Shown here piece after piece: positions 1-64,000 of a stretch of 64,000 nucleotides of DNA. A model generated the notes under the pieces. The model searched no databases. It had not been told where the DNA came from and was given only the letters and a program-made list of their open reading frames with translations. The position numbers and the translations under genes were made by a program. Source of the DNA: Impatiens glandulifera (taxonomy: Eukaryota > Streptophyta > Magnoliopsida > Ericales > Balsaminaceae); the NCBI RefSeq assembly GCF_907164915.1, contig NC_061862.1, forward strand, positions 9,163,505 through 9,227,504, written 5' to 3'. How positions within the stretch are numbered: position 1 is the first letter of the stretch; every line of letters begins with the position of its first letter.

Positions 1-498
1 TGCGTGTTGCGCATTTTCACCCAATATTACAAACATACCAAACGTATTTCAGCATTTTCACACAACATTGTAAACATACCAAATGGGAATGAAAGAAATT
101 AACATACCCATTTTGATGGCGATGATGCTGGTCGATCAGGTCTACAGTTGCGACGTCGGGGAGTAAGGTTCGCGGGGGAAGCATCCGGGGCTTGGCGATC
201 GTCGGAGAGTCGGGCTCGAGGGGGAAACATCCGACGTTGCACGTCCTATGGTGATCGTAGACGGGGGAGTCGGGGATATGAGAAGGGGGTTCTGGGGAGG
301 GAGAGCCAGGGTCGGAGAAAAGAGAAAAAAATCTGAAAAATGGGTGAAAAAAGGTAAACATGAATAAAAAAATAAAAATTAGTAAGGGTAAAATGGTCAA
401 TTTTTTTTTTAAAAATGTTATATTTGTAAATATATTTTATGAGGATTATAAGTTTTGAGACAAGGGTTAATTTTAGAGTCATCTGATCAAATTTTCCT
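1..498. mobile_element. Possible right end of a MULE-type element, cut by the window edge
   Basis: The sequence up to about 498 ends in GTCATCTGATCAAATTTTCC. This resembles the right terminus of the MULE at 34530-44031 (GTCATTTCGTCAAATTTCCC). The interior (about 130-320) is unusually GC-rich compared with the AT-rich flank. The overlapping reading frames here are low-complexity and read on both strands, so I do not call them genes. The other end, and therefore any target duplication, lies outside the window. It could equally be chance similarity of a short AT-rich terminus. Confidence 0.33.
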
Positions 499-2100
499 AA
501 ATAAACTTGGCAGGTACAGTTTTTTAAAATGAAAATTTTGAAGTAAAATAATTTGGGTAAGAATATTTAATGATTCCTTTTTTAAATAAAATATATTGTA
601 TTTTAATATTTTGATTCATTAATTAAGTTAGGTAGTTGATAAAAATATGAATAAATATTTTTTGAACTTTTAGATTATTTAAAATAAATAACTGAATAAG
701 ACAATATCTATCAAATACTTGTTTACCTCATATAGTTTTTCAACATTTTGAGTTTGTTACTAGTTTATTGAAACTTTCTATGAAAAGGTTGTCATTAATC
801 TACATAATAGTGAAAGATGGTAACTCAAAAATGGATGTTTTATTTATTTATTTAGTAAGCTAGTTTGATCCAAGAGCGTTCTTGTTGAACTGAAAACCTT
901 TGATTTTTTAAACAATTAGAAAGATGAAATGTTATGTTTAGTTTCTTTATTATTTTAAAAAAGTTTTTAGCTAGTCTAATAAGTGGGCATATCCTTTAAT
1001 TTGTTTTCTTAGTTATAAACAAATTTTGAATGATCATAATCATCCCATAACGTAGATCATTCTTATCAATGAATTAATTATACTTTTAAACGTGTTTAAG
1101 ATGTTACCACTAGGCACTAGTAAAATCTGAATAATCATACTTTTAAACGTGTTTAAGATGGGTATATTAGTCAACATTTGAAATTTTCTTAAATTCAAAA
1201 GCGAATAAATTAATTAAAAGAATTAAACATTAAAGTTATTATTTTAATTAACTTGTTAAATTTTAGTTTCAAGTTTATAACATGGTGTCATGGACCACAA
1301 TGATGAATTAAATTTATGAACCATATGATATATGATTAAATTAGTATACTAAGATAAGATGGGGGATCTTTTCTTTCGTGTCTTGTTTGAAGAGTCTGGA
1401 ATGAAACAGCACTGGCCACTGTTACTCAAATATTGACAAATGGTAAAAGAGATATTTATAAATAAGATCATTCTTTTATTTCTTTTTATAATACATTATC
1501 TGCGAAGCTTTGTCAATTAAAATGGAAACTCACAGTTTAAAATTCGAGACTATTTAAGGTTAAAATTTTATAAAATATTCATATTACTAATTTAACTATC
1601 AAATTAAAAAAAATGAATAGTAAAAAAAAACTCTCAATTCGTTAAAATTCAATAGTTAAATCAGTGACTTAACAACTTTTAAAATAGTTAAAAAAACATG
1701 ATCTCAGTTTTTTTTATTTGTTAAGTAAAAACCCGAAAATGTAAAATTTTAAACATAGATTCCACATTTTTTAAGAACTCAATTTGACAATTTATATATA
1801 TATAGAGAGAAAAAGGCACGTAACATTACAAACCACAATTTTGACCGCTGGATTTGTTTGAACTCGGCCGACCAAACCGGTCTCTTCTGAATTGTCCAAT
1901 TGTTAGGCCAGCCAGACAATGATAGTTGAGAAAAGAGATAAATCATAGTAAATACTTACATGGGTCACTGCACTAGACCAATTTGAAACAATCATCACAA
2001 ACAGATTGATTTTTCTTATAAAAAACAACAAAGAAAGAAACAAAACATAAGAGACAAACATACAGACATGCAGAAGGAAGAATCTTGGTCGATCAATCAA
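499..2100. other. AT-rich intergenic DNA, then 3' flank of the tubulin gene
   Basis: No gene is visible. A 26-bp direct repeat (cores at about 1080-1108 and 1136-1162, containing TTTTAAACGTGTTTAAGATG) is the only clear structure. About 1900-2100 is the probable 3' untranslated and flanking region of the minus-strand tubulin gene. Confidence 0.6.
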
Positions 2101-2114
2101 TCAATAGTCTTCTC

Positions 2115-4122
<2,008 letters not shown>

Positions 4123-4189
4123 ATCTTTTCTTCTCTGTAACTTGTTTCTGCAACAGTTCTCTTCCTTCCTCCCGCTGATCGAGCTCACT

Positions 4190-5480
4190 GTCTTCTACGA
4201 TCGGCCGACGAATGTAAAAAACGTGATTTGTGAATCGTGAATGGTGACGGTTATAGAGTGGTGGAAAGTGGGGACGATTTGAATAGAATCAAATGAGAAA
4301 ACAACGGAACAAGAAGGTGATGATCTGTCTTCACTTTTTAAAGTGACTCAATTGATATATGCCATTGAACTTATCTAACAAATATGTTTGGACCCCTCAA
4401 CCTTTTTTCTAGAGTTAAACTGTTTTTACTTTTTACATTGAACAATGTTTACAATCCAATTATAGGGTGGTTTCAACATAACAGGGAGAGTTAACCTTCC
4501 AAAATTAACCTATTTATTTTTTCAAACTCAGATTTTAACCCCTTTTTTTTATAAATATATATATATTTTTATAAATTTAATTATTTATGTTTTAATATAT
4601 ATTAATACATTTAAATTATTTTTGATATAATATAATAAATAATTACTTAATCAGTTTCAAATACATATAAATGTATAATATATATTATTTATTATACTTT
4701 TATTTATTTTAAATATATATATATATTAAAATATAAATAATTAAATTTATCTTTTGAGTTATAAAAAAGAAAGAAAGAAATTATTATTTATACATTTAAA
4801 ATTTTAATATATTTTTATACATTTAAATTATTATTTTATATAATATAATAAATATTATTTTTGATTATAGAATTCGATGATTTTATTTAAAATATTTTAA
4901 CAAAATTCTGACATGTTTGAAATTAATTATAAAATTGATTTTTTTAATAATTTTTTAGATTTGAAATAATCGAATAATAATTTAATTCAAGAAATTTTTT
5001 ATTTAAATCAATTAAAAATAATTAATTTAAAAGATTATTTATTTTATAAAAAATTATCAATTAATTTTTAGTTTAAATTAATAAAAAGGCATACGTATAC
5101 AAACGTATTTTTAACTAAGTTTCGTCTTGCTTCGTAGTTTGGTGATACTCAGGAAAGAACTTTCGCGCTTCATCCTCCGTACCTGTTCTAAAAACGGTCT
5201 CTACTTTATAAAATCTTACTTTTGAAAATAAGTTTTATAACGTTTTATTTTAACAAATTATTTTTTCGGTCTTAGATATGCACATGTTTTCGTGTATTTA
5301 AAATTGTAACAACAATATTTAAATATTGGTACCTATTGCTGATGACGTTGATTATGAAGGAATATACTTGAAAATTTTTAGTTTAAAAGGCATTAGGGTT
5401 TAAGAATAAATCTCATACGAGCCCTTATCAAAATATTTTTTTTAGAAAATATTCTAAAATCATTTTCTATTTTTTTTTAA
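4190..5480. other. Tubulin upstream region and AT-rich intergenic DNA
   Basis: About 4190-4330 is the likely 5' untranslated and promoter region of the minus-strand tubulin gene. The remainder to 5480 is very AT-rich with TA microsatellite runs. I see no coding signal. Confidence 0.6.
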
Positions 5481-7560
5481 TTTTAGAAAATGGTTTGGAA
5501 AATAATTTTCAAAATTAAATGTGCAACCAAACAGACCCTAGGATCGGTGTCCTTGGTCATAAGTTCAATTTTTATCGGTCGGGGCTTAAAGCCCTTTGTC
5601 CTAGGTCAGAATTCCCTCGATTGGGGTATGGAGATCCTCGGTCAATCAATTGGGTGTGGAAATCATAGGTTTTGGTTAGTCTGAGGCTAACTTCATCGGT
5701 CATAGGTTTGAGAATTCTCGGTCGAGTGCGAGATTCCTCAGACCTGGGTTAGCCTTGGGCTTGGTTTTATCGGTCCTGAGTTGGACCGATCGTGGGGTAA
5801 GCCTAGCAAGCCCTCGAGCTAGGGCAATCCATTTAATAAAACAAATAAGAAATTTATTTTATGTTTAAACATAAATTGTCCAAGCATAGTGGTTTAAGAT
5901 AAAACTTGTCACTTTTACTTGATTATGGGTTCAAATCTCACTAAAAAGAATTTTTTATCAATTTTTTAAAATTAGACTTAGGGAAAAATAAAAATCCATT
6001 TTTTTTACCGGGGCTGGAACAGCCCAAAACTCAGGGCCGGCTCTGGTCTTCAGGACGAAGAACACTCGATCCTGACTGAACCTGTGCTAAAAATTTTGGT
6101 CGTAAGGACCGGTATCACTCGGTCCTAGCTAGACCTGGGCTAAATTTTCCTCGGTCCTGACAAGTTTTCCCGGTCCCCAAGAACACCAAAATTGCAGATT
6201 TTGTAGTTTTGATTGATGCCTGAATATTTTGATTTAGGACCTGTTAAGCTTCACAAAGCTCTAAAGAACATTATGAACATCATCCCAATGTGTCATTCAA
6301 CTTAGATGATGTTCCATTTAATCAAAACAGTTTTGAGACCAAAAATCGGGTTTTTGGTTTTAGGTTTTAATGAAGTGTAATGAGCTTGTTAATAACTTCC
6401 TTATACTTCATATGATTGATTGGTGCCAAAACATTAGCACTCGTTGTTCGTTTTGACCAATTCAAGAACTAAATTTTTAAATTTTTATTTTTATTATCAA
6501 ACATGATCCAAATAGGTTCCCAACATCATTAGAAACATGTTGGGAAACATTCTGAGTTGATGTTCTTGAACATTAACTCAAAAACAGAAAACTCGATTTT
6601 TATTTTTCAAATTCAAATTTGAATTTTTCTGATTTAGATCGATTGATTATATTTTGCCTCAACAGAAAGCTCACAAATGATCCTAAGATTGTTTCTCAAT
6701 CAAAAAATTAAATAGGTAGACAATATACATTACTGTCAAAACTGAAATATAAAAAATTTAATTCAAACTAGTAATTTGATATGGAGGATGATTGGAAGCT
6801 TACCAAAAGTTAGAGAACACTCTTTAGACCTTAAGGAAGCTTTGAGATGCCTGGATCCAAGCTTTAAGGGCTTACACATATTTGATAAAAATCCAGAAGC
6901 TTGAAACTTTAATAGCAGATTTCTGAAAATTTTCAATTGGAGGCTTGAGAGTGGATCTATTGCCTTCAAATTGATCAAGAGAGGGTATTTATAGCTTCCC
7001 AATGTCGGTTTGAGAAACAAGTGGGCTTCATTGAGTCAAACAACCATAATGGTGTTTTGGTTGTTTTCCAGCTAGTAGCTGGTGTAGGCCATGATTAAGA
7101 TCATAGGCTTAAGAGAAATGATCACTGAAGTAGAGTGATCATTTCAGCATTTGAACAATGTCAAAATGTGGAGAAATGATAGAGTTCCATCTTTGAAAAA
7201 TCAAAGATGATTGTTGTTTTTATCCGTCTGACGTTGCGAGGAAGACGAAGACATAGGGAAACAACATCGTTTCGGGCTTCCACATTTGAGCTTCCAAGGG
7301 GAGCCAAAACGACATCGTTTTGGGGCACGCGCGCGGTCGGTGAGTGTTCCATCCGCGTTCTGTTAGTGTGCGTGCTTTGTGTCCATGTTGGAGGAGACGA
7401 CGTTGGAGCAACCGTTTGGTGATTCACTGCGCGCGTCTTCTTCCGTTGCAGCGGGCGACCCAATGCGTTTTTGGGCGTTGGATGAAAATTCAATGCCTAT
7501 CTGAAGACTATGACTCTTGATGCAACGATTTTTTTGAGTTTCGGCTACACTGAATTATAT
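5480..7560. repeat. Transposon-like noncoding repeat with degenerate CGGTCC motifs
   Basis: About 5540-6190 repeats degenerate variants of TCGGTCCTGAG and CGGTC every few tens of bases, more GC-rich than the flanks. At 7240-7340 the inverted motif AACGACATCGTTTTG and nearby AACATCGTTTCGG occur, a sequence type common in plant LTR-element noncoding DNA. No domain is recognisable in the short reading frames at 5490-5684, 6763-7020 or 7161-7493. No element ends or target duplication could be set. Confidence 0.35.
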
Positions 7561-8480
7561 ATATATTTTTTATTTAATCTTAAGGGTTTGCTTGAAATTG
7601 ATTTTTCTTCAACTTTTTTGTTTTGTTTTTAAATTTTTAAAAATATAAAAAAATATTTAAAATAAATATGACATATATTTTGCCAATTTATTTTATTTTT
7701 GTATATTTTTTGATTTAATAAATTATTTATTTGGGATAAAATGGATACAACATTTATCCTAAATTATTTATTTCAATTCCTTTTATTTTTCTAAAATTAA
7801 TTTGAGATAAAATGAATATAACATTTATCCTAAATTATTTTATTTATTTTATTTGACCATTATTCTTAATTAATTATGATTTAATTATTATAATAATTAA
7901 TCTAATTAATAGTTTAATTATTCAGTTTTTATCTTAGTTTTAATTATTTTAATTTGATTTATTTAACAAAAAAAAAAAATAATTATTTTTAAATTTGATA
8001 TGTTGATTTTTAATACTTACATATAATTAATTTTAAAATAAACAATATATATATATATATATATTATTTTGGAAAGATTGTGTATATGCTTAGTGATATT
8101 TTAAATTAGGTATAAAATGTTGATAAAATCAACACAATTAAAATCAAATTAAATAATCAAATAATAAAAAAAATTATTGTAAAATTAGTATCATCCAAAA
8201 TATTTAACAAATATTTTTGTAAGTAAATATTTATTATACTGTGTAAAATAATAATTTAAATATATAAATATATATTAAAATATAAATAATTAAATTTATA
8301 ATAATAAAAATAATATATATTTAAATTAAATTTATAATTATTTAATAAAATGTTATAATTGTAAAAACAAAATTAGATTATTTTGAAAATAAAAAAAAAA
8401 GTAAGTTATTTTGGAGGGTCATTACGAAATAAATATTTTATATTGGAAAACCATTCATACAATTATATACTCGTATTTTT
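7560..8480. repeat. AT-rich dispersed repeat, related in inverse to 53905-54400
   Basis: Phrases such as ATTTGGGATAAAATGGATAC, ACATTTATCCTAAATTATTT and TTTGACCATTATTCTTAATT recur in reverse complement around 54040-54130. That indicates a shared repeat family. There is no coding content, and a (TA)n run lies at about 8046-8064. Confidence 0.45.
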
Positions 8481-9540
8481 TCTTTGTCCTTTTATTGGAA
8501 AATTTCTTGATGAGAGGAGACAAGAACTAAATTAAATTTGATGAAGTTTTCAAGTCCGGTGATAGAGGAAGAGAGAGAAAGAGCCCTCCGTTCAGACCAT
8601 ATGGGGTCCAACTGCCAGCCCGTTTGTGGGCCCGTTTGTGACCCAACTCCTTCCTATCTTGCCTTTCGTATCAAGATAAGTATGTTTGCTATATTTAAAA
8701 AATTATAATTATTATTATACACACTATTTTCTAATTTTCATTCCTTCTAAATAAAAAGAGGTGAAATTTGATGTTTTCAAGCTGAAAAATTATACATGGA
8801 AAAGCCTAAAAGGTGCCTATATTATTTATCACTTAATTTTAATTTTATAAATGGTACCTATATAATATATACATAATTTGTTTTACAATGTATTTTCATG
8901 TAAACCCGATAAATATTTATAATATATTGACAAATGTTTATATGTCACAATGTTTGCAAACAAAATTATAAAAATTAGACCTACAAAATTTGTCATTATT
9001 GTTTATTTATATGTTATTAAAGGTTTAAAATGATATTAGAATAAGGATAAATAACAATTTAACTATACTAGAAAAGACTAGTATCAAGCGTTTTTTATTA
9101 CATTGAGATATATTGTAAATTTGAAATACATAAAAACTAATGAAACTGATAATTTAATTTTGTTGTTATTTATAAAAAAAATTATACATTCAATATTGCT
9201 AATTAATTTTTTATTTTATTGATGTGAGAAAAGAAGATACACGAGTTTGGTCAATAAATATTGTCTAGCTAGTGAGTGTCTATTTTGTGTGCAACCTTGA
9301 GCATTTATATCCTTTATATTGACTTGAGTTGAGATTTAATACAAGGATAAAGTTGGGCGCAGCCCGTAATTGTGTGTGTTCTCTTTTCTGCATACTTATT
9401 GATTATTGTGAGTTAGTTGTTTATTTCTGTGCAAGAAATAAGTCTTGGGAGTTGGCTGATTATTTTGATGCACGAAATAAGTCGTGCAAGGGTTGAAAAA
9501 GTTAAGAAAATCCCGCTGTATTATTGTCCCTTGGAACAGT
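8480..9540. other. Intergenic DNA without a recognised gene
   Basis: AT-rich except for a short GC-richer block at about 8560-8650. I found no domain or repeat boundary here. Confidence 0.5.
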
Positions 9541-9950
9541 ATTCACGGTGGATTATTCAAAGGGGAAATGGGGTGAGACAAGAGGATCCTCTCTCTTCAT
9601 TTGTTTTGTCCTTATCATGAAAATCCTTGAAGTATATTCAAAAAAACATTTGAGAAATTACTCATACGTCCACCATCTTTATGTATGGAGGAGAATATTA
9701 TTCATATTTGTTTTGATGACAATCTTTTTTTCGAGGATAATGCGAACGTGGACTCCATAAATATTTTTAAGGAACAATTAACTATTTTCTCTTGTGTTAC
9801 AAATTTATTTATTACTGAAGATAAAAGTCTTTTTTTTTTTTTTATGTTGGAGTCGTGTAGGAGAGGAATGAGAGCATTTTCAATATTATGGGCATCAAGG
9901 AGGGTTCGCTTATGATTCAATATCTTGGTATTCCTCTATTGTCTAAGCAA
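9541..9950 (+). pseudogene. LINE (L1-type) reverse transcriptase fragment, copy A
   Basis: Shifting plus-strand frames read YSKGKWG, GVRQEDPLSSF (cf. the L1 motif GxRQGDPLSPxLF), a degraded FADD-like block and IFKEQLTIFSCVTNLFITEDKS. The last matches the segment after the RT active site in plant L1 elements. Several frameshifts and stops show it is dead. A closely similar copy in the same orientation lies at 61771-62200. The fragment is too short to show a poly(A) tail or target duplication. Confidence 0.72.
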
Positions 9951-10270
9951 CTCCAAATTACACTTTAGGTCCCTCATTGAAAAAGACAAAAATTCAATCA
10001 ATGGATGAGCAACAAAGATGATCAATTAATTCTTTACAATTTATAACATGATAACATTTAACAACATACCAGAAGCAAGAAAGCCAATTCTCACTGCAGA
10101 CAAAATGAAGAGATAAATAGATCTATCAATAAACAAACAAATAAATCAGAAGAAGTTGAAAGTGAGATCTAGAAATGAATCAAGGAGCTTTAGAAGCTAT
10201 AGCACTCACGATCGCAATTTGTGAGAGGTGGATGAGAGAGACAACAGACATTAAGTAAACTCATGGCCTT
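9541..10270 (+). repeat. Direct segmental duplicate, copy A (partner 61771-62506)
   Basis: The whole block runs colinear with 61771-62506 in the same orientation: the LINE RT fragment, then the phrase GGTCCCTCATTGA, then the antisense 3' part of a lipid-transfer-protein gene. Differences are scattered substitutions and small indels. Copy B ends exactly where a CACTA element begins at 62507. Copy A continues into the 5' part of the same gene. Confidence 0.8.
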
Positions 10271-10563
10271 GGTAACATTCAAAGTGATTCTAAATTGAGC
10301 GCTATTTCTGAAAGCGTATCAAATACATTAAGCATTATTTTTTAAAACACTTTTGATACCTGAACAACAAGTTTCTTATTGGTACTTCTGGTGTAGATGT
10401 AAGACAAGCAATCAACCATTTTGAGGACTAGATTAGTACAATCGGCCATCGATGGTGGAGGTTTAGGAGTGGCGGAGGAGTGACTAATATTATTATTGAT
10501 GATTGGGAAGAAAATAGAGAGAACGTACAGTAGTAAAACGGGAAACGACTTGATGATCGTCAT
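10041..10563 (-). pseudogene. GPI-anchored lipid-transfer-like protein pseudogene
   Basis: On the minus strand an ATG at 10563 opens a hydrophobic signal peptide (MTIIKSFPVLLLYVLSIFFP). A Pro-rich linker and the eight-cysteine LTP start DCTNLVLKMVDCLSY follow. A frameshift follows NKK. In the next frame TCCSGIKSVLK continues the family's CC motif, then stop codons interrupt an otherwise recognisable segment (SAQF, TLNVTKAMS, HPPLTNC). A short last exon after CTGCAG (10093-10041) reads GFLASGMLLNVIML-stop, like a GPI-signal tail. Family: protease inhibitor/seed storage/LTP, LTPG or xylogen-like. At least one frameshift and two nonsense codons make it a pseudogene. The 3' part is repeated at 62278-62506. 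Confidence 0.68.
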
Positions 10564-10689
10564 TACAAGTACATGGATTAGAACCAATTTTACCTATTGG
10601 TGTGTCTATTCTTGATCAAGATTGGCAAAATATTATAGTATAACTTATGTACTAGTATATAAATATATCCACCATATAAGCTTAAGAAT

Positions 10690-11265
10690 GTTGATCGGAT
10701 TGGCTCTCTTTGTTTTGATAGTAGTTGGGCGTTAATTCACAATTCAAATGATATGATTTATAGGATTTTGGTCGCATGGGATATTAAAGTTGCTGATGTT
10801 AATACGGAATTTTCTAGCGACCAGGTCATCATGGTTAATATCAAGTGCAAGAAGATGATTATTGATTTAAAGGTTGTGGTGGCCTATGGGAGTAATGATG
10901 AGGGTGAAAGAAAATAGCTTTGGAATATGTTGAAGAGTCGGGTATATAAAAGTGAACCATGGGTCATTTGGGGGATTTAAACATTACGAGGTTTAGTAAC
11001 GAGCGAAACTCATATTCTAATGTCACGCAGGGGATGATTGATTTCAATGATTGTATTAGAGATATTAAGTGCATGAAGTCGACAACTTCTAAGAATTTTT
11101 TACTTGGTCAACCACAAAAGGTAATGAACAAATCAGGAGAAGTTGAATTGACACAGAGTTGATCAATGAGCAATGGTCCATCAAATTTCCTAGAAGTCAT
11201 GTGCTTGTGTTAAATCCAGGTATTTTTGATAATTGCCCGATCAAGCCCAAAAATAAGATCATTCA
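10690..11265 (+). pseudogene. LINE (L1-type) endonuclease domain fragment
   Basis: Plus-strand frames read SEPWVIWG, then LGDLNITRFSNERNSYSNV, MIDFNDCIRDI, a degraded tryptophan block, LINEQWSIKFPRSHVLVLNPG and DNCPIKPK-like residues. This order is the C-terminal half of the L1 apurinic endonuclease (exonuclease/endonuclease/phosphatase fold). An in-frame stop follows GERK and frameshifts are present. It lies downstream of the RT fragment at 9541-9950 although endonuclease precedes RT in a LINE, so the two are separate or rearranged fragments. Confidence 0.7.
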
Positions 11266-12001
11266 AATTCTTCAATTTTTTTTTGAAGGATAATGATTAT
11301 TTAAAAAAAATACTCTTGAAGAAGTTTGGTCTAGGAAAATTATGTGTCAAAATGTTTCAAATTAACAAGAAATTGAGAATATTTTGTTTATATGATCATT
11401 TATTTTTAGAAACGTTTTAAATATTAATCAAGATTTTTTAAATAATCTTACATTTATTTTAAAAATCTTTACCTCTTGGAAGATATTAGTTTTTTGGTTT
11501 AATGGATTGATTAGAACAAGTTTGTCAAAAAAAAATAAAAAATAGAGAATTATTATGATAGCTTGATTTATATTAGATAGAATCAAAACTTTATTTTAGA
11601 CCATATTAATTTTTCTTAAAGAATAAAATAAGTGGTATTTAGAAACATTACAAATAAAAATTGAATGGACATAGAGTACATAAATTTGTAATCTTATCAT
11701 TTATATATGAGCCTCCCATAACCATTAGATTCATTTTTATATGAGGAAAAAACACATTAATTTTATAAGTAAAGGAGTCCTAAAAACATGATTAGTGGTT
11801 TTGATATAGTAAATTAAATCGAATTATGTGAATATAATAAATAATAATTAAAACTAAAATAGTATTAGAGCTCGTTCCATATTGGTTATTTAGAGATTTT
11901 CCCAAAAATATAATTAGCACAAATCAAATCATTATATTCATTACACAAAATATCAAATTACTTCTTATTTAATAATTTTATTATTAAACAATATAAGAGT
12001 A
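11266..12001. other. AT-rich intergenic DNA
   Basis: No gene or element boundary is visible until the solo LTR. The short frame at 11226-11420 has no domain. Confidence 0.5.
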
Positions 12002-12480
12002 TGTTAGGCCTACACATCAAGCCCTCGGTCCTAGAATAAATTCTAGCAACCTTTCTTGGCACCCGGTCTCGGTCCTATAGTGCACATGGGCCAGATTTCT
12101 GTTTTGTTGTATTAATATTTTGTTTTGCTTTCCTTTTCTATTTTACAAACCGAATTATGTTATTTTCTAGTATTTGTTGTAACCGAATATTATGGGGCAA
12201 GACATCACCTATATAAGGATGATCTTTCTTCCCCAAGGACCCATGAATAGAATGATGAAGATGTGACTTCGCCCTTATTCGTCTATTATTATTATTATGG
12301 ACTGTTTGGTATAGACCAACAGTAATTCTCTTCGCACCCTTGATTCTTCTATCCCTTCCCCCCCCAAATTCTCTATCGAAAACTTTCCGCTGCCCTTTGA
12401 TTGTAGAATTTCCACCGGTCTTATAGATCAAGAACTTGATTCTTGAACCCAAAACACATCTTACGAAACAAGTCGTAACA
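12002..12480. mobile_element. Solo LTR of an LTR retrotransposon, with 5-bp TSD
   Basis: The 479-bp segment begins TGTTAGG and ends GTAACA, an inverted TGTTA/TAACA pair. It is flanked by the direct repeat GAGTA at 11997-12001 and 12481-12485. A TATA-like CTATATAAGG lies at about 12210. No internal coding region or second LTR follows, so this is the product of LTR-LTR recombination. The minus-strand frame at 12138-12452 is spurious. Confidence 0.83.
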
Positions 12481-12485
12481 GAGTA

Positions 12486-14150
12486 TTAAGGCAATATATA
12501 TATATATTTAAAAAACTAGTTTTTTTTTTTAAATTAAATCAAACTGAATTTTTTTTCTAAAAAAATCAGTTTTTATCATAAACATTCAACAACAAAAGAG
12601 CTCGAATCATGGTATTATAGCCTAGCAAACACTCAAAAATACTCATTATTTATTGCACATTACAATTGACATACCAATAATATCATGTTTTATAATGTGA
12701 TGAATGATGTGTCCATTACTTTGCACATTTATTACGGAATCACAAATGGCAATTTAGGTTTAATGCTTGTTTGGGATATTTGAAACAAGAAACTTATTAT
12801 TGGACCATAAAAATTGAATTTAAATGATATGATTTGATAAATTGATTCTTTCTTTAATAAAAAGCTAACACTATTATTATCCATCTATAAAAATAATATC
12901 ATTTTAATTTAAATTGTTTTTTTAAGCTATAAAGTTTTGCCCACAAACTTATATAGAAGGCTCAATATCCTCCACTAATTTTGTTTTGTCTCATTATTTC
13001 TATTAGGCTTCTAAAATTGACTCAAATTATCCACTTCTAAGTGGAATTTTGCTAACAATAAATGATTGAACATTAAAATTTTTATCAATATTTTTGGCTA
13101 AACATATTTTTTTAATGAATTTTACTATTTTTTTTTAATTTCCAAATGACATCAAAAATTAATGATTTGTTGTAATAATATCAGTCACACGTTGGCTTTA
13201 CAAACATAATTAAAAAAAAAAATACACGTCCCCGTTTGCACTGGAAAACAATGCTTAAAATTTTTAGGAAACACAAATTTTCCTTTTTTTTTTTAACAAA
13301 TTTCATATTTTCTTGAAGTTGATAAAATAATATCATACTCTATAGATAGCATAATAGAAGAAAGGATGAAACACTATTAATTATTATTTATTTATTTTAT
13401 TTTTATTTTTTATAATGGTCAAATCTTGACAAGAAAAATGATGAACAAAAAAAAGATTGAGAAACTAAACTAAATACACATTCTTAATTTTTTTTAAGGC
13501 ATAACTATTGACGATTAATATGGAATTACTTAATTGTCTCTTTCTGGTTATACTTGCACGTTTACATTAGCTTCTTCTTCTTTTGCAGGCTTCAACTTAT
13601 ATAATTCATAATTATTATTATTATTTTATTAATTAAATTAATTAGCTCTACCTTATCCACTATTCTCTCTCATATATATAAACTTTTAGACTGTTTTTTC
13701 TTCTAAATTTCAGATCGAAATCCAATTCCAATTTTTGGGTGTTTTGAAATGAACTTTGGTCAATATTTTTTTAATTAATATTTCAGTTTTCTTTTAAAAA
13801 CCTAAGTAATCACATTTAGAAAGTCCTTAGTTGAATTATATAATTTTTGTGTGACGTTTCCTTTCATTATTATCGTGACGGACTTCTTAGCCAAAAAAGA
13901 AAACAAAAAAAACAATCGTGACTGAGCTGATTTGATTAATTAATTATCAGTTTTTTTTTTTTTTTTGTGTTTAGGGTTATTTTAATAATTTATTTTATAT
14001 TAAAAAATATTTTACTCTTGAAATATAAAATATCTGGTGGTTCCCCAATCGAAGGGATCACTAAATGGAATGGGTCCTACGGGTATGGACTATGGACCAT
14101 CTCCACCGTTTGTCCCTCTCAAGTCTAAATGAGGATAAGATCTTTCATTA

Positions 14151-14193
<43 letters not shown>

Positions 14194-15237
14194 AACTTCT
14201 AATTCAAATTGAACTGTTCTATAGAAGGACTTGTTTGGTTTCTAATTTATTCCAAATATAATATTAATAGATTATCCTTTTATATTATTAATTTTTCTTT
14301 TTCTCAGTGCTTGAACTTACTCGTTTTTATTAAATAAAGTTTGAATTTTTACTCGTTTTTATTAAATAAAGTTTGAATTTTGAATTAGGTTAGATGAGAC
14401 TTGAACTATAATAATTCTAATATTTTGGGCATTTCTAATTAATTTGTCACTTTTATAAATGAAATAATATTTATAAACCTTTTGTATTTAATTTTTTCAA
14501 ATGAAGTATTTTTTTTCAAAATCTACCCATTATAATTTGTTAAAAATAGTTTGAGTGACTAAAAAAATGGGTGCTCATAAAAAATATTTAAGAAAATTTA
14601 AATAGAGATAAGATTTATTTATTTTTTATAAAAGTTTGAAACAACTTAACTTTATGTACGATATAACAATTTGGACGTATTTATATAAATTTAATACTTT
14701 TTTGAGATATACTCGTACTAAATTGTTGAATACTTTGTGTAATGCGTGAGAATAGATGAAAATATTAAAAACAGAGAAAATTATTATTTATTTTTACAAA
14801 TATGATAAATTAGTTAAGAAATAAAAATATTACATTAAAACGAGGAGATGAACATTTATTCTTTTACTAGAAATTGTGATAATTTAAGATTTATATGACA
14901 AAATTTAAAATTTAAACCTAATTTAATAAAACGAATCAAGTTTAAACCACATTTATCAATTGAACCATTTTTTTGTCATAATATTATTTGGACTAATTAT
15001 GTCTAGTTTAAATATAAAAAATATTACTAGAGTACTGTTTGCTATCCCATACCATAATTATATTTTTCACAAAAAAAACTATCAATAATGTTAAATTAAA
15101 ATAAAAAATTATATAAATAATGATCTAAAAATAAATTATATATTAAAAATCATAATTAAAATATCTTAATTATTCTTATTAAAATGAGTCTTAAATAATG
15201 AGTAGTGGTTGCTTGCAGTGAAATTCTGTAGATTGAT
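12486..15237. other. AT-rich intergenic DNA with microsatellites
   Basis: There are many homopolymer runs and an (ATT)n tract, and no coding signal. The last 150 bases precede the DUF6821 gene and hold several TATA-like AT runs (about 15108-15145), so they may include its promoter, but I cannot choose one. Confidence 0.55.
14149..14191. repeat. (ATT)n trinucleotide microsatellite
   Basis: Uninterrupted ATT repeats, about 14 units. Confidence 0.95.
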
Positions 15238-15375
15238 TTGAAGCCATCACTCTCATATTCACATTCAATAATAATTCAACCCCATTTCATTTTAGAGAGA
15301 GAAAGAAGAAAGTTGAAAAGTATTTTAAACTCTTCTATAATTCCTTTCGTAGTAGTGATAGATTCAGATGAAATA

Positions 15376-16202
15376 ATGGATCTTGACGAGTGGGAGCTCC
15401 TCCCTGATTATACTTTCCTAGAAATCCATGATGTTCGCGGCGCCGGCGCCGGCGTCTCCTCCGATCCATCAGACGATTTCAAGGCCGATTACTTCTCCTG
15501 TCCGTCACCCAATTCCCACAAACAGGTAATTCATCTCGACCCTTCTTCTTCTCCTTCTTATTCAGCGAAAGATATCGTCTTTGATCAGAAAGTTGAAGCT
15601 CCCAAGTTCGAAGTGGAAACCGAACATGATGATGATATAGTTTCCCAAGTTTCCTTCAACAAGGAAAATGAATTTGTCGACATGAAAATAGACTCACCCA
15701 AGTCCAGAAGCCGGTCACCGTTACCACAGATTGATCTGGGTTCCTTCCAATTTGAGATGAAAAACGAGGTAGTAGAAGTCACCGACGATGATCATGATCA
15801 TGATCATGATCATGACAAGGCAAAAGATAACATATGGAAAAGGAGCTTAAATGGGATCGGAGCGATTTGCTCGTTTGGAGTTGCTGCTGCAACCTTCTGC
15901 TTCATAGTCCTTGGCACTCAACAGAAGAACAAAAAAGATATCCGATTTCAGATCTATGCCGATGACAAGGTTTTGATCCCATCTCTCATAAATCATAAAC
16001 CATATCATTCTTTAATGAAATCTTAAAATGGTCTGTCTGATGTTTGGGTTTTTGTTTTGTTTGTATGTATATACAGAGGATTAAGCAAGTGATGACTCAA
16101 CATGCTGCTAAAATGAATGGAGCAATCTCAGCTATGAGAGGTGTCTCTGTTCCTTTAGCCAGAGCCCATATCACTGTTGGTGGTTACTATGATGGTCTTT
16201 AA
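15376..16202 (+). CDS. DUF6821-type plant membrane protein
   Basis: Function is unknown. Two exons, 15376-15969 and 16077-16202, join in phase 0 (AAG|gttttg...atacag|AGG) to give 239 residues. I chose the ATG at 15376 because MDLDEWELLPD is the conserved N-terminus of this family. The frame is open back to 15238 but that extension has no family-like sequence. After an acidic, Ser-rich middle comes an Asp/His run coded by a hexanucleotide repeat. Then follows a conserved Trp-anchored block with one membrane segment (GIGAICSFGVAAATFCFIVL), a basic stretch, and a C-terminal domain with FQIYADDK, KQVMTQHA, MRGV and a terminal GGYYDGL. The single membrane span suggests a tail-proximal anchor. It is convergent with the HugZ-like gene at 16657. 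The family name is from memory; the alternative is simply 'plant-specific transmembrane protein'. Confidence 0.85.
15787..15815 (+). repeat. In-frame ATGATC-type hexanucleotide repeat coding Asp-His
   Basis: Repeats of GATCAT inside the DUF6821 gene encode alternating Asp and His. The tract is length-variable by nature and lies just before the membrane segment. Confidence 0.9.
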
Positions 16203-16656
16203 AAATGGTGCCTTTACCCTTCTTCATCTCTTGTAAATAAATATTATCATATATATGTTCTTCTTTATGCTCAGTTTCTGTAAAATTACTGTATCTTGTC
16301 TGGCTTGGCTTGGCTTGGCTTTGCTTTGTTCTGGATGATTCTCTCTGCTTTTGTGTTTGTAAAGTAAGCCCCTTTGTTTATACCAGAAGCTTGAAAAATA
16401 ATATATTAATTTGGGAATTTTATATGCTAAAATGTCTTCTCTTATCCAATGTACTTGGAATAATGCTAAGAAAGTGGATAATTTGGATTAAACTAATAAT
16501 AACAACAACAATAATCAATACATCTCTTCACAAATAGCTTATTATGCCAAATGCCCACTATGAACAGTTTCTTTGTACTTTTGATTCCTTAGTTGATTAA
16601 ATTGAAGGATGTACAATTTTTCTAAAAAGCACCCCTTTATTGTAATGGCCCTGGCA
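16203..16656. other. Convergent intergenic region
   Basis: This is the 3' flank of both the DUF6821 gene and the minus-strand HugZ-like gene. It contains a short TGGCT repeat (about 16300-16322). No gene is seen; the frame at 16310-16537 has no domain. Confidence 0.6.
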
Positions 16657-18526
16657 TTAACTTTGTTGAGAAGACTTGGTAGCAACTTCAAGCATTTCAA
16701 TTATTAGAGTCTTTACATCCCTACAAAGTGTTAAAAACAAGTCCATAAACAAATGATAAAAGAAATTTCTCAGGGTAATTGGAGTTACAAGCTTTTGACT
16801 GACTTACTTTCTCTCTATTGCGAGTCTAGGGAAAGGAATTCGAAGCTTGAAAGTCTTCCCTTTATAGCCACCCTAAGAGGAGAAATGAATTTCCATAATT
16901 GACCATGTATAGCTTCATTAATCAAGCAAGCAGGCTACTTGCATAGTTAAAGAGCAAAACCGAAAGACAATGAGTAAATAGGTAAATTTAAGTTCACCTT
17001 AACATTGAAGCCAACACTATCAACATCCAGCATAAGAGCATGATCAACCTGAATTTTAATCACATTTCATTAATGTTGTGTTTGATATGCTTCAAAATGA
17101 GTATTTTTTAGATACTTATAAGCATTTAAAAGAGAAAAAAAATGTATTTTCAAGCTTTGCAAATCATTACTGAAAATATTTCTAATTATCTATACAATTG
17201 TGTGATAAATCTCATCTCCTAATTTATCTGAGAGTTTTAAAACATATATAAATTACCGGAATAGAGGAGTAGTGTTGCACAATTAGCTTTGTCTCCTCTG
17301 CATGATCATTATTCATGTGGGACTGTCAAAACAGGAAAATGATTTAACAACATTGAGCTATAAAATAACAGAAGAAATGCAGTGCAAAATATGAATTTCT
17401 CAATGTTAGTAGTTAGTTAATACAGCAATAGGCTTGGAGAACTGGTATATTGGGTCTACTTTAGCTTTGCTGTACTCATCTTTGCTGCACACTGAAAGTC
17501 CAAATATACAGATCCTTAGCAAGCAGTTCATACAACATTTTGACATAAAAAAGTTAAAAACTTAGACAAACCTCCTGATACCGAGGCAGCTGTGGACGAT
17601 ACATAATGTACAAGTTTTGGTACAATACGTACAAACTGAAAGTCACTAGTATCAGCCTGCATAGTTGAAATACCTGCTCAATTTATTCATTTTATGAAGG
17701 CTAAATTAAATAAGGTATTCCCATATTGAAATGTACCGAAAATGAAGCTGAATGCTTAGCCAAGTATGCCATACGAATTGCATCATGATCTTCTTCTGAT
17801 ACCTACACCATTTGTTTTGTAAATGAATCAGGATTTTATCATAAAAGTAGACTCGGAAAGATCAAACTTTGAGGATTGAGAAAACTGACTTACAAAAACA
17901 ACATCACCATAAAGTGTTACGATTAAGTCTTTCCTGTCTCCAGGGTCTTTTGTTACAAGTAATGAACACTTGGGATTACATAAAAGATTCTGCAAATCAT
18001 AAAAGAGTAAACCAAAGTTCAACATTTTGACTTCACAGTTCACACCAACATAACATTAACTAAGAAGAAAGATTAAAACAAGAAAATAAACAATTCTTCT
18101 CCAGACCTTAGCATGAACAGTGCTAACTGCTAATATTGGAGATCCATCAGCGTCACAAGCAAAATCAATCAAAATCCCTGATGGGTAACCTTCACACACC
18201 TAGTGAATAAATCGAAATCGGATTAAAAATCAGAATTGATGCCTATCAAATTACAAGTAAGACACAATCATGATGCTTATACACAATTTACAGAATCTAA
18301 AACCTCGGAGAAAGTAGAAAGCAGTCCAAAAGAAGTGTTTGCTAGCAAAGTTCGAACTAGTTGAACTGGAGGTAATTGAACAGCTTTCTCCTACAAATTT
18401 TCAATTCAATCCCTTATCTCAAATATTAACCTATTGATCAATAACAGATGTTCTTAACAATATAGAAACCTGATGAGTTCGGATCAGCTGAAAGATGTCC
18501 AGCTCATGATCATCAGGTTCCCCCAT
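16657..18526 (-). CDS. HugZ-like / FMN-binding split-barrel protein
   Basis: Eleven exons on the minus strand all have good splice sites: 18526-18470, 18390-18304, 18199-18107, 17989-17894, 17802-17737, 17656-17572, 17491-17424, 17322-17257, 17048-16998, 16872-16808, 16720-16657. They give an uninterrupted 265-residue protein. It starts MGEPDDHELDIFQLI. The first half is a pyridoxamine-phosphate-oxidase-like split barrel (EGYPSGILIDFACDADGSP, CSLLVTKDPGDR). The second half is the HugZ-type C-terminal domain (SHMNNDHAEETKLIV, ALMLDVDSVGFNVK, FKLRIPFPR, DVKTLIIEMLE). The closest family I know is Arabidopsis At3g03890, described as a chloroplast HugZ-type heme-degrading protein. No transit peptide is visible here: the upstream leader exon ends in a very short frame (MTSSI-stop). 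A MULE is inserted about 190 bp upstream of the ATG. The first two exons are repeated in inverse at 61250-61640. Confidence 0.88.
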
Positions 18527-18707
18527 CCTTTCACTCGATCAGCTGAACTGATGGATCATTGACAAACAAAACGAATAAGCTCAACAAACAGCAGCGTATA
18601 ATCGTGTATCATATATAATTTAAACAGGCATACCTTAGATGGAAGAAGTCATGGCCGATCCGAGGATGAGAGAGAAGACGATCCTAGTTTTTTTTACCTA
18701 ATACATT

Positions 18708-18715
18708 TATTTATC
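18708..18715. repeat. Target-site duplication of MULE E1, left copy (TATTTATC)
   Basis: TATTTATC is repeated at 27039-27046. The uninterrupted ancestral sequence is visible in reverse complement at about 61224-61250, where TATTTATC occurs once. Confidence 0.93.
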
Positions 18716-18749
18716 GTGAAATTGGACTAAATGACCCTACAAATAGGCC
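18716..18749 (+). repeat. MULE E1 left terminal inverted repeat
   Basis: It pairs with 27005-27038 with a few mismatches; the first base triplet is GTG against GGG at the other end. A subterminal inverted pair of TTCGCG-rich sequence (18844-18881 and 26891-26928) lies just inside both ends. Confidence 0.93.
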
Positions 18750-18793
18750 TATTTGCATCAGTGGTAATTTTTAATAATTTTTATCTGATCACC

Positions 18794-18796
18794 ACT

Positions 18797-18829
<33 letters not shown>

Positions 18830-18830
18830 A
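18794..18830. repeat. Poly(T) run near the E1 left end
   Basis: A long T homopolymer lies inside the element, between the TIR and the subterminal repeat. Its length is probably unstable. Confidence 0.9.
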
Positions 18831-18843
18831 CTAATTTACCATT

Positions 18844-18881
18844 TTCGCGTGACGCGAAGGGAGTTCGCGTTTCGCGAAGTG
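18844..18881 (+). repeat. E1 left subterminal TTCGCG repeat
   Basis: Tandem variants of TTCGCGTTTCGCGAAG, inverted relative to 26891-26928. They share the CGAAnCG core with the internal arrays. Confidence 0.85.
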
Positions 18882-18893
18882 AAAAAGTCTTGA

Positions 18894-18902
18894 TATATAT
18901 AC
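18894..18902 (+). promoter_or_regulatory. Probable TATA box of the E1 DUF1985-Ulp1 transcript
   Basis: TATATATAC lies in a block (TATATACTCAAATTTTTTCA, then pyrimidine-rich) that has a counterpart at the same place in MULE E2 (TATAAATACTCAAATATTTT, minus strand, about 43855-43871). Conservation between diverged elements supports a promoter. Candidate leader introns follow (acceptor at about 19240; donor CTCAG|GTTAG at 19575 to the acceptor just before the ATG at 19948). Confidence 0.55.
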
Positions 18903-19094
18903 TCAAATTTTTTCATTTCTCTCATTTTCTTTCTCTCTCATGCTTTCTTTCCTCCTGAGTTTGTCGCCGACGGCGAGCCCTCAAGCATAAATCGACAAGA
19001 TAATCAACCTAATCCCCGAATCTATGTTTATATAACAGATTTATGTTCTCATTTGTATTTCTTAATGAAACCCTAACCCTAAATATGTTCTTTT

Positions 19095-19195
19095 TGGTGA
19101 TATTGGTTAATATTGGTTCATATTGAATCATATTTGTTCATATTGGGTCATATTTGTTCATATATGTTCATATTTGTTCATATTGGTTTATTAGT
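19095..19195 (+). repeat. 12-bp tandem repeat (TTCATATTTG) in the E1 leader region
   Basis: About eight variants of GTTCATATTGG/TTCATATTTG occur in the untranslated leader region of the DUF1985-Ulp1 gene. Confidence 0.85.
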
Positions 19196-19258
19196 TTGTT
19201 CATCTTATTGATTGTTCTTTTGGCTGTGATGATATTTGCAGATGATATCGTTTCTGCT

Positions 19259-19349
19259 AGTTACTTAACGAAGCGTTAAGTACTTAACGAAGCGTTATGT
19301 ACTTAGCGAAGCGTTAAGTACTTAACGCTTCGTTAAGTACTTAACACTT
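19259..19349. repeat. E1 motif array 1 (TTAAGTACTTAACGAAGCG)
   Basis: About four to five copies of a 19-bp unit, in both orientations, lie in the leader region of the DUF1985-Ulp1 gene. AAGTACTT makes each junction palindromic. Confidence 0.95.
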
Positions 19350-19788
19350 CTGCACGCGCGCGTAGGAAGACGAAGAGGCGCGCGTATATGCACGCGCCAT
19401 ACCATATATTTTAAAAAATAAAACATTTGGACATTCATTTCTTCCATTTTCCCTCTTCTATCCTCTCGATTCCTCTCTCTCTACAACCGTCACACTGAAG
19501 AAGACATTGACAAGGCCGATCTGCCCGTCCCCCTCGTGTCCTCCCTCTCTATCATTGATTCCCCATAAATCTCAGGTTAGTTTTAGTTTGGTTGTTGCAT
19601 GTCTTTTTTTGGTTATGAGTTTTCATATTTGCATGTTTAGTTTTAGGGGTTTTGGCTGTTTCAGTTTATTGGTTTAATATTGGTTAGGTTTAGCGTTTAA
19701 TGTTTGTTTCTGGTTATTGATTATTGCATTATATTTGCATGTTTGTTTCTGGTTGTTGGTTATTGTTTCTGGTTTAGGGATTCGCGAA

Positions 19789-19893
19789 TTACTTAACGCT
19801 TCGTTAAGTACTTAACGCTTCGTTAAGTACTTAACGAAGCGTTAAGTACTTAACGAAGCGTTAAGTACTTAACGAAGCGTTAAGTACTTAACG
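19789..19893. repeat. E1 motif array 2, in the leader intron
   Basis: Five to six 19-bp units, two inverted (AACGCTTCGTT) then direct (AACGAAGCGTT), end about 55 bp before the ATG at 19948. Confidence 0.95.
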
Positions 19894-19947
19894 TTTGATG
19901 TGGTCTATGTATATGATCTTACATTTTTGTTGTTGTTCCTTTTGTAG

Positions 19948-22900
19948 ATGGCAGAAACCACCGTTCCTGATTTCCCTGGACGGATTTCTTGGAAAAGCGC
20001 CCTCTGCCTTAAGAAGATTGTTATGAAGTTTGAGGAAATGGATCTTGTGGAGAAGGTGTACAATACCCAATTCAGATATATAGTCTCTGCGCCAGTGTTG
20101 CAGTTCTCAGGAACTATTGTACATCACATGTTGCTTAGGAGGGTAACCTCAACCTCCAAGGAGATTACTTTCAATATCAATGGGCAAGAACTTGTGTTTG
20201 GTATGAAAGAGTACGCCTTGGTGACGGGCCTAAACTTCGGAAGGTTTCCTGAGGTGAACGAAGAAGAATGCCGAGGTTGTCCACCTCTGTTGGTAAAATA
20301 TTTTAAAGGGAAGACGAGTGTAGTAATGCAAGACTTGGAGACTGCTTTTTTGAAATGTAGAGATAAGGAAGATGCCTGGAAGATGGGGCTGGTATGCTTG
20401 ATTTGCCAGTACCTATTTTCATTTGACCCAAGGAGGGTGGTATTTGCCAAAATCCTCCACATGGTCGAAGACGAGGAAAGTTTCCTCCGATTTCCTTGGG
20501 GGAAGGTGACCTTCAGAGCCACCCTCAAGGGTTTGAACAAGAACATGAGACATCTCAGTCACAAATATTATAAGAAGAAGAAGGAAAAGAGTACTGATCC
20601 TTATGCTTCTTTTGTTTATAACATTTATGGGTTTGCACTGGCATTTCAAGTGTGGACATATGAGGTCATCAAAGGTTTTGTTCCTAAATTTGCTAGAAAG
20701 AATGAGCTTAATGATCCTCTACGCCCAAGGTTGTTAGTCTATCATTCCAACAGGAAGAACACCTTGATCGAGATAAAGACTGCCCTGGAGACAACGGATC
20801 TGACTGAGATGGAAGAGTCCTCCATGGAGAAGAGGTTATACAGTGGTGAGGACTTTGAACAAATAGATGAGTCAACTGATGAATTTTTTGAGGGATTTAC
20901 AGAAAGGAAGTTAGTGAAGGAGGATTATGATGATGAAGAGGAGGGAAGTGAACCTGAGGATGAACATGAAGAACCTACTTCCAAACCAAACACCCGGAAG
21001 AGAAAGGCTGCGCTTAATCTCAAAGAAGCCGTAAACCTGAAGAGGAAGCTTGCTTATGAATCTAGTCCTGCCAACATTCCTAGCCCCCCATCCGCTACTA
21101 GTCCTGGATTACCTCCAACATCTTCTGTTGAATGTAAATGTGAAGAGCTGAAAGAGGAGGTAAAAGCGCTGAAGGAGGAGCTCATCAAAGAGGTGAAGGA
21201 GGAGCTCAAAGAGATGAAAACAGCTTACGAAGAAACTCAAACAAATCACAAGGCTTATATGAAAAAGTTGGTTGTTAGTATGTGCGAACAGTTATTAGCC
21301 AAATCCAACCAAAGGATGGCCAGTTTAATTGTCAAATTAGATAGTATGGAGGAGGAGAGGAAGAAGAAGAAGAGCAAATTGGAAAAGAAGGGCAAGACTG
21401 AGGTAAGATAAAGATACTTATCGCTTCGTTAAGTACTTAACGCTTCGTTAAGTACTTAACGCTTCGTTAAGTACTTATCTTTTGTTGTTCTTAACTAACC
21501 ACACTGTTGTTTTATTTTTGCAGGAAGGGAATGTGGAGGAGATGAAGACGAATGACATGGAGATGAAGGATGGGAAGGTGGAGGAGGAGAGTGAGAAGGT
21601 GGAGGATATAACTGAAGTAAGTTTTACTTAGTGAAGTCAAATGTTGTTTCGGGAAGTAAACGCTGACCACACTGTTGTTTTCTTTTTGCAGGATGGGAAG
21701 GTGGAGGAGATGATGACGAATGAGATGGAGATGAAGGATGGGAAGGTGGAGGAGGAGAGTGTGAAGGTGGAGGATAAAACTGAGGTAAGTTTTGATTAGC
21801 GAAGTCATATGTTTCGGGAAGTAAACGTTGACCACACTGTTATTCTATTTTTGCAGGATAGGAAGGCGGAGGATAGTGTGGTGAAGGTGGACGAGACTGA
21901 GAATAATGTGAAGGTGGATGGTGGGGAGATTGAGACTGATGTGAAGGTGGATGGTGGTGAGACTGAGAATAATGTGAAGGTGGATGGTGGGGAGATTGAG
22001 ACTGATGTGAAGGTGGATGGTGGTGAGATTGAGAATGATGTAAAGGTGGATGGTGGGGAGATTGAGACTGATGTGAAGGTGGATGGTGGGGAGATGTTGC
22101 TCTCCGATATGATGCAAGAAATAATTGAGAAAAAGAAGGATAAGGTCAAGGTTGAGAAGGTTGAGAAGGTTGAGAAGAAAGCCAAGGTTGGGAAGGTTAA
22201 ACTCAAGGTTGGGAAGGTTGAGAAGAAAGTCAAGGTTGAGAAGGATGCCACGGATGGGAAGGATGAGAACGATGGGAAGGATGGGAAGGATTCGAGGGAT
22301 GGGAATGATGAGAACGATGATGATGATTTCCAATTATACAACACTCCACCTAAAGGAGTAGTTCCCAAAAAAAGAGTGAGGAAGCAGAAGAAAGATGAAG
22401 ACTACACCAACCCTTCTTTGTCAAAACAGCCAAAGACGAATGATCCATTAACTATCAATCCCCTTCAAAAATTTGATGATGAGTTGTTGGTTCAATTACA
22501 GAATTGGTTGAAAGATGAAGCTACCAATGATGAGACAAAGACTGTGTTTACTTGCGAAGCACGAAAGAAGTTGTTTGTTAGAGTTCTAACAAAGTCCACA
22601 TGGCTTAAAGATCCTGTAAGTGTTGCATTTCATATTAATTCTTTAACTTATGAATAAGGTTTTTGATATATGCTGCCTTTTCCCCCATTTTGTAGGAAAT
22701 CGACGCAGTCTGCCACTTGTTGCGCAAAAGGATTGAGCAATATCCCAAGACATATAAACATTGTAAAGTATCAATAGGGGATTGCTTATTAGCAGATATG
22801 ATGAGGCGAGAGTACCCGAACTATAAAAAAGATCCTGAAAAATTTCCAATATCAGACGTCTTTTCTCAGTACTTCTGGGGAGCGCCTCATAGACATATGC

Positions 22901-23355
22901 CAGAATGGCCACTAGTAGACGATATTTACGTGCCTTTGAACATTGGCAACAAGCATTGGGTACTGTGCGTCGTTCGTGTACAAGATAATCACATTGACGT
23001 TTATGACTGCGACTCGAGTATTTATAGGAATCTCGATCCATACATGAGACCTTTGTGTGAGATGTTTCCACGAATATATGCAATGGGAGCCAGTGATGCT
23101 GAGCTACAACGGTATCCTAATTTCAATTTCCAGAAACTGACATATAAAAGGTTGCCACACCCAGTCAAAAATGCAGTCGCCAAAAATGGGGAAGTCCCTA
23201 GAGCAGCAGAAAGTGGGGATTGTGGTGTATTTATGCTTATGCACATGGAATACTTGACTGCTGGTTTAGGTGTAGAGAAGGTGACTTCCAATGAAATGGA
23301 GTTTTTTCGACAAAAGATGGCGGTCCGGTTATTTCATCAAATTACAGAACCTTAG
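19948..23355 (+). CDS. DUF1985-Ulp1 (C48 peptidase) fusion protein of MULE E1; VANC-like candidate
   Basis: Five exons, all phase 0 (19948-21402, 21524-21616, 21692-21784, 21857-22615, 22696-23355), give 1,019 residues with no interruption. The ATG directly follows a leader-intron acceptor. Residues about 45-230 form a DUF1985 domain (ELVFGMKEYALVTGLNFGRF). An acidic tail, a nuclear-signal-like RKRKAALNLK stretch and a Lys/Glu coiled coil follow, then a charged region with six VKVDGGEIETD-type 11-residue repeats. The C-terminus is a Ulp1-like cysteine protease with His887 (NKHWVLC), Asp904 (VYDCD) and Cys976 (SGDCGVF), His-Asp spacing 17 as in Ulp1. The oxyanion Gln expected six residues before Cys is Ala. 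Exons 2 and 3 are a tandem duplication. DUF1985 proteins of Arabidopsis VANDAL elements (VANC) act as anti-silencing factors. A role in demodifying SUMO or ubiquitin-like proteins is possible but unproven. Confidence 0.9.
21415..21479. repeat. E1 motif array 3, in intron 1 of the DUF1985-Ulp1 gene
   Basis: Three copies of the inverted unit CGCTTCGTTAAGTACTTAA lie inside a 121-bp intron. The array occupies about half of the intron. Confidence 0.95.
21524..21784 (+). repeat. Tandemly duplicated exon plus intron (exons 2 and 3)
   Basis: Exons 21524-21616 and 21692-21784 are both 93 bp and nearly identical (shared MEMKDGKVEEES). The following introns share AAGTCA, TTTCGGGAAGTAAACG and GACCACACTGTT. 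Exon 4 starts with the same DxKxE pattern, so it may be a third, diverged unit. Confidence 0.9.
21900..22100 (+). repeat. 33-bp coding minisatellite (VKVDGGEIETD)
   Basis: Six in-frame copies, alternating IETD/TENN/IEND endings, lie in exon 4 of the DUF1985-Ulp1 gene. This is an acidic low-complexity linker before the protease domain. Confidence 0.92.
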
Positions 23356-23891
23356 TTTGTATTGTAATCGTTTATTGATTTTTGGATAGAACTTGACTTG
23401 TGCTTATGTATTCTGAACTTGTATTACTTTTTGGGTAGAACTTCAACTTAAGTTACATTTCATGTTAAAATATTTGTAGTTTTAATGTAGTCTGGTTGGT
23501 TGGTAGTCTGATATTTAAAAACCAAAGAATTGAACATATAAATCAATGTACCAAGTAACTAACTTAAACTCACTTAAACCAAGTTTTACTTAACGAAGCG
23601 CTTAACGAAGCGTTAAGTACTTAACGAAGCGTTAAGTACTTAACGAAGCGTTAAGTACTTAACGAAGCGTTAAGTACTCCTACAGTACACAGATAAACTA
23701 GATACAACATACAGATTACAACTTATCCGATTACAACTTATCCGATTACAACTTATCCGAGTTCAACTTATCCGAGTACAACTTATCCGAGTACAACTTA
23801 TCCAAAACATAATACAACTTATCCAAAACATAATACAAATTATCCAAAACATAATACAACTTATCCAAAACACTTATACAACTTATCCCAA
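23356..23891. repeat. E1 central space between convergent genes: motif array 4 and ACTTATCC repeats
   Basis: 23586-23678 holds about four to five 19-bp units of the E1 motif (AACGAAGCGTTAAGTACTT). 23704-23885 holds a different tandem series, first a 16-bp unit (TACAACTTATCCGAT), then a 22-bp unit (ACTTATCCAAAACATAATAC). No gene is present. Both transcripts probably terminate here. Confidence 0.9.
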
Positions 23892-26738
23892 TCAATCTAA
23901 AGGCTCATATTGTTGAGATGATGGCTCGTGCTGTTGAGAAGATGAGTCATGATGCTTAGATGATGATGCTTTTGCAGTAGATGGAGCAGGCATGACTGCT
24001 TTGCATGTGGCCCTATTATGTCCTAGTCCACCACATGAGGTGCATCGTCTCGGAGCCTTACGTACCTCACCTTGAGATGACCTACGCTTTGTTTGTGGAC
24101 GCCCTTTCTTAACCTTCACAGGTGGTTTTAGACATACGCGTTCCTTGATCATTTCTGGAATATCCCAATCGTCTTCATCACCAGCAGGGTAACATGTCTC
24201 CGCATATGCATTCATCCAAGATTCAGTTGTGTAATATCTGTAAGAATGGAAAATAAAACGATTAAACAATTGGTTAAATAGATTGAACATGTGAGCTGAA
24301 TAATACCTTGAACAAAAGTCATAACAAACCAAATTGCGGTGACGGGCAGCAGCCATTGCATGAGTACAAGGAAGACCAGAAACTTCAAATACCCTACAAG
24401 TGCAGTTCATGTCTTTCAAATTGACTTTAAAATGAGACTGATTGTCATGCACATAAAACTCGAATCGGTTAAGCGATGATACTGTATAGAATCTAGCCTT
24501 CTCGAATCCCTCACGTAACCACTTTTCATATGTTGGAGATAACACTTCTCGGTGGTTGGACGCTCTTTCTTTTCTCTCATTAAACCAACCTTGTATTGTC
24601 AATCTTAAATACTCGGCCATTGAGGAAATGGGGTACTTTCTGGCTTCCCTGCTCTGACTATTAAAACTCTCAGCATAATTGCTTGTTAGTTGATTGTATC
24701 GCTTACCGGGGAAAAATGCTCTACTCCATCTTTGAAATCCAATTTCTTCCAAATAGGCAGCAATCCTATTATCTTTAACCCTTATCTTGTCAAAAAAACG
24801 ATTGAATTCGTGGACGGTGTACGCACGAGAAGCCATATCAAACTCCATATGACAATTATCAGTTTTGAATTTCGCGTTGATATTCATCTTTATGTGATAT
24901 GTGCACGCACCGTGGTATGCTTCTGGAAAAACAGCACATAAGGCATTGGCGATGCTTGGGTGTCTATCGGATACGAAGACGAGATCATCAACTAATCCAA
25001 TTGCTTCTCTCAATTTTTGCATAAAATAAGTCCAAGAGTTATTATTCTCTGAATCAACAACTCCGAATGCGACAGGATATAATTGTTCATTAGCATCTAA
25101 TGCAATAGCCACCAATAGTTGACCTCCCACCTTGTGCTTAAGAAAACTGGCATCAACACACAATACGGGACGACAAAATGCTTTGAAACCCCTAATAGAG
25201 AGGCCTAGGGACATGAACATATACTTGAAGTGCCCGACCTCGTCTGTTTGGATGTCTGTTATGGTACCAGGATTATGCTTCTCCAACATGTATAAGTATG
25301 AGGGTAATTTTTCATATGAATCCTCAACCGTTCCTCGCACCGCCACTAATGCCATTTCCCTAGCCCTCCAAGCCTTATTATAAGTCAAATTTACCCCATA
25401 AGTTGCCTGCATGTCTTCAATTATTTTCTTAGGCAAGTGATTATGGTGATGGTCCATATACTTACTCTTCACGCACTGCCCAATAACCCATGCTGGTGTT
25501 TGCATTTTTTTCTCTGGCCTAGATAGAACTGAGCATGAGTGTTGTTGGTCGAATTTCCGGATCTCAAACATCTCAGATAATTTACCTTTCACGGCACGCA
25601 ATCTCCACTTGCATTTCTCATCCAAACATTTCACATACCAAAGATGTTTTCTTGACTTCTCCACCTTGAATTCAAAATGATTAGCCATCGCATATTTATA
25701 TAGCATCAGTTGTAGTTCTTTTTTATTTTCAAACAAGGCACCGACTTCCAATACAGTTTCAGTAGTTAACGCCAACGCAAATGAGGGGTCTGTCGGTGAT
25801 ATGTCTGTCGGTGATATGTCTGTCGGTGATATGTCTGTCGGTGATATGTCTGTCGGTGATATGTCTGTCGATGGTGTACCAAATGATGATCTTCTTGCAC
25901 TACATGGTATACCCAATGATGATCTTCTTGCACTAGTAGGTGTACCCGTTGATGCTCTTCTCGCACTATGTGGTGTAGGTATCGATGCATGCAAGTCCTG
26001 AGTAAGTGGGATGTGAGGCAAAGAGTTATCTCCGGCTTCATTACTTTCAACAAAGACCTCCGAGGGTAAAGCTTCTGGTACAATTTTCTGAGTAAATTGT
26101 GGGAGAATACTTTCTTGAGTTGGGTAGGTAAGTAGTGATATCTTTTCTTTAGTAAATTGTGACTTCTCTACTACAGACACAAACAATGGTGACACAGTTC
26201 TACCCAAAATCAAGCGTGATAAATATATGTTCAGATCCTCATCATCTTCAATAAAAACGGGTTTAGGATTTGTGATATTCGGAATATCATACTTCACTTG
26301 CAGCACTAAATCATAGGTAGATTTCTGCACTTGAAGTCTTTCATGGAGTTTATCAATTAATTCAGCATAACGAGTACTTTGGGGTAAATCCAATGTTTTG
26401 ATTGAAGAGGCATCAAAAAACCATATTCCATTAGCATCAACTTTCCACTCTCCATTATAGAAAACGAAAACTTCGGCTGCAAGAAAAATTGGAAACGGGA
26501 TAATTAATACTGTGAAATGGAAACCCTTCGCGAAACGGGAAGTACTTAGCGAAACGGGAAGTACTTAGCGAAACGGGAAGTACTTAGCGAAACGGGAAGT
26601 ACTTCGCGAAACGGGAAGTATCATCAGATGAAACCCTAAACAACGCAGTGATTCGAAAATGCATAAATGAACAACAATAAACTTGAAATACATAAACTTA
26701 CCAATTGTTACAGTGCTTGTGCTCGTCGTGGAGCTCAT
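23892..26738 (-). CDS. MuDR/MULE-type transposase of E1
   Basis: The exons (26738-26702, 26476-24307, 24237-23892) give 850 residues. The short first exon (MSSTTSTSTVTI) is supported by the same structure in E2. Domains in order: an N-terminal PB1-like region (about 15-110); a Ser/Pro-rich linker with five PTDIS repeats; a MuDR DNA-binding zinc domain (about 258-328, CxxxxCKW ... QQHSC); and a MULE DDE core with Asp about 454 (VLCVDASF), Asp about 516 (FVSDRHPS) and Glu about 615 (NYAESFNS). A SWIM finger (CTCRVFEVSGLPCTHA) and a CCHC knuckle (RRCTSCGGLGHNRATCK) follow. It catalyses cut-and-paste transposition at the TIRs. The last intron (24238-24306) is 69 bp and contains no in-frame stop, so its retention would add 23 residues without breaking the frame. 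Confidence 0.93.
25790..25867 (-). repeat. 15-bp coding minisatellite (PTDIS) in the E1 transposase
   Basis: Five tandem copies of a 15-bp unit are present. E2 has only one or two related copies at the same place, so the tract expanded after the elements split. Confidence 0.93.
26525..26620. repeat. E1 motif array 5, in transposase intron 1
   Basis: Five copies of ACTTAGCGAAACGGGAAGT (19 bp). This is a different variant from the E1 arrays near the DUF1985 gene and is closer to the E2 variants. The homologous E2 intron also carries an array (34950-35099). Confidence 0.95.
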
Positions 26739-26850
26739 TGAGTGCCGCCGTTGAACTCCGTCGCCGGCGAGATTAGAGAGAAGGAGGAGAAAAGCGGAAG
26801 GGAAGAGAGAGAAGAAGAAGAAAAGAAATGAAAAAAAGATGGCCGGATTT

Positions 26851-26862
26851 TATTATATAATA
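26851..26862 (-). promoter_or_regulatory. Probable TATA region of the E1 transposase gene
   Basis: On the minus strand TTATATAATA lies about 115 bp upstream of the ATG and is followed by a pyrimidine-rich leader. In E2 the same leader (TTTTTTTCATTTCTTTTCTT) follows an AATATAA at about 34712. Confidence 0.5.
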
Positions 26863-26890
26863 AGGGTATTCTGGACTTTTCACAGCGTCT

Positions 26891-26928
26891 CACTTCGCGA
26901 AACGCGAAGTCCCTTCGCGTTACGCGAA
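26891..26928 (-). repeat. E1 right subterminal TTCGCG repeat
   Basis: Inverted partner of 18844-18881, just inside the right TIR. Confidence 0.85.
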
Positions 26929-27004
26929 AAGGGTAATTTCGTCCAAAAAAAATTAAGTGGTCACCAGATCAATTTCAATTATCTGGTGACCACGGAGGCA
27001 ATTT

Positions 27005-27038
27005 CCCTTATTTGTAGGGTCATTTCGTCCAATTTCCC
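27005..27038 (-). repeat. MULE E1 right terminal inverted repeat
   Basis: It reads (reversed) GGGAAATTGGACGAAATGAC and is followed by the second TATTTATC at 27039-27046. Confidence 0.93.
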
Positions 27039-27046
27039 TATTTATC

Positions 27047-28770
27047 CTACGTAGTACCTGTGTTCTTGAAAAGATTTTAATAAAATAATTATAATTTTAA
27101 TCGGAAAATAAATATAAATATAGATATTTTATATTATATTATAATTTTAAAATACATCTTTTAAATTTAAAATTAATAATTAAGATCACAAATTTTAAAT
27201 TTTTTTATTTTTTATTATCCATCTAATTCAATTTTTCATTCCTTCGTCCCTTTAATTTGAATTTACATATTCTATCACATCTTATCTTTCAAAAAAATCA
27301 CCATTAACACAATCATTCCTTCAATCCATCAAATTCGCATCCACATATACCACCATCATTATCATTTTACGAATGAAGACGACAAATTAGCAAAAACTTA
27401 GTATAATTGTGCGCATAAATTTTATTTGAGGTTAAGTGTTGCTAATAAAAGAAAAGGCAAAGCAATATGCATTAAAGGAGAGTGTTTTAAGATACAACAT
27501 GGAATTAGGCATCCCAACCTAATGTGGAGAGGTCTACCAACCATTTCAACCACTCAATTTCAAGATGCAGTTAAGGATCAAAGAAAAAAAATTGGGTTAA
27601 AAAAACATGAAATTAATGACAACGGAAATTGAACTAAGAAAAAACATTTATAACATTATGTCATGTGACACGGGCTACAATAATAACCAATTTTAAAACA
27701 TTACATTCTAAACTTAAAAAGTTATTTGCCTCAAAGTGACTCGACATTATCTTTGAACATTTTGCTCCATTCGCAACTCGTCATATTATGACCACCTTCT
27801 ACCATCACATTGTGCATTTGCTTCATCTGACTCATCATTATCGACCAACACCTACCATCACTTTGAACATTATGCACTAACAAACTCATCATTATTGGCC
27901 ACCTTTTACCCTCACTTTGGGTATTTTGCTCAAACTGATTCGTCATTATTGATCACAATATATCCTCATTTTATCATTTGATTCATTTCGAACCACTATT
28001 CCCTTAATCTCTCAAATTCACACCCACGTATACTACAATCATTGTCATTTTAATATTTATAATACCCTTCTAAAATCTCACCATTTAATTTCCTTAATCC
28101 CTCACATTCAAGGTGAAAATCATAATATAAATTGGAGAATGTGAAAACCCTAAAAGAAGTTGGATACGATTCATATTGAAACTATTTTTTATTAAAATTA
28201 ATATCACAACGGTGAGATGTTGTGTTAACATCTTCAAGGGAATAAACCATTATCCGAAAGAAAAAAAATAAGAAAATTAAAACTCGTGAAATATCAATTT
28301 AAAGATAAAATAAAATACCTTTTTTAAAAGCAATGTATGATTTACAATATGTTTGCCACCTCAAGTTGATGGTAAAATAATCAAAATTCAAAGTCAATGA
28401 TAAGAAGGTGATTTATCTAATATAATCGATAACATGAAAGTTAAAAGAAGAACTCACAATCCATAACAAATCGTAGATGGATAGCGCCAAGTACATACAA
28501 AATATACATCGAACAGAAAATGATAAAAGGAGGCGTGTACTGATCATTAGGGTTACATCATGTTAAATACAATACTACTATTTGGCCTTGACCTGCACAA
28601 CAATTTTTAGGGCTTTGTGTTTTCGCACATGAAATGAAATTAAATAAGATAATAATCTGATTTACTAATTATATATTGATTAGTATATTTTCATAATTTA
28701 TTATATATATCATATTACTTAATCATTTATTAATAAAGTGTCACTTAATCTTATTTATTTGAATTTTATT
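27047..28770. repeat. Inverted-duplication arm, part 2 (partner about 59935-61223)
   Basis: This stretch matches 59935-61223 in reverse complement with few differences, except that 28246-28655 is absent from the partner. The reading frames at 27426-27632 and 27731-27946 recur in the partner but match no family I recognise. They may be debris of an older transposon. Confidence 0.85.
28246..28655. other. About 410-bp indel between the duplicated arms, bordered by AATAA
   Basis: AATAA at 28241-28245 and 28651-28655 borders the extra segment, while the partner arm has one AATAA at this point. It is either an insertion with a 5-bp TSD or a microhomology deletion in the partner. I see no LTR or TIR signature. 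Confidence 0.5.
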
Positions 28771-29239
28771 CACTACAACAAAACCTGCTTTTGGTGACAC
28801 ATAATTGTCAACGCATATTAAGCGTGGTAAAAATCTACCAAAAAATAAATAGTTTTGCCCACCTTTAATATCTACTGTCACCTTTATAAATTTTATTTTA
28901 TTTATATTTTTGAAAATCCTTATAAACAAATAAATTATATAACATTTAGTTTTAATATATTTTATGTTTAACAATATAATTCTTTTAACTAATGAAAGAA
29001 AATTATATAATTATTTTTATCTCAAAACATAAATTATTTATATTTTGAGTGAATTAAATATTAATTTATTATTGATATTAAGTTAATTAAATATAATTAT
29101 TTTTTAAAACAAATAAGTGTGAAGTTAAAAAAATGATAATATAAAAGCAAATAAAATAAATTTAAGAATACACAAATTTTGGTTAATTAAATAAATTGGG
29201 GTCAATTATAATAATCAGTTTATATCTTCTTTCGTGCAG

Positions 29240-30557
29240 AATTCAGAGAGAGAAAAGAGTAAAAGGAGATCGGGGCCAAGTGGAGAGATAATCTCTCTTT
29301 GAAGTACCTTTTCACGTTTTGAGATCTCCTAGTTCGTTATCTGAGGATTTGAATCTATCTTCAACGTCTTAAATTTCAACTCTATTTCAATACTTCGAGG
29401 TCGGTAATCGGTTTGTTCGCGAAGACGCTTCATCTCCTCTATCAGGTTAGGGTTTTAACTTTTACAATTGTTTATGATTCATTCTTCTTTCTGTCTTTTA
29501 AGATCCAATTTCAAGTTCGGACTTGGCTCAATTTCTCACCTTTCGACTAGAAATTGTATGGTTTCTTCATATCCTTCAACTTTAACTTTGATTTTTCTAC
29601 CATGTTTGTGGCTTAATCTCGTTGCTGCTCTGTCATACCTTAGTCATATATCTTCCATTTTTTATGTTATTTGTTTCAGTTTTATCATATCTAGTTACGA
29701 TAATAGTGATTTAGTGAGAAAACTCTTTGTTATGGAGTTGTATCATGATTCATGACCTCTTTCAGATTTACTGTTTTTATTGTAGAAACAATTTGAAATT
29801 TTCAGTATGTCTTCACATCTTTTGTCTAGTCAATCACAACCTGAAATTAGATAAAGACCATACAACGCATTTCTTTGAAGCACACACAATTCAATACCCT
29901 TTCCTAACAGTAAGAAACTGAATTGTTAGTAAGGACTTTACTTATTTAACCTGAATATACCATCTTATACAAATATTTTTCTTCAAATTTGTCACAGAAA
30001 TTGGATGATCAACTCTGTCATAGTATATAATTGTTGTTCTTGCTTTAAGTAGAGTTCCTAAATCTTGATATACAAATTCCAGTTGATTGACTAAACTATG
30101 AATGGTTTTATACCTGAATCAAGTTTCCAATTCGATACATACCTTGGATTAGGGTGGGCGTGGATCGTGCTTGTTCGGTTATTTGGCTAAATATCAACCC
30201 ATACCCTATATCAAAGGGCCGGTATGTCAATTTTTTGATATCTGATACTGTAATTTAAATAAAATTTAGAACAAATACACCAACAAAATCTACAAAATTT
30301 CTTCTTCCTTCCCAACATTAATTGGTCAAAATATGACTTGTCTTATATTAATGTATTTTGACTGCAGAGAGTAGTAAAAAGTAAAGATGGAACATGATCA
30401 TAAGATTAGAGTCGAGGCTTCACTGGAAGGTCCCATTTTTTGCATCAACAACTATGGCTTCTTTGGAAGTGCAGCCACCATGAACATGTGTTCAGAATGT
30501 CACAAAAATGAGATATTAAATTCTTTTGTGTTCAGCAGCGACGCATTCATGAAATAA
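29240..30557 (+). pseudogene. Captured A20 zinc-finger (stress-associated protein, SAP) gene fragment
   Basis: A pyrimidine/purine-mixed leader exon (about 29240-29452) ends CTATCAG|GTTAGG. An intron of about 910 bp ends TTTGACTGCAG at 30365, and an ATG at 30387 opens a 56-residue frame: MEHDHK..., then [20 protein letters not shown] and MCSECHKN. This is the A20 finger of plant A20/AN1 SAP proteins, including their typical leader intron. The second zinc-ligand Cys of the usual CINNC is Tyr, and the frame stops before any AN1 finger. The intron frames at 29468-29755 and 29727-29921 are not genes. Confidence 0.8.
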
Positions 30558-31974
30558 GCACAAGTAGAAGCAAAGTAATGTTGTTTGTCGGAACGCTTGT
30601 TAGGTCTATCGTCCATTTACAAACACGCACAAACAAGCCCTAACTCAACAATGGAGACTGGAGTGTGCCACCTCCCGGTTAGAGATCGAGAAGGAGAGGA
30701 GAAATAAGAGAATTTGATCATATGGTGGTTATTGTTGCTGGGGATCTGAACTGCAACATTCAGATCATATCGACTTCTTCATCATCGTCTAATTCTGAGC
30801 TCATTTTCTCCTTCACTGCGGGCGGGTATTATTTATGATTTCTTCTCTATCATGATTAATAATTAATCTCTTACAACTTTTTGCTGTTATATTATCCATT
30901 TGACAACTAATTTATGATTTTATTTCCATTGATGTTTTTATCTGTTCTGAAGTGTAATGTGCTCTTAGTCTTAGTCATTCTCTATGTGAAAATCTATTCA
31001 ACTGGTTACATGTTTCTTCTTCAGCATTTTTGTCTTTCCAATGATGTCTCACTAGTACTCAAATGATGGTCACTTGATTTTAATGTGAAGGCATGGTACA
31101 TACTAATAATTTTCACATACACGAACACAGACATAATATGATTTCAGCGATTAACTTTTAGAGTAACTTTCCTTGGCTGCAATTCACATGCATGTAAGTT
31201 AAATGTTAGAACTATGTTGAAATATTTGATCATTCACCTTCTTTGAATGTTAAAGTTGGAAGTAGTTTAGCACTTCATATTACTCCACCACTGAATCGTG
31301 CATACTTTGTAAAAAGTTGTCTTAACATACAGAAACAGAAAAAAAGACATTTTATTAATCAATGTATATGATCAATTTCAACTTTACAATTTAAAAACTT
31401 ATGTATTTTTAGGTGAATCTATCTCATTTGTGAGGACAACAAGGAGATGCAAAGTTTGGAGGAAGAAGATGAATTGTTTAAATAAAGTCTGGTGAGAATT
31501 TGATCTATAAATTAGTATTATAAATTAGTATTAGTATTTTTCATTTTGTTTAATTCTCTATTGAGCTATAACTTTTCCAATTTAAATTATTGTGCTTGAT
31601 TGGAGTTAGCTATAAAAAAGAGTTCTTGTTGATTATAAGTTTGTTTTGTTGAGACTAAATCATTATTATGTATTAGTTTAATTTATAGAATCAAAACTAT
31701 TTTGATTTATCATTTCTATAAATTAGTTTAGCTACTAAAAGGTTTGACATCGGATTCTCATAGAATGAATCAAAAGTTCCAATACCCATATTATTTAACA
31801 AGAAGAATACATGAAACAATATGACATTGTTATAACTATGTTAATATTTAATCTGACTTTTTGCTGATGGGTGAACCTAATTTGAGCTTGTTCTCATAAT
31901 ATTTTTTGCGCGACATTTTTACTCGTGTAAATATGTGGAAGATTGAAGTGTTTTCTCTTGTATGTGTTAAACAG

Positions 31975-32660
31975 GTATTTCAACCAACATAACATTTCTC
32001 GGAGTATTCCTGACTCATTATCCTTTCTTCAAAGCTTAATCAATATGTGAGTAACATAATTCTATTATTTGTATCCCTGAAATGAAGTCTAATATATAAA
32101 TTATGGACCATCTTAAATCTCATTATGCGGTTAAACAAACACATTTTCTAGATGTTAATAAAATTATTATGCAACTTTTTTGCAATCAACTTGGATCCAA
32201 TAATCTCAGGTTAAATTCAGTGAGTTTGTTTAGAGTTTTTAATAATAGTATGATTGCATATGTTGAAGATGTTTAGTAATGGTCAAACGTTTCTCTACAC
32301 CATGTCTATGTTTAATTTTATTGTGAGATTTTAATAAGAAATGAGATAGATATAATTATATAGGTATAGACCTATAGTATATTTTCTGTAAATGAAGGTA
32401 CATCTAATCATGGTTCAAAATTATTATTTGTTGGTATTTGATATCAAGTTAATGTCTGCCTATTAATTTTGACAAGGTCTTGAGGGATAATGTGGCTCTA
32501 AAGGTGTTCAACTCTTTTGCTTTTATTGTCCCATACTTGTGAAGTGGTTCAAATAGAATTTATAATGTATTGTTGTTCTTATGCATCCTTGTTGACAATA
32601 ATTTCTCAGGAACAATATCAAAAACCTTTAGAATTCTCAAGAACTTGACAAATTTGTTAG
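31975..32660 (+). pseudogene. Captured leucine-rich-repeat receptor gene fragment
   Basis: An exon-like piece after an AACAG acceptor (31975-about 32046) reads NISRSIPDSLSFLQSLINM. A second piece at about 32194 reads SNNL. A third at about 32588-32660 reads DNNFSGTISKTFRILKNLTN. These are consecutive LRR units of the plant type LxxNxxSGxIPxxxxxLxxL, interrupted by intron-like AT-rich DNA. They resemble the extracellular LRRs of receptor-like kinases. No kinase domain is present. Confidence 0.68.
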
Positions 32661-33250
32661 TGTTAATGCTTAAGTTGTGATTATTTATTTTGGAGGTTTT
32701 CGTAAATTCTAGATTTTTAGTATTTTAAAGAGATGATTTATAAATAAATGGGATAGATGGAAGGCAGCCTATCTAGGAAGATACAATTTTGATTGGAAAA
32801 AGCACAAGACTATAAAATTATGTTATTTCTGGTGGTATTTTTTTCTGTTTGGGGTCCTTTCCAAGGAAAAAAACAATGTGAAGGATATTATTTTGTGTCA
32901 AATAATTTTAAAATCTTGTTCACCTTTTATTTATTGATTTGAAACTTAATTGTGAGAGAAGAAATAAGAGATGTAATTTTATTTTTTAAGAATAGTATAT
33001 TTTAACTATTTATTTTCTCAATGTTTATCAACAGGATATATTGCGTTTTCATGTTGTTTACTAGCTAACAATGTATGTTAATGTCAGCGGATTAAGCCTC
33101 CCCAAAAGAGTGTTTAAACTTGGATTCATGACAAATGTGAGTGTAGTTCTTTTCATTATTAATTTCTATAATTTAAATATTATTTATTATTTTTATACAC
33201 CTAATTAACTTCTCAACATGATTTAACAGTGATTGTTGATACTAAACAAG

Positions 33251-33437
33251 ATGATCAGAAACATTTCAAAACATTTCGCAACTGAGCAACGTAGAAGAAG
33301 CAAGATAAATGACAGGTATAACTAACCCTCAATTGGGTTCAGTTAGTAACACTTTGTTTTTACCAAATCAAGTATATCAGAAATGGAGATCATGCAGATT
33401 TAAGAGTTTAAGAGAATTTATCCCAAAAAATGATTAA
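33251..33437 (+). pseudogene. Captured bHLH (BIM-type) DNA-binding domain fragment
   Basis: Exon 33251-33315 reads MIRNISKHFATEQRRRSKIN + DR and ends AG|GTATAA. Exon 33398-33437 (after CATGCAG) reads RFKSLREFIPKND then a stop. This is the basic region and first helix of a bHLH protein, with the His-Glu-Arg E-box contacts (H, E, R in KHFATEQRRR). The sequence is closest to the BES1-interacting BIM group. Helix 2 is missing. Confidence 0.8.
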
Positions 33438-33444
33438 GTTGATG

Positions 33445-33502
33445 CTGTAAAGGATTGACAAGCTGTAAAGGATTGACAAGCTGTAAAGGATTGACAAGCT
33501 GA
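33445..33502 (+). repeat. 18-bp tandem repeat (AAGGATTGACAAGCTGTA)
   Basis: Three to four copies directly follow the bHLH fragment inside the CACTA element. Confidence 0.92.
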
Positions 33503-33779
33503 TGCGGTAAAAGATGGATAATCGGAGAAGTTCTTTTCATCAAGAGATGACTATTATCATCGAGAGATGACTATTTGAAAATATTAATGTATTTTATTTA
33601 AATAATTATAACATGTAAATTAACTAATTAAAGATTTTTATTATCTATGAAATGTTATTGTTTTTATTTAATTTATAAAAAAATTGAAATATTAAAACAT
33701 CTAAAAAAACTGTAGAAACAAAAATAAATAAACAAAATATTAAAAGAATTGATAAAAAAATTAGTTTAAAAAAAATAAT

Positions 33780-33980
33780 ATTTTTGGCGACGTTTGAGCT
33801 ACTTTTACCAACGCTTATAAAAGCGTTGTTAACGTCTCTACCTTTTGGCAACGCTTAAATTAGTAGTACCGACGCTTAAATAAGGGTTGTTAAAACTTAC
33901 GCAAGAATAAGTGTCGGTAATATTTTTGGCGACGCTTTTAAGGGTTGACAGAGATCTTTTTAAGCGTCGCCGTAAGTCTT
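33780..33980. repeat. CACTA subterminal repeats (GCGACGCTT)
   Basis: Several direct and inverted variants of GGCGACGCTTTTAAGGGTTG and AACGCTT lie next to the right end. These are typical of subterminal transposase-binding clusters in CACTA elements. Confidence 0.8.
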
Positions 33981-33996
33981 TTTTGTTATAGTGATT

Positions 33997-34521
33997 GTGA
34001 GTGAAGAATTGATCAGTTTGTTGAGTCAAGTGACTAGTGATATTCATTAATATATATATATAATTATAAATATAAATTGATAATATTATGTTATAATTTG
34101 TTAAAAAAATTTTTTTTTACGACCAATTTCAAAAAACTAAACAAATTAGATAAAAAATAATAATTATTATATTGAGAAGTTAATAGTATTTATTATATAA
34201 ATGAGAGTAATAAAATATTATTCAATTAGTAAAATATTATTCAATTTCTACTTATTTATTTGAAAAGTTAAAAACATTTTTCTAATCTATAATTTATATA
34301 TTAGTTTAGTGAGAATTAGATATTATTTATTTTGAGAGAATGTGAAAATGTTAACTTCATTGAATCAATATAGGTTGAAGTTTATTTTGTGTTAAAAGAA
34401 TAGTAAATTAAGACTGATAAACAAATTAAATTTTAAGAAATCATGATCAGCTAATTCAAGCAAAATCTAAAATAAAACAAAATTAAAGGGAAAAAAATAG
34501 AAATAAGACCCAAAATCACCT
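33997..34521. repeat. Inverted-duplication arm, part 3 (partner about 59415-59922)
   Basis: AT-rich sequence between the CACTA element and MULE E2. It matches the partner arm in reverse complement and contains no gene. Confidence 0.85.
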
Positions 34522-34529
34522 AGATCAAG
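34522..34529. repeat. Target-site duplication of MULE E2, left copy (AGATCAAG)
   Basis: AGATCAAG is repeated at 44032-44039. The empty site in reverse complement at about 59415-59425 reads AGATCATG once, one substitution away. Confidence 0.94.
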
Positions 34530-34579
34530 GGGAAATTTGATCAAATAACCTCAAAGATGAGGTTATTTGATCTGATGGT
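34530..34579 (+). repeat. MULE E2 left terminal inverted repeat
   Basis: It pairs with 43982-44031, about 75-80% matched by eye. A motif-core subterminal pair (34640-34676 and 43885-43922) lies inside. Confidence 0.93.
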
Positions 34580-34639
34580 AAGTTGATAATTTTATTGCGC
34601 TCGTGGTGATTTTATTTTTTTGGACGATTTTGCCCTTGT

Positions 34640-34676
34640 CGCGAAACGCTAAGTGACTTAGCGTTTCGCGAAGTGA
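34640..34676 (+). repeat. E2 left subterminal repeat (GCGAAACGCTAAGTGACTTA)
   Basis: Palindromic: GCGAAACGCTAAGT followed by ACTTAGCGTTTCGC. Inverted partner at 43885-43922. Confidence 0.88.
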
Positions 34677-34852
34677 CGATATGTGAAATGTCCAGATTAC
34701 CCTTACTATTTAATATAACCTCCGTACTTTTTTTTCATTTCTTTTCTTCTCCTTCTCTCTCTTCCCGCTCTTCTCCTCCTTCTCTCTAAACTCCGGCGGC
34801 GGCGGCGAACTCGTCGGAGATCTCGGCGGCGACGGTTTGTTCGAAATCCACT

Positions 34853-37715
34853 ATGAGCTCGACGACGTGCACGAGCACTGTTCCAATAGGTACGTCTATT
34901 TTAAGCATGTTTTATTGATGTTCGGTTTCTGAGATTGATTAAGGTTTACTTCCCGTTTCGCTAAGTGCCTAGCGATTCGCGAAGGCCTTCCCGTTTCGCT
35001 AAGTGCCTTACGATTCGCGAAGGCCTTCCCGTTTCGCCAAGTGCCTAACGATTCGCGAAGGCCTTCCCATTTCGCTAAGTTCCTAGAGATTCGCGAAGTA
35101 TTAATTATCTGTCTCTAAATCAAATCATGTTTTTTTATTGCAGCTGAAGTTTTCGTTTTCTATAGTGGAGAGTGGAAACTTGATGCTGATGGAATACTGT
35201 ATTTTGATGCATCTTCAATCAAAACATTTGATCTACCCCAAAGTACTCGTTATGCTGAATTACTTGATATACTCTACGATAGACTTAATCTCCAGATATC
35301 AACATACGATTTAGTGCTCCAAGTGAAGTATGATATTCCGAATATCAGAAATCTAAAACCTGTTTTTATTGATAATGATGGGGATTTGAACACATATCTA
35401 TCACGCTTGATTTTGGTTCGAACAGTGTCACCATTGCGTGTATCTGTAGTGAAGAAGTCAGCATTTACTAAAGAAAAGATACCACTACTTACATACCCAA
35501 CTCAAGAAAGTATACTACCACCACAACTTACTCAGAAATTTGTTCCACCTGTTGTACCCTTGGAATTCTTTGTTGAAAGTCAAAATGAAGTCGGAGAAAC
35601 TTCTTTGTCCACATCCCACTTACTCAGGACTTGCATGTTAATAGTGGTGAAAAAGAATCAATACCTATACAACCAAGTGCAAGAAGATCATCATTGGGTA
35701 CACCAACTAGTGCAAGAAAGGCATCAAATGGTACACCAACAAGTGCAAGAAGATCATCAATGGGTACACCATCTAGTGCAAGACAATCTTCAATGGGTAC
35801 ACCATCGACAGACCCGACAGACCCATCACCGCCAGACCCCACATTTGCGATGGCATTAACTAGTGAAACCGTATTGGAAGTCGGTTCGTTGTTTGAAAAT
35901 AAAAAAGAACTTCAACTTGCTCTATATAAATATGCGATGACCAATCATTTTGAATTCAAAGTGGAGAAGTCAAGAAAAAATCTTTGGGAACTCAAATGTT
36001 TGGATGAGACATGCAAGTGGAGCTTGCGGGCTGTGAAAGGTAAGTTTTCTGAGATGTTTGAGATCCGGACATTTGAGCAACAACACTCATGCTCAGTTTT
36101 GTCGAGGCCCAAGAAAAAAATGCAAACACCAGCATGGGTTATTGGGCAGTGCGTGAAGAGCAAGTACATGGACTATCATCATAACCACTTGCCTAAGAAA
36201 ATAATTGAAGACATGCAGACAACTTATGGGATATTTTTGACTTATAATAAGGCATGGATGGCAAGGGAAAATGCTTTAATAGCTGTGCGAGGAACGGTAG
36301 AGGATTCCTATGGAATACTGCCATCATACCTTTACATGTTGGACAAGTGTAATCCTGGTACCATAACCGACATACAGACAGACGAGCTCGGCCACTTCAA
36401 GTATATGTTCATGTCCCTAGGCCTCTCAATTAGGGGTTTCAAATCCTTTTGCCGTCCTGTATTATGTGTTGATGCTAGTTTTCTTAAGCACAAGGTGGGT
36501 GGTCAATTATTGGTGGCTATTGCATTGGATGCGAATGAGCAACTATATCCTGTCGCATTCGGCGTTGTTGATTCAGAGAATAATAACTCCTGGACTTATT
36601 TCATGCAAAAACTGAGAGACGCAATTGGATTAGTTGATGATCTCGTCTTCGTATCCGACAGACACCCAAGCATCGCTAATGCCTTGTGTGCTGTTTTCCC
36701 AAAAGCAGACCACGGTGCGTGCACATATCACATAAAGACGAATATTGTGGCCAAATTCAAAAGTGATAAGTGTCATGCGGAGTTTGATTCGGCTTCAAGG
36801 GCGTACACTGTCCACGAATTTAATCGGTGGTTTGACAAGATCAAGGTTAAAGATCACAGGATTGCTGCCTATTTGGAAGAAATTGGGTTCCAAAGATGGA
36901 GTAGAGCATTTTTTCCCGCTAAACGATACAATCAACTCACAAGCAATTATGCTGAGAGTTTTAATAGTCAGAGCAGGGAAGCCAGAAAGTATCCCATTTC
37001 AGAAATGGCTGAGTATTTAAGATTCACAATACAACATTGGTTTAACGATAGAAGAGAAAGAGCGTCTAATCACGAAGAAGTTTTATCTCCAAATTATGAG
37101 AAGGTGTTACGTGAGGGATTCGAGAAGTCCAGATTCTATACAGTCCAATCGCTTAACCGATTCGAGTTTTATGTGCATGACAATCAGTCCCATTTCAAAG
37201 TCAATTTGAAAGACATGAACTGCACTTGTAGAGTATTCGAAGTTTCGGGTCTTCCTTGTACGCATGCAATGGCTGCTGCCCATAGTCGGAATTTGGTTTC
37301 TTATGACTTCTGTTCAAGGTATTAATATTTAGCTCACGTGTTCATTCTGTTTAACCAATTAATAATTCGTTATATTTTCCCTGCACACAGGTATTACACA
37401 ACTGAGTGTTGGATAAATTCATATGCCGAGACATGTTATCCTCCCAGTGATGAAGAAAATTGGGATGTTCCCGAACATATCAAGCAACGTTCGTGTCTTA
37501 AACCAAATGTGAAGGTTAAGAAAGGCAGGCCACAAACAAAGCGTAGGTCATCCCAGGGTGAGGTCCGTAAGGTCCCGAGACGATGCAGCTCATGTGCTGG
37601 GCTAGGACATAATAGGGCAACATGTAAAGCAGTGATGCCTGCACCATCTACTGCAAGAGCTTCATCATCTAAGCAGCATGAGTCATCATCTCAACAATAT
37701 GAACCTTTAGCTTGA
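34853..37715 (+). pseudogene. MuDR/MULE-type transposase of E2, frameshifted
   Basis: The exon structure equals E1: 34853-34889 (MSSTTCTSTVPI), 35144-37318, 37391-37715. The last intron (72 bp) here contains an in-frame stop, which supports it being a true intron. At about 35607-35610 the reading TTTGTCCACATCCC lacks one base relative to E1 TTTGCCTCACATCCC, which moves the frame. The N-terminal 100-residue PB1-like region is thus separated from the rest. The main part (from about 35631) keeps the MuDR zinc domain, the DDE core (VLCVDASF, FVSDRHPS, NYAESFNS), SWIM (CTCRVFEVSGLPCTHA) and CCHC knuckle. The core is almost identical to E1, much closer than the DUF1985 proteins are. Confidence 0.92.
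34950..35099. repeat. E2 motif array 1, in transposase intron 1
   Basis: About three to four units of roughly 46 bp alternate TTCCCGTTTCGCTAAGTGCC and TAGCGATTCGCGAAGG, i.e. the motif in both orientations. Confidence 0.93.
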
Positions 37716-38202
37716 TAGATACTATGTTGTAATATATGTTGTTAATTGAACTATGGTACTGGTAAGATACTATGCGTAAGATACTATGTTGTTAATTCAG
37801 GTTTAAAGTTTATGTTGTATGTTCTAGTAGTAGTATATGAGTAGGGAAACAATGAGTAATAACTTAGCGAAACGAAGAGTACTTAGCGAAACGGGAGGTA
37901 CTTCGCGAATCGGGAGGTACTTCGCGAATCGGGAGGCACTTAGCGAATCGAAGAGTACTAACTTAGCGAAACGAAGGCTACTAACTTAGCGAAACGAAGA
38001 GTACTTGGCGAAACGAAGAGTCAATTCGAGGTTATCTTTTTTGTACGTTGAAGGGTCAATTCAAGGGTTACACTTGTTTTTTACGTTGAAGGTTTTCTAC
38101 AATTCAAGTTCAAAATAATTTATCATCCAACTTCCAAAATATTCATCAAGGTTTACAATACATCAAAATAAGTTATCCAATTTACACAAAATAATTTTTA
38201 CA
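37716..38202. repeat. E2 central space between convergent genes: motif array 2
   Basis: 37861-38023 carries about eight units such as ACTTAGCGAAACGAAGAGT and ACTTCGCGAATCGGGAGGT. The rest is AT-rich 3' flank of both genes. Confidence 0.93.
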
Positions 38203-38927
38203 CTAAGGTTCCATAATCTGATGGAATAACCTGACCGCCATCTTCTGCCTAAAAAACCCCATGTTTTCTGAGGTCACATTGTGGACGGCTTGATTAGCGG
38301 TCAAGTGTTCCATATACATTAGCGTGAAGACCCCACAGTCCCCGCTCTCTGTTGCCCGTGGGACTTCTCCAACCTTAGCTGCAGCGGTTTTCACTTTGGG
38401 GTGTGGTAACCGTTTGTAAGTCATTGGTTGGATGGGGCCTTCGAAGTTGAATTTAGGATACCTTACCCTCTCACCAGGAGTGATTGTCTTTGCGAATATA
38501 TGTGGAATCATGTCGTAGAAGGGTTTCAAATAAGGATCCAGATTCTTATAAAGATAGGCATCACAGTCGTACACGTCAATGCGGTACTTTTGAAGACGTG
38601 TTACACACAAAATCCAGTGTTTCTGGTTAATGTTCACAGGCATGTAGACATCGTCAATTGTTGAACATTCTGGCATATATCTATGTGGTGATGCCATGTA
38701 ATAGTCTTTGAATTCGGCGACTGAATAGTTAGCAGGATCCTTAATAAAAGTCCTGTGCTCTCGCCTGATTCTGTCCGCCAATAAGAAATCCCCAATTGCC
38801 ACATGTGAATTTTTATATGTCTTGGGATAGTAGGAAATCCTTTTCCGCAAAAGATGGCAGAATGCATCGATTTCCTGCACAATGGGAGCATACAACATAC
38901 ATTCAGTATATATCAAACAACATTGAC

Positions 38928-39085
38928 TAAGTACTTAGCGAAACGAAGAGTACTTGGCGAAACGAGAGGTACTTAGCGAATCGACAAGTACTTGGCGAAA
39001 CGAGATGTACTTAGCGAAACGAAGAGTACTTGGCGAAACGAGTTCTACTTAGTGAATCGATAAGTACTTGGCGAAACGATGAGTA
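38928..39085. repeat. E2 motif array 3, in the last intron of the DUF1985-Ulp1 gene
   Basis: About eight units alternate ACTTAGCGAAACGAAGAGT, ACTTGGCGAAACGAGAGGT and ACTTAGCGAATCGACAAGT. The equivalent E1 intron is 80 bp and has no array. Confidence 0.93.
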
Positions 39086-39907
39086 TTAATGAATAATGAA
39101 TTGAATTGCACGACTTACAGTGTCTTCAAGCCATGTCAACCTTGTTAAAACTCTAACAAACACATCCTTCTTTTCTTGGCAAGTATGTACATCCGTTGTC
39201 AAATTATCGGTTTCTGGATCATCCAACCACGCCTTTACTTTATCCAGCAGCTCATCTTCAAATTTTTGAAGGTGATTCACTTTCATTGGATCCTTTGTCT
39301 TGGGCATTTTTGACAAGGAAGGGTTGGTGTACGAGTCATCTTTTTTCGGCTTCCTCACTCTCCTCCCATAATTTCCTTTAGGAGGAGTATTGTATAACTG
39401 GAAATCATCATCGTCATCATTGTCATCTCCTCCCATAATTTCCTCATTTGTCTGTACCTTCACATCCACACTCTTCTCATCCTTCACCTTCACTTTCAAA
39501 TCCTTCACCTTCAGTTTCAGATCAACCTCCACATCATCCACCTTAGCCACACCATCCAGCTTCTCACCGTCCTCCACTTTAGCCTCATCCTCCATCTTTA
39601 CGTCCTCCACCTTCGCATCGTTCTCTTTTCGTTCATCCTCCACCTTCTCATCGTCCTCCACCTTGGCCTCATCCATCTTCTCATCATCATCCACCTTCTC
39701 ATCATTCTCCACCTTAGCCTCATCCATCTTCTCATCATCATCCACCTTCTCATCGTTCTCCACCTTCTGTTCGTCCTCCACCTTCTCATTGTCCTCCTTT
39801 ACATCGTCCTTCTTCCCATCATTCCCATCATTCACCTTCTCATCATCCCCCACAGTATCCTGCATCGCTATCATCTCCTACAAAATAGGCAAAATTCTGG
39901 TCAGTAC

Positions 39908-40163
39908 AAACTTAGCGAATCGACAAGTACTTTGCGAAACGACAAGTACTAACTTAGCGAATCGACAAGTACTTGGAGAAACGATAAGTACTAACTTAGC
40001 GAAACGACAAGTACTTGGAGAAACGACAAGTACTAACTTAGCGAAACGACAAGTACTAACTTAGCGAATCGACAAGTACTTGGCGAAACGATAAGTACTA
40101 ACTTAGCGAAACGACAAGTACTTGGCGAAACGACAAGTATTAACTTAGCGAAACGACAAGTAC
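39908..40163. repeat. E2 motif array 4, in intron 2
   Basis: About a dozen units, mainly ACTTAGCGAAACGACAAGT and ACTTGGCGAAACGATAAGT, separated by AC/AA spacers. It is the largest array in the window. A single copy (ACTTAGCGAAATGAAATGT) lies in intron 1 at about 40275. Confidence 0.94.
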
Positions 40164-41878
40164 GCAGAATACCTCTTTCTTCTCCTCCTCCTGTTCAACC
40201 TTGCTCTTCTCAACTTCGACATCCTTCTTAGAATCCTTAACCTGCAAAATAGGTACTAGTCAGATCAGATATGTACTTAGCGAAATGAAATGTAAAGTGC
40301 AAAATTCAATATCTCCATACCTCAGTAGTCTTTTCCTCTTCGACCTTCACAGCCTTCTTAGAATCCTTCTTCTTACTCTTCTTCTTCTTTATATTCTCCT
40401 CCATATCATCTAATCTGGTTAATAATATGGACATCATTTTGTTGGATTTATCTAACAACTGTTTGGACATATTAAAAACCATCTTCTTGAACGACTCAAG
40501 GTGAGTTTCTTGAGTTTGTTGGATTGTGATTTTTAGCTCTTTGATGAGCTCTGTTTTCAGCTTTTTCATCTCCTCTTTCATCTCTATTTTCAGCTCCTCC
40601 TTCATCTCATTAAATTCACATCCAACAGAAGGTGTTGGAGCCCGAGGAGAAGGTGTGTCAGCCCGAGGACTTGAGGTCGCGGAGGGGGGAGTAAGAATGC
40701 GGGCCGGAATCGATTCATAAGCAAACTTCTTCTTCAAAATGGCTGCTTCTTTAAGAGTAGCATCAGCCTTTCTCTTCCTCGTGGCAGGTTTGGGGGGATT
40801 CAGAGTAACTTCTTCATGTTCACTTTCTTCATCTTCATCTTCATCAAAATCATCTTTTATTACCTTCCCACCAGTAAATCCCTCAAAAAAATCATCAGTT
40901 GTCTCGTCGATTTGCTCAAATACATCACCACTGTATAACCTCTTCTCCATGGAGGACTCTTCCATCTCAGTCACATCCGTGGTCTCTAGGGCAGTCTTTA
41001 CCTCGATCGATGTGTTTTTCCTGTTGGAATGATAGAGTAACAACCTTGGGCGTAGAGGGTCATTAATCTGATTCCTTCTGGCGAATTTAGGGATAAAGTT
41101 TTCGATGACCTCATACGTCCACACTTGAAGTGCCAATGCGAACCCATAGATGTTATATGCAAAAGGAGCATAAGGATCTTCAGCCTTCTCCTTCTTGTCA
41201 AAATATGAGGTACTGAGATGTTTCATGTTCTTGTTTAAACCCTTGAGGGTGGCTCTAAAGATGACCTTCCCCCATGGATATTGGAGGAAAGTGTCCTTGT
41301 CTTCCACCATGTTGAGTATTTTTGGAAATATAACTCTTTTTGGGTCAAATGTGAATAGGTACTGGCAAATCAGGCATACCAGCCACATCTTGAATGCATC
41401 TTCCTTGTCTTTGCATTTGAAAAAAGCTTTCTCGAAGTCGCACATTTTCACACTCATGCTCCCTTTAAAGTATTTCACCGAGAGAGGTGGACAACAACGC
41501 AATTTTTCTTGGTCCAACTCAAGATAAATGCCGAAACATAGGCCGATGACCAACACATACTCCTTCATACCAAATACAAGCTTGTGCCCATTCACCATGA
41601 AAGTTATCTCCTTGGAGTTTGAGCTTAACCTCCTCATCAACATATGATGTACAATAGTTCCTGAGAACTGCAAGAGGGGGGCTGTGAATAATGATCTGAA
41701 CTAGGTATTGTACACACTCTCCAGAAGATCCATTTCCTCGAACTTATTAACAATCTTCTTCAGGATGAGGGCACTTTTCCACGAAATCCGATCGGGAAAC
41801 TCAGTAACAGTTGTTTCTTCCATCTACAAAAGGAAATAACATCATCAAAAATGTAAGAACAAACACATACACCGTAAG

Positions 41879-42228
41879 AACTTAGCGAATCGGGAGGTAC
41901 CTCTCGATTCGCTAAGTACCTCCCGATTCGCTAAGTACTTAGCGAATCAGGAGGTACTTAGCGAATCGCTAGGTACTTAGCGAATCGAGAGGTACCTAGC
42001 GAAACCGTTAACTGAACATAAGACAGCATTAACCATACATAACTAATCAGAAACAAACAATAAAACTTAACATGCAAAAACCCTAAACAAAAAATCTGAA
42101 ACAAACACCTAAACTTAACATGCAAAGACCAAAATCCATAAACAAAAACCAGAAAATGATCGGCCACCACTAGGTATTTAGCGAATCGCTAGGTACTTAC
42201 CGAATCGGGAGGTACCTAGCGAAACCCT
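41879..42228. repeat. E2 motif array 5, upstream of the DUF1985 ATG
   Basis: Units of ACTTAGCGAATCGGGAGGT type in both orientations at 41879-42007 and 42172-42228, in the leader/intron region. Between them is a short duplicated leader sequence (CTTAACATGCAAA..CC, twice). Confidence 0.93.
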
Positions 42229-42489
42229 AATGGCAAAAAAATATACTGAACAGAAACCCTAATGGCAAAAAAATATACTGAACAGAAACACTTAACATTA
42301 CACTTAACATGCAAAAACCGAAACCCATGAACAAAAAAGCAGAAAATGATAGGCGGGGAGAAGAATGAACAAACCTTAATGACGAACGAGAAGAAAGAAG
42401 AAATGATCGGCCTTGACAAGATTCAGTGAAGAGAAAATGGGTTAGAGAGAGACAGTCGGGGCGGTTGAAATGAAATGTTCTGAAATTTT

Positions 42490-42500
42490 TGAATATATAA
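42490..42500 (-). promoter_or_regulatory. Candidate TATA box upstream of the E2 DUF1985 gene
   Basis: On the minus strand TTATATATTC is followed within about 30-60 bp by a pyrimidine-rich leader (GACTGTCTCTCTCTAACCC). E1 has the comparable CATATATTTT at about 19400 before CTCTCTCTACAACC. It may be an alternative to the TIR-proximal promoter. Confidence 0.42.
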
Positions 42501-42538
42501 GGTCTAGCGCGTGTGCGTACGCGCGTCTCTTCAACTTC

Positions 42539-42690
42539 CGTAGCGAGTCGGGAGGTACTTAGCGAATCGGGAGGCACTTAGCGAATCGGGAGGTACTTAG
42601 CGAATCGGGAGGCCCTTAGCGAATCGGGAGGCACTTAGCGAATCGGGAGGTACTTAGCGAATCGGGAGGTACTTAGCGAATCGCGAGGTC
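42539..42690. repeat. E2 motif array 6, promoter-proximal
   Basis: About eight units ACTTAGCGAATCGGGAGGT, the most homogeneous E2 array, immediately upstream of the candidate TATA at 42490. Confidence 0.95.
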
Positions 42691-42692
42691 AA

Positions 42693-42795
42693 CGAGCTCC
42701 AGCTAAGAGAAGATGGTTTGAATACGTTTTCGCTACTATATTTGTTTAATAACGAAATCGAATTCAAACCATTCTCCTAGCTGGAGCTCGTAGTA
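42693..42795. repeat. Short foldback in E2
   Basis: Arms ACGAGCTCCAGCTAAGAGAA and its reverse complement (GGAGAATGG side, ending GGAGCTCGTA) pair over about 40 bp around a short loop. Confidence 0.85.
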
Positions 42796-42834
42796 CTTAG
42801 CGAATCGTCAAGTACAAAATTTTTTATTGGTTTC

Positions 42835-43205
42835 ATAGGTAATCCATCTCGTTTGACAAGGTATCAACAACAAAGTCATGGTTTTGAAAAAAACATGTGT
42901 TAACAAAACAAACCTTATAATTTTACATGGAAACATTTAGATTCTTCAGAAAAAGTCTTTAAGAAGCTATCATTGAACTCCAGATAAGAGAAAATTGTTT
43001 GAAATTTATTTCTTTAGCTTAACGACTAACGAAATCAAAGTCAGCCAATCTTTGCTTATCTGGAGGTCAATGATAGATTCTTCAAAGGCATTTTCTGAAG
43101 AATCTAAATGTTTCCAATGTAAAATTAGAAGGTTTGTTTTGTTAACACATGTTCTCTTCATAACCATGAAGTGATGTAGATACCTTGTCAAATGAAGTTC
43201 ATGAT
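42835..43205. repeat. Long foldback (arms about 165-170 bp) in E2
   Basis: The left arm (about 42845-43005) and right arm (about 43035-43200) are imperfect reverse complements. Shared blocks include TTTGACAAGGTAT, ACATGTGTTAACAAAACAAA, AAACATTTAGATTCTTCAGA and CTCCAGATAAG. The loop is about 40 bp. A transcript would form a long hairpin. Confidence 0.9.
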
Positions 43206-43230
43206 TAACTATAAATAACAAAAAATCTTG

Positions 43231-43349
43231 ACACTTAGCGAATCGCGAGGTACTACTTAGCGAAACGGTAAGTCCGTAGCGAAACGGTAAGTCCGTAGCG
43301 AAACGGTAAGTCCGTAGCGAAACGGTAAGTCCGTAGCGAAACGGTAAGC
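43231..43349. repeat. E2 motif array 7, right side
   Basis: One TTAGCGAATCGCGAGGT unit, then five copies of CCGTAGCGAAACGGTAAGT (19 bp), a third sequence class of the same motif. Confidence 0.95.
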
Positions 43350-43863
43350 AGATCTGAAACGGAAACACATACGCTCTTATCAGACAGAGATTTTCTGCAA
43401 ATATGAACGAATAACAAATAATAACCTAACGAAATGCTCAAACATGAACCAATATGAACTATATAACAAATAAGAATCAACAAAACGGAGAAAATGATGG
43501 ACATAAACGAAATATGAAAAGGTTTTTGAAATGAAGAAAATGTAAACAAGAACATAACTGTTTATCACATCTGAAATGAAGATCTACCTCGACGACCTTC
43601 AAATAGTTAGAATCGGAGACCTGCACATAAACCCTAGAATCAGAAACCTGCATGCAAAATAGATTTAGGGTTAGAAATCAGCAATAGATAAACATAAATG
43701 AATTAGTTAGGTTAGAAGAGCTTGTAAATCTGATCTGTATAGATTTGTATGGAGTGAAGGAAACTCCGTCGCCGCCGGCCGCCGTCGTCGCCGGCCACTG
43801 TGAAGTGAAGGAGAGAATTGGAGAAGAGAGAGAAAGAAATTTAAGGAAATTAAAATATTTGAG

Positions 43864-43871
43864 TATTTATA
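43864..43871 (-). promoter_or_regulatory. Probable TIR-proximal TATA box of the E2 DUF1985-Ulp1 transcript
   Basis: TATAAATA on the minus strand is followed by CTCAAATATTTTAATTTCC and TTTCTCTCTCTTC. The same layout occurs in E1 at 18894. Downstream leader introns are suggested by TGCATGCAG and TGTGCAG acceptors at about 43648 and 43622. Confidence 0.55.
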
Positions 43872-43884
43872 CAAACCCCTAATC

Positions 43885-43922
43885 CACTTAGCAAAACGCT
43901 AAGTCACTTAGCGTTTCGCGAC
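43885..43922 (-). repeat. E2 right subterminal repeat
   Basis: Inverted partner of 34640-34676 (CACTTAGCGTTTCGCGAC side). Confidence 0.87.
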
Positions 43923-43981
43923 AAGGGCAGAATTGTATAAAAAAAATAGAGCACCACGAGCGCAAAAAAAAATAACAAATA

Positions 43982-44031
43982 ACCAACAGATCAAATAACC
44001 CAATCTTTAAGGTCATTTCGTCAAATTTCCC
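43982..44031 (-). repeat. MULE E2 right terminal inverted repeat
   Basis: Reads (reversed) GGGAAATTTGACGAAATGAC and is followed by the second AGATCAAG at 44032-44039. Confidence 0.94.
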
Positions 44032-44039
44032 AGATCAAG

Positions 44040-46785
44040 AGGCCTAAATAATGGCCTTTGGGTAAAAAAAAATAATCCAAGGCCATGTAGGCCTTTTTGG
44101 TCTTGACAATAAACCCACATTTAAAAGAGACCTTCAAGTTTAAATAATAAACCAAGACCAAATAGGCCTTCTGATTTAAATAGTAAGCCCAAAGCCTAAA
44201 AAACTTCATAGCTAAGCAATAGACCCTCCAGAACAATCATCGTTCTGTTAGTAAAATTCGGATGGCCGTGGTTCTTAATACTAAGTCCAAAATCCACAAA
44301 CCCGATCATCGATTTAAAAAAAATAATGTTATGCCTTCCATGTTTTCCTTTAATACAAACAAAATAGAACTCGAATAGACTAAATGATTCTTAAATTTAA
44401 CAACCAAAAATTAAACTAATCTCAAACAAGACCAAACATTCAGGAAATTATCGAAATAAAGCAAATAAAGACAAGAATCTTGAATTAAAAATGAAGTTGA
44501 TTTATGAACTTATCTCTTCTTATAGTGAGTCTTTTAGTTGACGATTAATAGATTTAGAATGTTAGAAAGAAAGAAATAAGTTGAGAGACTTTTATATGTC
44601 AAACTAATCGATAATGTTGTAAATGCATACCCTCTTATTTATACCAGAACAATTATAGGCAATTACTTATACTTATTATTCAAACATAAAATATTTCTAA
44701 TTATATTTACACCCCTCAAGTTGGGGATACAAATTGTGCATTCAAAGATAAATCTTGGTAGCGTTTTGGTTAGAACATCAGTAATTTGGAACCGTTATGG
44801 AATGTGAGAGAGTTCAACTAGCCCATTGTTGACTTTTTCAGCGATATGCTTTGTTCTATCGTGGTGAACCGGATTTTTGGCGATACTAATGGCTGCAAGA
44901 TTATCACAATAAAGCTTAATTGTAGTATCATTAATAACACCAATATCTCTTAGAAATCTAACGGCCCAAAGTCTTTCACATAACCCAAAGTGTAAGAGCT
45001 CTCAACTCTGTTTCGGCACTACTTTGAGATACAACTGATTATTTCTTGCTTCTTCATGTCACAAATTGCTTCACACATAAGTGCAATAAGCCGAAGTGAA
45101 TTTTCTATCTGTGATGTCTCCGGCCCAATCATCATCCGTATAAACTAACATATCATTGCTTTCATTTTTAAGGAACATTAATCCTTTACTTGAAGTGCCT
45201 TTAATATATTTCAAAATTCGATAAGCCGCATCCATATGATCTTGAGTATGATTATTCATGAACTGACTCACAACACTTACCGAGAAACCAATATCGGGAC
45301 GAGTATGTGATAAATAGATTAGATGACTTACTAGTCTTTGATATCTTACTAGTCTTTGATATCTTCCTTTATCAACTAAGACTTCATCTTTTCTTGATCC
45401 ATCTTGTTGTAAGGGTCCATAAGAGTGTCAATAGATTTACAACCAAGCATTCTTATTTCTGTCAATAAGTCTAAATAGTATTTCTTTGAGACATGAAAAT
45501 ACATATAGATGATCAGACAATCTCTATGTCAAGAAAAGAATTAAAATGTCCAAGATCTTTAGTGTTGAATTCTCTCGCTAATGTCTTTTACAAGACTGAA
45601 AGTTCTTCCTCATCATCACATGTAAGTATAATATATCATCAACATATATAATCAGAATTGCTACCTTTTTCTCGTTTGATATTTTGATGAACATAGTGTG
45701 ATCGACTTTACAATTAGAATATATCTAGAATTCATGACTGATTTGGTAAACTTGTCAAATCACGCTCGTGGGGGTTTTTTTGAGTCCGTAAAATGATTTG
45801 TGTAGTCTACAAACCTTGTTTTCAAGTTACTTAGATTTCGAACATGGTGGAATTTTCATGCATACTTCTTCTTCTAAATCTCTATTTAGAAAGACGTTTT
45901 TAACATCAAGTTGGTACAACAACCAATCTTTATTTGTTGCCAAAGTAAATAAGATTCTAATAGTATTTAGTTTTTCTATAGTAGTCAATGTCTCCTCATA
46001 ATCAATATCATACGACTGAGAGAATTATTTTGCAACGAGTCGTGCTTTAAAATGTTCAATTGTCCAATCGACATTATGTTTTACCTTAAAAATTCATTTA
46101 CACTCAATCGTCTTCTTATTCGAAGACAATTCACAAATAGACCAAGTACCATTCTTCTAAAGAGTTTGTAATTCATCTAATATCGCCTCTTTCCAACGAG
46201 AATGTTGAAAAGTTTCATCAACATTGTTGGGAACTTGTACATTATCATGAGAGGCAAGACAATATCGATATTGAGATGAAAACCTTTCATAAGATACAAA
46301 ATTATCAATCGGGTGTTGAGTACAAGATCTATGTCCTCTTCTCCAAGCAATAAGTAAGTTAATTAAGAATATCATCATCAACATAAATAGAATCAAGTGA
46401 AATGCTAATACCTAAGTGTTCTTGTAGAGTTGAATTTAGCCTTGACATTGACGATTGATGTGATGAAGAGTGTGTTCGGTCTTCAGATGACATCGGTTTA
46501 GGAGTAGAGGTGGAAGTGGAAGAAGTAGGATTGATAATAGTAGTGGAAGATAGAGAATTATCAAATGTTTCTATAATGAGAATGGAAGATTGTGGAAAAT
46601 ATTGATATTCATTTTGATTCTCCTCCTGAATATTGGAAGCCAAAAAATAGAGGTGTATACTTTCTTAGTGGAAGGAGAATAACAACGATATCTTTTTTGG
46701 AATGGTGCATAACCGATGAATATGCATGTTTTGGATTTATGATCAAGTTTTCTTCTATTTTGATGGATGTAAACAAAGGAGGAGC
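44040..46785. repeat. Inverted-duplication arm, part 4 (partner about 56680-59410)
   Basis: Matches the partner in reverse complement from the E2 target site through the 3' half of a Copia element. The match ends at about 46785, within the integrase-to-RT spacer. Confidence 0.88.
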
Positions 46786-48420
46786 ACTCAAACACTTTAG
46801 GAGTGATGGTAAAATAAATGACTTTAGTGTGTGAAAAGAATGATAAAAGACGTTGGATTGAAGTTTAAAATTTGAGTATTTTTGAAGACATTCGATTGAT
46901 AAGATAATCTGGCGTATAGACGACATCCTCTAAAATATTTAGGCACATTAGACGAGAATAAAAGAGATCGTGTAACCTTGAGAAGATGTCGGCTCTTGCG
47001 TTTGGCAACCCCTTTTGTTGAGGTGTGTCAACACATGAACTATGATGAACAATGCCTTTAGTAGAAAGAAATGGACCAAGAGTGTGATTAAAAAACTCTT
47101 TGGCATTTTCCGTTTTTATAGCAGTATTCCACATTGGAATTGTGTTTGAATCATTGTGTGGAATTGTTTAAAAAATTCCTTGACTTCTTATTTTTCTTTC
47201 ATTATAAATAACCAAGTCAAACAAGTGTGATCATAGACAAATGAAACAAATCAATGTTTACTAGTTAAAAAATTTATTCTCGATGGACCCCAAATGTTAA
47301 TGTGAAACAATGAAAATGGTTTATATGCAATCTACGATAATCGAGGAAAATGATCACAATAATATTTAGCAAATTGACACACTTCACAATTCACATTGTA
47401 AAGAACTAAATTTCGCATTAAGAAATAATTCGGGAAAGAGTTTTGAAAGATACATGAAATTAGGGTGACCTAATCTATAATGTCATAACATGATTTTAAC
47501 ATTTTGACCAAAAGTAACATTAAGAGTAGTAGAAAGAAAACTGTAGGCATAAGACAGATTTTCGCGTAAAACATAGAGTCCCGAACACAACTCAACATTG
47601 TAAATCATCATTGCTGAAACCGTATCCTGAAACACACAATAATGAGGATACAAATTAACATTGTAGTTTTAATCTACAGTTAGTTTTCTTATAGACAATA
47701 GGCTGCAATCGAGATTTGGTACATACAAAATTGTCTTAAAAATAATTTGGGATTAATATAAAGTGAACCAAACCCAAATATTTTAATTGATTTACCATTA
47801 GCGATTCTAATTCCATGAATATCTTGGCATTGTGTAAAATTAAATAAAATTGACTTATCACCCGTCATATGATCAGAAGCACCGGAATTAATGATCTAAT
47901 TTTCAGAATTTTTATTTAGCTCACAATGCATTCCTTCTTTTTTTGTTAATTCCAAATAGGTCCTTTCCATTTTTATTTAACTCATTATGTTTTTCACTTC
48001 TTGAACCAAACAGGGATAAACCATTACTAGATGGTTTAGAGATTGAGAATTGTTTGTATTTTGGACAGAAACAAACATCCCCTAACTAGTTGTACCAGCT
48101 GAGTGACTAGATGAACCAATCATCGTAATTGGTGGGTTTTTCATGTAGGATCCAACATCGATCCTTTGTGTGACTAGTTTTACGGCAATACTCACATTTA
48201 GGTCAATTGGACTTTCCTTAAAATTTAGGGTTTTGGCTTAGCATGGCTGCAACAATAGCTTCATTTTGTGAGTCAAGTGCATCATATTCTGCGATTGAAG
48301 CAATATCGGGAGATTTAGAATTTACTTGAAGACAAAACTCTTTTTGTCGAAGTTAAAAAAATAGTTTTATGATGCTGGAATTCCATTTAATGCATTGAAC
48401 TAGCCTTATTTTCAAATAGT
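44227..48420 (-). mobile_element. Ty1/Copia remnant A (minus strand)
   Basis: In transcription order from the right: Gag zinc knuckle (about 48120-48200, CEYCRKTSHTKDRC); integrase remnants (46865-47134, e.g. VHHSSCVDTPQQKG); an acidic spacer; RT start (46157-46396, NVDETFQHSRWKEAI); degraded RT; and RNase H (45071-45271, DHMDAAYRILKYIKGTSSKG). Then comes a TATA-bearing LTR-like end (GGTATAAATAAGAGGG, about 44625). Many stops. Only one LTR-like end was found. Confidence 0.82.
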
Positions 48421-48429
48421 GATTAATAA

Positions 48430-48830
48430 GAGTATTGCAATGAGTCATGAATATACACATCCAACATATCATGTTTTGCGTGTTGGATTGTTGAGAGATG
48501 TCAAAAAATTAGCGGAGTTGATTGTTGAGGATTATAGAAAATGTTGAAGGGACACATAATGCACAATTATGACAGATGGTTGGACAATTGGTAGACAAAG
48601 GTAATTAATCAATTTTTGGTTTTTGTCCTAAAGGATTACATTTGTCAAGTCTGTTAATGCATCAGGTTTCATCTCAGATGCTTCAATATTGTGAAACTTA
48701 TTTTTTAAGATTGTTGAGTGGACGGATGTTGACAATGTTGTTTAACTTGTTACTGATAATGGAGTAAACTATAAGGCAATTGGTAATTGTTGAGTGAAAA
48801 GTATATGATCATTTTTTAGTCATTTTATCA
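48430..48830 (+). pseudogene. hAT transposase (DUF659) fragment
   Basis: Plus-strand frames read YHVLRVGLLRDVKKLAELIV, CTIMTDGWT, FVKSVNASGFISDAS and LVTDNGVNYKAIGN. These are the DUF659 block of plant hAT transposases (the TxMSDGWT and VTDNAANY motifs), with multiple stops. Confidence 0.75.
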
Positions 48831-49010
48831 CACTAGTAAAAAATGGGGTAATAGCTAGCAATAATAGCAATTGGTGGCCAATCGCTATTATCAAGGTTGT
48901 AGCGATTTGTTATAATTTCAATCGTAACTACCTTCATAATAGCGATTGGTCTTTACACCAATTTCTCTTAAACTAATTAAAGATTGCGCGCTATTTTATT
49001 TTCTCCCATT
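48829..49010. mobile_element. Candidate CACTA-type end with AATAGCGATTGG repeats
   Basis: CACTAGTAAAAAATGG at 48830 resembles the CACTA terminus at 62507 (CACTAGTAAAAATAG). It is followed by direct and inverted variants of AATAGCGATTGG, as in subterminal repeats. The opposite end was not found, so assignment is tentative. Confidence 0.5.
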
Positions 49011-49062
49011 CCCTATTAGAGAAATATCTAGGGTTTTGTGGGGAGGAGAAATCCTTAGAGAG

Positions 49063-49412
49063 AGATGAAAGCCCTCAAAGGGGAGGAGGAAAGCGTCAAT
49101 ATTGCTGAAATCGAAAATCAACAACAAACGCAGCAACCGATGATCAGTTTGGACGACGTGAATCCGGTAGGGCTAGGGAGGCGGTCGAGACAGATATTCG
49201 ACGAGGTATGACGTAAGTTCTCCGGATTGGGGCAAATCTCCAGGACAAATCGTTCCGATGACGAGGTCGAACTTCTAATACACGAAGGAGGACCGATGTG
49301 CGAATTCGCTATTCTAGGTGCTCAGAACACCATCGTCTTGGTCGTTGGCGCTACTAACCGTGTTGGCCGTATAATAGTTCAGAAACTTATGCTTAGAGGC
49401 TACACCGTCAAG
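49063..49412 (+). pseudogene. HCF173: HCF173-like gene fragment (captured first coding exon)
   Basis: Reading from about 49063: a Gln/Glu-rich lead, then SLDDVNPVGLGRRSRQIFDE, V-stop-RKFSGLGQISRTNRSDDE, and EGGPMCEFAILGAQNTIVLV continuing VGATNRVGRIIVQKLMLRGYTVK. It ends at an AAG|GTTTTC donor. HCF173 is a chloroplast SDR-like protein needed for psbA translation; the NAD-binding GATxRxGR motif is visible. The conserved Trp of DEVWRKF is TGA. No transit peptide and no later exons are present, so this is a fragment, probably captured by the CACTA-like element starting at 48830. Confidence 0.82.
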
Positions 49413-49960
49413 GTTTTCTTCTTCTTTATTCTTTCTATTCTCTATACAACTCTAATCTATTCTCAGTTGTTAACCGCAAACTCTCTATTTACATTTATTT
49501 AGATGCTCTCTTAGTTGTTTGGTGTTAATCACGTTAAAATTTTTTCAACTTAGGATAACACCGCAAACTTTTAATTTACATTTACAATTTTTTACTTAAC
49601 TTGAATCTAGGTAGGGGCCAGCCATGCCTCTTTTATTCTTGAATTGCAGTCTTTAGATGGGCTTGTTGAATGTTAGAGAGATATTAACTTCGTTTAGTCC
49701 GTCATTGAAGAAATAACTAGAGTTATGTTTACAATTTCTCTTTTCTGTTCATGTTGGCAAAGTTATGTTTACAATTTTATCTGCAAAAACTACCTTTTCT
49801 TAGTTGATACACAAATGAAAGTCATGAAGAAATAGCTAAATAAATAAATGCAAACAATAAATCCAGCACTATAACTGAAGCACCAATAAATCGAACGCAC
49901 ACACGAACTTAGTCAATCAACTTAGTCAATCAGATTTTCAATAACTTGACCTAGAACTCA
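49413..49960. other. Unassigned sequence after the HCF173 fragment
   Basis: Probably the intron following the captured exon and further element DNA. The short frame continuing from the fragment (to 49502) is intron read-through. I see no further exon. Confidence 0.4.
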
Positions 49961-52873
49961 CTCCAGAACAATCATCGTTTTGTTAGTAAAATTCGGAGGG
50001 TCGCGGTTCTTAAGTCTAAGCTCAAAATCCACAAACTCGATCATCGATTTCAGAAAAAAAACGTTATGCCTTCCATGTTTTCCTTTAATACAAACAAAAT
50101 AGAACTCGAATAGACTAAATGATTCCTAAATTTAACAACCAAAAATCAAACTAATCTAAGACCAGAACAAACATTCAGGAAATTATCAAAATAAAGACAA
50201 AAATGAAGTTGATTTATGAACTTATCTCTTCTTATAGTGAGTATTTTCTTTGACAAAGAAATTAGCGAAGACTTTTCCGTAAATGCATATTACACTTATT
50301 TATACCATATCAATTATTTAGTTGCCTTATACTTATTATTCAAGCATATAATATTTCTAATTATATTTACACATCCCACAATCATAACTCCTCGTTTACA
50401 CCCATTAAGTTGGGAGATACAAATTGTGCATCCCTAATTTGGCACATAAATATTCAAAGACAATTTTTTATAACGCTCTGGTTAAAACATCGGCATTTCG
50501 GAATCGTGATGGAATGTGAGAGAGTTCAACTAACCCATTGTTAATTTTCTCAGCGATGAAGTGTCTATCGATCTCAATATACTTTATTTTATCATGGTGA
50601 ACTGAATTTTTGGCGATACTATTGGTTGCAAGATTATCACAATAAAGTTTAATTGTACAGTATCATTAATAACACCAATATCTTTTAGAACTCTAACGGC
50701 CCAAAGTTCTTCACATAACCTAAGTGTAAGAGCTCTCAACTCTGCTTCGGCAACTCTGCTTCGACACTACTTCGAGATACAACTGATTGTTTCTTGCTTC
50801 TCCATGTCACAAGATTACCTCACACATAAGTGCAATAAGCCGAAGTGGATTTTTTATCCGTGATGTCTTCGGCCCAATCAGCATCCATATAAACTAACAT
50901 ATCATTGCTTTCATTTTTAAGGAACATTAATCCTTTATATGGAGTGTCTTTAATATATCTCAAAATTCGATAAACCGCATCCATATGATCTTGAGTAGGG
51001 TTATTTGTGAACTGACTCACAACACTCATTAAGAAACCAATATCGGTACGTGTGTGTGATAAATAAATTAGACCACCTACTAGTCTCTGATATCTTCTTT
51101 ATCAACTAAGACTTCATCTTTTCTTGATCCAATCTTGTTGTAATGACTCATAAGAGTGTCAATAGGTTTACAACCAAGCATTATTGTTTCTGTCAATAAG
51201 TCTAAAGAGTATTTTCTATGAGACATGAAAATACTTTTAGATGACCGGGTAATCTCCATGCCAAAAAAGAATTTAGGATGTCCAAGATCTTTAGTGTTGA
51301 ATTCTCTCGTTAATGTCTTTTTTAAGACTGAAAGTTCTGCATCATCATCACCTGTAAATATAATATCATCAGCATATACAATAAGAATTGTTACATTCTT
51401 TTTGTTTGATATTTTAGTGTGATCAACTTGACTTTGAGAATATCCATAATTCATGACTGATTTGGTAAACTTTTTAAACCACCTTCGTTGGGATTATTTA
51501 AGTTCGTACAATAATTTTTGTAGCCTACAAACATTGTTTTCAAGTGACTTAGATTTCGAACCTGGTTGAATTTCCATGCATACTCCTTCTTCTAAATCTC
51601 CGTTTAGAAAGACATTTTTAACATCAAGTTGGTTCAACGACCAAAATCTTTATTTACTACCAAAGTAAATAGGATTCTATTAGTATTCAGTTTGGCTATG
51701 TGAGCAAATGTCTCCTAACGTTCAATTGTTCCTATCGGCATTATATTTTACCTTTAAAATCTATTAACACCCAATCGCCTTCTTATTCGAAGACAAGTCA
51801 AAAATAGACCAAGTATCATTCTTCTGAAGAGCTTTCAATTCATCTAATACCGCCTCTTTCCAACGAGAATGTTGAAAAGATTTATCAACATTGTTAGGAA
51901 CCTATACATTATCATGAGAGGCAAGAAAATATCGATATTGAGGTGAAAACTTTCATAAGATATAAAATTACCAATTGGGTGTACAAGATCTCTGTCCTCT
52001 TCTCTAAACAATAGGTAAGTTAAGAATATCATCATCAACATAACTAGGATCAAGTGAAATGCTAATATTTGAGTGTTCTTGTGGAGTTGGATTAAGTCCC
52101 AACGTTGACGATTGATGTGATAAAGAGTGTGTTCGGTCTTCAGATGACATCGATTTAGGAGTAGAGGTGGAAGTGGAAGAATTAAGAGAGATAATAGTAG
52201 TGGAAGATAGAGAATTATCAAATAATTCTATAATGGGAGTGGAAGATTGTGAAAAATATTGATATTCATCTAGATTTAATATTGATATTCATCTAGATAC
52301 TCCCTCTGAATATTGGAAGCCAAAAAATAAGGTTGATTCTAAAAAATGTAACATCTATGGTGGTGTATATTTTCTTAGTGGAAGGAGAATATCAACAATA
52401 TCCCTTTTGGTATGGTGCATAACCGATGAATTAATATGCATTTTTTTTGAATTTTGCTTCTCCTATCGTGATGGATGTGAACAAAGGAGGAACATCCAAA
52501 CACTTTAAGAGAGAGGGTAGACGAAGTGACTTTGTGTGTAGAAAGAATGATAAAAGATATTGGATTTGAGTTTGAAATTTGAGTATTTTTGAAGGCATTC
52601 AATTGATAAGATAAGCTGTCGTAGAGACAACATTTCCCAAAAAATATTTAGGCAAATTAGACAAAAATAAGAGAGATCGTATAACCTCGAGAAGATGGCG
52701 GTTCTTACTTTTGACAACCCCATTTTGTTGAGGTGTGTCAACACATGAACTACGAAGAACAATGGCTTTAATAGAAAGAAATTGACCAAGAGTGTCATTA
52801 AAAAACTCTTTGGCATTGTCCTTTTTTTATGACAAGTATTCCACATTGAAATTGTTTGAATCATTATGTGGAA

Positions 52874-53777
52874 CTAGGAAAATTTTCGTGCGATGCACAC
52901 GGATAATGATAAAAATAAAATAAATTAAAAAAATTATAATAATATTTATTCAATGTTTAAATTTATTAAAATAAAAAATATAACGCTCTCATTTTACATT
53001 TTATTCACTTCGATAAAACAACTTATTTTCTCACATGTTTTATCACATATTTTTTCCGAATGAATCTCTCATTTCGTGACTTTACACTTTCACTTTGTCA
53101 ATCAAATCTTTGATTCATATTTTTTAATAATTAGCATCGTGACCTCACACTTGTGGTCAATTAAATATTTAATTCATATTTTTTTAACCACTTTAAATGA
53201 TATCGGTTTATTATCCCTCGACAAACCACATCTCAATCACATTTGGTTAAAGGTTGTACTTGTTTTGTTATGTTGCAAGTTCGAAACCTACAAATAACAT
53301 TTTTAAATTTATTTTTAACCGTTTTAAGTTTATGGGCGGGTCAACCCACAATCCAACCCAAGTATCCATTTACTCTCACATAAATATCCAAATTAACCAC
53401 AGCTCTCGACCCGGCAATCCGGACACTTTATAAATTAAGCATCATTATATATATATAGATTAGTTAGTTAAAAATTTGAAATTTTATTGTTAAAATGTCT
53501 CGCGTTCATCAAATTTGGTGTTAAATCTTAAATATAAAGTGTTGTTAGCCTAGTTGGTTAAAAAGTTGTACTTGTTTTATTAGGTTGCAAGTTCGAAACC
53601 TACAAATAACATTTTTAAATTTATTTTTAACCGTTTTAAGTTTATGGACGGGTCAACCCACAATCCGACCCAAGTATCCATTTACTCTCACATAAATATC
53701 TAAATTAACCACAACTCTCGACCCGGCAATCCGGACACTTTAAAAATTAAGCATCATTATATATATATATATATATA
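52874..53777 (-). mobile_element. Non-autonomous Helitron inserted in Copia remnant C
   Basis: On the minus strand the 3' end has a hairpin CGTGTGCATCGCACG and terminates CTAG followed by T, as Helitrons do. The 5' end is a (TA)n run then AATGATGCTTAATTTTTAAA and GTGTCCGG. The related Copia A sequence (about 47158-47170) shows the uninterrupted site, and the insertion lies between A and T without duplication. The canonical 5' TC is not evident and may be lost in the TA run. It has no coding content. Confidence 0.68.
53245..53770. repeat. Tandem partial duplication inside the Helitron, with tRNA-like boxes
   Basis: A block of about 190 bp (GCAAGTTCGAAACCTACAAA ... ACCCGGCAATCCGGACAC) occurs at about 53273-53450 and again at about 53587-53760. 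The second is preceded by TTAGCCTAGTTGGTTAAAAA. The A-box-like and B-box-like phrases suggest a tRNA-derived SINE piece within the element. A third, partial copy lies at 54500-54600. Confidence 0.6.
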
Positions 53778-53905
53778 TTGTTTAAAAATTTCATTGACTC
53801 CTGATTTTTCTTTCATTAGAAATAACCTAGTCAAACGAGTGTGATCATCCACAAATGAAACAAACCAATGTTTACCAGTTAAAGTTTTTATTCTCGATAG
53901 ACCTG

Positions 53906-55285
53906 TAAGTACTAAAAATTTACATATCCAATTTATAAAATTAAAATAATTATTTTGATTTATTTTCAAATAAATAAAATCAAAAAAATTAATCTCAAGG
54001 TCAAAACCTAATTAAACAATTAATTAGATTAATTATTGTGATAATTAAAATCTAATTAATTAAGGACAATGGCCAAATAAATAAATAAAATTATTTGGGA
54101 TAAATGTTGTACTCATTTTATCTCAAAATAATTTTAAAAAAATCAAGTGATTAAAATAAATAATTTAATTTTTCCAAAAAATAATTTCTTAAGACAATAT
54201 ATAAATTTCAAAAGAAAAAAAAGTTGTAAAACATTTACTTTTACAATGAAATAAAATTAAAATTGAATCAAACATTATGAAAGGTAATTTTAACTTTTCA
54301 TAATTATATATATAATTTTGTCCATTTCCAATTAAAGATCAACAAACCCTTAATTAACTAGAAACAACAAAATATGTAGATAATCTTCAGCAATCACAAC
54401 TCAGGCTTGAAAATAAGTAAATATTATTGAAATTAGCATGTAGCCTGCACGAGTAAAGATATAAAACTGAGAAAAAAAATTACGATTAAAATGTGATAAT
54501 ATTTTTAATTTACTCTCACATATATATTCAAATTAATCGCAGTTCTCGACCCGACAATCCGAACATTTTAAAAAGTAAGCATCATTATATATATATATAT
54601 ATATATTTTAAATATCTCCTTATACACATTATTCTAAAAACCGTCCCAATTATCAATTCGTTTTTTTGGGCAAACTTCGGTCCAACCGGTTGAACCACAA
54701 GTTGAACCGAATTTTATTTATTTAAAAAATTAATTTTAAATATATTGAGTACATAAATTAAATTATATATATATATATTAATTAGGCATCCACAAAAATA
54801 ATCAATTACATGTTAATTAAATTCAATAATTTGTAAATTAAACTAATATCACATAAAATAGCATAATTTCGTACAATCAAAACATCAATCACACCAAATA
54901 TACTTATAATAATTAGTCAATAATATTAACAGCATTGTTAATATCGAATATTTCAATCCAAACATTAAAGTTAGCAACCACAATATTGAATATTCAAATC
55001 ATATTATTCTTCTCGTAACAATGGTTATATTAGTCAATCTTCATTCTCCAAATTGTTCAAACAATAGAAATCACTGTAATATCATCTTTACAAAATATTT
55101 AACAATATTAGTAAGATAATATTTTACATTGAAGAATATATCAATATCACAAATTCACAATATGAAAAATATTACAAACCTGTAGCTAGAAGCGAATTTA
55201 CTCCCATATTTTTTACCTTGTTCTTCAGCACAAACAAGTGCTTCCTTTAGCATTATTTCCAATTCATTTATACCAATATTTGTTT
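53906..55285. other. AT-rich repeat DNA
   Basis: 53905-54130 is related in inverse to about 7720-7920. 54500-54610 is a Helitron 5'-end fragment in the same orientation as 52874-53777. The rest is AT-rich with no coding signal. Confidence 0.5.
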
Positions 55286-56260
55286 TTTGGTTCTTGCTCA
55301 ATGCATTCGCAAGTTAGAATGAATATAGACTAAGTCATTAAGTCTTTCATGCTCTAGTCTATTTCTTCTTTTTGAATGAACTCAATCAAATGTGCTCAAA
55401 TTACGCTCACAACCTGATGAAGAAGTTGTTTGACTAATGAATCTAATTGCGAACTTTTGTAAAGTTAGGGTACTTCCTCCAAATGACTTTCACCATGCAT
55501 CTGTTAAAAATGATATTATCAATTGTCCATAATAGATAAATATAAAAGATAAATTGATTTTTATTTATACAAAAGTTATGAATTACATACAAAATTGGTA
55601 AGAACCTGGATTTAGAGACTTCGACATATTCAATGCCATTTTACGTGTAAAATATGGTAGTCTACGATTTTTATAATGTTCAACTTTATGAAATAAAAAT
55701 TTTCCATCTATCTTGCTTATCATCTTTTGTAGGGTTGCAAAATCAAGTATAGTTTGAATAAAAAAATTTGTTTGCAATAAGTGTCTTGATAATATTGAAA
55801 GACGATATTTAATTGGTGTGCTAGCATTTGAATACGTTGACAAAACATACATCTCTACTTATCCTTGATGATATCAATATAAGACTTGTAAAGTCTCTTT
55901 TTGTTAAAAAAAATATATCATTCATTGCATTACGTGCACACACGCCCTCATAGACATATCCCATTGCAAGATTATCTTCAGCATCACAAATTCTCAATAG
56001 ACGCATCAAGAAAGCCATAATCTTCACAAAAATCGCAACATTTATCCAAAACATGTAATCCAATATAATTTGCTTCACTTCTAAATCATTCTTCATCTTC
56101 AAATATTTTGAATAATCTTGAGATACGCCAAGTCTGCCATGTGGTCATTCAAACTTTCAGGATTCGTTATTTTCTTGAAAATTGGTTTCATATAAAAAAT
56201 AGGCACTGGTTAAATTCAAAGGTGAAACGTTCTACTCTAATGTTTTAAAATGTTATCTTG
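55286..56260 (-). pseudogene. hAT transposase remnant, C-terminal half
   Basis: Minus-strand frames in order: FWINVAIFVKIMAFLMRLLR and AMGYVYEGVCARNAMNDIFF (55821-56102); an LNPGSYQF stretch (55583-55852); then LQKFAIRFISQTTSSSGCER and SKRRNRLEHERLNDLVYIHS (about 55300-55480). The last part is the hAT C-terminal dimerisation domain. It is broken by stops and frameshifts. Confidence 0.82.
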
Positions 56261-56679
56261 GTACTATTGTTTATCAATTATTGATAGAAAAAATGCAATA
56301 ATTTTCTCAAGGATTATAAGAAGTGAATAACAAATTTGGAGAGAAATTGTTCTTGATGGTCAAACTCTCATTCACACACACTTGGAGGCGAATCCTTATA
56401 ACTATAGATAATTGAAACCTAACAAGTTTGTGGAAGTCACAAAATTATCAAAATTTAAGGCGATGTGATTGGTTGTTTGTTTCCTTTATGATGTATGCTA
56501 CTTTTGTTTATTCTTGTTTCTTGTTTGTTTCTTTAACTAATGAGTTAATTATGTATATTTGTCCCTTTTTTGGTTTTAATTAAATAAATATAAGTCATTT
56601 AAAAAAAAATAGTAATAAACCGTGTAACACCGGGTTTAACAATCTTTTTCATCTTAGACGTTGTCTCAACCAATTCTCC

Positions 56680-59410
56680 TTTGTTTACTTCCATCAAAAT
56701 AGAAGAAAACTTGATCATAAATTCAAAAAATGCATATTCATCGGTTATGCATGCACCATTCCAAAAAGGATATCGTTGTTATTCTCCTTCCACTAAGAAA
56801 ATATACACCGCCATAAATGTTATATTTTTTTGAGAATCAACCTTATTTTTTGGCTTTCAATATTCAGGAGGAGAATCAAGATGAATATCAATATTTTTCA
56901 CAATCTTCCACTCTCATTATAGAAACATTTGATAATTCTCTATCTTCCACTACTATTATCAATCCTACTTCTTCCACTTCCACCTCTACTCCTAAATCAA
57001 TGTCATCTGAAGACCGAACACACTCTTCATCATATCAATCGTCAATGTCAAGGCTAAATCCAACTCTACAAGAACACTTAGGTATTAGCATTTCACTTGA
57101 TCCTATTTATGTTGATGATGATATTCTTAACTTACCTATTGCTTGGAGAAGTAGACATGGATCTTGAACTCAACACTCGATTGATAATTTTGTATCTTAT
57201 GAAAGGGTTTCATCTCAATATCGATATTGTCTTGCCTCTCATGATAATGTACAAGTTCCTAACAATGTTGATGAAACTTTTCAACATTCTCGTTGGAAAG
57301 AGGCGATATTAGATGAATTGCGAGCTCTTCAGAAGAATGGTACTTGGTATATTTGTGACTTGTCTTCGAATAAGAATACGATTGAGTGTAAATGAAGTTT
57401 TAAGGTAAAACATAATGCCGATGGGACAATTGAACATTTTAAAGCATGACTCGTTGCAAAAGGATTCTCTCAATCGTATGGTATTGATTATGAGGAGACA
57501 TTGACTACTATAGCAAAACTAAATACTATTAGAATCCTATTTACTTTGGCAACAAATAAAGATTGATTGTTGTACCAACTTGATGTTAAAAACGTCTTTC
57601 TAAATAGAGATTTAGAAGAAGAAGTATGCATGGAAATTCCACCAAGTTTGAAATCTAAGTAACTTAAAAACAAGGTTTGTAGACTACACAAATAATTGTA
57701 CGGACTCAAAAAATATCCACGAGCGTGGTTTGACAAGTTTACCAAATCAGCCATCAGAATTATGGATATTCTCATAGTAAAGCCGATCACACTATGTTCA
57801 TCAAAATATCAACGAGAAAAATGTAGCAATTCTTATTATATATGTCGATGATATTATACTTATATGTGATGATGAGGCAGAACTTTCAGTCTTGTAAAAG
57901 ACATTAGCGAGATAATTCAACACTAAAGATCTTGGACATTCTAAGTCTTTTCTTGGCATAGAGATTGCCCGATCATCTATATGTATTTTCATGTCTCAAA
58001 GAAATACTCTTTAGACTTGTTGACAGAAACAAGAATGCTTGGTTGTAAATCTATTGACACTCTTATGGACCCTTATAATAAGATTGGATCAAGAAAAAAT
58101 GAAGTCTTAGTTGATAATGGAAGATATCAAAGACTAGTAAGTCGTCTAATCTATTTATCACATACTCGTCCCGATATTGATTTCTCAGTAAGTGTTTTGA
58201 GTCAGTTCATGAATAACACAACTCAAGATCATATGGATGCAGCTTATCGAATTTTGAAATATATTAAAGGCACTTCAAGTAAAGGATTAATGTTCCTTAA
58301 AAATGAAAGCAATGATATGTTAGTTTCTACGGATGATGATTGGGCCGGAGACATCACAGATAGAAAATTCACTTCGGCTTATTGCACTTATGTGTGAAGC
58401 AATCTTGTGACATGAAGAAGCAAGAAATAATAAGTTGTATCTCAAAGTTGTGTCGAAGAAGAGTTGAGAGCTCTTACACTTGGGTTATGTGAAAGACTTT
58501 GGGTCGTTAGAGTTCTAAGAGATATTGGTGTTATTAATGATACTACAATTAAGCTTTATTGTGATAATCTTGCAGCCATTAGTATCGCCAAAAATCCGGT
58601 TCACCACGATAGAACAAAGCATATCGCAACAATTGGCTAGTTGAACTCTCTCACATTCCATGACGGTTCCAAATTGTCGATGTTCTAACCAAAACGTTAC
58701 CAAGAACTATCTTTGAATGCACAATTTGTATCTCCCAACATGAACATGAGGGGTATAAATATAATTAGAAATGTTTTATGTTTGAATAATAAGTATAAGT
58801 AATTGCCTGTAATTGTTCTGGTATAAATAAGAGTGTATGCATTTACAACATTATAGAGATTAGTTTGACATATAAAAGTCTCTCAACTTATTTATTTCTT
58901 TCTAACATTCTAAATCTATTAATCGTCAACGAAAAGACTCACTATAAGAAGAGATAAGTTCATAAATCAACTTCATTTTTAATTTAAGATTCTGGTCTTT
59001 ATTTTCATTATTTAGATAATTTCCTGAATGTTTGTTCTTGTCTGAGATTAGTTTAATTTTTGGTTGTTAAATTTAAGAATCATTTAGTCTATTCAAGTTA
59101 TATTTTGTTTGTATTAAAGGAAAACATGGAAGGCATAACGTTTTTTTCTTCTGAAATCGATGATCGGGTTTGTGGATTTTGGACCACGGCCCTCCGAATT
59201 TTACTAACAGAACGATGATTGTTCTGGAGGATCTATTGTTTAGCTAGGAAGTTTTTTAGGATTTGGGCTTACTATTTAAATCAGAAGGCCTATTTGGTCT
59301 TGGTTTATTATTTAAACTGAAGGTCTCTTTTAAATGTGGGTTTATTGTCAAAACCAAAAAGGCCTACATGGCCTTGGATTGTTTTTTTTACCCAAAGGCC
59401 ATTATTTAGG
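56680..59410 (+). mobile_element. Ty1/Copia remnant B (plus strand), inverted copy of part of remnant A
   Basis: Integrase end (56700-56810), Ser-rich spacer (56817-57167), RT (57240-57990, with IYVDDIIL), RNase H (57981-58397, full DHMDAAYRILKYIKGTSSKG and GDITDRKFTSAYCTYV) and the LTR-like end (about 58740-58985). It is the reverse complement of 44040-46785. The partner's frameshifts are partly different, so both decayed after duplication. Confidence 0.82.
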
Positions 59411-61249
59411 CCTCATGATCTAGGTGATTTTGGGTCTTATTTTTATTTTTTTTCTTTAATTTTGTTTTATTTTAGATTTTGCTTGAATTAGCTGATCATA
59501 ATTTCTTAAAATTTAATTTGTTTATCAGTCTTAATTTACTATTCTTGTAACACAAAATAAACTTCAACATATATTGATTCAATTAAGTTAACATTTTCAT
59601 ATTCTCTCAAAATAAATAATATCTAATCCTCACTAAACTAATATATAAATTATAGATTAGCAAAATGTTTTTAACTTTTCAAATAAGTAGAAATTGAATA
59701 ATATTTTACTAATTGAATAATATTTTATTACTCTCATTTATATAACAAATACTATTAACTTCTCAATATAATAATTATTTTTTTAATCTATTTTTTTTAT
59801 AGATTTTTCAAGTTCGTCAAAAAAAAAGATTTTAACAAATTATAACATATATATTATTAATTAATTAATATCACTAATCACTTGACTCAACAAATTGATC
59901 TCGCATTAAAATTCAAATAAATAAGATTAAGTGACACTTTATTAATAAATAATTAAGTAATATGATATATATAATAAATTATGAAAATATACTAATCAAT
60001 ATTTAATTAGGAAATCAGATTATTCCCTTGAAGATGTTAACACAACATGATCACATCGTTGTGATATTAATTTTAAAAAAAAAATAGTTTCAATATGAAT
60101 AGTATCCAACCTCTTTTAGGGTTTTCACATTCTCCAATTTATATTATGATTTTCACCTTGAATGTGAGGTATTAAGGAAATGGTGATATTTTAGAAGGGT
60201 ATTATAAATATTAAGATGACAATGATTGTAGTATTCGTGGGTGTGAATTTGAGAGATTAATGGAATAGTGGTTCGAAATGAATCAAATGATAAAATGAGG
60301 ATATATTGTGATCGATAATAACGAATCAGTTTGAGAAAAATACCCAAAGTGAGGGTAAAAGGTGGCCAATAATGATGAGTTTGTTAGTGCATAATGTTCA
60401 AAGTGATGGTAGGTGTTGGTCGATAATGATGAGTCAGATGAAGCAAATGCACAATGTGATGGTAGAAGGTGGTCATAATATGACGAGTTGCGAATGGAGC
60501 AAAATGTTCAAAGATAATGTCGAGTCACTTTGAGGCAAATAACTTTTTAAGTTTAGAATGTAATGTTTTAAAATTGGTTATTATTGTAGCACGTGTCACA
60601 TGACATAATGTTATAAATGTTTTTTCTTCATGAGTTCAATTTCCGTTGTCGTTAATTTTATGTTTTTTTTATCCAATTTTTTTCTTTGATCCTTAACTGC
60701 ATCTTGAAATTGAGTGGTTGAAATGGTTGGTAGACCTCTCCACATTAGGTCGGGATGCCTAATTCCATGTTATATCTTAAAACACTCTCCTTTAATGCAT
60801 ATAGCTTTGTCTTTTCTTTTATTAGCAACACCTTAATCTCAAATAAAATTTATGCGCACAACTATACTAAGTTTTTTTTAATTTGTCGTCTTCATTCGTA
60901 AAATGATAATGATGGTGGTATATGTGGATGCGAATTTGATGGATTGAAGGAATGATTGTGTTAATGGTGATTTTTTTGAAAGATAAGATGTGATAGAATA
61001 TGTAAATTCAAATTAAAGGGACGAAGGAATGAAAAATTGAATTAGATGGATAATAAAAAATAAAAAAATTTAAAATTTGTAATCTTAATTATTAATTTTA
61101 AATTTAAAAGATGTATTTTAAAATTATAATATAATATAAAATATCTATATTTATATTTATTTTCCGATTAAAATTATAATTATTTTATTAAAATCTTTTC
61201 AAGAACACAGGTACTACGTAGGATAAATAAATGTATTAGGTAAAAAAAA

Positions 61250-61640
61250 CTAGGATCGTCTTCTCTCTCATCCTCGGATCGGCCATGGCTTCTTCCATCT
61301 AAGGTATGCCTGTTTAAATTATATATGATACACGATTATACGCTGCTGTTTGTTGAGCTTATTCGTTTTGTTTGTCAATGATCCATCAGTTCAGCTGATC
61401 GAGTGAAAGGATGGGGGAACCTGATGATCATGAGCTGGACATCTTTCAGCTGATCCGAACTCATCAGGTTTCTATATTGTTAAGAACATCTGTTATTGAT
61501 CAGTAGGTTAATATTTGAGATAAGGGACTGAATTGAAATTTTGTAGGAGAAAGCTGTTCAATTACCTCCAGTTCAACTAGTTCGAACTTTGCTAGCAAAC
61601 ACTTCTTTTGGACTGCTTTCTATTGTGTATAAGCATCTAA
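61250..61640 (+). pseudogene. HugZ-like gene, truncated inverted copy (leader and exons 1-2)
   Basis: Leader exon (about 61250-61305, MASSI-stop), leader intron, exon 1 (ATG at about 61409, MGEPDDHELDIFQLIRTHQ) and exon 2 (KAVQLPPVQLVRTLLANTSF) match 18700-18304 in reverse complement. After GLLS the sequence breaks into TTGTGTATAAGCATC and then a 45-bp piece that matches intron DNA near 17075-17130. The rest of the gene is deleted, so it cannot make the protein. Confidence 0.9.
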
Positions 61641-61770
61641 AAAATACTCATTTTCAAGCATATCAAACACTATCAATGAATTTTTGATTTTTTCTGAATT
61701 TTCTAATATTTTGTTGATTAGATTATGCAATGCATTACGATTACCTTTTTCATTATTAGCATTAATGGTA

Positions 61771-62200
61771 TCCACGGTGGATTATTCAAAGGGGAAAATG
61801 GGATGAGACAAGGAGATACTCTCTTTTCATTTATTTTGTCTTTATCATTAAAATCCTTGATAGTATATTCAAAAAACTTTTGAATAATTGCTCATACGCC
61901 CACCATCTTTTATGTAGGGATCTTTTATGTAGGGAGGAGAATATTACTTATATTTATTTTGCCGATGATATTTTTTCGTGGCAATGCGAACATGGAATCC
62001 ATACATACTTTTAAGGAAGTATTAACTATTTTCTCTTGTGTTACAGGTCTATTTATTAATGAAGATAAAATTCTTTCTTTTTATGATGGAGTCGGGAGGA
62101 GGGGAAGGAGTGAATTTTCAATATTATGGGCATCAAGGAGGGTTCACTTCTGATTTGATATCTTGGTATTCTTCTATTGTCTAAGAAACTCCAAATTTCA
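61771..62200 (+). pseudogene. LINE (L1-type) reverse transcriptase fragment, copy B
   Basis: Colinear with 9541-9950 in the same orientation: GMRQGDTLFSFILSL-like, then FADDIFSRGN-like (61950-61990), then TFKEVLTIFSCVTGLFINED. This copy keeps the MRQGD and FADD motifs slightly better than copy A. Confidence 0.75.
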
Positions 62201-62277
62201 CAAAGGTCCCTCATTGAGAAGGACAAGAATTCATTCAATGAATGAGCAACAAAGATAATCAATTAATTCATTACAAT

Positions 62278-62506
62278 TTACAACATGATAACATCTAACA
62301 ACATACTTGGAGCAAGAATGCCAACGCTCATTGTAGACAATTTGAAGAGAAAGATAGATCGATCAATAAACAAACAAACAAATCAAAAGAAGTTGAAAGT
62401 GAGATCTATAAATTAATCAAAGAGGTTAGAAAGAGTAGAACTCACGATCAAAATTGGTGAGAGGTGGATGAGAGAAACGACATACATTAGGAAGAGTCAT
62501 GACCTT
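62278..62506 (-). pseudogene. Lipid-transfer-like protein gene, 3' fragment (copy B)
   Basis: On the minus strand, from the CACTA boundary: KVMTLPNVCRFSHPPLTNFD, an intron, then a last exon ending APSMLLDVIML-stop. Homologous to 10041-10270. The 5' half is displaced or lost behind the CACTA element that begins at 62507. Confidence 0.68.
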
Positions 62507-62519
62507 CACTAGTAAAAAT

Positions 62520-63100
62520 AGACCTTTAACCGAAAGTATAACCTTTCGGTAAAAGCCATATATCTATCAGTAAAAGTCTTTTACCGACAACCCGTCAGAT
62601 TGTCGGCATCAGTCAGTATTGCTCTTGTCGGTAAAGGTGTAGAGACCTAAGCCGACATATTTCATATCTTTCGGTATATTCTTTCCCGAAAGATTTAGTA
62701 AAATCTTTCGAAAATGCTTTTTACTACGTTCACCGTAAGATTTATTAAAATCTTTCGGAAATGCTTTACTTCCTTTACCGAAAGATTTATGCATATCTTT
62801 CGGCTCTACTTTACTTCCTTTACCGAAAGATTTATGTATATCTTTCGGCTTTGCTTTACTTTCTTTCGGCTCTGTTTACTTCCTTTACCGAAAGATTTGT
62901 TGATATCTTTCGGTTTTTCTTTACTACCTTTACCGAAAGATTTATGCATATCTTTCGGTTTTGCTTTATTGCCTTTACCGAAAGATTTATGCATATCTTT
63001 CGGTTTTTACTTTATTGCCTTTACCGAAAGATCTATGCTTATCTTTCGGTTTTGCTTTATTACCTTTACCGAAAGATCTATGCATATCTTTCGGTATTTC
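62520..63100. repeat. CACTA subterminal hairpin repeats (ACCGAAAGAT/ATCTTTCGGT)
   Basis: About eight units of roughly 45 bp: TTACCGAAAGATTTATGCAT then ATCTTTCGGTTTTGCTTTA. Each unit is a palindrome of CCGAAAGAT. This explains the repetitive open frames on both strands here. Confidence 0.93.
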
Positions 63101-63318
63101 CTCTTTACAGTTTTTTTAATATTTTGTTTGTTTTTTACATACTCTTAACCTGTTTAATTATCAGTCAAACCAAATAAATACAATAATCAAAAAAATTCAT
63201 TACATTTTCTAAAATTCTAAATTAATACGTATTACAAATACGTGTACTAATCCAAAACATAATCCAGCATACTTGTTCCAAACACGATAACATTATCCAA
63301 AAACTACATAAAAACGTA

Positions 63319-64000
63319 CTAACTCGACGGTGGTGGTTGATTCAATAACCTTGATAATATTTCTGCAATATGTTGTTGCGTTCTTTCGTTATTAACTTGA
63401 AATTGCTCTTCGAGTTTATTGATCCGCGCCCGGAGCTGTTGGTTCTCTTCTCTTAACGACGACGGCCCTCCACGTTTAGAATTGCCGCTCCTCCGCCGAT
63501 CACCGTGAAAGCGCGATGGCCGGACGCCTGACCCCATACCCATCACCTGCCCGTGTCGTTGGGGCCCGAAGGCTTTCTCGGTCACCTCAAAGTCGGAGAT
63601 ATCGGGTGTTTCACTAATTATTTGCTCCATCTCCGCCTGCACATTTAAAAGTTTTATTGTATAAGATGTATATATATAGTTCTGTTAAATTTTCAATTAA
63701 ATTTATTTATTAACTTACGATCTTCTCTTGTGATAATGGGTTCAATGTCGGGATCGGGTTGTCTACGGTGGGTCTCGGAGTTTGAGTCTTTCTGAACCTC
63801 TCTATGATAGTTGGTGGACATCCGAGTTCAACCGTCTGTACAAATAATTTAGTTAGTGTTCATCAGTAAATTAGTTAAATTATTTAAATTATTTATAATA
63901 GGTATAACTGAATAATATACTTACAAATTCTTCTTCTACGCACGAAAATGGTTTACTGCCTGTATGGTGCAGAAACTTCACTTGTTTTCTTTTGCCAATA
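63319..64000 (-). CDS. Ptta/En/Spm-type CACTA accessory protein, C-terminal exons (partial)
   Basis: Three exons with GT-AG borders: beyond 64000 to 63925, 63835-63719, 63636-63319; stop TAG at 63319-63321. The first visible exon has FLHHTGSKPFSCVEEEF, the conserved HxxGSxxF motif of plant Ptta/En/Spm (TNP1/TNPA-like) proteins. The last exon is rich in Arg/Gly and ends in a predicted coiled coil (REENQQLRARINKLEEQFQV). Such proteins bind subterminal repeats and assist the CACTA transposase. The N-terminus is outside the window. No frame break is seen. Confidence 0.8.

Follow-up and report, generated by a model that had tools for sequence, protein, structure and literature searches.

A candidate VANC-like anti-silencing system in two Mutator-like elements of Impatiens glandulifera

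Two Mutator-like elements and their dyad arrays

The window (the whole 64-kb stretch of DNA analysed; G000:C1:9163505-9227504 in the host assembly) contains two Mutator-like elements (MULEs), E1 (18716-27038) and E2 (34530-44031). Each is delimited by inverted ends and by an 8-bp duplication in direct repeat (TATTTATC, the target-site duplication of E1, at 18708-18715 and 27039-27046; AGATCAAG for E2, at 34522-34529 and 44032-44039). Both elements lie within the span 18716-44031 assigned to the system by an earlier sequence-only reading, but the DNA between them belongs to neither. The terminal inverted repeat (TIR) arms of E1 are about 63 nt long and 90% alike (18820-18882 and 26890-26952), with homology extending to the ends, and those of E2 are 86 nt long and 87% alike. 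Each element codes for a MURA-type transposase; its other strand carries a gene composed of a DUF1985 exon, a middle part that is acidic and rich in repeats, and a Ulp1 exon.

The left TIR of E1 carries one dyad unit (18862-18880, plus strand, one mismatch), with a copy in the right TIR (26892-26910). Two leader arrays, the first of four CGAAGCG units (19262-19345) and the second of five units in both orientations (19790-19893), precede the VANC21-like DUF1985 exon (19948-21411, plus strand; Pfam DUF1985 match at residues 67-194). This exon is followed by an intron array of three units (21415-21477), the acidic and repeat-rich middle coding part (21800-22636, plus strand; approximate exon limits) and the Ulp1 (Peptidase_C48) exon (22696-23355, plus strand; Pfam domain match). 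Beyond an intergenic array of five units (23590-23678), the MURA open frame runs on the minus strand (23892-26564, with a predicted N-terminal limit), and a 3' splice site is likely just before its AEVFVF start. The MURA-promoter array (26525-26620) consists of five units. All five E1 arrays named earlier (19259-19349, 19789-19893, 21415-21479, 23586-23678 and 26525-26620) were recovered. The main frames of E1 are open, and splicing is predicted.

In E2, dyad units are found in the left TIR (34656-34674, plus strand) and in the right TIR (43886-43904, one mismatch). An eight-unit MURA-promoter array (34949-35098) precedes the MURA region (35119-37715, plus strand), and an intergenic array of eight units follows (37862-38021). 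On the minus strand lie the Ulp1 exon (38203-38877; Pfam domain match), the acidic middle coding part (39086-39877) and the DUF1985 exon (40387-41823), with one intron array ahead of the Ulp1 exon (38930-39085; 8 units) and a second at 39903-40163 (12 units in 19/23-bp steps). Further arrays occupy the leader (A and B, 41880-42003 and 42170-42223, spanning 41880-42223 with nine units; C, 42541-42689, eight units) and the subterminal DNA (D, 43235-43348, six units). E2 bears two coding lesions, a stop codon inside the DUF1985 exon (41701-41703) and a MURA frame split in two near 35.6-35.86 kb; a further interruption of MURA, at 37326, may represent an intron.

With at most one mismatch, TTARCGAANCG matches 83 times in the window, against a chance expectation of 4.94 ± 2.04 (maximum 10 in 100 shuffles). 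Only one match lies outside the elements (at 1635); the other 82, together with the Pfam domains, bear out the proposal of two MULEs with DUF1985 and Ulp1 domains and dense motif arrays. The claimed period of about 19 bp was confirmed, along with 23-bp steps and a few of 12, 15 and 22. Alignment of 81 units showed that the full unit is longer than the core first proposed: it is a symmetric dyad, ACTTnnCGnnnCGnnAAGT, exactly one 19-bp period long. Allowing one mismatch, this dyad is found 66 times (0.06 by chance), always within E1 and E2; every one of the four TIRs has a copy, exact in two cases and with one mismatch in the other two.

The arrays had been said to be confined to noncoding DNA. 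Among the 83 CGAANCG cores of the window, 79 indeed lie in noncoding DNA of E1 and E2 and one lies outside, in about 46 kb, but three are coding, as single sites in MURA (24461, 35882 and 37158). The avoidance of coding DNA by the arrays is marked (binomial p ~1e-29, with coding DNA taken as 62% of the elements from approximate exon limits). This argues against functionless minisatellites spread by slippage, to which the variation in array copy number between related elements at corresponding places would lend itself. Moreover, five separate arrays of E1 and eight of E2 share the 19-bp dyad, which is found in either orientation and also singly. Its CG..CG core is kept: the 324 CpG bases of the 81 units have undergone 3 transitions of CpG type and 4 other changes, a count biased low because the units were chosen by similarity. 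We therefore regard slippage as an extremely improbable origin of the arrays.

The notion of an element-specific code proved only partly right, because E1 carries two spellings. Seventeen E1 units read CGAAGCG and are mostly exact palindromes about the middle base triplet, but the five MURA-promoter units read CGAAACG, like many in E2, where CGAAACG and CGAATCG are mixed. A second E1-type copy (L046) has 11 CGAAGCG and 6 CGAAACG cores, so that the split is a tendency rather than a clean division.

The DUF1985-Ulp1 protein and its known relatives

DUF1985, Peptidase_C48 and MULE/SWIM domains were identified with Pfam in both elements. In the PDB, crystallised VANC21 is matched by a DUF1985 profile with E1 as its lead sequence (E 1.9e-21), and VANC21 is the only clear fold match of the DUF1985 part in structure comparison; with a mean pLDDT of 56.2, the AlphaFold model is a weak one. 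These matches uphold the earlier suggestion of a VANC-like protein and support the DUF1985 part as a VANC homologue. The DUF1985 parts of E1 and E2 are 66% identical and the MURA proteins 87%, and likewise in Arabidopsis the transposase evolves more slowly than the VANC side, according to the available part of PMC5735166. Relatives of the E1 protein in Impatiens glandulifera reach 97-98% identity over part of its length. In four of the predicted proteins (P0011, P0026, P0030 and P0031), DUF1985 and Ulp1 occur in a single chain, and we infer that the E1 exons are joined in one product.

Active Ulp1-type SUMO proteases have a catalytic His-Asp-Cys triad and an oxyanion Gln, as in SENP1. The His, Asp and Cys of the element proteins align with the catalytic residues of SENP1. 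At the oxyanion position, Ala replaces Gln in 18/18 sequences with the Cys motif, all of E1/E2 type, and the predicted protease activity is therefore uncertain. The Ulp1 domain is under purifying selection.

In Arabidopsis, VANC21 binds YAGTATTAY, and VANC6 targets carry AGTTGTCC or AGTTGTAC; in both cases the available text of the source describes tandem repeats in noncoding DNA, that is, introns, intergenic and terminal regions (PMC5735166). As with VANC21/VANDAL21 (Hi) and VANC6/VANDAL6, E1 and E2 combine a DUF1985 protein homologous to VANC21 with tandem short motifs in these same kinds of noncoding DNA, so the placement of the arrays is VANC-like, as had been proposed. Several features that define VANC systems are found here: a VANC21-homologous DUF1985, a MULE with MURA alongside, noncoding arrays and different motifs among related proteins; binding of the motif and methylation loss at targets are predicted. 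Unlike E1 and E2, VANDAL elements have degenerate TIRs (PMC10398659, as far as available). A Ulp1 domain in the same gene also distinguishes E1 and E2 from VANC21 and VANC6. It had been taken to set the present system apart from VANC, but the fusion is not new, since some VANC genes, termed KIU, carry a Ulp1 domain, the capture of which is old in eudicots according to the accessible portion of a 2026 review (PMC13317346). E1 and E2 share with Kaonashi/KIU elements a DUF1985 and a Ulp1 domain in one predicted MULE gene. In the same portion of that review, KIU VANCs recognise motifs in their own elements, which are described as non-TIR MULEs (PMC13317346), whereas E1 and E2 keep clear TIRs. Our literature search found no account of such a system in Impatiens among the papers listed.

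Words of the DUF1985 lineages in the host genome

In the 654-Mb host assembly, TTARCGAANCG occurs 10,297 times, an 11-fold excess over the reversed pattern (934). We sampled all eight clusters ahead of the window on its chromosome (C1) among the places listed, hence the start of one chromosome, together with six single-hit places and three arbitrary stretches. All eight clusters sit in elements with E1/E2-type TIRs. Three are elements matching MURA, DUF1985, the middle part and Ulp1, and one (L024) has a MURA match and one visible TIR. The other four show no match to the MURA, DUF1985, middle or Ulp1 proteins at 1e-5 and are flanked by two E1/E2-type TIRs, 2.1-3.3 kb apart. Of the six single-hit places, three have such TIRs and three do not; the arbitrary stretches contain neither TTARCGAANCG nor a TIR, and 0-2 CGAANCG cores. 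The genome search proposed by the sequence-only reading thus agrees with the window: the motif is enriched in its own element family and rare elsewhere (window counts, genome excess and the clusters sampled at the start of C1).

The exact E1 dyad, CTTAACGNNNCGTTAAG, is found at 1,451 genome places, and its reversed control at none. Among the places listed on C1 after the window, it forms three multi-hit clusters. Two have an E1-type DUF1985 match; the remaining one, L047, is an E1-type element that has undergone internal deletion and keeps a partial DUF1985 at 94%. Copies of E1-type DUF1985 are abundant and similar to one another: identity reaches 95% or more in 83 of the 124 matches scored, and 73 of these 83 have no internal stop.

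A genome search for DUF1985 (150 scored matches of 1391 candidates, all above the Pfam cut-off) revealed other lineages, whose arrays differ and are placed in leaders, in introns or downstream. CGAANCG is frequent in E1 (25), E2 (57), L018 (37), L025 (38), L027 (52) and L046 (17), and occurs 0-2 times at the remaining loci except L043 (11). A second word, CTGTCG-n4-CGACAG, has a 21-bp period, with 20 exact dyads at L042 and one at L044, a shorter piece; CTGTCG itself is counted 58 and 20 times at these loci and 0-7 times at the others. CACGCCC-rich 20-bp units mark L041 (109 counts) and L045 (85; other loci 0-2), and the TTCACGTG word lies downstream of the gene at L038, L039 and L040 (5, 14 and 10; other loci 0-1). 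Inside coding matches, words are scarce, with 5 in L041 and 0-3 at each other locus. When 14 loci are arranged in a DUF1985 tree, four distinct words, one of which has two spellings, map to five clades, and the word fits the clade at 13 of the 14 loci, the exception being L043, which has no assigned word.

At L043, an array (753-865) lies near a MURA-like repeat and far from the DUF1985 match of that locus.

For the TTCACGTG lineage, the first 100 places listed, all on C1, form 31 clusters. A DUF1985 match, out of the 37 listed for this chromosome, is found no more than 9 kb away from 23 of them, and 22 of these 23 sit 2.9-4.9 kb downstream of a listed match. Eight of the 31 have no listed match within 9 kb, and 14 of the 37 matches have no cluster among those places.

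Transcription or silencing factors of the host, driving element expression or silencing, could also occupy such arrays, which do sit in leaders and promoters; one lineage's word contains CACGTG, a G-box core. However, a single factor would not account for words that differ by DUF1985 clade in one genome, and host-factor sites are very unlikely. The arrays could instead be binding sites or transposition enhancers of the MURA transposase. All four TIRs, the expected site of action of a transposase, hold a dyad unit, which is a point against assigning the arrays to the DUF1985 protein, and the elements without detected genes that retain TIRs and arrays would likewise suit MURA. On the other hand, the DUF1985 gene has arrays in its leaders and introns, and it is the non-MURA arrays that differ in spelling between E1 and E2, in keeping with the greater divergence of DUF1985. 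The words also track DUF1985 clades, with which MURA may co-vary. Taken together, these observations make MURA sites an unlikely explanation.

Predicted anti-silencing and the CpG of the words

The VANC-like anti-silencing interpretation of E1 and E2 is thus partly supported by sequence comparison. We consider it quite probable that they represent a MULE family with a VANC-type gene, whose DUF1985 protein would bind the dyad and remove methylation from its own family. The most likely landing site is the 19-bp dyad in leaders, introns, the element centre and subterminal DNA, perhaps bound by a dimer. Reportedly, helical periodicity plays a role in the Arabidopsis systems, of which there are said to be at least ten, and DUF1985, DUF287 and Ulp1 are reported to have been gained and lost (Sasaki et al. 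2022, EMBO J). In E1 and E2, the bound protein would demethylate members of its own family as well as coding-poor relatives, so that copies with TIRs and arrays alone could be cleared in trans by a relative's protein; arrays are indeed retained in copies without detectable genes in the C1 cluster sample. More speculatively, the target of its Ulp1 domain may be a silencing factor that carries SUMO, reached once the protein is on the element. Lineages would stay independent through divergence of word and reader. In Arabidopsis, VANC induces methylation loss at motif regions and RdDM re-silences the same regions, as described in the available part of PMC10398659.

What is descriptively new is that a single genome holds several words, each of them with CpG (four words on five clades, one or two CpG per unit). 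YAGTATTAY and AGTTGTCC/AC of VANC21 and VANC6 contain none by our count, and CpG-bearing words also distinguish these elements from Kaonashi/KIU. The observed/expected CpG ratio is 2.07 in the arrays, a value partly built in because the dyad word itself has two CpG, compared with 0.91-1.04 for the rest of the noncoding element DNA, 0.55-0.58 for coding DNA and 0.75 outside the elements. Since every word has CpG, the mark putatively removed lies inside the protein's own predicted landing site, and methylation may act directly on the predicted binding. This raises the question of methylation gating. That the words carry CpG by design, with methylated CpG either gating the binding or serving as its target, is a tentative and rather doubtful proposition. 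If so, each transposon family would have a self-reinforcing on/off switch, with a threshold set by array length, in contrast to the CpG-free VANC21 and VANC6 sites of Arabidopsis.

These results would extend sequence-specific transposon anti-silencing, predicted here, to the Impatiens genome. They provide several natural candidate protein-word pairs in one genome, one in dozens of near-identical copies. With the solved VANC21-DNA structures (9lnj and 9lnk), these pairs could allow the DUF1985 recognition code to be worked out, and several independent words might find use in targeted epigenome editing.

A weak plant mobile domain (PMD) profile match, recalling MAIN/MAIL1, overlaps DUF1985 in 9 of 17 proteins. 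Genes dependent on MAIN/MAIL1 have a common promoter motif, according to the available text of PMC7156037. MAIN and MAIL1 are host genes with a role in silencing; the PMD match of E1 and E2 falls under the Pfam cut-off.

Divergence and predicted skipping within the coding exons

Between the two Mutator-like elements, E1 (18716-27038) and E2 (34530-44031), the Ulp1 exon shows a dS of 1.38 (22696-23355 in E1, 38203-38877 in E2), while the modules adjoining it have far lower values of 0.37-0.53. Because of this excess over its neighbours, the Ulp1 module looks, from sequence comparison, as if it had been exchanged between lineages. In the DUF1985 exon, nine predicted Impatiens proteins related to the E1 protein (P0001-P0007, P0013 and P0021) join position 20118 to 20920. 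The stretch left out (20119-20919) is 801 bp long, in-frame and bounded by GT-AG, and it holds the DUF1985 core of E1. This skip may correspond to an alternative, Ulp1-only isoform, or else be a gene-prediction artefact.

Related sequences in the host genome

The top Pfam score for DUF1985 in the genome, among 150 scored matches of 1391 candidates, belongs to locus L043 (local positions 4640-5632). This locus is 65% like the predicted protein P0014, and no array belonging to it was seen. In P0024, a predicted aspartic proteinase of Impatiens glandulifera, about 110 residues resemble the beginning of the DUF1985 exon, which suggests that an element lies inside or adjoins this host gene model.

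Repeats in the terminal inverted repeats and elsewhere

Each terminal inverted repeat (TIR) holds a single copy of the 19-bp dyad unit, at 18862-18880 (left) and 26892-26910 (right) in E1, and at 34656-34674 (left) and 43886-43904 (right) in E2. The TIR may therefore be the source of the array word, or else may have received a copy of it. E1 also carries a second noncoding tandem array of a different word, TACAACTTATCC (23703-23888; units of 15 and 21 bp), and a similar array is found at local positions 464-595 of L046, a second E1-type copy. Finally, a 45-bp tandem repeat with inverted words CCGAAAGA and TCTTTCGG, unrelated to E1 or E2, occupies 62681-63100.
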